Source of the DNA: Maritimibacter harenae
GTDB lineage: Bacteria > Pseudomonadota > Alphaproteobacteria > Rhodobacterales > Rhodobacteraceae
Direction of reading: 5' to 3'
Length of the DNA: 38,158 nucleotides
NCBI RefSeq assembly: GCF_009882975.1
Contig: NZ_WTUX01000068.1
Location: 1 to 38,158 of the forward strand
The notes under the pieces were generated by a model that did no database searches, was not told where the DNA came from, and saw nothing but the letters and a program-made list of their open reading frames with translations. A program made the position numbers and the translations under genes. Below, one piece after another: positions 1 to 38,158 of the stretch; the stretch's first letter is position 1, and each line of letters begins with the position of its first letter.

Positions 1-47
1 CCTGAGTCTCGTAATCTCCGGTCACCCGACATTGTTTTTGGGCATTT

Positions 48-65
48 TGCTCATGTTTCTGAGCA
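48..65. repeat. Perfect 6-bp inverted repeat upstream of the DUF1403 gene
   Basis: TGCTCA at 48-53 is the exact reverse complement of TGAGCA at 60-65, with a 6-nt spacer. It lies 10 bp left of a larger inverted repeat (76-104) and 116 bp upstream of the DUF1403 start. It could be an operator or an accessory subsite of a recombination site. The repeat is seen directly; the role is a guess. Confidence 0.4.
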
Positions 66-75
66 TATCGCAGTA

Positions 76-104
76 ATGTCCGATAATGCAAACTTATTGG
101 ACAT
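76..104. repeat. 29-bp inverted repeat resembling a serine-resolvase res subsite
   Basis: The arms are ATGTCCGATAA and TTATTGGACAT around a 7-nt centre (87-93), with one mismatched pair. The TGTCYRATA-type half-site in inverted orientation resembles the subsites bound by Tn3-family serine resolvases, and the length is close to that of such subsites. No recombinase gene is in the window; one could lie to the left of position 1. A transcriptional operator is the alternative. Confidence 0.45.
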
Positions 105-180
105 AGTGGAGAGTGGTAAGGTGGGGCGCTTTGTGCACTATATGTTGGACGAAAGCGCCGCCATGCAGTAGTATCGGGGC

Positions 181-1080
181 ATGAACTATGCCCGGCATCC
201 TGCCCGAAGCAACCCTGAGACTATACCCCGGCTGCCGCCCTGGATCACCTCTGGGCGGGCGCAAACCCCTGAAGATGTGTCCTTTTTGTCAGGCGCGGCG
301 CTCAGCTATCTGCATGTTGTGTTGGGGCATGAGAGCGTCCCCAAACCCTTGTTGCGCAACAGATTGGCTTTGCGCGCGGCAGAGGTCTGTGTGGCGTTTT
401 CCGGGCGATCCGAAAGGTCGGGGGAGTTGCGCGACGAGATCGCTTTGCTGCGACCGGGAGATCAGCCGGGGCCAGCGGGGCAGGTCTGTCAGATGTGGAT
501 GCGGGCGGTGGAGCGACCGGTCTCAATCCGGTCCCAGCATCGTGCGATGCCGCAGCATGATCCGGAACGGATTGCGGTTTGGCTCGACCAGCCCCACTCA
601 GGCCAGGGTGGCCCGGTGGATCGGGCGGCGTTGGTGCTTGGGGCTGTGCTGGCTGACGCTCCGCAGCATGGGGCTGCCGCCTTGGTTCTGGCGGATGCGG
701 CCCTTGCGCAGGCGCTTGGCTGGGATCACGTGATCCCCTTGCTGGCGGTCGGTATGATGCGTCGCGACTTGCGCAAGACCGATGACGACTTGCGCCTGGC
801 CTGCCACGAAGCCATCGTTACGTCTGTGACCGAGGCAGCGCGGATGGCTGCTGATCTTGCGCAGCGCGCAGCGCGGCTTAGCGCGATTGCGCCGAAGCTG
901 CGGGCCAGGGGGTCGGATGAGGCGGTTCAGATGTTCCTGAACCGGGATGCGGTGGCACCTTCGGCGCTTTCCTCGCTGAATTCGGATCGATCGGCCCGGC
1001 GGTTCTGTGATCGGTTGGTGGAGCTGGGCGTGGCGCGGGAACTGACCGGGCGCGATACGTTCCGGCTTTATGGGGTGTAA
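181..1080 (+). CDS. DUF1403 family protein
   Basis: A 299-residue protein that I recognise as DUF1403, a family of unknown function common on alphaproteobacterial plasmids and mobile elements. It is rich in Ala, Leu and Arg with no signal peptide or membrane segment, so it is probably cytoplasmic. The C-terminal 60 residues have a winged-helix look and end in a GRDTFRLYGV segment typical of a DNA-binding wing. The start follows a weak GGGG element. Two nucleotides after its stop comes the ScpB-like gene, so the two are almost certainly cotranscribed. From memory, DUF1403 and ScpB genes recur together near recombinases. Function unknown; a DNA transaction role is inferred only from this company. 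Confidence 0.75.
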   Translation: MNYARHPARSNPETIPRLPPWITSGRAQTPEDVSFLSGAALSYLHVVLGHESVPKPLLRNRLALRAAEVCVAFSGRSERSGELRDEIALLRPGDQPGPAGQVCQMWMRAVERPVSIRSQHRAMPQHDPERIAVWLDQPHSGQGGPVDRAALVLGAVLADAPQHGAAALVLADAALAQALGWDHVIPLLAVGMMRRDLRKTDDDLRLACHEAIVTSVTEAARMAADLAQRAARLSAIAPKLRARGSDEAVQMFLNRDAVAPSALSSLNSDRSARRFCDRLVELGVARELTGRDTFRLYGV

Positions 1081-1082
1081 CA

Positions 1083-1724
1083 ATGGCCAAAGATCGGTCA
1101 GACTTGGATCTCGACAAAGAATTGGCTGGCCTGCCTCAGGCCTTGCGCTGGCGCGAATGGATGCGGCGGATCGAGGCTGTGCTGTTTGCCTCTGCCACGC
1201 CGGTGCCGCGGGAAGACCTGACCCGGGTTGTGGGGCAGGGGGCATCGGTTGATCTGCTGGTAGAAGATCTCGCGGCTGATCTCGAGGGCCGCGCCTTTGA
1301 GGTGGCCAAGGTTGGGGATGGGTGGACGTTGCGCACCCGCTCGATCTATGCGCCCGCGATCCGAGCCGCAGCGGATGTGGGCGAGCAGCTGTTGGATCTG
1401 CGAGAGTTCGACGTCGCGGTGCTTGCCGCGATTGCTTATTACCAGCCGATTACGCGCGATGGGCTGAAGGACATCTTCGGGCGAGAGATCAGCCGCGACC
1501 TGATCGGTCGGTTACATGATCGCGGGCTTATCGGCACCGGCCCGCGCGCGCCCAGGCGCGGCGCGCCCTATACGTTTGTCACCACCGAGACGTTCCTCAC
1601 CGCGTTCGATCTGGAGACGCTTCAGGACTTGCCGGACCGGGAACAAATGCAGGATGCCGGACTCGGAGCCGAAAGCGGTTCGAATTCGATGTCCCTCTCA
1701 AGCTTGTCTCGAACGTCTGTTTGA
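1083..1724 (+). CDS. ScpB-like segregation and condensation protein
   Basis: A 213-residue protein similar to ScpB, the winged-helix partner of ScpA and SMC in bacterial condensin. The N-terminal RRIEAVLFASATPVPREDL block and the later REFDVAVLAAIAYYQPITR and LIGRLHDRGLI segments (about residues 110-155) match the two winged-helix domains of ScpB. No scpA or smc is nearby, so this looks like an accessory paralogue carried with a mobile element rather than the housekeeping copy. It starts 2 nt after the DUF1403 stop, and its last 27 bp overlap the 3' end of the opposing tniQ. It may help DNA organisation or target choice for the element; that is inference. Confidence 0.8.
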   Translation: MAKDRSDLDLDKELAGLPQALRWREWMRRIEAVLFASATPVPREDLTRVVGQGASVDLLVEDLAADLEGRAFEVAKVGDGWTLRTRSIYAPAIRAAADVGEQLLDLREFDVAVLAAIAYYQPITRDGLKDIFGREISRDLIGRLHDRGLIGTGPRAPRRGAPYTFVTTETFLTAFDLETLQDLPDREQMQDAGLGAESGSNSMSLSSLSRTSV

Positions 1725-2714
1725 TTGAAGACGGCCGATGGCCTGCAATAGGTCTGTCAGATCGGGGCGAGCCGGACGTGTGTTCTGTTCCGCGGAGTTT
1801 CGAAGGATGACCCTCTTGCTGAAGGATGAGGCCAGCCCTGGAAAAGTCGGCGCGGTCCGGGCAATGCGTGCCCAGAGGGCTGCGCCCGGGTTTTCGCACT
1901 GCCAATGGAACGGCATCGGGCCGTCTGTCAATTGACGGAACAGACGGAGGCGATCTCGGATCGACAGGTGCGCCATGGATTTGAGCTCGTCGCCAAAAGT
2001 GAAACAGGCCGAGCCAAGCAGAGTGGGAAGGGAGGTTTTTCCTGGCAGCCGATGCCCCGCTACATGCAATCGCAGCAGGTCGTTGAGCAGCCGTTCGAGC
2101 TGCTGGACGTCGTGTTCGGCACGCGCAGTGGCTTTGCGGAGATCGCCACCGCACCAAACGCAAATCTGCTGTGGCACAAGCCGGTCCTGCCTGGACGGGG
2201 CAACACCACCTCCGCAGGTGGGGCATATATCGCGCAATTGGCAGCCATGCCGGAAACAGGTCACCCGCGTGGCCAAAGTCCAGCCGCGCCGGAAATAGGG
2301 TGCATGATCTTCCCTCAGGCAGGCAGGACAATATTGCAGGCGAGTGACCTGCGGCCCGGACGCCTGGCGCGCCTGAGACACGGTCAATAACCGCAAACGC
2401 AATCGAGCCAGCGGATCAGGTACAAGGGCCAGACCGGCGATATCCTCGGCAGGCACCCGGGTCTGTTCGACAAGAAAGTTGAGGACATGCTCGGGAAGAG
2501 CCCGGTCAAGTCGCGTCGACCAGCTCGCGCCTCTCAGTCCGAGAACGCGCCCGAAATATCGTGCCGGGACACCATTGGCCAATGCGAGCCGGTGCAGCCA
2601 ACTTGACAGAAGCTCTCCCGGAGCCGGAGCGACATCCACGGGCCAGCCGCGTCCCACCTCGCTGGCATATCGGCGCGCAGGCGTGACGGTGATCCCAGGT
2701 GAAGACCGGTTCAC
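1698..2714 (-). CDS. tniQ: TniQ family transposition protein
   Basis: A 338-residue TniQ/TnsD-type protein. In Tn5053- and Tn7-like elements TniQ bridges the AAA+ ATPase and the target DNA. The N-terminal helical part reads APGELLSSWLHRLALANGVP (residues 31-50), the usual opening of the family. Zinc-ligand pairs follow: YCPAC (C129/C132), CFRHGC (C153-C158), CPTC (C164/C167) and CVWC (C185/C188). It is the last gene of the leftward tniA-tniB-tniQ operon; its ATG overlaps the tniB stop as ATGA, indicating translational coupling. The 3' end overlaps the scpB-like gene by 27 bp in tail-to-tail orientation. It appears intact. Confidence 0.9.
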   Translation of the reverse strand: MNRSSPGITVTPARRYASEVGRGWPVDVAPAPGELLSSWLHRLALANGVPARYFGRVLGLRGASWSTRLDRALPEHVLNFLVEQTRVPAEDIAGLALVPDPLARLRLRLLTVSQARQASGPQVTRLQYCPACLREDHAPYFRRGWTLATRVTCFRHGCQLRDICPTCGGGVAPSRQDRLVPQQICVWCGGDLRKATARAEHDVQQLERLLNDLLRLHVAGHRLPGKTSLPTLLGSACFTFGDELKSMAHLSIRDRLRLFRQLTDGPMPFHWQCENPGAALWARIARTAPTFPGLASSFSKRVILRNSAEQNTRPARPDLTDLLQAIGRLQSNRRSRQA

Positions 2715-3592
2715 GTCATCTCGTCGCGCAAAGCAGCGTTCCGGCGCCTCGACAGTGGAATGTAGTTAAGGGATGCAATGCTCGCTTCGGTGATTTGCTC
2801 CTCACCGTTCCTGATCGCGGCAATTGCGGCATTGCTGACAATGTCGACAACCTCTCCGATCAAACCTTCCGACAGATCATGAACGATCCTCGCCAGTGGC
2901 TGGCGCGAGAGCTCCGAGGGTAGGGCAAGCGGCATGCTGGCCTCAAGGCTGTCGAGGAGCGTTGCGAAATCCTCATCATACCCCCACCTCGGAATAGGGA
3001 TCGTGTCAAACCGCGATCCCATCTCCTCGGTATTGTGGATTGCGTCGTAGACCGCGACCTCACCGACAAGCACAGGCGAAATGTCATGAACCCTGGCCAT
3101 TCGGCGCAGGAACGAAAATATGGCTTTGACGTCCTGCCGTCGTCCCCGCAGGGCACTGTGGAATTCATCGAAAATGAGCACGCGGGGCTTCAGGCTTTCC
3201 AGCAGATGATCCACTTGCTCTCCCGCGCGTGACAAGCTTCTCCAGCCAGCTGCCTGAGGGGCGCGCAGGCCGGAAAGAATGCTGGCATAGAAATGGGATA
3301 GGCCGGCGCCTTCCCGGGTCTGGATTACCCAGACCCTTTGCCGATCCGACTGTCGTAAATGCTCGATGGCGAAGCGTTCGGCAATCATCGTTTTGCCGTT
3401 GTGATAGGGGCCCGCCAGCAACACGCCCCGCGGGCGCAAGGAGGATGGCCGGTCTAGCAGAAGATGCATGGCGTCGTGGGCTTTGCCAGCGACCGGGTGG
3501 CTGATCCAGCGCGGCCCTCGGATATGGGTAATCCGAAGCGCATCCTCGGAACCAAGTAGCAACGCGGCGGAGGGAAGGAGGTGATCCGCCAT
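2711..3592 (-). CDS. tniB: TniB family AAA+ ATPase
   Basis: A 293-residue NTP-binding protein of the TniB/TnsC type, which assembles on target DNA and activates the DDE transposase. Walker A is GPYHNGKT (residues 61-68) and Walker B is RVLIFDEFH (137-145), followed by a sensor-like SPVLVGE segment. I chose the ATG at 3592, one nucleotide after the tniA stop, over the longer reading frame starting at 3706, because the extra N-terminus lies entirely inside tniA and reads as low-complexity Pro/Arg sequence. The next gene, tniQ, overlaps the stop by ATGA. No lesions seen. Confidence 0.9.
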   Translation of the reverse strand: MADHLLPSAALLLGSEDALRITHIRGPRWISHPVAGKAHDAMHLLLDRPSSLRPRGVLLAGPYHNGKTMIAERFAIEHLRQSDRQRVWVIQTREGAGLSHFYASILSGLRAPQAAGWRSLSRAGEQVDHLLESLKPRVLIFDEFHSALRGRRQDVKAIFSFLRRMARVHDISPVLVGEVAVYDAIHNTEEMGSRFDTIPIPRWGYDEDFATLLDSLEASMPLALPSELSRQPLARIVHDLSEGLIGEVVDIVSNAAIAAIRNGEEQITEASIASLNYIPLSRRRNAALRDEMT

Positions 3593-3593
3593 C

Positions 3594-5228
3594 TCACCAA
3601 TCCTCCACCGGAAAGACCCGTCGCGGGCGGTCCCGGGCCGGGCCCTCGCGGGTGGGTGCCGGGGAAGGGGCAAGTTTCTGATAGGGTTTTGGAGCATCGG
3701 CCGCATGTCTGGCGCGGGTCAATGCCTTCATCTGCTGTTTTCGCGATGCCGACGCATCCACGGTCGCGGCGATTTCGCGCCGGATCGCCGTTCTGTCTTC
3801 GACCGGGCGTCTTCCGGATTCGCGCAGCCGGTTTCGTTCGGCCTTGTGTTGCCACAGGGTGATCGGTTCGGACAAGCCGTCTCGCCGGCCGACCGCGCGC
3901 CAGGCTCCGGTATCGGGATCCCTGAGGTAGACGTGGCTCATGTCGCGCGGGTCGTAGCGAAGATCGAAGGCCTCCAGCCGGTCGCGCCGGGCGATCGATG
4001 GGCCGAGCCAGGGATCGAAATAGTCGATGGCGAAAAGGCTGATGCCTTGAGGTGAAATCCTGCGGGTGGTGTTGGGGAGGAAATTGAGCAAAACATCCAT
4101 GGGATTGTCGGCGGGGCCTTCCATCACACGGCGCTTGCGTTCCCAATCATCCATCGGCACGGTCAGTTTCCGAGCGTTCTGGCTGAGATTGTGGTCAATT
4201 ATCGCCAGTGCGATACAGCGTTCGAGGTCCGAGAAGCTGAGCTTCGCCCGGTCCGCGGATAGGTATTCACCCCGGTCCGCGATGGAGCGCCCGGTCTTTC
4301 CTGGCAATGACCGCAGCACTGTGTTCACCTTGCCGAGAAGGCGTTCGACAACACCGCCACGATGGACGGTCCCCTTGTTCCGGGTTTGAATGGCGATGCC
4401 ATACTCCGCACATCCTCGGGTGAAACTGGCGCTTTTGAATTCCATTGCGGAATCCACCACGACCTGCTTCGGACGGCCAAACATCGGCCAGGCATGATTG
4501 ATGTTGCGTTCGGCCAGCCAGTCTTCCTTGCGGCACATCGCCTGCGCCAGACAAAGCGCGACCGACAGGCGCGACGGTTGCTCTAGGGTCAGACAGAACC
4601 CGATGATTGCGCTTGTCGCGACATCCGCTGCGATCGTAAGGTAAGGCCGACCGACAAAGATACCCTGACCGTCGATGATTTCCACGAACTGGATATCGGC
4701 AGGGGTATGGTCGATCTGGACCACGTCAAGGGCGTGCTTGGCCCGGATATAGCCAGGTCGAGGTTTCAGACGGCGCAAGCTTTTTCCGCCGGAGTGTCGC
4801 CGACGTGCGATCTCTTCTGGTGTGAACAGCAGCGGGATGCGCTTTGCGACGGTGACGTAGGCTGGCGGAGAAAGCCCCTCGCTGGCACAGCGTGCGCGAA
4901 TTTCCTCGATGATTGGAGCGAGGTCTGGTTGCTCGGGCCGAAGCCACATTTCCCGCAGCGTTTGCGCAATGATTTCCTCGACGGCCTGGCTGATCCTTGT
5001 GCGTCTGGCACCGCTCGTTCTTGGCAGAAGGGAAGACACTCGGCGTTCGTCACGGTATCGGCTCAAGTGGTTGTAGATCTGGCGCGCCGACAGGCGCAAT
5101 TCGGACGCCGCGCGCGCGACCGCGTCTCGCATTGGTTCCGTGCCATCTAGAATGCGGTCCAGCTCTCGCGCAATGCGCGTGGCCTTGCTCCAGGCCTCGT
5201 CAGAGGGTTCCTGTCCGTTCAGCGTCAT
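3594..5228 (-). CDS. tniA: TniA family DDE transposase (Mu/Tn5053 type)
   Basis: A 544-residue transposase of the retroviral-integrase superfamily, which cuts and joins element ends. Residues about 35-65 form a helix-turn-helix (LRLSARQIYNHLSRYR). The catalytic core shows D173 (VVQIDHT), D259 (VVVDSAMEF) and E295 (VVERLLGK), giving the classic 35-residue D-to-E spacing. The C-terminal region (from about 360) is the Mu-type beta-barrel domain, ending in a basic, Pro-rich tail. It heads the tniABQ operon. The upstream spacer to the divergent DUF1612-like gene has short direct repeats that may be transposase or regulator binding sites. All catalytic residues are present, so the gene looks functional. 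Confidence 0.93.
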   Translation of the reverse strand: MTLNGQEPSDEAWSKATRIARELDRILDGTEPMRDAVARAASELRLSARQIYNHLSRYRDERRVSSLLPRTSGARRTRISQAVEEIIAQTLREMWLRPEQPDLAPIIEEIRARCASEGLSPPAYVTVAKRIPLLFTPEEIARRRHSGGKSLRRLKPRPGYIRAKHALDVVQIDHTPADIQFVEIIDGQGIFVGRPYLTIAADVATSAIIGFCLTLEQPSRLSVALCLAQAMCRKEDWLAERNINHAWPMFGRPKQVVVDSAMEFKSASFTRGCAEYGIAIQTRNKGTVHRGGVVERLLGKVNTVLRSLPGKTGRSIADRGEYLSADRAKLSFSDLERCIALAIIDHNLSQNARKLTVPMDDWERKRRVMEGPADNPMDVLLNFLPNTTRRISPQGISLFAIDYFDPWLGPSIARRDRLEAFDLRYDPRDMSHVYLRDPDTGAWRAVGRRDGLSEPITLWQHKAERNRLRESGRRPVEDRTAIRREIAATVDASASRKQQMKALTRARHAADAPKPYQKLAPSPAPTREGPARDRPRRVFPVEDW

Positions 5229-5259
5229 AAGCCGGTCGTCTCAGAGTGTCTCAACATCA

Positions 5260-5358
5260 TTTTCCGCCCTAATTCTCTCGCTTATTGAAATGCGAGATAA
5301 AAATTGAAATCGCAACGTAATATTCTACGTCTATTTCCGCCTCATCCTGCTGAAATCG
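5260..5358. repeat. Short direct repeats and a hairpin between tniA and the divergent gene
   Basis: TTTTCCGCC (5260-5268) recurs as TTTCCGCC (5334-5341). ATTGAAAT followed by GCG or CGC occurs at 5284-5294 and 5303-5313, 19 bp apart, and again as CTGAAATCG at 5350-5358. TCTCGC (5276-5281) pairs with GCGAGA (5292-5297). Repeated short motifs next to tniA are where transposase-binding repeats sit in this transposon family. Because the spacer also separates divergent genes, they may instead be operators for the neighbouring helix-turn-helix protein. Confidence 0.4.
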
Positions 5359-5370
5359 TTTAAGAACCTT

Positions 5371-6387
5371 TTGATGAAACGACAATGCAATTGCGACAAA
5401 GAGGATCTCTGGTTTCTGCCTGGGCCACTCGAGGAAGAACCGGATGATTTGCTTCCCGGGCCACGGGCAGAACCGCCCGACACTGCTGTCATCGCAGACT
5501 GGGCAAAGGCAGAAAGCGTTCACGCTGCTCGACTGGCACGGGTCGCTGGACGTCTGGGTGCTCTGGATGACCGGCTGCTGCGTGGCCCGGAAGGTTGGCG
5601 GCATAGGCTCGCGTTGATCGAGGCGGCGGACCTCAGCTGGTTCGCAGGGGATCGGGTGAGTTCTGATCGTCTGGCGCTCTGGGTATCGATGCGGTTGTCA
5701 GGCGCACAGGATGACCCAAATGCCCTGGCAAGAGTTGGATGGGCTGTTCGGCGCCTGACAGGCGGCCCCGGACCAAAGGGCGATTTGGCCGCCTTCCTGG
5801 ATCGCCGTGATCCCGAGAACATTGAGGACAGTGCCGAGCGTCTCAAAGATCGCGCGGGCGGATGGCTGAAGGTATTGGCAGCTGCGGCCGATCTTCATCC
5901 AATCACGCGGGCTTGCATGGGGTATCACCTCTGGAGCCTCGCGGGCCTCGGACAATACGGAGACCAGATCGAAGCCGCCGTCACCGCGTCCAGGATCGCG
6001 GCAAGCGATGGCACCGGCGCCATCTTCGCACCGCTCGCTATGGGCGGGGCAGGGGGGCTGCGTGCCTCGGGCTTGCCGCCCGAACGTTTGGCCCGCTGGC
6101 TGGATGGGATGAGCAGCGCGATTTTATCGGCGATGCGAGTACTTGACGATACTGAAAGGTGGGCGGCGCGGGCGGAGTCCGACATGGCGCATTTGTCGGG
6201 TCGCACGCCGGTCGCCTTGCGTAAAGCTTTCTCTCAGTGGCCATTGGTCTCTGCACCAATGGCTGAATCCGTGACCGGAGCCAGTCGCGCCGCCATTCAA
6301 CGCAATCTGGCGTGGATGGAAGAAAGCGGTTTGATCCGCGAGGTGACAGGGCAGGGGCGCTTCAGGATATGGACTCTCGAAAACTGA
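5371..6387 (+). CDS. DUF1612-like helix-turn-helix protein (RHE_PE00001 type)
   Basis: A 338-residue protein resembling the DUF1612/RHE_PE00001 family of alphaproteobacterial plasmids, whose function is not known. Residues about 45-130 hold a region rich in Trp, Arg and Ala (WRHRLALIEAADLSWF). The C-terminus is a helix-turn-helix (VTGASRAAIQRNLAWMEESG) followed by a wing (GQGRFRIW), suggesting DNA binding. The open frame begins with TTG at 5371; ATG at 5374 is the likelier start. It diverges from tniA across a repeat-bearing 142-bp spacer, so it could regulate the transposase operon. The family assignment is from memory of sequence character; regulation is inference. Confidence 0.6.
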   Translation: MMKRQCNCDKEDLWFLPGPLEEEPDDLLPGPRAEPPDTAVIADWAKAESVHAARLARVAGRLGALDDRLLRGPEGWRHRLALIEAADLSWFAGDRVSSDRLALWVSMRLSGAQDDPNALARVGWAVRRLTGGPGPKGDLAAFLDRRDPENIEDSAERLKDRAGGWLKVLAAAADLHPITRACMGYHLWSLAGLGQYGDQIEAAVTASRIAASDGTGAIFAPLAMGGAGGLRASGLPPERLARWLDGMSSAILSAMRVLDDTERWAARAESDMAHLSGRTPVALRKAFSQWPLVSAPMAESVTGASRAAIQRNLAWMEESGLIREVTGQGRFRIWTLEN

Positions 6388-6427
6388 AAGTCGATTCCCG
6401 GGTGTGCTGGTTAATTTCAATGTGCCA

Positions 6428-6448
6428 GCATGACAGAGATTGTCATGC
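6428..6448. repeat. 8-bp inverted repeat with 5-bp centre
   Basis: GCATGACA (6428-6435) and TGTCATGC (6441-6448) are perfect reverse complements around GAGAT. It lies 40 bp after the DUF1612-like stop. There is no T-run, so it is a poor intrinsic terminator. Read outward, both arms begin TGTCATGC and stay partly similar over 18 bp. This is what two TniA-type element ends around a 5-bp target duplication would look like. Confidence 0.45.
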
Positions 6449-6555
6449 CGCGATGTTGCTACAAATGCAAACCGGATACGAGGCTGTCAAATGGACTTTC
6501 TCAAAAGCTGCCAATCTGTTGCGCGTCGCTGACATGGCGACCTCGCGGTATGACG
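6441..6555. repeat. Imperfect 13-bp inverted repeats about 115 bp apart
   Basis: TGTCATGCCGCGA (6441-6453) is matched in inverted orientation by TCGCGGTATGACG (6543-6555) with two mismatches. The enclosed ~90 bp shows no recognisable gene and lies at the point where similarity to the TetR coding sequence fades. It may be a small non-autonomous insertion or a pair of transposase-binding sites. Confidence 0.35.
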
Positions 6556-6829
6556 GAATCCGCTTGCAGGACGTGACGGACGAGTTCGGTTGCTTTATTG
6601 CGCACCTTCGAGAAGGAGATTCGATTGTGCACTGCAGCAGGATGTCTTCCTTGTTCTTCACATAGTAACAGAGGGCAGGCTTGGAAACATCGAGCAGGTC
6701 GGCCAATTTGCCAATTGACGTTTCCGAATACCTCTTGGTGGTGAACTCGTGCGCGGCCGTATCCAGCAACACCCAGCGCTTCAGCTTCTGCTGATGCTCG
6801 GCATCCTTGGCCTTGCGGGCGAATTGATC
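6443..6829 (-). pseudogene. TetR-family regulator remnant, frameshifted and truncated
   Basis: The leftward frame encodes a TetR helix-turn-helix (SIGKLADLLDVSKPALCYYV, then NKEDILLQC) clearly related to the intact TetR protein at 22,286. Homology can be read from about 6,829, overlapping the end of betA, but no ATG lies in frame upstream, only a GTG at 6772 inside the conserved part. An AAGGAGG sequence inside betA has no start codon at the right distance. After ATIES-like codons the frame shifts near 6,611-6,620: in another frame it continues as FSKVRNKATELVRHVLQADS before similarity ends near 6,555. The ligand-binding domain is therefore absent. It is probably the former regulator of betA/calB. 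Confidence 0.8.
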
Positions 6830-8438
6830 AGGTTGCGGCTGCGTCCTCCTTAATCATGTCGGCGGATTTTTCACCGATCATGATACAGGTGGCATTGGTG
6901 TTGCCGTTGATGATCTCGGGCATGATTGAGGCATCGGCGACACGCACATTGGCCAGTCCCTTGACCTTGAGCCGCGCATCGACCACGGCCATGTCGTCGC
7001 GGCCCATCTTGCAGGTGCCGACCGGGTGATACGCATGGTTGACCTCGGCGCGCAGGTAGTCGTCGATCTCGGCATCGGTATTGAGATAACGCTTTGGGTA
7101 AAGCGGCTTGGCGATCATATCCTTCAGCGGTGAGCCGTGCAGGATGTCCTGCGTCACCTTGAAGGCATTGCGCATGTCCTTCAGGTCATCGGCGTGATCC
7201 AGCAGGTTCAGGTCGATATTGGGCTCGGACCCCGGGTTGGCGTTCTTGAGCGTCAAACGCCCCCGGCTGCGCGGGTGACCGATATTGACAATCATGGTAA
7301 AGCCCCACTTGATCATCGACATGTAGTCATGGGCATGGTTGCGATAGGGCAACGGCACCATGTGAAGTTGGAAATCCGGGTTGTTCTTACCCGGCTCGGA
7401 CCGCAGGAAGCCACCCGCCGCTGTGGGCGGATTGGCGAGCCAACCTTTGCGCCTGGTGAAATACTGGTAGAAGGCACCAAGGTTCTTGAGCGTGCCCAGT
7501 GGGCCAAGGGAAATTCCGGTGCGTTTCTTAGATTTGAACACGAACATCACGTCCGGGTGGTCATGCAGGTTTTCGCCCACGCCGGGCAATTCATGCTGCA
7601 CCTTGATGCCATGTTTCTCCAACTCGGCCCGGGGTCCGATGCCCGAGAGCATCAGGACTTGCGGCGAGCCGAAGGCCCCGCCGCTGACGATGACCTCCTT
7701 GTTCACCCCGACCCGCTTGGTTTCGCCGCCCTGGTCGTATTCGACGGCCACCGCGCGCCCGTCTTCCATGACGATCCGGCGCACCGTGGCCTTAACCTGG
7801 ATATCCAAGTTCTTGCGGTCCGTGATCGGGTCGAGATAGCAGAACTTGACCGAGGCGCGTTCGCCGTTCTTGGTGGTGAACTGGTAGATGCCCAGCCCTT
7901 CGCGATTGGCGCCGTTAAAATCCGGGGTCTTGGGGTATTCCAGCTTCTCGCCCGAGGAGAGGAAGGCGTTGTAGAAATCAAACGAGGCATCGCCGTTGCT
8001 GACATGCAAGGGACCGCTGTCGCCGTGATAGTCATCCGCACCGCGTTCGTTGTTTTCGGCCTTTCGGAAATAGGGCAGCACCTCGTCATAGCTCCAGCCT
8101 TCGTTGCCGAGTTCGGACCAGCGGTCATAGTCACCGGATTCGCCACGGATATAGACCATGCCGTTCATGCCGGACGAACCGCCCAGCATCTTGCCGCGCG
8201 GGTTATAAAGCGCACGGTTGTTAAGATTTTTCTGCGGCGTGGTGTTGAAGCGCCAGTTCAGCTTGTTGATTTTGTAGTTCTGGATCAGCCCGGCGAACAT
8301 GCCGGGAATCGAAACGAATTTCGAGTTACCCGGACCCCCTGCCTCGAGAAGCGTGACGGTAGTGTTCGGATCCTCGGATAGCCGCGCGGCAACCACTCCT
8401 CCCGAAGATCCTCCACCAATGACTACATAATCTGCCAT
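6828..8438 (-). CDS. betA: GMC-family alcohol (choline dehydrogenase-like) oxidoreductase
   Basis: A 536-residue FAD-dependent glucose-methanol-choline oxidoreductase, about the usual family length. The N-terminus has the dinucleotide-binding GGGSSGGVVAARL and LLEAGG; GGSSGMNGMVYIRG is the first GMC signature. The catalytic region near the C-terminus is HPVGTCKMG, followed by NGNTNATCIMIGEKSADMI. The start at 8438 is chosen because GGGAGAG precedes it at good spacing; the 7-residue longer form has no such site. It would oxidise a primary alcohol to an aldehyde; AlkJ-like and BetA-like enzymes share these motifs, so the substrate is open. It is directly downstream of calB on the same strand, so alcohol-to-acid conversion is likely. 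The symbol marks family similarity only. Confidence 0.85.
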   Translation of the reverse strand: MADYVVIGGGSSGGVVAARLSEDPNTTVTLLEAGGPGNSKFVSIPGMFAGLIQNYKINKLNWRFNTTPQKNLNNRALYNPRGKMLGGSSGMNGMVYIRGESGDYDRWSELGNEGWSYDEVLPYFRKAENNERGADDYHGDSGPLHVSNGDASFDFYNAFLSSGEKLEYPKTPDFNGANREGLGIYQFTTKNGERASVKFCYLDPITDRKNLDIQVKATVRRIVMEDGRAVAVEYDQGGETKRVGVNKEVIVSGGAFGSPQVLMLSGIGPRAELEKHGIKVQHELPGVGENLHDHPDVMFVFKSKKRTGISLGPLGTLKNLGAFYQYFTRRKGWLANPPTAAGGFLRSEPGKNNPDFQLHMVPLPYRNHAHDYMSMIKWGFTMIVNIGHPRSRGRLTLKNANPGSEPNIDLNLLDHADDLKDMRNAFKVTQDILHGSPLKDMIAKPLYPKRYLNTDAEIDDYLRAEVNHAYHPVGTCKMGRDDMAVVDARLKVKGLANVRVADASIMPEIINGNTNATCIMIGEKSADMIKEDAAAT

Positions 8439-8473
8439 TGTTACTCTCCCTGTTACCATTTTTTGTGTCTGTG

Positions 8474-9919
8474 TCAGACGATTTTCTTCATGACCGCCAA
8501 GAGCGTGTCGGTGAGCCTGCTGTAGGGCGGATTCAGAAGGTTGGCCGAGTTCAGCCGCGCCTGCCGGAAGACCGGCTTGTGGGCGCTGAAACTGTCAAAC
8601 CCAGCCTTGCCGGTATGGGTGCCCATGCCGCTGGCCCCAATGCCGCCGAAGGGCAACTTTTCCTGGAACACGTGGAACAGGGTTTCGTTGACGCACATCC
8701 CCCCGGCCCAGGTGTTTTGCAGCATGTGTTTTTCACGGGCGCGGTCATGGCCAAACCAATAGAGCGCCAACGGACGGTCATGGCTGTTGATATAGCCCGT
8801 GACCTCATCCAGGCTGTCATAGGTCTTGATCGACAGAACCGGGCCGAACACTTCCTCCTGCATCACTGCCATGTCGTCGCTGGGGTTGATCACTATATTC
8901 AGCGGCAGAATCCGGTTGTTGGTATTGCCCTCGCCACCATCGGGGTTGACCGTCACCACCTTTGCCCCCTTGTCACGGGCATCGGTGACCAGATTGCGCA
9001 GCCGGTCGTAATGGCGGTCCGAAACGATCGTGGTGTAGTCTACGTTGCCATCGAGGTTGGGAAAGAACTTGGTAAAGCCCTTCTTCATATCCCCGACGAA
9101 CCCATCAAGCTTTTCGGTGGGCACAAAGACGTAGTCCACTCCGATACAGGTCTGGCCACAGTTCAGCACCTTGCCGCGCAGGATCGAGCTGACCGCCTTG
9201 GCCGGATTATAGGAATGGTCGATGATCGCGGGGCTCTTGCCCCCCAGTTCCAGCGTGACAGGCGTCAGGTTGGGTGCCGCGGCCTGGGCGATCTTGCGCC
9301 CCACGGCGGTGGACCCCGTAAAGATCAGGTGGTCAAAAGGCAGTTCGGCAAAGGCATTGCCCAGCTCGGCCCCGCCGGTGACGACGGCCAACAGGTCCTC
9401 GTCAAAATTGTCGGAAACGAGATTGCCCAGAAGTTCGGTTGTATGTACCGTGACCTCGCTGGGCTTGATCATCATACGGTTGCCTGCGGCCAGCGCATGC
9501 ACCGCCGGAAGAAGCGCGATGGCATAGGGATAGTTCCAGGGAGCGATATTGCCGATCACTCCTAGGGGCTGCGGCACCACCTTGCATGTGGCCGGCAGCG
9601 AATGCAGGCTTGTGCCCACCCGGCGCGGGCGCATCCATTTGCGCAGGTGACGGCGGGCATGTTTGGCGCCCTGGATGACAAGGAACAAATCGCTCAGCGT
9701 GGTTTCGCGCACCGAGCGGTTGCCGAAATCCTTGTCGATGACATTACAAATGTCGTGCTTGTGTTTCTCGGTCAGTTTCAGCAGCTTTTCGACATTGCCG
9801 CACCGTTCTTCGTAGGACGGGTAGGGGTTGGCATTGGAGGCGGCTTTCTGGCAGGTGAAAAGCGCCTTGAGATCGTCGATGGAGGTGTCAGGGACGATAG
9901 GCGTGGCATAGGAATTCAT
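8474..9919 (-). CDS. calB: Coniferyl-aldehyde-dehydrogenase-like NAD(P)-dependent aldehyde dehydrogenase
   Basis: A 481-residue aldehyde dehydrogenase of the CalB subgroup. The cofactor/active-site segments visible are PWNYPYAIALLPAVHALAAG, FTGSTAVGRKIAQAA, VTLELGGKSP (general-base Glu) and LNCGQTCIGVDYV (nucleophile Cys). The conserved EEVFGPVL motif and the C-terminal FGGIGASGMG block are also present. It is upstream of and probably cotranscribed with the GMC oxidoreductase (35 bp gap), so its likely job is oxidising the resulting aldehyde to a carboxylic acid. The ribosome site AAAGGA at about 9,926-9,931 lies in the tail of a vestigial acyl-CoA dehydrogenase frame. The natural promoter has probably been lost or displaced by rearrangement just upstream. 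Confidence 0.85.
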   Translation of the reverse strand: MNSYATPIVPDTSIDDLKALFTCQKAASNANPYPSYEERCGNVEKLLKLTEKHKHDICNVIDKDFGNRSVRETTLSDLFLVIQGAKHARRHLRKWMRPRRVGTSLHSLPATCKVVPQPLGVIGNIAPWNYPYAIALLPAVHALAAGNRMMIKPSEVTVHTTELLGNLVSDNFDEDLLAVVTGGAELGNAFAELPFDHLIFTGSTAVGRKIAQAAAPNLTPVTLELGGKSPAIIDHSYNPAKAVSSILRGKVLNCGQTCIGVDYVFVPTEKLDGFVGDMKKGFTKFFPNLDGNVDYTTIVSDRHYDRLRNLVTDARDKGAKVVTVNPDGGEGNTNNRILPLNIVINPSDDMAVMQEEVFGPVLSIKTYDSLDEVTGYINSHDRPLALYWFGHDRAREKHMLQNTWAGGMCVNETLFHVFQEKLPFGGIGASGMGTHTGKAGFDSFSAHKPVFRQARLNSANLLNPPYSRLTDTLLAVMKKIV

Positions 9920-9921
9920 GG

Positions 9922-9996
9922 TTAGTCCTTTGTATCAATTTCGAGGAAGCGGCGCAGCATATCGCAGGCCATTGTCTGTTCTTCGGTCTTGAACAT
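9922..9996 (-). pseudogene. Acyl-CoA dehydrogenase 5' fragment (duplicate of the gene at 12,673)
   Basis: The leftward frame from ATG 9996 begins MFKTEEQTMACDMLRRFL, the exact first 18 residues of the intact acyl-CoA dehydrogenase at 12,673, then runs EIDTKD to a stop just before calB. Nucleotide similarity spans about 9,941-10,016 with only a few substitutions. It includes the CGATAGGAGAGC that carries the stop of the preceding thiolase gene and the ribosome site. This is a truncated second copy of a thiolase/acyl-CoA dehydrogenase junction, so part of a duplicated or homologous cluster was deleted here. Confidence 0.85.
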
Positions 9997-10011
9997 CCTG
10001 CTCTCCTATCG

Positions 10012-10254
10012 CGCCAGCACCGCACCAAGCTTCACAGCACCAACCCCATCGAGCGCCTGAACAAGGAAGTGAAACGGCGCGCAGATGTCGTCGGCATCTT
10101 CCCCAACGAGGCATCCATCACCCGCCTAATCGGCGCCGTGCTGTTCGAGCAAAACGACGAATGGCAGACCGCCAGCCGTTATATGATGGTCGAGGCATTC
10201 GCACAGATCGACAACGAGGAGACAGACCCAATTCTCAGCATCAAAGCCGCCTGA
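10012..10254 (+). pseudogene. IS256-family transposase C-terminal remnant
   Basis: The rightward frame reads HRTKLHSTNPIERLN, then KEVKRRADVVGIFPNEASI, the conserved C-terminal signature of IS256-family (mutator type) transposases. It ends with TGA at 10,252-10,254. Only about 80 C-terminal codons remain; the 5' part with most of the catalytic domain is missing. The left edge abuts the acyl-CoA dehydrogenase fragment at about 10,011-10,017, so this is the junction of a deletion or recombination event. Confidence 0.85.
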
Positions 10255-10280
10255 TCATGACCTCGGGCCACCCGACAAAT

Positions 10281-10301
10281 TACACCACGTGCGCGGACAC
10301 T
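10281..10301. repeat. Probable right terminal inverted repeat of the IS256-family remnant
   Basis: The sequence beginning TACACCACGTGCGCGGACAC lies 27 bp after the transposase stop. Its TTACACCAC...GCGCGG character resembles the termini of IS256-group elements. The matching left end is not in the window, so it cannot be confirmed by pairing. Confidence 0.5.
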
Positions 10302-10572
10302 AACTCCTACTCGTTGCCGCTGTCGGGAGCGGGACCTGTCAGAAATCTGCGATGTGTAGCCGACTGAATTTGTTCGGTGTTGCCTGTTCGGCATTCCTGA
10401 AGCGCAAGCACACATGATTACCGACAGGCAGCAATTCCTGTGAGATTTCCTTCGCGAACAACGAGTCTCGCCCGAAAAAGCTGTCACTCTGATTCTCGGT
10501 TTTTTACAGGTTTTATGAACCCCCATTCGAGCGTTTCTTCCAAGGTGCTGTAATAGATAAGGAAATTTGATG

Positions 10573-10610
10573 TTGACAGCGCAGGCTTATTATTACTTAC
10601 TGGTCAGTAA
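10573..10610 (+). promoter_or_regulatory. Promoter with TetR-type palindromic operator for the rightward operon
   Basis: A consensus -35 box TTGACA (10573-10578) is followed after exactly 18 nt by the palindrome TTACTGGTCAGTAA (10597-10610; 6-bp arms, 2-bp centre). The palindrome covers the -10 region, as for a repressor site. It ends 15 bp before the preferred start of the crotonase-fold gene. The same arrangement occurs in mirror orientation at 31,257-31,294. The TetR protein at 22,286 is the natural candidate to bind both. Confidence 0.75.
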
Positions 10611-10624
10611 ATAAAGGTATGAAA

Positions 10625-11413
10625 ATGCAACATGCAAATGTCATTTTGGAGATGCGGGGATCGGCGGCCTGGTTGCGCCTGAACAGACCCACCGAATTGA
10701 ACGCTCTTTCGCGGGACATGGTCTTGGAGCTTGGGGAGGCGCTTGAGCGCATTCGTCGTGACGAAAAGCTGCGCGTTGTGGTGCTGACCGGCAGCGGCCG
10801 GGCGTTCTGTGCGGGCGCTGATCTCAAGGCGGTGCAAGCTGGTCTGTCACAGGAGCGGTCCGACGACGGCGACTTCCTTGATGCCGTAGCGGAGGTTTTT
10901 CAGATTCTCCGCGATTTTCCCAAACCCGTCATTGGTGGCCTGAACGGCGTGACCGTCGCCGGCGGTCTGGAACTGGCCATGTGCTGCGACGTACTGATCA
11001 CCGCAGAAAGCGCGAAGATCGGTGATGCGCATGCCAATTTTGGGGTCTTTCCGGGGGCCGGTGGCGCTGCTGTCCTGCCCTCTCGGATTGGCCTGCCGAA
11101 CGCTAAATATCTGCTGTTTTCCGGCCGAAGTCTGCCGGCGCGCGATTGGTTGCGCATGGGGCTTGTGCAGGAAGTTGTTGCCGATGATGCGCTTGAGGCT
11201 CGTCTGGACACGTTCGCAAGTGATCTGGCTGACAAAAGCCCGCTCGTCCTGTCGCGCATGAAAGCGGTCGCCAACGCGTCAGTAGATATGTCGCAAGCCG
11301 AAGCTCTGGTCTGGGAATTGTCGGTCCTGCGCGACCACCTGACATCAAACGACGCTGCCGAAGGGCTGGCGGCGTTTTCGGAGAAACGCAAACCGGTCTT
11401 TGCCGGAAACTGA
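10625..11413 (+). CDS. Crotonase-fold enoyl-CoA hydratase/isomerase family protein
   Basis: A 262-residue crotonase-superfamily protein using ATG 10625, which has AAAGG seven bases upstream; ATG 10619 is too close to that site. The oxyanion-hole segments SGRAFCAGADLKAV and GVFPGAGGAAVLP are intact. When aligned to the classical hydratase, the two catalytic glutamates fall on His (in DAHANFGVF) and Tyr (in NAKYLLFSG), so simple enoyl-CoA hydration by the standard mechanism is doubtful; isomerase, hydrolase or lyase activity is possible. It is first in the operon under the palindromic operator and is followed by the thiolase after 11 bp. Family assignment is firm, reaction uncertain. Confidence 0.85.
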   Translation: MQHANVILEMRGSAAWLRLNRPTELNALSRDMVLELGEALERIRRDEKLRVVVLTGSGRAFCAGADLKAVQAGLSQERSDDGDFLDAVAEVFQILRDFPKPVIGGLNGVTVAGGLELAMCCDVLITAESAKIGDAHANFGVFPGAGGAAVLPSRIGLPNAKYLLFSGRSLPARDWLRMGLVQEVVADDALEARLDTFASDLADKSPLVLSRMKAVANASVDMSQAEALVWELSVLRDHLTSNDAAEGLAAFSEKRKPVFAGN

Positions 11414-11424
11414 TGAGGACCAAG

Positions 11425-12663
11425 ATGGACAAGGTTTACATAACCGGCGTGGCGATGACGCGCATGGGACGCCTGGACGGGGCGACTGTGAAGTCGCTGT
11501 CCCGCGAGGCCGTCACCGGGGCCCTGGCTGATGCCGGGATTTCCGCCGGTGCGGTCGAAGCCGCCTATTTCTCGAACGCCACCCAGCGGCATCTGGAAGG
11601 CCAGTTGATGATCCCGGGCCAGATCGCCCTGCGCGATATGGGGATCGAGGGCATTCCGGTTGTGAACGTCGAAAACGCCTGTGCCAGCGGATCAACCGCC
11701 CTGAACCTGGCGGCGCAGTTTCTGAAGGCAGGCGAAGGAGACGTGGCGTTGGCCGTCGGGGCCGAGAAGATGTGGACTGGTGACAAGGCCAAGATGTTCA
11801 GCTTTTTCGACTCGGGCTGGGAACTGGCGACTGCCGAGGAGAATGAAAAACAACTGCTGGCGCTGGGACATGGGATCGATCTGCCGGAAGGCAGCGAGTC
11901 CGAAAAACCCTATTCCGTTTTCATGGCCGTCTACGCCGCCTTTGCCCGCGCGCATATGCGCCTCTTTGGGACGACACAGGCGCAATTCGCGGCCATCGCG
12001 GCCAAGAACCACATGCATTCGGTGGAAAACGACAAGGCGCAGTTCCGCGATCCCTACACTGTTGGCGACGTGCTGGGCGCGCCGCCGATCACCTATCCGC
12101 TGACCCTGCCGATGTGCGCCCCGATGAGCGATGGCGGTGCTGCGGCGGTGCTGATGACCGAAGCGGGCATGAAGCGCCACGGCATTTCCCGAGACCGCGC
12201 CATCGAGTTGCGTGCCAGCGTGATCCAGACCGGTTCGGACCGGGATGGCGACGACTTTGAAAACCATCTGACCGCTAAGGCGGCCCGGCGCGCCTATGAG
12301 AAGGCCGGGCTTGGGCCCGAGGACGTCTCGGTCGCCGAGGTGCATGACGCCACTGCTGTGGGCGAGCTGATCCAGATCGAAAACCTTGGTCTTTTTCCCT
12401 TTGGTGAGGGCGCGGCAGCCTCCGAACGTGGCGAGACCACGATTGGCGGGCGTGTGCCGGTCAACCCGTCGGGTGGGCTGGAGTGCAAGGGCCACCCGAT
12501 CGGCGCCACCGGTCTGGGGCAGGTCTATGAGCTTGTCAGCCAGCTGCGCGGCGAATGCGGCACGCGCCAGGTCGAAGGGGCAAAGGTGGCAATTGCAGAG
12601 AACGGTGGTGGGCTGATCGGGATCGAAGAGGCCGTGGCCTCGGTCCTGATTCTGGCACGATAG
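11425..12663 (+). CDS. SCP-x-like thiolase / lipid-transfer protein
   Basis: A 412-residue thiolase-superfamily protein of the sterol-carrier-protein-x type, which cleaves 3-ketoacyl-CoA. The nucleophile Cys sits in VENACASGSTALN and the C-terminal catalytic region reads NPSGGLECKGHPIGATGLGQ. The VAEVHDATAVGELIQIENLG segment is typical of the SCP-x/lipid-transfer subgroup and not of FadA-type thiolases. Start ATG 11425 follows GAGGA at good spacing; the longer frame from 11413 overlaps the previous stop. In animals SCP-x acts on branched-chain acyl-CoAs, which fits with the AMACR-like gene downstream. A near-identical copy of its last bases and the next start survives at about 9,941-10,016. 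Confidence 0.85.
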   Translation: MDKVYITGVAMTRMGRLDGATVKSLSREAVTGALADAGISAGAVEAAYFSNATQRHLEGQLMIPGQIALRDMGIEGIPVVNVENACASGSTALNLAAQFLKAGEGDVALAVGAEKMWTGDKAKMFSFFDSGWELATAEENEKQLLALGHGIDLPEGSESEKPYSVFMAVYAAFARAHMRLFGTTQAQFAAIAAKNHMHSVENDKAQFRDPYTVGDVLGAPPITYPLTLPMCAPMSDGGAAAVLMTEAGMKRHGISRDRAIELRASVIQTGSDRDGDDFENHLTAKAARRAYEKAGLGPEDVSVAEVHDATAVGELIQIENLGLFPFGEGAAASERGETTIGGRVPVNPSGGLECKGHPIGATGLGQVYELVSQLRGECGTRQVEGAKVAIAENGGGLIGIEEAVASVLILAR

Positions 12664-12672
12664 GAGAGCGAG

Positions 12673-13809
12673 ATGTTCAAGACCGAAGAACAGACAATGG
12701 CCTGCGACATGCTGCGTCGCTTCCTCGATGACCAGATCGAACCGGAATACCTGAAGGTCAAGGATGCGCCGTTTGAAAAAGAGGTGATCCAGGGGTTCCT
12801 CACGCAACTGTCCGAATTCGGCCTGACCTCGGCCCCCCATCCCGAAGAGGCGGGTGGCATGGGGCTCGATTGGTCCACGCACCTGATGCTATTCGAAGAG
12901 GTCGGCGTCACGGCGATGGACATTGCGTTGCCGATCCTAATCAACGTGGTGGGCGCCGACCTTTTGCTTCGCCTTGGAACCGATGAACAACGCGCGCGCT
13001 ATATCCCACAGCTTCTGGCGGGTGAGACATCCGTGGCCATCGGCATCTCTGAGCCGGGTGTCGGCTCGGACGTGGCGGCGGTCAAGACACGCGCCCGCAA
13101 GGATGGCGGCGATTGGGTGATTTCGGGCGAAAAGACCTGGATTTCGAACGGGCGTTTCGCCGATTTCCTGATCTGCACCTGCAACACCGGCGAGGGGTTG
13201 ACGCATATCCTGGTCGACCGCAAGGAACACGGGTTCGAAACCCGCGACATCCCCAAGATCGGCCTCAATGCACAGTCGACCTCGCAGGTCTTCCTCGATG
13301 AGGTGCGGGTGCCCGTTGAGAACACCATCGGCGCCGAAGGGCGCGGGTTGCAGCAGACGCTGGTCGTGTTCGAACGCGCGCGGGTGCATATGGCGATGTG
13401 GGGCATCGCGCTGGCGCGCCGGGCGCTTGAGGAATCGATCCGTTACGCGCAAGAGCGCAACCAGCATGGCAAGCAGATCGCCGGGCATCAGATGATTGCC
13501 GACAAGATCGCCACCATGGCAACCGAGATCGACGCCGCGCGCCTGCTGACCCATCGTGCCGCCGGCATGATCGACCGCGATGAACGCTGCGACACGGAAT
13601 GCGCCATGGCCAAGTGGTACGGCACCGAGATCGCGGTGAACGCCACGCGGCAGGCGGTGCAGATCCATGGCGGCAACGGCGTGACCCGCGAGTTCATCGT
13701 CGAACGCCTGGCCCGCGAAGCCATCATCGGGCCGATCCCGGACGGGACCACAGAGATTCAGAAACTGCTGATCGCCCGGTCCCTGACCGGTGTGGCGGCG
13801 TTCAAATAG
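12673..13809 (+). CDS. Acyl-CoA dehydrogenase
   Basis: A 378-residue FAD-dependent acyl-CoA dehydrogenase catalysing alpha,beta-dehydrogenation and passing electrons to ETF, encoded by the opposing operon. Signature regions are AIGISEPGVGSDVAAVKTRA, the WISNG loop and IHGGNGVTREFIVERLAREA. At the position of the usual catalytic Glu (IYEGT) this protein has IPDGTTEIQ, so Asp replaces Glu. Asp occurs in some ACAD10/11-like relatives, so activity may be retained with altered chain preference. Start ATG follows AGGAGAG. Its first 18 codons are duplicated upstream of calB. The downstream dehydrogenase gene starts 11 bp after the stop. Confidence 0.9.
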   Translation: MFKTEEQTMACDMLRRFLDDQIEPEYLKVKDAPFEKEVIQGFLTQLSEFGLTSAPHPEEAGGMGLDWSTHLMLFEEVGVTAMDIALPILINVVGADLLLRLGTDEQRARYIPQLLAGETSVAIGISEPGVGSDVAAVKTRARKDGGDWVISGEKTWISNGRFADFLICTCNTGEGLTHILVDRKEHGFETRDIPKIGLNAQSTSQVFLDEVRVPVENTIGAEGRGLQQTLVVFERARVHMAMWGIALARRALEESIRYAQERNQHGKQIAGHQMIADKIATMATEIDAARLLTHRAAGMIDRDERCDTECAMAKWYGTEIAVNATRQAVQIHGGNGVTREFIVERLAREAIIGPIPDGTTEIQKLLIARSLTGVAAFK

Positions 13810-13820
13810 GGGCCCAGGTC

Positions 13821-14594
13821 ATGAAGATAGAAGGCAAGACCATTATCGTGACCGGCGGGGCCTCGGGACTTGGTGCTGCGACGGCAGAATACCTGCACGG
13901 GCTGGGTGCACAGGTGGCCATGTTCGACCGCGACATGGAACAGGGCACCGCGCTGGCCGACCGTTTGGGCGCGGACCGGGCCATGTTCCGGCAGGTGGAT
14001 GTGACCAGCGACGAGCACGTGTCCGAGGCCATCTCGGCTGTGGTCGACCGCTTTGGCGCGCTGCATGTCGCCATCAACTGTGCCGGTGTGGTCAGCCCGA
14101 TGAAGGTGGTCGACCGCGAGGGCGCACCTGCGTCTCTCGATGCCTTTCGCCGCACGGTCGAGATCAACCTTGTGGGCACGTTCAACGTGATGAGCCAGGC
14201 CGCCGCGCGGATGCTGGAAAACCCGCCCGAAGACGGGGAAGAGCGTGGCGTGATCGTCAACATCTCGTCCGGGGCGGCCTATGAAGGCCAGATCGGGCAG
14301 ACTGCCTATGCCTCGTCCAAGGCCGGTGTGATAGGGCTCAACCTGCCTGCCGCGCGCGAGCTGGGGCCGAAAGGCATCCGTATCAACGCCATCGCGCCGG
14401 GACTGTTTGGCACACCGATGGTGATGAGCCTCGGAGATGAGGTCGTCGCCTCGCTCGAAGAAAGCGTCGAGGCCCCCAAGCGGGTGGGCCGGATGGAAGA
14501 ATTCGCCCATGCCTGCGCTTTTCTGATCGAAAACAGCTACATGAACGGCGCGACCCTGCGTCTGGATGCCGCCACGCGGCTGCGGGCGAGGTGA
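13821..14594 (+). CDS. HSD10-like SDR 3-hydroxyacyl-CoA dehydrogenase
   Basis: A 257-residue short-chain dehydrogenase. VTGGASGLGAATAEYL is the NAD-binding glycine motif and NISSGAAYEGQIGQTAYASS carries the catalytic Ser and the Tyr of the YxxxK triad (YASSK). The LENPPEDGEERGVIVN stretch, the QIGQTAYASSKAGV region and IAPGLFGTPM closely resemble type II 3-hydroxyacyl-CoA dehydrogenase (HSD17B10), which oxidises 2-methyl-3-hydroxyacyl-CoA and other 3-hydroxyacyl-CoAs. I place the start at ATG 13821, because the longer frame runs inside the preceding gene out of its reading phase. It supplies the third beta-oxidation step between the hydratase and thiolase steps. Confidence 0.88.
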   Translation: MKIEGKTIIVTGGASGLGAATAEYLHGLGAQVAMFDRDMEQGTALADRLGADRAMFRQVDVTSDEHVSEAISAVVDRFGALHVAINCAGVVSPMKVVDREGAPASLDAFRRTVEINLVGTFNVMSQAAARMLENPPEDGEERGVIVNISSGAAYEGQIGQTAYASSKAGVIGLNLPAARELGPKGIRINAIAPGLFGTPMVMSLGDEVVASLEESVEAPKRVGRMEEFAHACAFLIENSYMNGATLRLDAATRLRAR

Positions 14595-14598
14595 CGAG

Positions 14599-15714
14599 AT
14601 GCTGACACGCAACGGTCCCCTCAAAGGTGTTCGGGTCATCGAAATGGCCGGGATCGGGCCTGCGCCCTTTGCGGCCATGCATCTGGCCGACATGGGCGCC
14701 GAAGTGGTGCGGATCACGCGCCCCGGTCAGGCTTTCCCCTTGCCGATCGATGAGAAACACAACCTGTTCAATCGCTCGCGGCGCAGTCTGGTGCTCGATC
14801 TGCGGCAGGCAAATGATGCTGAAAAGCTCTGGGGGCTGATCGAGCGGGCCGAGATTCTGATCGAGGGCTTCCGCCCCGGCAAGATGGAGAAACTCGGATT
14901 CGCTCCAGAGGCGGTTCTGGCACGCAATCCGGCGCTGGTCTATGGCCGCATGACCGGATGGGGACAGACCGGGCCGCTGGCACAGGCTGCCGGGCATGAT
15001 CTGAACTATGCCGCGATCACGGGCGCGGTTCATGGGCTGGGCGAGGCCGACCGGCCCCCGCCCGCGCCAATGAACCTGATTGCCGATCAGGGTGGTGGCG
15101 CGATGATGCTGAATGTCGGCATCCTCGCGGCCCTGACCCATGCGCGCGCAACCGGCGAGGGTCAGGTGGTCGACGCGGCCATGTGCGATGGGGTCAACCT
15201 CTTGATGACCATGCAACACGGGCTGGCGGCCGGTGGGGCCTGGAGCGGCGAGCGCGCTGGCGATTTCATCAATGGCGGGGTGGCGTGGTATCGTTGTTAC
15301 GAAACCGCCGACGGAAAGTTCATATCCATCGGCTGTGTCGAGCCACAGTTCTTTACCGAATTCCTGCGCCTGACCGGGCTGAGCGATGATCCGCGTTTTG
15401 CCGACCAATATGCGCCCGAGGCGCAGCCGGCCATGCGCGAGGCCCTGACCGAACTGTTCCTGACCCGGACACAGGCCGAATGGTGCGAGGTGCTGGAAGG
15501 CAGCGATGCCTGCTTTGCGCCGGTGGTGCCACTGGCCGAAGCTGCCACACACCAGCACAACCGGGCACGCGAGAGCTTTGTCACCGTGGACGGCATCGAA
15601 ATGCCCGCCCCGGCCCCCCGATTCTCACAAACCCCGCCAGACATTCCGACAACCGGTGACGCCGGTTTCGTCGAAATGAACGAAATCCTAGAGCATTGGA
15701 GGGCCGCCATATGA
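14599..15714 (+). CDS. CaiB/BaiF CoA-transferase family protein, alpha-methylacyl-CoA racemase-like
   Basis: A 371-residue class III CoA-transferase-fold protein. The N-terminus (GPLKGVRVIEMAGIGPAPFA) and the MTGWGQTGPLAQAAGHDLNY block resemble alpha-methylacyl-CoA racemase (AMACR), where His and Asp in this region invert the 2-methyl centre. AMACR-like enzymes let (2R)-methyl-branched acyl-CoAs enter beta-oxidation by making the (2S) form. Start ATG 14599 follows GAGGTGACGAG just after the SDR stop. The stop overlaps the livH start as ATGA. A CoA-transferase role cannot be excluded, but the motif and company favour racemase. Confidence 0.8.
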   Translation: MLTRNGPLKGVRVIEMAGIGPAPFAAMHLADMGAEVVRITRPGQAFPLPIDEKHNLFNRSRRSLVLDLRQANDAEKLWGLIERAEILIEGFRPGKMEKLGFAPEAVLARNPALVYGRMTGWGQTGPLAQAAGHDLNYAAITGAVHGLGEADRPPPAPMNLIADQGGGAMMLNVGILAALTHARATGEGQVVDAAMCDGVNLLMTMQHGLAAGGAWSGERAGDFINGGVAWYRCYETADGKFISIGCVEPQFFTEFLRLTGLSDDPRFADQYAPEAQPAMREALTELFLTRTQAEWCEVLEGSDACFAPVVPLAEAATHQHNRARESFVTVDGIEMPAPAPRFSQTPPDIPTTGDAGFVEMNEILEHWRAAI

Positions 15715-16592
15715 CCGGTCTGAGTTTCGCCGACGCCATACAGCTTTTGCTGGTCGGCCTGTCACAGGGCTGTCTCTACAGCCTGATCGCCATCGGCCTG
15801 GTGCTGGTCTACAAGGCTACCGAGCAGGTGAACTTCGCCCAGGGCGAGTTCATGATGCTGGGGGCCTTTGTAGGCTATCAGTTCATCGTGCTTTGGGGGT
15901 TGCCTTATTGGCTGGGGGCCTTGCTGACGCTCGTGTTCATGGGCGGGTTCGGTTACGGGGTCGACGCGCTTGTTGTGCGGCGGCTCACCGGGCAGCCGGT
16001 GTTCACCGTTTTTATCCTGACGCTGGCGCTGGGAATTGCACTGCGCGCCGTGGCCGGGATTGTATGGGGCTTTGGCAACTATTCGCTGCCTGCCCCGGTT
16101 GAGGGCAATCTGACGCTTGGGTCGGTCATCATTGGCTGGTCCAGCGTTCTGGCGATCCTGGTAACCGCCATCGTGGCCAGCGGGCTTTACGCCTTCTTCC
16201 GCTATGCCCGCCAAGGCGTGGCGATGCAGGCCTTGTCCCTGAACCAATTGGCGGCCTTTTACATGGGCATCCCCGTCAAGCGCCTGACCTCGTCCATCTG
16301 GGCCATGTCCGCAATCTTCGGCGCCATCGCCGGCCTGCTCCTGGGCCCGGTCACGCTGGTCTCGACGCAGATGGGATTTGTCGGCTTCAAAGCCTTTGCC
16401 GGCGCCATTGTCGGCGGGTTCGGATCGATCCCCGGCGCCGTTCTGGGCTGTTTGCTGATCGGCGTGACCGAGCCGTTCTTCGACATCATGTTCCCGACGT
16501 TCAAGGGCATCGGCGCCTATCTGATCATGTTCGTCGTGCTGCTGATCCGGCCCGAAGGGCTGCTGGCACAAATCTACGCAAAGAAGGTATAG
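15711..16592 (+). CDS. livH: Branched-chain amino acid-type ABC transporter permease LivH
   Basis: A 293-residue inner-membrane permease with about eight hydrophobic segments. GLSQGCLYSLIAIGLVLVYK and VNFAQGEFMMLGAF are the hallmark LivH N-terminal motifs, and GFVGFKAFAGAIVGGFGSIP is the conserved cytoplasmic loop. The chosen ATG at 15711 follows GGAGG and overlaps the preceding stop. It forms the membrane pore with LivM. Liv-type importers embedded in CoA-thioester catabolic operons usually carry carboxylic acids other than amino acids; the ligase that follows supports this. Confidence 0.92.
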   Translation: MTGLSFADAIQLLLVGLSQGCLYSLIAIGLVLVYKATEQVNFAQGEFMMLGAFVGYQFIVLWGLPYWLGALLTLVFMGGFGYGVDALVVRRLTGQPVFTVFILTLALGIALRAVAGIVWGFGNYSLPAPVEGNLTLGSVIIGWSSVLAILVTAIVASGLYAFFRYARQGVAMQALSLNQLAAFYMGIPVKRLTSSIWAMSAIFGAIAGLLLGPVTLVSTQMGFVGFKAFAGAIVGGFGSIPGAVLGCLLIGVTEPFFDIMFPTFKGIGAYLIMFVVLLIRPEGLLAQIYAKKV

Positions 16593-16596
16593 GCTC

Positions 16597-17676
16597 ATGC
16601 GCGTTCTTTTCCGCAAATCCTACAAGCAGGACATCCGCCTGTTTCGCGACCGCACACAGGCTTTCTGGTATCTGCTGTTCTTGTGTATCGCGCTTGCCGC
16701 CCCGCTGTTCCTTGACGGCTACTTTCTGGACGAATTGTCGTTTGTCTACATCTATGCCATCGCCGGCCTGGGTCTGATGATCCTCACCGGATTCTCGGGA
16801 CAAGTGAGTTTCGGGCAGGCCGCCTTTGTTGCCATCGGCGCCTATGCTCATACCATCCTGCTCAGCCGCTACGGCGTGCCGTGGATCCTGTCGCTGCCCC
16901 TGGCGGCGCTGATCACTGGTTTGGTCGGGCTGGCCATCGGGCGCATCTGCGGGCGCATGCATGGCTTGTATCTCGCCATCGCTACGCTTTCGATTGCTAT
17001 CGTGACCGAACGGCTGATCGGCGGCGGCGGCGATTTTACCGGCGGACATCGTGGCCTGCCGGTTCCGGGCATCGACATCTTCGGCATCGCCATCGACCAG
17101 AGCTGGAAGACCTACCTGTTAAATCTCGCCCTGTTTGTCGGCGCCATTCTGATGACGCGCAACCTGTTGCGCACACGGTCTGGCCGCGCCCTGATCGCGA
17201 TCCGCGACAGCGAAGTTTCGGCCCGTTCGCTGGGCACGAATGTGGCCTTCTACAAAGCCTATGCCTTCTTCCTGTCGGCGGTGTTCGCCGGTCTGGCTGG
17301 TGGGCTTCTGGCGCATGCGTTCTACTACATTACACCGGAAACTTTCGGCATGGGTGAGAGCATTCGCCTGCTTCTTATGATCGTTGTCGGTGGGATCGGC
17401 ACCATCCACGGGGCCATCTTCGGCGCGTTCTTCATCGTGCTGCTGCCCACCGTCCTGAGTTGGGTCAAGGTGCTGCTTCCCGGGGCCATAGCCACATCCG
17501 GCGGGTTCGACAGCCTCGCCTTCGGGATGATCCTTCTTGGCTTCATCCTGTTCGAACCTGATGGGCTCTATGGCCGCTGGGTCAAAATCCATCACTATTT
17601 CAACGTCTTCCCGATGTACAAGCGCCGCAGCTTCCAACGTCAGAAGACCTTCCTCAAGACGGAGCGTCTGAAATGA
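16597..17676 (+). CDS. livM: Branched-chain amino acid-type ABC transporter permease LivM
   Basis: A 359-residue second permease of the Liv-type importer. It has a basic N-terminus (MRVLFRKSYKQDIRLFRDR), several membrane spans, GFSGQVSFGQAAFVAIGAYA (the LivM signature) and LGTNVAFYKAYAFFLSAVFA, the coupling-loop region. It starts 4 bp after livH and its stop overlaps the livG ATG by 4 bp. The C-terminus is longer and more basic than usual (HHYFNVFPMYKRRSFQRQKT). Intact. Confidence 0.92.
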   Translation: MRVLFRKSYKQDIRLFRDRTQAFWYLLFLCIALAAPLFLDGYFLDELSFVYIYAIAGLGLMILTGFSGQVSFGQAAFVAIGAYAHTILLSRYGVPWILSLPLAALITGLVGLAIGRICGRMHGLYLAIATLSIAIVTERLIGGGGDFTGGHRGLPVPGIDIFGIAIDQSWKTYLLNLALFVGAILMTRNLLRTRSGRALIAIRDSEVSARSLGTNVAFYKAYAFFLSAVFAGLAGGLLAHAFYYITPETFGMGESIRLLLMIVVGGIGTIHGAIFGAFFIVLLPTVLSWVKVLLPGAIATSGGFDSLAFGMILLGFILFEPDGLYGRWVKIHHYFNVFPMYKRRSFQRQKTFLKTERLK

Positions 17677-18440
17677 GCTGGCTTGAAGTCGAAAACGTGT
17701 CGCTGGCATTCGGTGGGCTGAAAGCCGTCGATAACCTGAGCTTCTCGGTGGAACCGGGCAAGGTATTCACCATCATCGGTCCCAATGGTGCCGGCAAGAG
17801 CACGGTGTTCAACCTGATCTGCCGCATCTATGACCCGCTGGAAGGCGATATCCGCTTTGGTGGCGAAAGCCTGCTGGGGGCCAGGCCCCACGAAGTGATC
17901 AACCACGGCATCGCCCGCACCTTCCAGAACATCGAATTGTTCGAGCATGCCTCACTTCTGGACAACCTGTTGATCGGCCGGTTCCGGCATGGGCGGTTCT
18001 CGCCGCTGAGCGAGCTGTTCTTCCTGCCCGGCCAATTACGCCAGGAACTGGAGCACCGCCGCAAGGCGGAAGAGGTTATCGAGTTTCTCGATCTCGAAGG
18101 CTACCGTCACGCCCGCGTCGCCGACCTGCCTTACGGCGTGCGCAAGAAAACCGAGATGGCGCGCGCGCTGGTCGCCAGCCCCGAGATCCTGTTGCTGGAT
18201 GAGCCCTCCAGCGGGCTGACCACCGAGGAAACCGACGACACCGCCTTTGTGATCGAAGACATCCGCGAGGATCTGGGCATCACCGTGGTGATGATCGAGC
18301 ACGACATGAAGCTGGTGAACAAGGTCTCGGACAAGGTTCTGGCAATCAACGAAGGCCGCTTCCTGGCCACCGGCAGCGCCTCGGAGGTGCAGGACGACCC
18401 GGATGTGCAGGCAGCCTATCTAGGGGGGGAAGCGGCATGA
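17673..18440 (+). CDS. livG: Liv-type ABC transporter ATP-binding protein LivG
   Basis: A 255-residue ABC ATPase. Walker A is GPNGAGKST, the Q-loop region reads GIARTFQNIELF, and Walker B with the catalytic Glu is ILLLDEPSSGLT. The signature region PYGVRKKTEMARALV departs from the canonical LSGGQ, as is common in LivG proteins. The switch histidine is in MIEHDMKLV. It couples to LivH/LivM on the cytoplasmic face. Overlaps of four bases with livM and livF indicate translational coupling. Confidence 0.92.
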   Translation: MSWLEVENVSLAFGGLKAVDNLSFSVEPGKVFTIIGPNGAGKSTVFNLICRIYDPLEGDIRFGGESLLGARPHEVINHGIARTFQNIELFEHASLLDNLLIGRFRHGRFSPLSELFFLPGQLRQELEHRRKAEEVIEFLDLEGYRHARVADLPYGVRKKTEMARALVASPEILLLDEPSSGLTTEETDDTAFVIEDIREDLGITVVMIEHDMKLVNKVSDKVLAINEGRFLATGSASEVQDDPDVQAAYLGGEAA

Positions 18441-19207
18441 GCGAAGTTCTGAAAGTCCGCAATGTCGAAACCATGTATGGCCGCGTCATGGCGATCCGCG
18501 GTGTCAGCCTTTCGGTGCGCGAAGGCACCGTGGTCACGGTCATGGGATCGAACGGCGCTGGCAAGACCACTATCCTGAAAACCATCTCGGGGGCGCTCGA
18601 CCCGTTCAAAGGTGAGATCACATTCAAGGGTAAGGCCATTACCGGCCTGGATCCGGATGTGATTGCCCGCACCGGTGTGGCCCATAGCCCCGAAGGACGC
18701 GAAGTGTTTGCGCTTTTGTCGGTGAAAGACAACCTGATGATGGGTGCCTATTGCCGCAAGGACCGCGACGAGGTGGCGCGCGATTTCGAAAAGGTGCTGG
18801 GCTGGTTCCCGGTCCTGCGCGAATTTCTCGACAAGCAGGCGATCTACCTGTCGGGCGGGCAACAGCAGATGGTGGCCCTTGGACGCGCCTTCATGGCACG
18901 GCCCAGCCTGATGCTGCTGGATGAGCCGTCGCTGGGTCTCTCGCCCCGGCTGATTTCCGAGATTTTCGCAATCATCAAGCGGATCAATGTCGAGGAAGGC
19001 ATGACGATGCTGCTGGTGGAACAGAACGCCAGCGTCGCGCTTCCGGCCGCCGATTTCGGCTATGTGCTGGAAACCGGGCGGATCGTCATGGAAGGCGAAC
19101 GCGACGTGCTGATGAACAGCGCCGATATCCGCGAATTTTACCTTGGCATCAAGGCCGACAGCGCGCGGGGCGACCGCCGCTGGAAAGCAAGGAAGACATG
19201 GCGATGA
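18437..19207 (+). CDS. livF: Liv-type ABC transporter ATP-binding protein LivF
   Basis: A 256-residue second ABC ATPase. Walker A is GSNGAGKTT, signature YLSGGQQQMVALGRA, Walker B LMLLDEPSLGLSP, and switch region LLVEQNASVALPAA. The SPEGREVFALLSVKDNLMMG stretch is typical of LivF. Its last 10 bp overlap the start of the acyl-CoA ligase, so the importer and the ligase are made from one message. Confidence 0.92.
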   Translation: MSEVLKVRNVETMYGRVMAIRGVSLSVREGTVVTVMGSNGAGKTTILKTISGALDPFKGEITFKGKAITGLDPDVIARTGVAHSPEGREVFALLSVKDNLMMGAYCRKDRDEVARDFEKVLGWFPVLREFLDKQAIYLSGGQQQMVALGRAFMARPSLMLLDEPSLGLSPRLISEIFAIIKRINVEEGMTMLLVEQNASVALPAADFGYVLETGRIVMEGERDVLMNSADIREFYLGIKADSARGDRRWKARKTWR

Positions 19208-21042
19208 ACGACATCTCTACACAAAACTGGACCCCGCCCGTCTTTGAAATCGACGGCTGCGACACACTGCCCAAGCTGTTTCGGCAGAACTGCCGGAAAT
19301 TCGGGTCTGCGATCGCGATCCGCGAAAGGGATTTCGGCATCTGGGAAGAATACACCTGGACCGACTACTATCACCGGTCCCGGCAGGCAGGTTGTGCGCT
19401 GATGGCCTTGGGGGTCGATGCCGGCGACGTCGTGGCGATCATCAGCGAAGACAACAAGGAATGGGTGTTTTCCGATCTCGGCATCCAGTGCATCGGCGCG
19501 GTCACCCACGGGCTCTACCCGACCTTGCAGGAAAAACAGGTCGCCTATCAGCTCAACGACAGCGGCGCCAAGGTGTTGTTCGTCGAGGACGAGGAACAGC
19601 TCGACAAATACCTGCTGGTACAGGACGAGCTGCCGGGGATTGAAAAGGTCGTTGTCTACGACATGGAAGGCCTGCGCCGGTTTTCTCACGACAAGGTCAT
19701 GGGATGGGAGGCGTTTCTCGAGCTTGCCGCGGACGGCGCCCCCGAAATGCACGCCGCCTTCGAAACCCGAATTGATGCCGGCAAGGGCGAGGACATCGCC
19801 ACGCTGATCTATACCTCGGGCACCACCGGCGCGCCGAAGGGCGCGATGATCTCGCACCGGTTCTTTCTGGCGCAGGCCGACAACCACCCGGAAATGCCGC
19901 TGGGCCCGGGCGACGAAATCCTGACTTTCCTGCCGCTGTGCCACGCGGCCGAGCGCATCATCTCGGTCGCAACCCCGATCCGGCATGGCATCACCATCAA
20001 TATTGCCGAAAGCGGTGAGACCTTTAATGCCGACATTCAGGAAGTGGCCCCGACTTTCATCTTTGCCGTGCCGCGGGTGTGGGAAAAGTTTTATTCCCGC
20101 ATCTCTTTCATCATGAATGACGCCACCGCCTTTGGACGCTTTGCCTATACGCAGGCGCTGAAAGTGGCCGAACGCCGGGCAGATCTGCTGGCTGCGGGCA
20201 AACAGGTGCCGCTGGGCCTTTCCCTTTTTCACCGAGCGATCGATTTCCTTGTCCTGCGCAACATCCGCGTGGAACTGGGTCTGGCACGGGCGCATACGAT
20301 CGTTTCGGGCGCCGCGCCGATCTCGGCCCGACTGCTTCGCTGGTTCAATGCGCTCGGCGTCTCTGTGCAGGAAGCCTATGGACAGACCGAGACTGGCATT
20401 GTCACTGCCACGGTTCCAGGCCAATCGCCCATCGGCTCGATCGGGCGGGCCATGCGCGGCGTCGAAGCCAAACTGGCCGAGGATGGCGAGATCCTGATAC
20501 GCGCGCGGTCAAACTTCTCTGGCTACCTGAGCCAGCCGGAAAAGACCGCCGAGACCATGGTGGATGGCTGGGTGCATACCGGCGATGTCGGCAAGATGGA
20601 CGACAATGGCGATCTGACCATTCTGGACCGCAAGAAGGACATCATCATCACCGCCGGCGGCAAGAACATCACGCCCTCGCAGCTGGAAAACGAGCTGAAA
20701 TTCTCGCCCTACATCTCGGACGCGGTGATCATTGGCGACAAGCGCAAGTACCTAACCGTGCTGATCATGATCGACCAGGAAACGGTCGAGAAATACGCAC
20801 AGGACAAGCGCATCCCGTTCTCGAACTACAAATCGCTCTGCGAAAGCGAGCCGATCATCGAGTTGATTGGCAACGAGGTGGACCGTGCGAATTCCGGATT
20901 TTCGCCGGTGGAACAAGTGAAGAAGTTCCGCCTGATCGACGTGCTTCTGACGGCTGAGGATGAGGAACTCACTCCGACGATGAAACTCAAACGCAACGAG
21001 GTCGAGCGTAAATACAAAGACCTCATTGAAACTATGTACTGA
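19198..21042 (+). CDS. AMP-forming long-chain-type acyl-CoA ligase
   Basis: A 614-residue adenylate-forming ligase, activating a carboxylic acid with ATP and CoA. The P-loop is YTSGTTGAPKGAMISH, followed by AYGQTETGIV and DGWVHTGDVGKMDDNGDL. The C-terminal hinge and catalytic Lys region reads KKDIIITAGGKNITPSQLE, matching the FAA1/FadD15-like long-chain branch rather than acetyl-CoA synthetases. The start at 19198 (ATG with AAGGAAG upstream) overlaps livF by 10 bp; a second in-frame ATG is 6 nt later. Its place right after the importer genes suggests immediate CoA trapping of the imported acid. Confidence 0.9.
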   Translation: MAMNDISTQNWTPPVFEIDGCDTLPKLFRQNCRKFGSAIAIRERDFGIWEEYTWTDYYHRSRQAGCALMALGVDAGDVVAIISEDNKEWVFSDLGIQCIGAVTHGLYPTLQEKQVAYQLNDSGAKVLFVEDEEQLDKYLLVQDELPGIEKVVVYDMEGLRRFSHDKVMGWEAFLELAADGAPEMHAAFETRIDAGKGEDIATLIYTSGTTGAPKGAMISHRFFLAQADNHPEMPLGPGDEILTFLPLCHAAERIISVATPIRHGITINIAESGETFNADIQEVAPTFIFAVPRVWEKFYSRISFIMNDATAFGRFAYTQALKVAERRADLLAAGKQVPLGLSLFHRAIDFLVLRNIRVELGLARAHTIVSGAAPISARLLRWFNALGVSVQEAYGQTETGIVTATVPGQSPIGSIGRAMRGVEAKLAEDGEILIRARSNFSGYLSQPEKTAETMVDGWVHTGDVGKMDDNGDLTILDRKKDIIITAGGKNITPSQLENELKFSPYISDAVIIGDKRKYLTVLIMIDQETVEKYAQDKRIPFSNYKSLCESEPIIELIGNEVDRANSGFSPVEQVKKFRLIDVLLTAEDEELTPTMKLKRNEVERKYKDLIETMY

Positions 21043-21062
21043 AACTTGAAAGGGAGGAAATC

Positions 21063-22223
21063 ATGAAGAATTTTGCAACTGCACTGGCGCTCTCCGCGCT
21101 GGTCACCGGGGCGGCCATCGCTGGTCCGCAGGGCGTGACCGAAGATAAGATCACGCTTGGCAGCTATACCGATCTCAGCGGCCCGCTGGCTGTCTGGGGC
21201 GTACCTGAAGCCAACGGACTGCGCATGCGCGTGGACGAGATCAACGCCGCGGGCGGCATTCACGGTCGCCAGCTTGAGATCGTGATCGAGGACACGCAGT
21301 ATCAGGTGCCGCGCGCCATTCAGGCTGCCAACAAACTGCTGCGCCGCGACAGGGTCTTTGCTATGGTCGGCGCGCTGGGAACACCGATGAACCTCGCGGT
21401 CATGCCGCAGCAATTGGACGCCGGCGTTCCCAACCTGTTTCCCATGACTGCGGCGCCCGAGATGGCAGAGCCGCTGCACCAGATGAAATACGCCTTTTTT
21501 CGCAACTATACCGAGCAGTTCCGAGCGGCGGTTGCCTATTTCCATGATAATGGCGGGTTTGTGACTCCCTGCGTGTCGCAGATCGCCAACGAAGCGGGCG
21601 AGTCGATGACGCTTGGCGTTGAACAGCAGCTACATGAATACGGCATGGAGATCGTTGCAAAAACCGAGCATTCGGCCACAGAGACCGACATGGTGTCTTC
21701 GGTCACGACCTTGAAGAATGCAGGCTGCGACATCGTCTTCAACGCCGGCAGCGTCAAGGACACGATCTTGACCGTTGCCACCTCAAAGAAGCTCGGTTTC
21801 GAACCGATCTTCGTCACGGGCATGGTCCCCTACATGGATGCCGTGGCCAAGGCGGCAGACGGTGCAATGGAAGGGCTCTATCTGGTTTCGCCCTTCGTCT
21901 TCGCCGATGTCGCGACTTCGGAAGGCGAGGCCAAACGCATCCTGGAAACCTATGCAGAGACCTATGGGACAAAAATGGAGCCGCAGGCGCAGTTGGGCTA
22001 TATTTTCATCGATTTGCTGGCCGAGGCGCTTGAAGCGGCAGGCCCCGAACTGACCACCGAAGGCTTCTTGGCTGCGATCGAGGCGATCAATGGCTATGTC
22101 GATCCGATCGGCGGCCAAACAATCAGCTTTGGCCCCGAAGATCACCAGGGGGTGGAAACGCTGATTCTGGCCAGGGTTGAAAACGGCTCCTGGACCGTTG
22201 CAGCCCGGGGCCTCGACTACTAA
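21063..22223 (+). CDS. livK: Liv-type ABC transporter periplasmic substrate-binding protein
   Basis: A 386-residue type I periplasmic binding protein. The first ~20 residues (MKNFATALALSALVTGAAIA) are a Sec signal peptide with likely cleavage before GPQG. The mature part begins ITLGSYTDLSGPLAVWGVP and carries MRVDEINAAGGIHGRQLEI, the family motif. It has a strong ribosome site (AAAGGGAGGAAATC) after a 20-bp gap, suiting the higher amount of binding protein needed. It delivers the ligand to LivHM. A degraded paralogue lies at about 30,950-31,243 behind the mirrored promoter. Confidence 0.92.
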   Translation: MKNFATALALSALVTGAAIAGPQGVTEDKITLGSYTDLSGPLAVWGVPEANGLRMRVDEINAAGGIHGRQLEIVIEDTQYQVPRAIQAANKLLRRDRVFAMVGALGTPMNLAVMPQQLDAGVPNLFPMTAAPEMAEPLHQMKYAFFRNYTEQFRAAVAYFHDNGGFVTPCVSQIANEAGESMTLGVEQQLHEYGMEIVAKTEHSATETDMVSSVTTLKNAGCDIVFNAGSVKDTILTVATSKKLGFEPIFVTGMVPYMDAVAKAADGAMEGLYLVSPFVFADVATSEGEAKRILETYAETYGTKMEPQAQLGYIFIDLLAEALEAAGPELTTEGFLAAIEAINGYVDPIGGQTISFGPEDHQGVETLILARVENGSWTVAARGLDY

Positions 22224-22237
22224 TCTCGCCAACATGT

Positions 22238-22260
22238 CGGGCGGGAAGTTCTCTCGCCCG
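22238..22260 (+). terminator. GC-rich hairpin after livK
   Basis: CGGGCG (22238-22243) pairs with CGCCCG (22255-22260) across an 11-nt loop, 15 bp after the livK stop. No T-run follows, so it is not a classic intrinsic terminator. It may stabilise the upstream message or weaken transcription into tetR. Confidence 0.35.
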
Positions 22261-22285
22261 GCGCACAATTTATAGTGAGGGAAAT

Positions 22286-22897
22286 GTGCCTGCGATCCAA
22301 TGGCATAAAAAGACAAAAGACGTCGAGGAACAGCAGGAACTTAAACGCCGCGCAGTTTTGGATGTCGCGGCGAGTCTGTTCTCGTCGGTCGGCTACAAGA
22401 AAACCTCGCTCGATGATATCGCCGCTGAACTGGATCTGACCAAGCCTGCACTGTATTATTACGCCCGCAACAAGGAAAACATCCTAATGCAGTGCGCACT
22501 GGTTTCCCTGGAAAGGGTCGGTCTGTGCTTTGACGCGGCCCAAAGGTCAACTGGCAATGGCCTTGACAGGGTTCATGTGTTTTTTCGTTCCTACGCTGCA
22601 TTGGTTGTGAGCGATTTCGGTTCCTCATTGATGCGCGAGGCGCGCCGCAACCTCACGGGCAAGGATCAGGAAAAACTGCGCCAAACCTTGCGCGACGGTC
22701 AGGAATTCCTTGAAGAGGTCATCGAGGCAGGTATCAAGGATAAGTCAATCCGCGAATGCTCGCCTAAAAGGCTCGCCCAGGTTCTGTTCTCGGCCTTCAA
22801 CCAGATGCCGGAGTGGTACGATCCCGACGGTCCGGAACCTCCCGAGGTTATTGCCAACCAGATCCTTGAACTTGTCAGCGATGGAATACGAGCCTAG
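22286..22897 (+). CDS. TetR-family transcriptional regulator
   Basis: A 203-residue TetR repressor starting at GTG 22286 after GTGAGGGAAAT. The DNA-binding helix-turn-helix is KKTSLDDIAAELDLTKPALY then YYARNKENILMQ (about residues 38-70). The C-terminal ~130 residues form the ligand-binding domain and resemble regulators of acyl-CoA or aromatic-acid catabolism. It lies last in the rightward gene run. The best candidate sites are the two matching palindromes at 10,597-10,610 and 31,257-31,270, one in each outer promoter, so it probably represses both operons until an acyl-CoA binds. The remnant at 6,443 is a close relative. Confidence 0.9.
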   Translation: MPAIQWHKKTKDVEEQQELKRRAVLDVAASLFSSVGYKKTSLDDIAAELDLTKPALYYYARNKENILMQCALVSLERVGLCFDAAQRSTGNGLDRVHVFFRSYAALVVSDFGSSLMREARRNLTGKDQEKLRQTLRDGQEFLEEVIEAGIKDKSIRECSPKRLAQVLFSAFNQMPEWYDPDGPEPPEVIANQILELVSDGIRA

Positions 22898-23211
22898 CGC
22901 ACCCAATGCTGTGTTTTTGCGCTCAATTTCGGCATACAACCAGACCAGTCACAGTCGGGATTTCGGAATGCCGGTTGATTGGGGGGCAATTCATTCGGTG
23001 AAATCTGACGAAGATCGTTGCCCTGCCCACATATGCACAGGAGTATCCGCTACCGGCCATTTGATTATGCCGAGGAATGCAAGACGTTTGATGCTTGGTT
23101 CAATAGGGATAGGATTTCCGGTCGTTCCGCTTCACGAGGGATGGCGTTCAGGTTTCGCGGCGATTTCCGGCAGTACCGAACGACCACATATCCCTGTCAT
23201 GGAACGCGGTC
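22898..23211. other. Convergent intergenic region without a recognised gene
   Basis: The 314 bp between tetR and the opposing phaC hold no frame I can assign. An AGCGCA/TGCGCT pair (22896-22901 and 22918-22923) just at the tetR stop could form a weak hairpin including a run of T in its loop. No promoter, repeat or RNA gene is evident. Confidence 0.4.
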
Positions 23212-24993
23212 TCAATTCGCCCGAACGTAGCTTCCCGGTGCCGGCTCGATGGATTTGTACTTTCCGCGGTTGACGGGCTTTCGAGGCTTGACGGTCTTGC
23301 CGTCTTTGGCCTCGAGCCAGTCCGCCCAGTAGGGCCACCACGACCCCGGCATTTCCGTGGCCTTGGTCAGAAAATTCGCTGGTTCTGGCGGATAGGTGTC
23401 GCTTTTTCTGAAACCGTATTTGGCACGTTCGGTCGGGGGGTTGATGACTCCGGCAATATGGCCCGAGCCGCCAAGGACAAATTCAACCTCGCCGCCGAGT
23501 ATCTGCGTAGCTGGATAAATCGAGGTCCAGGGGGCGATGTGATCCTCGGACGTGGCAAGTACGAAAACCGGCGTTTCGATCTTGCTCAGATCGATCTTGA
23601 CACCGTTCATTTCCAATCCACCGGGCTGGCGCAGCCGGTTCTCTAGATAGACCTCTTTGAGATACCAAAGCAGCATGGCCGCAGGCAGTCGTGTGGAATC
23701 CGAATTCCAATACAAAAGGTCGAAAGCCCGGGGTTTCCGACCGCGCAGGTAATTGGCCTCGAAGAACGACCAGATCAAATCGTTCTCGCGAAGCATCGAG
23801 AACATGTCCTGCAAGTGATAGGCTTCAAGATAGCCTTTCTCTTCCATATGCGCACGCAGGACTTCCAGCCGGTTTTCATCGACGAAGACGCCGATTTCGC
23901 CCACGTCCTTGAAATCGACCATGGTGGCCAGTGTCGTGGCGGAATTGACCCGGTCATCACCAATGGCTGCGAGGTAAGCCAGCGTTGCCGTCACCAGGAT
24001 GCCACCAATGCAGAAACCGAGGATATTGGCCTTTTCTTCGCGGGTGATGTCGCGAATGGCATCAAGCGCGGCCAGCGGTCCGAGTTTCATGTAATCAGCA
24101 AAATCCTTGTCCGCGTGATCGCTGGTCGGGTTGACCCAGGAAATCACGAACACGGAATGCCCCCGATCCAGCATGTAGCGCACCAGGCTGTTCTTCGGCT
24201 GCATGTCCAGAATGTAGAACTTGTTGATCCAGGCCGGGACAAACAGGATTGGCACACTGTGCTGGTCCGGTGTGCGCGGATGGTACTGGATCAGCTGCAT
24301 CAGGTCGTTTTGAAACACAACCTCGCCTTCTGTCGTGCCAAGATCCTTTCCGACCGTGAACGCCGACGGATCGTTCGTCGCGATGTCCAGGCGCCCCTCA
24401 CCGCGCTCGAGATCGTCGAGCATTTTGGACAATCCTTCCCGAAAACTCGCACTGTTGGTTTCAGTGAACATCTTACGCGCCGGAGCGTTGGTCAGCAGGT
24501 AGTTACTGGGCGACAGTGCGCTCATCATCTGCCGCGTGTAGAATCTGACACGCATATAATCTCTGGAATTTTTTGGAAGCTCTTCCAAAAGGTCATTGGT
24601 CGCGCCTTCAATCGCCAGGAACACATCGCGATAGGCTCGCGATATCGGGTCCTTTTCCCAACTCGGATCGCTGAAACGGCGATCTCGCACACCGCTTTCT
24701 TCATCGGGGCCTTGCAGTATCGCCTTCCACGAAGACTGGATCGCCATGCTGGCCTTTATCTGTGCATCAACCAGCTTGCCCGGCTCCTGCAGCATGTCGG
24801 CCCAGAAGGTTCCATAGGCTTTGGCAAGTGTCTTGGCGTCGATCAGGGAATACTCTGACCCGCTGGCCTTTTTGAGGGCCCGCACGTGCAGCTGTGACAG
24901 CACTTTTGTCGTGCGCAGGGTCAGATCCTGCATTTCCGTTGCGGCCTTTGCTGTGTCGGCTGTGTCGTTCGTTTTAGTCCACTGTGTCATCAT
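23212..24993 (-). CDS. phaC: Class I polyhydroxyalkanoate synthase PhaC
   Basis: A 593-residue class I PHA synthase, polymerising (R)-3-hydroxyacyl-CoA on the granule surface. The alpha/beta-hydrolase core shows the lipase-like box GFCIGG with nucleophile C328, then D484 in TSEDHIAPW and H512 in GGSGHIAGVINPP. Also typical are VPAWINKFYILDMQPKNSLV and VISWVNPTSDHADKDF. The start has two consecutive ATG codons after a weak GGACTCGG. It lies 183 bp behind the MaoC hydratase gene, which could supply its monomers. No phaA, phaB, phasin or phaR gene is seen in the window. Confidence 0.93.
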   Translation of the reverse strand: MMTQWTKTNDTADTAKAATEMQDLTLRTTKVLSQLHVRALKKASGSEYSLIDAKTLAKAYGTFWADMLQEPGKLVDAQIKASMAIQSSWKAILQGPDEESGVRDRRFSDPSWEKDPISRAYRDVFLAIEGATNDLLEELPKNSRDYMRVRFYTRQMMSALSPSNYLLTNAPARKMFTETNSASFREGLSKMLDDLERGEGRLDIATNDPSAFTVGKDLGTTEGEVVFQNDLMQLIQYHPRTPDQHSVPILFVPAWINKFYILDMQPKNSLVRYMLDRGHSVFVISWVNPTSDHADKDFADYMKLGPLAALDAIRDITREEKANILGFCIGGILVTATLAYLAAIGDDRVNSATTLATMVDFKDVGEIGVFVDENRLEVLRAHMEEKGYLEAYHLQDMFSMLRENDLIWSFFEANYLRGRKPRAFDLLYWNSDSTRLPAAMLLWYLKEVYLENRLRQPGGLEMNGVKIDLSKIETPVFVLATSEDHIAPWTSIYPATQILGGEVEFVLGGSGHIAGVINPPTERAKYGFRKSDTYPPEPANFLTKATEMPGSWWPYWADWLEAKDGKTVKPRKPVNRGKYKSIEPAPGSYVRAN

Positions 24994-25175
24994 CCGAGTC
25001 CCATCATGTCAAGTTTGTCTTTCTGGCGCATCCAAGCGGCAACGCCGTCCTGTCAAGCAACCCCAGGAACGTCGTGATACCCACGATGTCCTCTTTGTCG
25101 TCGTGGCGGCTGGTGGAATGTTCAGTCACAGGGGACACAATTTAAGTGGCTGACTAAAGGATCGTCGGCCATATC

Positions 25176-25625
25176 CTACGCGGCTTTTGTGCCCCGTTTG
25201 GCGCTGGAGGTCAGCTTGACAGTGGCCTCGCCGTCCACCACGACCTGCCCGCGGACGCGGCAGGTTGTTCTCAAGTTCGCGCGGCAGCGCTCGGTCTCGA
25301 TTGTTTCGACAATCACTTCAGCGTGAACTGTGTCTCCTGGACGCACAGGTGCCACAAAATTCATCTCCTGCGAGATATAGATTGTTCCGGGCCCGGGTAG
25401 TTTGTTGGCAATCGCCGCGGAGATAGTGCTGGCGGTAAGAAACCCATGCGCGATCCGGCCATTGAACGGTGTGGTTTTGGCAAACTCATCATTGATGTGA
25501 ATGGCGTTGTTGTCGCCGGATGCCCCGGCAAAGAGAACAATGTCGGCGTCGGTGATGGTTTTCGAGAACGTGGCGGTCATGCCCGGTTCGAGATCTTCGA
25601 TGTCATATCCGTTCAGCTCGTTCAT
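25176..25625 (-). CDS. phaJ: MaoC-like (R)-specific enoyl-CoA hydratase
   Basis: A 149-residue MaoC hot-dog-fold hydratase. The catalytic Asp/His motif is visible as FAGASGDNNAIHINDEFA, followed by GRIAHGFLTAS. The start is ATG 25625 with CAGGAGAA upstream; the longer frame reads into the intergenic region. Family members hydrate trans-2-enoyl-CoA to (R)-3-hydroxyacyl-CoA, linking beta-oxidation to PHA synthesis (PhaJ). Sitting between ETF-QO and phaC, that role is likely, though the symbol is by analogy. It may also replace the hydratase step if the crotonase-fold protein has another function. Confidence 0.82.
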   Translation of the reverse strand: MNELNGYDIEDLEPGMTATFSKTITDADIVLFAGASGDNNAIHINDEFAKTTPFNGRIAHGFLTASTISAAIANKLPGPGTIYISQEMNFVAPVRPGDTVHAEVIVETIETERCRANLRTTCRVRGQVVVDGEATVKLTSSAKRGTKAA

Positions 25626-25650
25626 AGTGCGGTTCTCCTGATTTAGGCAT

Positions 25651-27300
25651 TTACATGTTCGGATAATTTGGTCCGTCGCCGCCCTGCGGCGTGACCCAGT
25701 TGATGTTCTGGCTTGGGTCCTTGATGTCACAGGTCTTGCAGTGCACGCAGTTCTGGAAATTGATCACGAAGCGCGGGTCGCTGCCGTCTTCCTCGACCAC
25801 CTCGTAGACGCCGGCCGGGCAATAGCGCTGTGCCGGTTCGCCGTATTTTGGCAGGTTGACCGAGATCGGCAATTTGTCATCACCCAGCTGCAGGTGGCTT
25901 GGCTGACTTTCCTCGTGATTGGTCATCGCAAACGACACGTTGGTCAGCCGGTCAAAGCTCAGCTTGCCATCGGGTTTTGGATAATCGATCACCTTGTGCT
26001 TGCTGGCCTCTTCGGTGGCCGCCGCATCGGTCTTGCCATGTTTCATCGTGCCAAAGAGCGAAAAGCCCAGCGTGTTGGTCCACATGTCCAGACCGCCCAG
26101 CGCCAGCGAGGGCAGCATCCCCCATTTCGACCACATCGGCTTGACGTTGCGCACCTTTTTCAGATCCTTGCCGATGGCGCCGCCCCGCACGTCGTCCTCA
26201 TACGCCGTCAGCTCATCACCCGACCGCTCGACCTTAATCGCGTCAAACGCCGCCTCGGCCGCGGCCTTGCCGCTGAGCATCGCGTTGTGATTACCCTTGA
26301 TCCGCGGCACGTTGACCATGCCCACCGAACAGCCCAACAGCGCTACACCGGGTGCCACCATTTTCGGCATCGACTGGTATCCGCCTTCGGAAATCGCCCG
26401 TGCGCCATAGGCCACGCGTTTGCCGCCTTCCAGCAGTTCGGCCACCATCGGGTGATGCTTGAAGCGCTGGAATTCCATATAGGGGAAGAGATGCGGGTTC
26501 TTGTAGTTCAGGTGCACCACGAACCCGACATAGACCTGGTTGTTCTCGAGGTGATAGATGAACGACCCGCCCCCGGCATTGCCTCCCAGCGGCCAGCCCA
26601 TGGTGTGGGTCACCTCACCCTCGTTGTGCTTGTCCGGGTCGATCTCCCAGATCTCTTTCATGCCGATGCCGAATTTCTGCGGCTCCTTGCCCTTCGACAG
26701 GTCGTATTTGGCAATCACTTCCTTGGCCAGTGACCCGCGCACGCCCTCGGACAGAAACACGTACTTGCCGTGCAGCTCCATGCCGGGCTCATAGGCCGGC
26801 CCCGGTGTGCCATCGGCTTCCTTGCCGAACTCACCGGCCACAACACCCTTCACGCCGCCGTTTTCGTCATAAACCAGCTCGGAACAGGCCATGCCGGGGA
26901 AAACCTCGACGCCCAGCTCCTCGGCCTGCTCGGCCATCCAGCGACAGACATTGGCCATGCTGACGATGTAGTTGCCGTGGTTGTTCATCAGCGGCGGCAT
27001 CGGAAACCCCGGCACCCGGATCTGACCGGCCTCGCCCAGCATGTAGAACTTGTCGGAGGTCACCGGGACGTTTAGCGGCGCGCCCTTTTCCTTCCAGTCG
27101 GGGATCAGCGCCTCGAGCCCCGAGGGATCGAGTACTGCGCCGGACAGGATATGCGCCCCCACTTCCGAACCCTTTTCCAGCACCACCACGTCAAGCGAAC
27201 TGTCGAGCTGCTTGAGACGGACCGCGGCGCTCAGACCCGCAGGCCCCGCGCCGGCGATCACCACATCATATTCTATCGTTTCTCGTGCAGATCCAGACAT
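25651..27300 (-). CDS. Electron transfer flavoprotein-ubiquinone oxidoreductase
   Basis: A 549-residue ETF-QO, the membrane-bound enzyme that moves electrons from reduced ETF to ubiquinone. FAD binding: DVVIAGAGPAGLSAAVRL at the N-terminus. The C-terminal 4Fe-4S cluster ligands appear in RYCPAGVYEV and NCVHCKTCDIKDPSQNINW, followed by PQGGDGPNYPNM at the end. The start is ATG 27300, 11 bp after the acyl-CoA dehydrogenase stop; the longer frame overlaps that gene. Length matches the family. With etfAB in the same operon it completes electron transfer for the two acyl-CoA dehydrogenases of the island. Confidence 0.94.
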   Translation of the reverse strand: MSGSARETIEYDVVIAGAGPAGLSAAVRLKQLDSSLDVVVLEKGSEVGAHILSGAVLDPSGLEALIPDWKEKGAPLNVPVTSDKFYMLGEAGQIRVPGFPMPPLMNNHGNYIVSMANVCRWMAEQAEELGVEVFPGMACSELVYDENGGVKGVVAGEFGKEADGTPGPAYEPGMELHGKYVFLSEGVRGSLAKEVIAKYDLSKGKEPQKFGIGMKEIWEIDPDKHNEGEVTHTMGWPLGGNAGGGSFIYHLENNQVYVGFVVHLNYKNPHLFPYMEFQRFKHHPMVAELLEGGKRVAYGARAISEGGYQSMPKMVAPGVALLGCSVGMVNVPRIKGNHNAMLSGKAAAEAAFDAIKVERSGDELTAYEDDVRGGAIGKDLKKVRNVKPMWSKWGMLPSLALGGLDMWTNTLGFSLFGTMKHGKTDAAATEEASKHKVIDYPKPDGKLSFDRLTNVSFAMTNHEESQPSHLQLGDDKLPISVNLPKYGEPAQRYCPAGVYEVVEEDGSDPRFVINFQNCVHCKTCDIKDPSQNINWVTPQGGDGPNYPNM

Positions 27301-27310
27301 CTCAATGACC

Positions 27311-29095
27311 TCACGCAACGCTGTGCAGATCAGAGGGTGCCAGCGCCAGAACGCTCGACGCACCATCCGTCGCCGCGCTCAGCCGTGCCAGCGCCTCGGG
27401 GAAGACTTGCTGCGCATAGAATTCCGCCAGCCGGATCTTGGCGCCGGCATGGTCGGATTGGCCACCCGCGGCAGGTTCCCCAGCGGCAGCAAGCGCCGCA
27501 TCGCCCAAGGCCCAGGCGCCCAGCGAAAGGCCGAAGAGCTCTAGCACGTTCATTGCCGACGCGGCCTGCGTATGTGCGGTTTCCTTACCCGCATCAAGCA
27601 GCCATCTTGTAGCGGTTTCCACCGTATCGGCAGCGTGCGAAACGCTGCGCGACAAGAGCGTCCAATCACCGTGCGGGCTGCTCTCGCAGGCAAGTTCCGC
27701 CGCGCTCAATCGCATGTCGTCGATGATTTCCTGAACCGCCGCACCGCGGTCGCGCAGGATCTTGCGCCCGGTCAGGTCGAGTGCCTGAATGCCCGTGGTA
27801 CCCTCGTAGATCGTGGTGATCCGGGCGTCGCGCAGGTGCTGTGCTACACCGGTTTCCTCGATATAGCCCATGCCACCATGAACCTGAATGCCAAGCGAGG
27901 CGGTCTGGATCGACATCTCGGTCGAACAGCCTTTGACAACCGGGATCAGTAGATCAACCCGGCGCTGTGCACGGTCCCGGGCCTCGGGGTCGACGGCGCG
28001 ATGCGCAAAATCCAGCGCCGCCGCGGCGCGGTAGGCGAGAATGCGGGCGGCTTCGGTGCGGCTCTTCATGATACCCAGCATGCGGCGAACATCTGGATGG
28101 TGAATGATTGCGGCCGACCCCTCGACCCCGTCAACCTTGCCCTGCCGGCGGTCGGCTGCATACGCCGCCGCGTCCTGGCAGGCATGTTCGGCAACGCCGA
28201 TGCCCTGGATTCCCACATTGAGCCGGGCGTTGTTCATCATCGCGAACATATACTCCAGTCCACGGTTGACCTCGCCCACAAGGTAACCGACGGCGCCACC
28301 GCTATCTCCAAATGACAACGTGCATGTCGGGCTGGCATGAATACCCAGCTTGTGCTCAATCGAAACGCAGTGCACGTCATTGGGAGCGCCATCTGGCATC
28401 ACCTTCGGTACAACGAAGAGCGAGATGCCTTTGACGCCCGCCGGAGCATCAGGCAGTCGGGCCAGCACGAGGTGGATGATGTTGTCAGTAAGGTCATGCT
28501 CGCCGTAAGTTATGAAGATCTTCTGGCCGCTGATCCGGTAGCAATCGCCCTCGGGCACCGCCTTTGACCGTATCGCGGCCAGATCAGACCCTGCCTGCGG
28601 TTCTGTCAAGTTCATGGTTCCGGTCCATTCGCCGCTCACCAGTTTGGGCAGGTAGGTCTCTTTCAAGGTGTCCGAAGCATAGCATTCAAGCGCCTCGATC
28701 GCGCCCTGGGTCAGCATCGGGCAGAGCTGGAATGCCATGTTGGCGCCGTGGAACATCTCCTGGATGCAGGCATTGACCACGAAGGGCAGACCCATGCCAC
28801 CGTATTCGGGGCTTGCCGACGGGCTGTTCCAGCCCATCTCGACCAGCATGTCGTAGACGGTTTTCCAGCCTTCGGGCATGGTCACCCGGCGATCTTCAAA
28901 ACCCAGACCGGCGAGGTCGCCGGACCGGCTGAGCGGCGACAGTTCTAGGCCGGCATATTTGGCGGCTTCCTCGAGGATCGCGTCCACCATATCCGGCGTT
29001 GCCTCTTCAAGGCCAGGCAACTGGCTGATCGCGTCGAGATCACAAAGCTTGCGCAGAACGAAACGCATGTCCTGAAGGGGGGCGGTATAGGTCAT
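27311..29095 (-). CDS. DmdC-like long acyl-CoA dehydrogenase
   Basis: A 594-residue acyl-CoA dehydrogenase of the extended type, with an additional N-terminal part ([19 protein letters not shown]) and a C-terminal extension; the ~600-residue length matches 3-methylmercaptopropionyl-CoA dehydrogenase (DmdC) and related enzymes. FAD/substrate motifs are [40 protein letters not shown] and the catalytic-Glu motif [12 protein letters not shown], which here is intact. Substrates of relatives range from methylthiopropionyl-CoA to ordinary acyl-CoAs, so I do not assign dmdC. It sits between etfA and the ETF-QO gene in the leftward operon. Confidence 0.87.
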
Positions 29096-29109
29096 TTTCT
29101 GACTCCAGA

Positions 29110-30036
29110 TCAGAGCTTTTCGATCAATTCCGGCACGGCGGTGAACAGGTCGGCGACCAGTCCGAAATCCGCGACCTGGAAGATCGGGGCCTCTTCGTCC
29201 TTGTTGATGGCAACGATGACCTTGGAGTCCTTCATGCCGGCGAGGTGCTGGATCGCACCCGAGATGCCGACCGCAACATAGAGGTCCGGGGCCACGACCT
29301 TGCCGGTCTGGCCGACCTGCCAGTCGTTGGGGGCATAGCCCGAATCGACCGCCGCGCGCGACGCGCCGACAGCGGCGCCTAGCTTGTCCGCGAGGGCTTC
29401 GATCAGTTTGAAGTCCTCTTCGGAACCGACACCGCGGCCACCCGAGACCACGACGCCTGCCGAGGTCAGTTCAGGTCGATCGCTTTCGGCGACCTTGTCC
29501 TCGACCCATTCGCTGAGGCCGGGATTGTCACCCGCCGAGATGGTTTCGATCGGGGCCGAACCACCGTCACCGGCCGCATCAAAGGTCGAGGTGCGGAAGG
29601 TGACGACCTTTTTGGCATCGTTCGAGCGGACCGTCTGCACGGCATTGCCGGCATAGATCGGGCGTTCGAACGTGTTGCCGTCAACCACGCCCGAGGCATC
29701 TGAGATCACCATCACGTCCAGCAGTGCGGCAACACGCGGCATCACGTTCTTGGCGTCGGTGGTGGCGGGCGCAACGATATGCTCGTAATCACCGGCCAGC
29801 GACACGATCAGCGCAGCGGTGGATTCCGCCAGGCGGTGGCCGAGGCTTGCGTCTTCGGCGACCAGCACTCTGGACACGCCGTCGATCTTGGCGGCGGCTT
29901 CGCCCGCGGCGGCGGCAGAGCCCCCGGCACAGAGCGCGGTCACGTCACCCAGGGCCTTGGCGGCGGTCACGGCCTTGGCGGTGGCGTCCAGCGACAATTC
30001 GCCATTGTTCACTTCGGCAAGGAGAAGAACAGCCAT
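29110..30036 (-). CDS. etfA: Electron transfer flavoprotein alpha subunit
   Basis: A 308-residue ETF alpha subunit ([18 protein letters not shown]). The FAD-binding C-terminal domain shows [35 protein letters not shown] and [17 protein letters not shown], then [20 protein letters not shown]. The true start is ATG 30036, overlapping the etfB stop by one base (TAATG); the longer open frame runs through etfB. It pairs with EtfB to accept electrons from acyl-CoA dehydrogenases. A dedicated ETF pair beside catabolic dehydrogenases suggests specialised use in this pathway. Confidence 0.95.
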
Positions 30037-30794
30037 TACACAGCCCCCGCTTCTTTGAGTTTCTCGACCAGTTCGTCGACCGAGCCGACGATGATCCCAG
30101 CGGCGCGGGCCTCGGGTTCGGCCGTGCTGACGATTTCCAGGCGCGGGGCGACTTCGACGCCGTAATCGGCGGCGGTTTTTTCGTCCAACGGCTTTTTCTT
30201 GGCCTTCATGATATTCGGCAGCGAGGCATAGCGCGGTTCGTTCAGGCGCAGGTCGACGGTGACGATGGCCGGCATTTTGACCTTGATAGTTTGCAATCCG
30301 CCGTCGACTTCGCGGGTCACGTTGGCGCTGTCGCCGTCGATCTCCAGTTTGGAGGCGAACGTCGCCTGTGCCCAACCCGTGAGCGCCGCAAGCATCTGCC
30401 CGGTGGCGTTCATGTCATTGTCGATGGCCTGTTTACCGCACAGAACGATACCTGGCTGTTCTTCGTCGATCACCGCTTTCAGCAGCTTCGCCACGGCGAG
30501 GGGTTCGATGTCGGTATGCACATCGTCGGCGGCGACAATCAGGATCGCCCGGTCGGCCCCCATGGCCAAAGCTGTCCGCAGCGTTTCCTGCGCCTGCTTT
30601 ACGCCGACCGAGACCGCAATGATCTCTTCGGCTTTGCCGGCCTCTTTCAGTCGGATCGCCTCCTCGACGGCAATTTCGTCAAACGGATTCATCGACATTT
30701 TCACGTTGGCGAGATCAACGCCCGATCCGCCCGCTTTGACGCGAACCTTCACGTTATAGTCGATCACGCGTTTGACAGGCACCAGCACCTTCAT
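30036..30794 (-). CDS. etfB: Electron transfer flavoprotein beta subunit
   Basis: A 252-residue ETF beta subunit beginning [20 protein letters not shown], with [20 protein letters not shown] and the AMP-binding/dehydrogenase-docking region [20 protein letters not shown] as in the family (here EVDGGLQ). The start is ATG 30794 with AAGGAGCC upstream; the track's longer frame extends into leader sequence. First intact gene of the leftward operon, 460 bp downstream of the palindromic promoter at 31,257-31,294, the gap being filled by gene remnants. Confidence 0.95.
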
Positions 30795-30949
30795 TATGAG
30801 GCTCCTTTTTTTGATGTTCGGCCATCGGGAAGTGTCCGATGGGAAACGCGACTTCACTTGGTAGTTTCGTTCAGCTTCCAGAGATTGTTCACCACGTCAC
30901 TGCCATCTTCGAAAACCCGGTTTAATGTGTTTTCAACTTGCCAAATGCA

Positions 30950-31243
30950 GCTGATTTTGTGGCTCGCCTTTTTGGCGCCCATGCCAACAATCGACGCAAC
31001 CGCCACCGGGTACTTTGCTTGTAAGGTACATGTGGACGAGGTGTTTGTAGCTCTTGCTGTCCTTGATCCCCTTCAGGCTGAGGCTTTCCAATTGGGTGGA
31101 CGACGTGCGGCAGCTGGCATCGCATGTCTTCGATCACAATCCTGAGCTGGCAGCCCTGGTTACAGCCTGCAGCAATGATTTCGTCAACGCGCACCAGATC
31201 GGCGACCCCTTTGGTTCCAAGACGACAGTTTTTTTGTCAGCAT
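30950..31243 (-). pseudogene. LivK-type binding protein remnant
   Basis: Just after the mirrored promoter a ribosome site (AAGGA, 7 nt) precedes ATG 31243, encoding MLTKKLSS and then losing frame. In another frame follows VRVDEIIAAGCNQGCQLRIV and IEDMRCQLPHVV, matching MRVDEINAAGGIHGRQLEIV and IEDTQYQVPRAI of the intact livK. The signal peptide region and nearly all the rest are missing, with further frame changes after about 31,090. The promoter therefore originally served a binding protein gene and now reads through to etfB. Confidence 0.75.
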
Positions 31244-31256
31244 TTAGGTTTCCTTT

Positions 31257-31294
31257 TTACTGACTAGTAAGTAATAAATAGCTGAAGCAGTCAA
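31257..31294 (-). promoter_or_regulatory. Promoter with TetR-type palindromic operator for the leftward operon
   Basis: On the minus strand a -35 box TTGACT (31289-31294) is followed after exactly 18 nt by TTACTAGTCAGTAA (31257-31270), the same palindrome as at 10,597-10,610 except for one central base. The flank TTATTACTTACT is also shared. It faces left towards the livK remnant and etfB. Identical architecture at both outer edges of the island argues for one repressor acting on both operons. Confidence 0.75.
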
Positions 31295-31614
31295 CAAAAA
31301 ATATTGACGCTTTTTCATAAGCTTGGGGATAGCTATCAGAAGAAGCGGGTGCTTTGCCGCGTTCAAACGAGAATCAGAAGTAGTGTGTTATCGTGCCAAG
31401 CACATTGTCCGTTCAATATATGCGTTGCGGTCTGTGAACTCTCGTTTCTGCTTGCGCCCGCTCAGTGCCGGTCGGGAACAAGGGAAAAGCACATTTGCGA
31501 CCCATCGGCTTTAGCCAAAAAAAGACGGGCTCTCGAATTCCCGAGGATCGCAAATACTTAACATAAACTTCATTATGCGGCTTAATATTTTGCGTTGCGA
31601 TAGTATATTATCGT
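31295..31614. other. Intergenic region without a recognised gene
   Basis: About 320 bp between the leftward promoter and the secreted hypothetical protein. It is AT-richer than its neighbours, particularly at the two ends. Short open frames on the plus strand (for example from 31,304) show no family resemblance and no good ribosome site. It probably contains the promoter of the gene at 31,651, but no clear boxes stand out. Confidence 0.4.
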
Positions 31615-31650
31615 ATGTATGCTGAACTCCTCTCACGGAGGTCCCCCAGT

Positions 31651-32346
31651 ATGCGCCATTTACTCAAGAAGCTCCTCCCCTCGGTCGCAGTCGCTTTGGC
31701 CGCGACAAGCTTTTCGCTGCCGGCACCCGCCCGCGCGCAGACCTACCCGATCGATTGCGCGATCCTCTTGTGCCTGTCTGGCGGCTGGCCCGCTTCCGTC
31801 CCTTGCGCCCGAGCCCGCGCCGAGTTCATCCGGCGGATTACGCCTTGGCCAGTGGAACCGCCGCTGCAAATCTGGCGCTGTCCCATGGGCGCGTCCTATG
31901 AGAGCGATCGGCAATCAAACAACGCTGACCGCATAATTGAAGCCTTGTACCGGACCGACAACCGTCGACCGCTCCAATCCTTGCCAGTAGATAATCTCGT
32001 TCCCACAGACTTCACCCTTCGGCTTGTTCAGGACCGCGCGGACATCGATATCAGCGGGCCAGAGTTCAATTTCGTGCGGTCCATCCGCGTCTTCGATGTA
32101 CGGTATGCACGACAGCACGAGTCCGGGCGCGATGGGGATTGTAACCGAAGCGCGACCGTGGTCCTCGGCACCTACGGGACCCAAGGCGATTTCTCATGGC
32201 AGCGATCTTCCATAACTGCCCTGCCCGAGGCCCATGTGGGACTTGAACGTTGGGGCCAGAATTGCCCGGGTATCTATCACCGATCTGTCTTCGTCGATTG
32301 GCGTGACTATGAGGGCAACTACGGCTTCGAACAGGTGAACTACTAG
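31651..32346 (+). CDS. Secreted conserved hypothetical protein
   Basis: A 231-residue protein with a Sec signal peptide: MRHLLKKLLPSVAVALAATS, then cleavage probably after ARAQ. The mature part starts TYPIDCAILLCLSGGWPASV with several Cys (CAILLC, PCARA, WRCPMG, GDCNRS, QNCPG) suggesting disulfides in the periplasm. I chose ATG 31651, which follows CGGAGG, over ATG 31615. From memory, similar proteins accompany conjugation gene clusters of Rhodobacterales, so it may be a stray from an integrative conjugative element; no tra/trb gene is nearby here. Function unknown. Confidence 0.7.
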   Translation: MRHLLKKLLPSVAVALAATSFSLPAPARAQTYPIDCAILLCLSGGWPASVPCARARAEFIRRITPWPVEPPLQIWRCPMGASYESDRQSNNADRIIEALYRTDNRRPLQSLPVDNLVPTDFTLRLVQDRADIDISGPEFNFVRSIRVFDVRYARQHESGRDGDCNRSATVVLGTYGTQGDFSWQRSSITALPEAHVGLERWGQNCPGIYHRSVFVDWRDYEGNYGFEQVNY

Positions 32347-32565
32347 CGCTGACAAAGACAGCTTTGCCATCATGCTGCGAGAATTTTAGCGTGCTGAGTT
32401 GTTCAAATACCGGCCCTTCGCTGCTTTCGGTGCGTTTGTCCGGAGAGCGGACTAAGCACCATTTCGCTGCGGCTGCGCCAGTGGCCGCTTCAGCTCAATC
32501 CGAAAAAACGGTTAAACCTAGAGAACCCACAAGGGAATGCTTTCCCCCGCTGCAGGCTACATCAC

Positions 32566-33939
32566 TCACCGCTGTATCAATTGCGGCGCATCGGCATCCC
32601 CAAGGGCCATTTCGGGCAGCCAAGTGATAAGCTGAGGAAACGAGATCAGCGCCGCGATCAATGCAATCTCAATGGCAACAAGGGGTACCGCTCCGCGATA
32701 GATATCAGACAGATTGATACCCTTCGGTGCGGCCATCTTGGCAAAGAACAGGGCATAACCGAAAGGGGGCGTCAGAAAAGACGTCTGCAACGCCAAGGCT
32801 ATCAGGCCAGCGATCCAGATTTGTGCAAAGTAGGCAGAGCCGACGTGATCTGCGAAGTCGAGCTCTGAAATAATCGGCATCAGTACGGGTACAAAGACCA
32901 GCAGCACCTCGATCCAGTCAAAAACAAACCCAAGTATGATGATCACGCCAAGGAGCATGGCCAACAGTTCCCACCGGGTGAGATCGAATGCGGATATCCA
33001 GTCGAAGATCACATTTGGTCCACCAACGAGGTGGAAACTGAGCGAAAACACCGATGCGCCAAGTACGATGAAGAAGACCATCGACGTCATCGTGCTTGTC
33101 TGCACCGTGACAGAGTTTAACGACGAGAAAGACAGACGCTTTCGCGCCAGAGCAACCAAAAGCGCGCCAAAAACCCCTACTCCAGCCGCCTCTGTTAGTG
33201 TCGCAAAGCCCAGAATGATGCTGAGCGGAATGGATGCGATGACCGCGACAGACGCGAGTACAAACAAGAGGTCTGACACAAGATTGGTCTTGGGTGTGTC
33301 CAGCGGGATTTCGACCGTTTTTCTCAAGGTGACCGCAAAGTAGACCGCGAAGGCCATGACCATCAGAAGCACAGGTACGATGAGGGCCACATACATCAAT
33401 CCGATGCGCAGATAGAACACGTTCGAGATGAAGAACAGCATCACGGCTGGCGGGAACACGACACCCAATGCTCCAGAAGCTGCGACAGCGCCTCCTGCGG
33501 TTCGCGGTGCGTAGCCCGACGCCATCATCGGGGCATAGGCCACCAACGCCACAGTTATGACGGAAGCACCGATCACCCCGGCGGCGGGCGCAAGAACGAG
33601 GCCGATCAGCAAAGTCGCAATGGCGTAGCGACCGGGAACGCCTGTCAGAAGACGCCCCAGCAAGCGAAACATGGTTTCGGCAATCCCGCTGGCATTCAGG
33701 ATCAGGCCAAGAAAAATCAACATTGGAACGCTGGTGAATTGGACTGATTCATTGGTCAGTACACCACGGGCCCGCAGGTAGATCAGCCCCAGATGCTGAA
33801 AATCAGTGATCCCCACCCAAACCGCAGCGACAAACCCCAAGAAGCCTGTCCCCGCGAGCACCAGCGCCACCGGAAAGCCACTGAAAACCCCAATCGCCAT
33901 CACGACAAGCATGGCAACCGTGAGGACCTCATTCACCAT
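32566..33939 (-). CDS. dctM: TRAP transporter large permease DctM
   Basis: A 457-residue TRAP (tripartite ATP-independent periplasmic) large membrane subunit with about 12 hydrophobic segments. Typical stretches are GVFSGFPVALVLAGTGFLG, SVPMLIFLGLILNASGIAE, LAPAAGVIGASVITVALVAY and LQTSFLTPPFGYALFF. The start is ATG 33939, overlapping the dctQ end by 11 bp. It uses ion gradients to import organic acids together with DctQ and a DctP binding protein. No dctP is in the window, so the ligand and the completeness of the system are open. The 3' end converges on the secreted hypothetical gene 219 bp away. Confidence 0.92.
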   Translation of the reverse strand: MVNEVLTVAMLVVMAIGVFSGFPVALVLAGTGFLGFVAAVWVGITDFQHLGLIYLRARGVLTNESVQFTSVPMLIFLGLILNASGIAETMFRLLGRLLTGVPGRYAIATLLIGLVLAPAAGVIGASVITVALVAYAPMMASGYAPRTAGGAVAASGALGVVFPPAVMLFFISNVFYLRIGLMYVALIVPVLLMVMAFAVYFAVTLRKTVEIPLDTPKTNLVSDLLFVLASVAVIASIPLSIILGFATLTEAAGVGVFGALLVALARKRLSFSSLNSVTVQTSTMTSMVFFIVLGASVFSLSFHLVGGPNVIFDWISAFDLTRWELLAMLLGVIIILGFVFDWIEVLLVFVPVLMPIISELDFADHVGSAYFAQIWIAGLIALALQTSFLTPPFGYALFFAKMAAPKGINLSDIYRGAVPLVAIEIALIAALISFPQLITWLPEMALGDADAPQLIQR

Positions 33940-34450
33940 TGTGCAGGCCGCTTGCTTGTTCCGGTGCACCTTGCGCACGTCTCCCTGTCAGAAAGGCGAT
34001 GTTGCGAAGGGCTACGATCATCCCGGCAAGAGCCAGCAAGATGGGGCCGATGACCCCGGTGATGCGTTGTGCCCACAACTGGGTTTCCGCGTATTTCGTG
34101 GTGCGCATCAAACCGTCCCATCCGTAGTAGGTCAGGATGGCGGCGAGCGGCAGAAGGACAAAAAGGCCGCCAATCAGTTCGATCCAAGCAATGCGGCGGG
34201 CGGACCAATGTCTGCGAAGAACATCAACGCGCACGTGACCGTCGCGCAGATAGGTATACCCAAAGGTCAAGAAAATTAGGATGAACAGCAGTGACGTGGA
34301 CAGGTCCGGCAAATAGCTCGACACGCCAAGTTGTAGCTTGCGATCCAGCATCTGAAGCGCGCCATAAGCAGCAATCGAAACAACTGTCAGCCACGCAGTC
34401 ACGACGCCGATGCCGCGAATGCCACGGTCAATCCAATCCAAAAATCTCAA
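33929..34450 (-). CDS. dctQ: TRAP transporter small permease DctQ
   Basis: A 173-residue small membrane subunit with four hydrophobic segments (GIGVVTAWLTVVSIAAYGAL, LLFILIFLTFGYTYL, LIGGLFVLLPLAAILTYYG and IGPILLALAGMIVAL). YLRDGHVRVDVL is the family's conserved loop. The start is TTG 34450 behind GGGAGGGAA. Upstream, only 37 bp separate it from the lspA stop; the dctP gene that usually comes first is missing, so the TRAP operon has probably been cut by arrival of the metal-resistance genes. Confidence 0.88.
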   Translation of the reverse strand: MRFLDWIDRGIRGIGVVTAWLTVVSIAAYGALQMLDRKLQLGVSSYLPDLSTSLLFILIFLTFGYTYLRDGHVRVDVLRRHWSARRIAWIELIGGLFVLLPLAAILTYYGWDGLMRTTKYAETQLWAQRITGVIGPILLALAGMIVALRNIAFLTGRRAQGAPEQASGLHNGE

Positions 34451-34487
34451 GCCGAATTCCCTCCCAAAGTTCTTTGCCTGTTAGCTG

Positions 34488-34997
34488 TTATCCCCCCGTG
34501 ACATCTCCCTTGCGATTGTCTTGTTCCCGATTTTCCGGCCTAACTTTCGAGGTGCGAAAGCTGTCCCAGAACAGCAATGCTGCCCCACAAAAGATCGCCA
34601 CGTCAGCCAAGTTGAAGGACGGCCAGTGGTATGACCTGTAATGGAAGTCGAGAAAGTCAGGGACGGCCTGATAGCGCAGACGGTCAAGGATATTGCCAAG
34701 CGCGCCTCCGATGATCAGACCGAGCGCCGCACCTGTCAGCCTGTCCGGAGCCTTCCACAGCCAGATCAGCAGCCATGCCACGACCACGGCAGCAAGTGCG
34801 ACCAGACCCCACCAGGGTACGACCCCGCCGAGCATACCGAAGCTGACCCCATCGTTCAAAACCCGCACGAGGTTGAGAAAGGGCAGAACCTCGACCCCGT
34901 TCTCAAGCGCCGGGGAGTTCAGGGCAAGAGCCTTGGTGCCCTGATCAACACCAAACGCGGCGATGGCGCAAAGCCCACCGAGAACGCGGCTGTTCAT
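34488..34997 (-). CDS. lspA: Lipoprotein signal peptidase (accessory copy)
   Basis: A 169-residue signal peptidase II with four membrane segments. The conserved motifs are AAFGVDQGTKALAL, the first catalytic Asp in GGALGNILDRLRY and the second in WPSFNLADVAIF. The start is ATG 34997, overlapping the stop of the upstream transporter as ATGA; the longer frame reads through the transporter gene. Extra lspA genes commonly ride with Cd/Zn/Pb resistance genes on mobile elements, and translational coupling to the CDF transporter here fits that. Its specific role in metal resistance is not established by the sequence. Confidence 0.9.
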   Translation of the reverse strand: MNSRVLGGLCAIAAFGVDQGTKALALNSPALENGVEVLPFLNLVRVLNDGVSFGMLGGVVPWWGLVALAAVVVAWLLIWLWKAPDRLTGAALGLIIGGALGNILDRLRYQAVPDFLDFHYRSYHWPSFNLADVAIFCGAALLFWDSFRTSKVRPENREQDNRKGDVTGG

Positions 34998-35848
34998 GCC
35001 ACCGCCTTCAGATCGGCCCGCGCGTCGCGGATGATCGCCCATGACGAGTGCAGGAACAGTCCGGCGATCCCGAAGGCTACGATGAGATCGGGCCATGCGC
35101 TGCCTAGCCAAACCACCAGCCCGGCGGCGATAACGACTGCGGCGTTGCCGATGGCGTCGTTGCGCGAGAACAGCCAGACAGCGCGCATGTTCGCGTCGCC
35201 CTTGCGGTACCGCAGCAACGGCAGCACGGAGATGACATTTATCACAAGAGCAATCAGGCCCAGAATCCCCATCAAAGTGGCGTCTGGGGTTGTCGGCTCG
35301 AATGCCCTTATGATGGTCGTGCCAAAGACTCCAAGACCAAGCAGGCCGAGGAAGATGCCCTGGATCAGAGCCGACCGCGCTCGCCAAGCGAGGCTCCAGC
35401 CGATGGCCAACAGGCCGAGGAAGGTGATTGCGCCGTCGCCGATGAAATCCAACGCGTCGGCCTTCACGGCCTGTGACCCGGCAATGAACCCGCCGATCAT
35501 TTCAAGAACGCCATAACCAACATTCAGGATCACAACGATCCAGAGCGCGCGGCGATAGCCAGGGTCCTGATGGGCCGCACCTTGCTGAATATCTTCGTCG
35601 CTCTCGATGCGGTCAAACCCATACCCTGTTGTCTCGACGGCTTTTTCAATTTCCGGCAAGCGCGCTTCGGGAGCTGTCAAAGTCATTATGTGCGTTGCAG
35701 TAGACACTTTCACGGCGTCAGGCGCGATACCTGCAGATTGCGCCGCCCGCTCGATCTGGGCGGCATCCTTGGCGCAATCCATACCGGAAACGCGGTAACG
35801 GAAGGATGGGATATCTGCCGCCGAACCGGTGCTATCAGCGTTGGCCAT
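34994..35848 (-). CDS. CDF-type cation efflux protein with N-terminal HMA-like domain
   Basis: A 284-residue protein. Residues about 12-80 resemble a heavy-metal-associated domain, but the motif is GMDCAKD, so the second Cys of GMDCxxC is replaced by Asp. Six membrane segments follow. KADALDFIGDGA carries a DxxxD pair as in Zn/Cd-type CDF exporters such as YiiP; at the matching fifth-helix site (FSRNDAIGN) one ligand is not conserved. The start is ATG 35848 with AGGAGA upstream. It probably exports divalent metal (Zn, Cd or Pb) from the cytoplasm, under control of the divergent ArsR-type gene. Confidence 0.82.
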   Translation of the reverse strand: MANADSTGSAADIPSFRYRVSGMDCAKDAAQIERAAQSAGIAPDAVKVSTATHIMTLTAPEARLPEIEKAVETTGYGFDRIESDEDIQQGAAHQDPGYRRALWIVVILNVGYGVLEMIGGFIAGSQAVKADALDFIGDGAITFLGLLAIGWSLAWRARSALIQGIFLGLLGLGVFGTTIIRAFEPTTPDATLMGILGLIALVINVISVLPLLRYRKGDANMRAVWLFSRNDAIGNAAVVIAAGLVVWLGSAWPDLIVAFGIAGLFLHSSWAIIRDARADLKAVA

Positions 35849-35880
35849 GATCGCAGTTCTCCTGCTAAAGTGGATCAAAG

Positions 35881-35891
35881 GATAATATATC
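35881..35891. promoter_or_regulatory. Divergent promoter/operator candidate for the metal-resistance genes
   Basis: The 44 bp between the CDF and ArsR-type starts contain GATAATATATC, a GATA/TATC dyad that includes a good -10 box (GATAAT). ArsR-family repressors bind AT-rich dyads over promoters. No convincing -35 box is visible, so the exact promoter is uncertain. Confidence 0.4.
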
Positions 35892-35892
35892 A

Positions 35893-36249
35893 GTGAGCAA
35901 TGATATGACGCAGATCGTTGTGGACCGCAAGGTCGGTACCATTGAACAACGCGCAAAACTATTTCGCGGCTTTGCCGACCCAAGCCGCTTGTCTATTCTC
36001 GGCGCGCTGTGCGGGGAGCCGCTGGTTGTTCACGAACTCGTCGAGCGTACGGGACTATCACAACCAAACGTATCCAACCACTTGCGATGCTTGTTGGAGT
36101 GCGGGCTAGTTAACAGCGACCGAGATGGGCGCTTCATCCGCTACCGTATCAGTAGCGCACGTATCGCAACGCTGTTGAGCGATGTGGACGCACTTCTCGA
36201 TGTGGTCGCAGGGGGCGTTGAGGCCTGCGACAACTATCGCGGGAGATAA
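35893..36249 (+). CDS. ArsR/SmtB-family metal-responsive repressor, CmtR-like
   Basis: A 118-residue winged-helix repressor. The recognition region is VHELVERTGLSQPNVSNHL and the wing is DRDGRFIRYRI. C66 and C70 form a CxxxC pair in the recognition helix region (LRCLLECGL) with C112 near the C-terminus (EACDNY), the ligand layout of CmtR-type Cd/Pb sensors rather than the ELCVCDL box of ArsR/CadC. The GTG at 35893 is the listed start; ATG 35905 is equally possible. It is divergent from the CDF-lspA pair and is expected to derepress it when metal binds. Confidence 0.87.
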   Translation: MSNDMTQIVVDRKVGTIEQRAKLFRGFADPSRLSILGALCGEPLVVHELVERTGLSQPNVSNHLRCLLECGLVNSDRDGRFIRYRISSARIATLLSDVDALLDVVAGGVEACDNYRGR

Positions 36250-36306
36250 GCAGCCACTAAGCGATGAAATAGACTAGGACAGAGCTAAAGGACGACTGAT
36301 ATTGAT

Positions 36307-36768
36307 GTAACGCGCCGTCAAATTATTATAGCCGCTGTAGGTCTTACCAGCATTGCACCCTTCGCCGCGATTGCGCAGGGAGCTCCGTCGATCCACGTTC
36401 TTAAGGACCCGAATTGCAGCTGTTGCCGGGTTTGGGCTGATATTCTTCGGGCTGAAGGCTTCCGTGTGACCGAGGAGCGCAGCTTTGGAACACTGCTGGT
36501 CCGACACAAGTTGGACAATGGCATCCCCCAAGAGATGATATCGTGCCACACAGGCGAGATCGAAGGCTATATGATCGAGGGCCATGTGCCCGCAGCAGAC
36601 ATTCGTCGCCTTCTGGACGAACGCCGAGACGCAGTCGGTCTCGCCGTTCCCGGCATGCCCTATGGATCACACGGAATGGGGCCAGAAGATCAGCGTGAAG
36701 CCTACGATGTATTTCTGATCCGGCGCGACGGTAACACCGAAGTGTTCACGAGTTACGAAGCAGCCTGA
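36307..36768 (+). CDS. DUF411 copper-associated protein lacking a standard start codon
   Basis: The frame encodes TRRQIIIAAVGLTSIAPFAA as a signal peptide with a twin Arg, then a DUF411 domain with DPNCSCCRVWADILRAEGF and MISCHTGEIEGYMIEGHVP, whose Cys/His residues may bind copper. No ATG, GTG or TTG precedes the signal peptide in frame. At the expected start the sequence is GTA (36307-36309), overlapping an ATG one frame away (36305-36307) that meets TAA at once. AAGGA lies about 14 nt upstream. Either GTA replaced GTG, two bases were inserted, or a rare ATT (36301) is used. DUF411 proteins accompany copper-resistance genes. Confidence 0.75.
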   Translation, partial: VTRRQIIIAAVGLTSIAPFAAIAQGAPSIHVLKDPNCSCCRVWADILRAEGFRVTEERSFGTLLVRHKLDNGIPQEMISCHTGEIEGYMIEGHVPAADIRRLLDERRDAVGLAVPGMPYGSHGMGPEDQREAYDVFLIRRDGNTEVFTSYEAA

Positions 36769-36806
36769 CGGCAATTTCATTGATCGGAAACCATAAGGAG
36801 AAGACT

Positions 36807-37353
36807 ATGAAGCAGCATAAATCACGCTATTTTGGTAAGGTTGCGGTGTGTATGATCTCTGCTACTGTAGCCTTCGCACAGCAGCAGCGAGGCGATTGGG
36901 TGGGGTCACGGGCCAATGGGACCGAACCACATGTGGTCTGAACGCATGCCTGGCTGGGGACACGGCAACATGGGTCCGGGCCAGCAATAGCGCATGCAAC
37001 GACATTGGACTTACATGAACGAGTGCGTGCCCGCAGCTCATCGGGGCGCTCGGAGCACTATTCGCGCGACGCCTGAAGTTATCGCGGAAGGCCAGACGCT
37101 ATACACAGCGAACTGCGCAAGTTGTCATGGAGCCGAGGGTCTCGGGGATGGTGAGGCCGGTCGGTCTCTCGTGCCTTCTCCGGCTCTCCTTAGATGGTTT
37201 GTTCAGATGCCGATGTCGGGAGACGAGTATCTGCTCTGGGCAATTTCTGAGGGCGGTCAGCGCTTCGGAACAGAAATGCCAGCCTTCAGGGAAGCGCTGA
37301 CTGAAGAAGAAATCTGGAAAATCATCGCATACATGCGTGCGGGGTTCCCGTGA
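36807..37353 (+). pseudogene. Met/His-rich N-terminus cytochrome c gene, frameshifted with an amber codon
   Basis: A good ribosome site (AAGGAGAAG) precedes ATG 36807, encoding a signal peptide (MKQHKSRYFGKVAVCMISAT, VAFAQQQ). The frame then reads through a G-rich stretch (about 36,888-36,900) into VGSRANG and stops. In the +1 frame the expected Met/Gly/His-rich linker appears (WGHGPMGPNHMWS, WGHGNMGPGQQ), ends in TAG at 36988-36990, and continues as RMQRHWTYMN into a class I cytochrome c domain. That domain has CASCH for haem attachment and a likely Met ligand in EMPAF. One extra G and a CAG-to-TAG change would explain both lesions. A copper-related periplasmic role is plausible. The haem domain is otherwise intact. 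Confidence 0.75.
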
Positions 37354-37560
37354 TACCGCGCACCGCGAACACTTTGTAGAGCTTTTGGCGGTGCTTCCAA
37401 AAATACACAATTTCGCCGATCACCACCAAAACTGACATTGGTGGAGCGCGCAGCATCGCTCACTCTGGGCTCCTTCGAGACCTTCGCTGCCATCAGCTCA
37501 AATGACCGGTACGCTCGCAGACCCTTTCCATCAATATGAACTGGCGGCTGCGTGAGAATC

Positions 37561-37788
37561 CTATCCACTGTCACTTTTTCGAATCCGCGTGAGCGCATCG
37601 AAGTCGATTTCTTGCTTCTGTTCGTCACTTATATCCGGCCGGGTTTCCGATACCGGCTGGGGCCCTTGGACGTCCCACATCACCGCATGTGAGCCTGTAC
37701 TCCAGCGATAAACCCAACCAACAACACTGCACCCATCGGTCCCGATCAGATTGGCGATCGCGACGCCCTCACCCCTATCATCGTTCAC
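37561..37788 (-). CDS. Small hypothetical protein
   Basis: A 75-residue leftward frame starting at GTG, with a GWVYRWSTGSHAVMWDV core of aromatic residues and an acidic tail (DISDEQKQEIDFDAL). Composition looks like a coding sequence, but no family is recognised and no clear ribosome site precedes it. The rest of 37,354-37,957 holds no recognisable gene: overlapping short frames on both strands lack motifs, consistent with decayed sequence. Confidence 0.35.
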   Translation of the reverse strand: MNDDRGEGVAIANLIGTDGCSVVGWVYRWSTGSHAVMWDVQGPQPVSETRPDISDEQKQEIDFDALTRIRKSDSG

Positions 37789-37957
37789 TGTTTACTAACT
37801 TCCTGCACTGTGGCGCTGCAAACTGCGGTGTGAGGTTGCAGAGCGTTCACTACGACCGCGCGCCGGACTTCGTTGATTTTGGCTACCTGGTCCTCGATGA
37901 GGGAATGATCATCAGACCGAGAAAATGGGTTCCCGCGTTCTCAACAATTCATTGGCT

Positions 37958-38158
37958 TCAAATCCTGTGGTCGGGCTCCGTGGCGGCTTCGACAATCGAC
38001 AGGACTTCATCTTTGTCAAAACCAATGACCCTCGCCAGAACTGTAAACTCCACGACGTCGATACGACGTGACCTGCCCCTGAACTTTCATCCAGCCGCGA
38101 CCGGAGCCCGGTTGGTGTTTACGCCGATTGGCGCAGGTTGAGCAATCGCCCGACGCGC
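37958..38158 (-). pseudogene. XRE-family regulator remnant, running off the window edge
   Basis: The leftward frame ends SRRIDVVEFTVLARVIGFDK, then DEVLSIVEAATEPDHRI and stop, the typical C-terminal half of a Cro/CI helix-turn-helix domain. Upstream the frame is broken by a TGA (VNTNRAPVAAG then stop), and the start of the helix-turn-helix (LLNLRQSA) lies in another frame. At least two frame disruptions are needed to join them. The true 5' end may be beyond position 38,158. Confidence 0.6.

Follow-up and report, generated by a model that had tools for sequence, protein, structure and literature searches.

One operator at two facing promoters suggests a shared TetR switch for acyl-CoA catabolism and polymer storage in Maritimibacter harenae

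Introduction

Why should two promoters that face each other across some 20 kb of Maritimibacter harenae DNA carry the same palindrome? The window, by which we mean the whole 38,158-nucleotide stretch that was analysed, holds a rightward operon for the uptake and beta-oxidation of an acyl substrate, closed by a tetR gene (TetR 22286), and a leftward operon for electron transfer and polyhydroxyalkanoate (PHA) synthesis. TetR repressors encoded within clusters for acyl-CoA catabolism are a known kind of regulator; they are often encoded next to the catabolic genes that they control, at palindromes overlying the promoters. An earlier note on this DNA had proposed that the internal TetR binds both promoters and runs the two convergent operons as one regulon.

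Results

The promoters were located correctly to the base in that note: they are mirror images with the same operator, the same 18-nt gap and a shared flank (Table 1). The 14-mer it described lies at 10597-10610 on the left (TTACTGGTCAGTAA), with an ATG at 10619 after 8 nt, and at 31270-31257 of the minus strand on the right (TTACTAGTCAGTAA), 18 nt after TTGACT. The common flank extends the match to the 18-mer TTACTTACT(G/A)GTCAGTAA; the operator is not a 14-bp palindrome but an 18-bp inverted repeat, TTACTTAC-N2-GTCAGTAA (8-2-8), of which the 14-mer is the inner part. The two operators agree at 17 of 18 positions and the 45 positions upstream at 23, a likeness reached in 7 of 20,000 shuffles. 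Together they lie in a 47-nt inverted repeat (10565-10611 / 31256-31302, 79% identical), and the left promoter, used as a nucleotide query against the genome, also retrieved the right site (E 9e-4). A sigma-70 consensus scan called no promoter at the left or the right site, presumably for want of a good -10 hexamer at either.

Table 1. Coordinates of the operators, candidate promoter elements and genes in the window
Feature	Position	Strand	Remark
Left operator, 18 bp, TTACTTACTGGTCAGTAA	10593..10610	+	8-2-8 imperfect inverted repeat; orthologous sites in Seohaeicola, Pseudosulfitobacter, Paracoccus albus
TTGACA, candidate -35 of rightward operon	10573..10578	+	N18 to 14-mer; predicted -10 within operator
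Right operator, 18 bp, TTACTTACTAGTCAGTAA	31257..31274	-	inverted-repeat and promoter comparison with left site
TTGACT, candidate -35 of leftward operon	31289..31294	-	sequence reading
Enoyl-CoA hydratase, first gene	10619..11413	+	Pfam ECH_1
SCP2-type thiolase (type-1)	11413..12663	+	Thiolase_C_1; 6hsj E 4e-67
Acyl-CoA dehydrogenase	12673..13809	+	Pfam-level match
Short-chain dehydrogenase	13821..14594	+	putative 3-hydroxyacyl-CoA step; start as annotated in Phaeobacter G2
Alpha-methylacyl-CoA racemase (CoA_transf_3 fold)	14566..15714	+	longest frame; true start probably later
livH, livM, livG, livF, branched-chain-amino-acid-type ABC transporter	15696..19207	+	
Acyl-CoA ligase, FadD11-like	19198..21042	+	AMP-binding_C_3
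Periplasmic substrate-binding protein of liv transporter	21063..22223	+	
TetR repressor (putative), last gene of rightward operon	22286..22897	+	TetR_N + TetR_C_24
phaC, class I-like PHA synthase	23212..24993	-	PhaC_N E 3e-58; lipase box GFCIG
phaJ-like MaoC (R)-enoyl-CoA hydratase	25176..25625	-	MaoC_dehydratas E 5e-26; 80% identical to G134 PhaJ
ETF-ubiquinone oxidoreductase	25651..27366	-	longest frame; true start probably later
Large acyl-CoA dehydrogenase, 594 aa	27311..29095	-	Acyl-CoA_dh_C
etfA	29110..30039	-	start set by 4-base etfB overlap seen in L107
etfB, first recognisable gene	30036..30794	-	Pfam ETF; 462 nt after operator
Unassigned leader, right operator to etfB	30860..31243	-	only short broken frames on minus strand
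Aldehyde dehydrogenase	8474..9919	-	with GMC gene under second left-promoter copy in three relatives; second copy missing here
GMC oxidoreductase	6828..8459	-	with aldehyde dehydrogenase, 6828..9919
Truncated second TetR, DNA-binding part only	6443..6850	-	relative of S. alexandrii/G005-type TetR
Mutator-type transposase remnant	10009..10251	+	PF00872 E 6e-19; between aldehyde dehydrogenase and left promoter

Within the 4.25-Mb genome of the window, the exact 14-mer TTACTNGTCAGTAA occurs twice, at these two promoters and nowhere else. With up to two mismatches to the operator pattern there are 7 matches against 19 for the reversed pattern, so weak sites carry no meaning and were dropped. When the window was shuffled 200 times with its dinucleotides preserved, 2 shuffles contained an inverted 22-mer pair with at most one mismatch; the real window has two such pairs, the operator pair and an unrelated pair inside a 77-nt repeat (9941-10017 / 12652-12728). 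The 18-mer is found in 2 of 394 sampled family genomes, the window's own, where both sites match, and Seohaeicola, where a single site precedes the orthologous operon, and since these three matches compare with two for the reversed 18-mer in the same genomes, our argument rests on position and not on number. At up to one mismatch, five related genomes gave 7 matches, two of which (contig C2 of G005 and contig C2 of G064) stand apart from the operon and were read as chance. The exact 14-mer also precedes an unrelated gene in G014, where the TetR match is no better than E 2e-5.

The position of the operator points to the regulator. It overlies the promoter of the operon whose twelfth and last gene is tetR, and it is conserved among orthologues of that operon. 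Seohaeicola, Pseudosulfitobacter and P. albus, whose TetR proteins are 70%, 69% and 69% identical to TetR 22286, keep 16, 17 and 16 of the 18 positions of the left operator ahead of the operon's first gene, whereas the 45 bases upstream match at 15, 16 and 16 positions, values equalled in 2,203, 3,983 and 3,621 of 20,000 shuffles and thus at chance level. Exact 14-mers precede the same rightward-type operon in Shimia (TetR 99%) and Pelagimonas (TetR 92%); in S. alexandrii and G005 (TetR 45%) the promoter has a different palindrome, TTACCGACTGGTAA. Pseudooceanicola G063 (TetR 89%) has no operator at up to one mismatch, which is uninformative because contig breaks lie a short way downstream. In each of the five kinds of locus that we compared, operator type tracks the operon's own tetR. 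Seohaeicola is also the sole genome to match TetR at E<=1e-40 in a sample of 394 centred on G134, which yielded no entry for the genome of the window itself. Because the operator is kept amid diverged flanks, and because the palindrome changes where the TetR is only 45% identical, TetR 22286 is the probable binder of both operators, as had been proposed, and probably regulates its own operon.

The spacing of the -35 box fared differently. TTGACA/TTGACT-N18 is common to the window's two promoters and their near-identical copies but absent from divergent orthologues: in Pseudosulfitobacter and P. albus the box reads TTGATT and is spaced differently, and Seohaeicola has no clear box. We therefore rejected this spacing as a defining feature.

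TetR 22286 belongs to the TetR/AcrR family (TetR_N E 1e-12, TetR_C_24 E 7e-18), and its structure model is nearly all-helical (pLDDT 87). Among the nearest solved structures in fold are PfmR, KstR2, AibR (isovaleryl-CoA) and FadR of Bacillus (stearoyl-CoA), the last two with an acyl-CoA effector according to their PDB titles; an acyl-CoA effector is nevertheless not settled, because the best match, DarR, binds c-di-AMP. KstR2, AibR, PfmR and FadR are 18-26% identical to TetR 22286, which differs from them in being predicted to control an ETF/PHA module besides beta-oxidation.

The rightward operon is a mobile roseobacter unit present on several plasmids. In four plasmid regions that we read (Phaeobacter G2, Pseudosulfitobacter, P. 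albus and S. alexandrii), the same genes stand in the same order with a terminal tetR: ECH-thiolase-ACAD-SDR-racemase-livHMGF-FadD-SBP-(aldehyde DH-GMC)-TetR. The first-gene operator has the same form in the first three, and the palindrome of S. alexandrii differs. A 'CaiB' reading of the gene at 14566-15714 as a CoA transferase was rejected, the product being closer to alpha-methylacyl-CoA racemases (2g04 E 3e-96 and 1x74 E 6e-91, versus 8e-41 for the best other family). Its alignment contains the GHDxNY and NLxAD motifs, which we take to hold the catalytic His and Asp residues. Together, this racemase and the SCP2-type thiolase hint at a methyl-branched acyl chain as substrate, a reading weakened by the Seohaeicola operon, in which no racemase match was found. 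We considered phytol or another isoprenoid; a search of the literature brought nothing useful on this.

The leftward operon reads etfB-etfA-ACAD-etfQO-phaJ-phaC, which bears out ETF, ETF-QO and PHA synthesis as previously described and adds phaJ, left unnamed there. Against TIGR01838, phaC scores 617.6 bits, just below the model cutoff of 622.65. Neither the leader nor the gap between phaJ and phaC yielded a phasin, thiolase or CMD remnant. None of the plasmid records spans 80% of the right half of the window, and among the matches listed for 30800-31700 only 31549-31700 matched plasmid DNA. The ETF-ACAD-ETFQO-PhaJ-PhaC neighbourhood occurs in other genomes, there without this operator, and the palindrome TTAC-N6-GTAA is absent from nine stretches (seven genomes) that carry genes related to the right-hand dehydrogenase; several of these stretches stop at contig edges. 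Among the loci examined, this window alone has the ETF/PHA module under the operator, and we found no support for the two-site bracket as a conserved unit, the right site being known from one genome.

Discussion

We propose, with a probability of roughly three in four, that both sites are operators of one cluster-encoded repressor, TetR 22286, which would block both operons until a pathway acyl-CoA releases it. A TetR dimer would bind the 18-bp repeat at the expected -10 region or transcription start of each promoter and keep RNA polymerase off both. As tetR closes the rightward operon, the repressor would also restrain its own synthesis. Once an acyl-CoA of the pathway freed the operators, both halves would come on: the rightward operon for importing an acyl chain, probably methyl-branched, through the liv-type ABC transporter, activating it with CoA, racemising it and breaking it down by beta-oxidation; the leftward one, presumably by read-through across its leader, for ETF, the long acyl-CoA dehydrogenase and ETF-ubiquinone oxidoreductase to take electrons away and for PhaJ and PhaC to channel enoyl-CoA to storage polymer. 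The co-occurrence of 18-mer and TetR, and the operator common to both operons, suggest that the two are probably one regulon, as first conceived.

Alternatively, the right site might be a stray or decaying promoter copy, with only the left site in use and etfB-phaC transcribed from elsewhere, as would suit a 462-nt leader without a recognisable gene, a site found in no second genome (394 family genomes among those searched), and the related module of G134, which adjoins a two-component system and shows no such palindrome in the stretches read. We consider this unlikely: the right operator is kept at all but one position amid diverged flanks, a contrast suggestive of selection on the operator; an AAGGA-like sequence and an ATG follow it directly; and on the minus strand between it and etfB no further promoter-like site and no terminator were called.

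The likeness of the promoters might instead reflect recent ancestry without joint regulation, each having been brought in by its own copy of one mobile element or promoter cassette; transposon genes or remnants do lie in the region, and relatives carry a near-identical copy of the left promoter (below). We give this little credence, as 22 of 45 upstream positions differ against 1 of 18 in the operator, an unequal decay unlike recent copying, and a copied operator-promoter would mean joint regulation in any case. Least probable of all, and by our estimate very improbable, is that another regulator uses both operators. The window's genome has 8 matches to TetR 22286, itself counted, and a truncated second TetR lies nearby; the latter, however, matches the DNA-binding domain only and was rejected as a binder, four of the other matches, among those listed, are 23-26% identical, and operator type goes with the operon's own tetR.

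If TetR 22286 does govern both sites, an uncharacterised TetR gains a predicted 18-bp operator and a likely class of ligand, with two operons as its targets. The idea that co-repression of storage-polymer synthesis with beta-oxidation is unusual holds in part: the module occurs under this operator only here among the loci examined, but its gene neighbourhood is known elsewhere, as are TetR regulators of fatty-acid and PHA metabolism. PsrA and FadP of Gamma- and Betaproteobacteria are described as TetR-family regulators of many fatty-acid degradation genes, their regulons averaging 11-18 genes per genome (PMC5343134), as against one mobile cluster here; PsrA also alters PHA yield, and PhaD of Pseudomonas, a TetR-like regulator encoded with PHA genes, is described as an activator (PMC9049629), in contrast to the repression predicted for TetR 22286. 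The latter scores 19.1 bits against the Vibrio-type PsrA model NF053516 (cutoff 300), and its model search gave no match named FadP or LiuQ. A full-text search with a 12-mer found no match to the operator in print, and in literature represented mostly by titles and abstract openings we found no prior account of this two-operon regulon. Control of this type is already known; in this window the switch seems to be a copied one that draws in the storage-polymer genes.

Duplication of a promoter may be how the regulon grew: Phaeobacter, Shimia and Pelagimonas hold a second copy of the left promoter (249 bp, 98.8%) before the aldehyde-dehydrogenase/GMC genes. Somewhat short of even odds, we suggest that a mobile catabolic operon brings neighbouring modules into its regulon by placing copies of its operator-promoter cassette before them, the aldehyde-dehydrogenase/GMC genes in these three relatives and, longer ago, ETF/ETF-QO/PhaJ/PhaC here. 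A plasmid-type repressor would then govern both the capture of energy and the storage of carbon from a single substrate, probably a methyl-branched one, and copies of one promoter of differing age would form a small natural series of a mobile operon recruiting genes, PHA storage included. In Phaeobacter, Shimia and Pseudooceanicola only the 3' part of phaC is left, cut at the identical base by identical sequence; in Pelagimonas the match ends elsewhere within phaC, 96 bases from the contig end.

A cluster-encoded TetR and two convergent operons

The earlier note read this stretch as two convergent operons run as one regulon under an internal TetR, a reading that our sequence comparisons suggest is largely right. 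The system belongs to the cluster-encoded TetR repressors of acyl-CoA catabolism, an already known kind; what sets this one apart is a PHA/ETF module that seems to have come under the repressor, possibly by promoter duplication.

Features of the window and their coordinates
Feature	Position	Strand	Remark
TniQ, TniB and Mu-type transposase genes	1698-5228		left edge of island
TetR cut to its DNA-binding half	6443-6850		closest to S. alexandrii/G005-type TetR; over 192 bases, DNA 82% identical to the G005 locus
Left site	10573-10610	plus	operator 10593-10610
Rightward operon	from 10619	plus	enoyl-CoA hydratase, thiolase, acyl-CoA dehydrogenase, SDR, CoA_transf_3 protein, livH, livM, livG, livF, acyl-CoA ligase, substrate-binding protein, TetR
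TetR	22286-22897	plus	last gene of rightward operon
Leftward operon	from 30794	minus	etfB, etfA, long acyl-CoA dehydrogenase, ETF-QO, MaoC/PhaJ hydratase, PhaC
Right site	31257-31294	minus	operator 31257-31274
Frame with signal peptidase II domain	34494-35387	minus	right flank
ArsR-type regulator	35893-36249	plus	right flank

The mirror-image promoters described in that note are both present in the sequence where it placed them. Aligned along the direction of transcription, 10565-10611 and the reverse of 31256-31302 have 37 of 47 bases in common, with 17/18 identical within the operator, TTACTTACT(G/A)GTCAGTAA, and 20/29 outside it. The note's 14-bp palindrome is real, and forms only the inner part of an 18-bp 8-2-8 inverted repeat, whose arms pair at 7/8 positions in each of the window's operators and perfectly in Pseudosulfitobacter (TTACTTAC-TG-GTAAGTAA). 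Of 200 dinucleotide shuffles of the window, 2 contained an inverted 22-mer pair with at most one mismatch; the real window holds the operator pair, one pair within a 77-nt repeat (9941-10017 and 12652-12728), and no others. The 4.25-Mb genome holds two exact copies of the 14-mer, TTACTNGTCAGTAA, and these are the two window sites; one more turned up among 60 relatives searched, in a comparison genome (G014) where it precedes an unrelated gene whose product, by eye, is a secreted binding protein. Across all 61 genomes, the reversed sequence used as a control matched 5 times. Only the window's genome is known to carry the right site.

The left operator stops 8 nt short of the first ATG, and the right one 13 nt short of the ATG that opens a 19-codon frame; a 462-nt leader separates the right operator from etfB. 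A consensus promoter scan calls no promoter at either site. If TTGACA and TTGACT are the -35 elements, the operator occupies the place expected for the -10 element and the start of transcription. The simplest reading is steric repression. Because tetR ends the rightward operon and is preceded by no 14-mer copy of its own at up to three mismatches, TetR is expected to keep its own synthesis in check.

The probable regulator of the two sites

Three comparisons (position, co-occurrence and covariation) agree in pointing to the TetR at 22286, the ligand named in the note, as the probable reader of both sites. By position, the first gene is directly preceded by an 18-mer of the same form in Seohaeicola, Pseudosulfitobacter and P. 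albus, whose TetR proteins are 70%, 69% and 69% identical to the window's; these keep 16/18, 17/18 and 16/18 left-operator positions, respectively, and the 45 bases upstream match the left promoter at 15/45, 16/45 and 16/45, as well as did 2,203, 3,983 and 3,621 of 20,000 shuffles. By co-occurrence, just two of 394 family genomes, the window's and that of Seohaeicola, have the 18-mer, at three sites in total, all preceding the rightward operon or its partner; the reversed 18-mer gave 2 matches across these 394 genomes, so the number is weak proof and the positions carry the argument. Among 394 genomes sampled around G134, a comparison genome, TetR matched that of Seohaeicola alone at E≤1e-40; the window's own genome returned no entry there and so seems to lie outside this sample. 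Shimia and Pelagimonas, found via TetR, carry exact 14-mers at the rightward operon. By covariation, a TetR 45% identical to the window's goes with a different palindrome, TTACCGACTGGTAA, on an S. alexandrii plasmid and in G005, a genome of the window's genus; this would make it a second type of operator, one that goes with the related TetR.

In Pseudooceanicola (TetR 89% identical), no operator was found at up to one mismatch, but the contigs break just downstream of the site; two contigs of one genome both break at the equivalent of window 10625, as if a repeat of the promoter in this genome, too, had defeated assembly.

The predicted TetR model (pLDDT 87) has DarR as its nearest solved fold, then PfmR, AibR and KstR2, with FadR further down; PDB titles place AibR with isovaleryl-CoA and FadR with stearoyl-CoA. 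Several of these neighbours thus answer to acyl-CoAs, whereas DarR, the nearest, binds c-di-AMP, so that acyl-CoA is no more than a likely guess for the class of ligand.

Gene content and distribution

The CoA_transf_3 protein is, judged by its matches, an alpha-methylacyl-CoA racemase, because its E values against solved racemases (3e-96 and 6e-91) are far better than that of the best other family (8e-41) and both GHDxNY and NLxAD motifs are retained, which we take to carry the catalytic His and Asp. The thiolase has SCP2-thiolase type-1 as its closest relative. By the known roles of these families, racemase and SCP2 thiolase point to methyl-branched acyl chains as a probable substrate, although the Seohaeicola copy of the operon (58-82% protein identity) has no racemase match. 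On the leftward side, the ETF, ETF-QO and PHA synthesis expected from the note are present, together with a MaoC/PhaJ hydratase that it did not name; the PhaC lipase box is GFCIG.

Roseobacters and their kin carry the rightward operon as a mobile unit. It occurs at 96.5% identity on a mobilizable Phaeobacter sp. G2 plasmid and at ~75% on Pseudosulfitobacter, Sulfitobacter and Paracoccus albus plasmids, while Pelagimonas, Shimia and Pseudooceanicola have it at 97-99% DNA identity; the S. alexandrii and G005 version has aldehyde dehydrogenase and GMC oxidoreductase genes between the binding protein and its 45%-identical TetR. Of 8 genomes in the window's genus, one has the 18-mer and one more, G005, has the S. 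alexandrii-type unit; the remaining six give best TetR matches of E 6e-11 to 3e-6. Separately, 31549-31700 has matches on 70 plasmid records (62 typed conjugative), in DNA beneath hypothetical-protein genes, and the window may therefore be plasmid-borne.

Origin of the leftward operon

In the relatives, the right half may have been lost or may never have been present. An identical sequence, beginning TGTCACTGTACC, interrupts phaC at the equivalent of window 24233 in Phaeobacter, Shimia and Pseudooceanicola, and in Phaeobacter TniABQ-type genes adjoin the cut; the Pelagimonas match stops at window 23572, with a contig end 96 bases away. A DNA search with 24233-31450 in seven genomes, Phaeobacter not among them, gave for Shimia, Pelagimonas, Pseudooceanicola and Seohaeicola only 74-83% ETF/ETF-QO matches and shorter, weaker pieces, and none of the plasmid records spans 80% of 24233-32400. 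The window's phaC, intact and continuous with the genes upstream of it, would favour loss.

A matching dehydrogenase (E≤1e-200) occurs in 8 of 394 family genomes, including the window's. In G134, ETFB-ETFA-ACAD-ETFQO-PhaJ lies together with PhaC. There, CMD, thiolase and phasin genes separate phaJ from phaC, the upstream side holds liv genes and a ligase, and genes of a two-component system are close by. In G114, another comparison genome, the module runs up to PhaJ and a CMD-like frame, and the contig ends soon after. Since nine stretches from the other seven genomes, several ending at contig edges, have no TTAC-N6-GTAA palindrome, the leftward module seems to have been recruited to the repressor in the window's genome.

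Upstream of the operator, the right and left promoters are alike at 23/45 positions, equalled by 7 of 20,000 shuffles, and the left flank is closer to the right promoter than to its orthologues in Seohaeicola, Pseudosulfitobacter and P. albus, which would fit an old duplication of the operator-promoter. A fresh parallel is a second left-promoter copy (249 bp at 98.8%) that faces aldehyde-dehydrogenase/GMC genes in Phaeobacter, Shimia and Pelagimonas, joined in the latter two to a piece of the thiolase gene. The window is without this copy and has a Mutator-type transposase remnant there. Directly upstream of the aldehyde dehydrogenase, the 77-nt repeat is an inverted copy (94%) of the thiolase/ACAD junction, perhaps the scar of a second, deleted operon copy.
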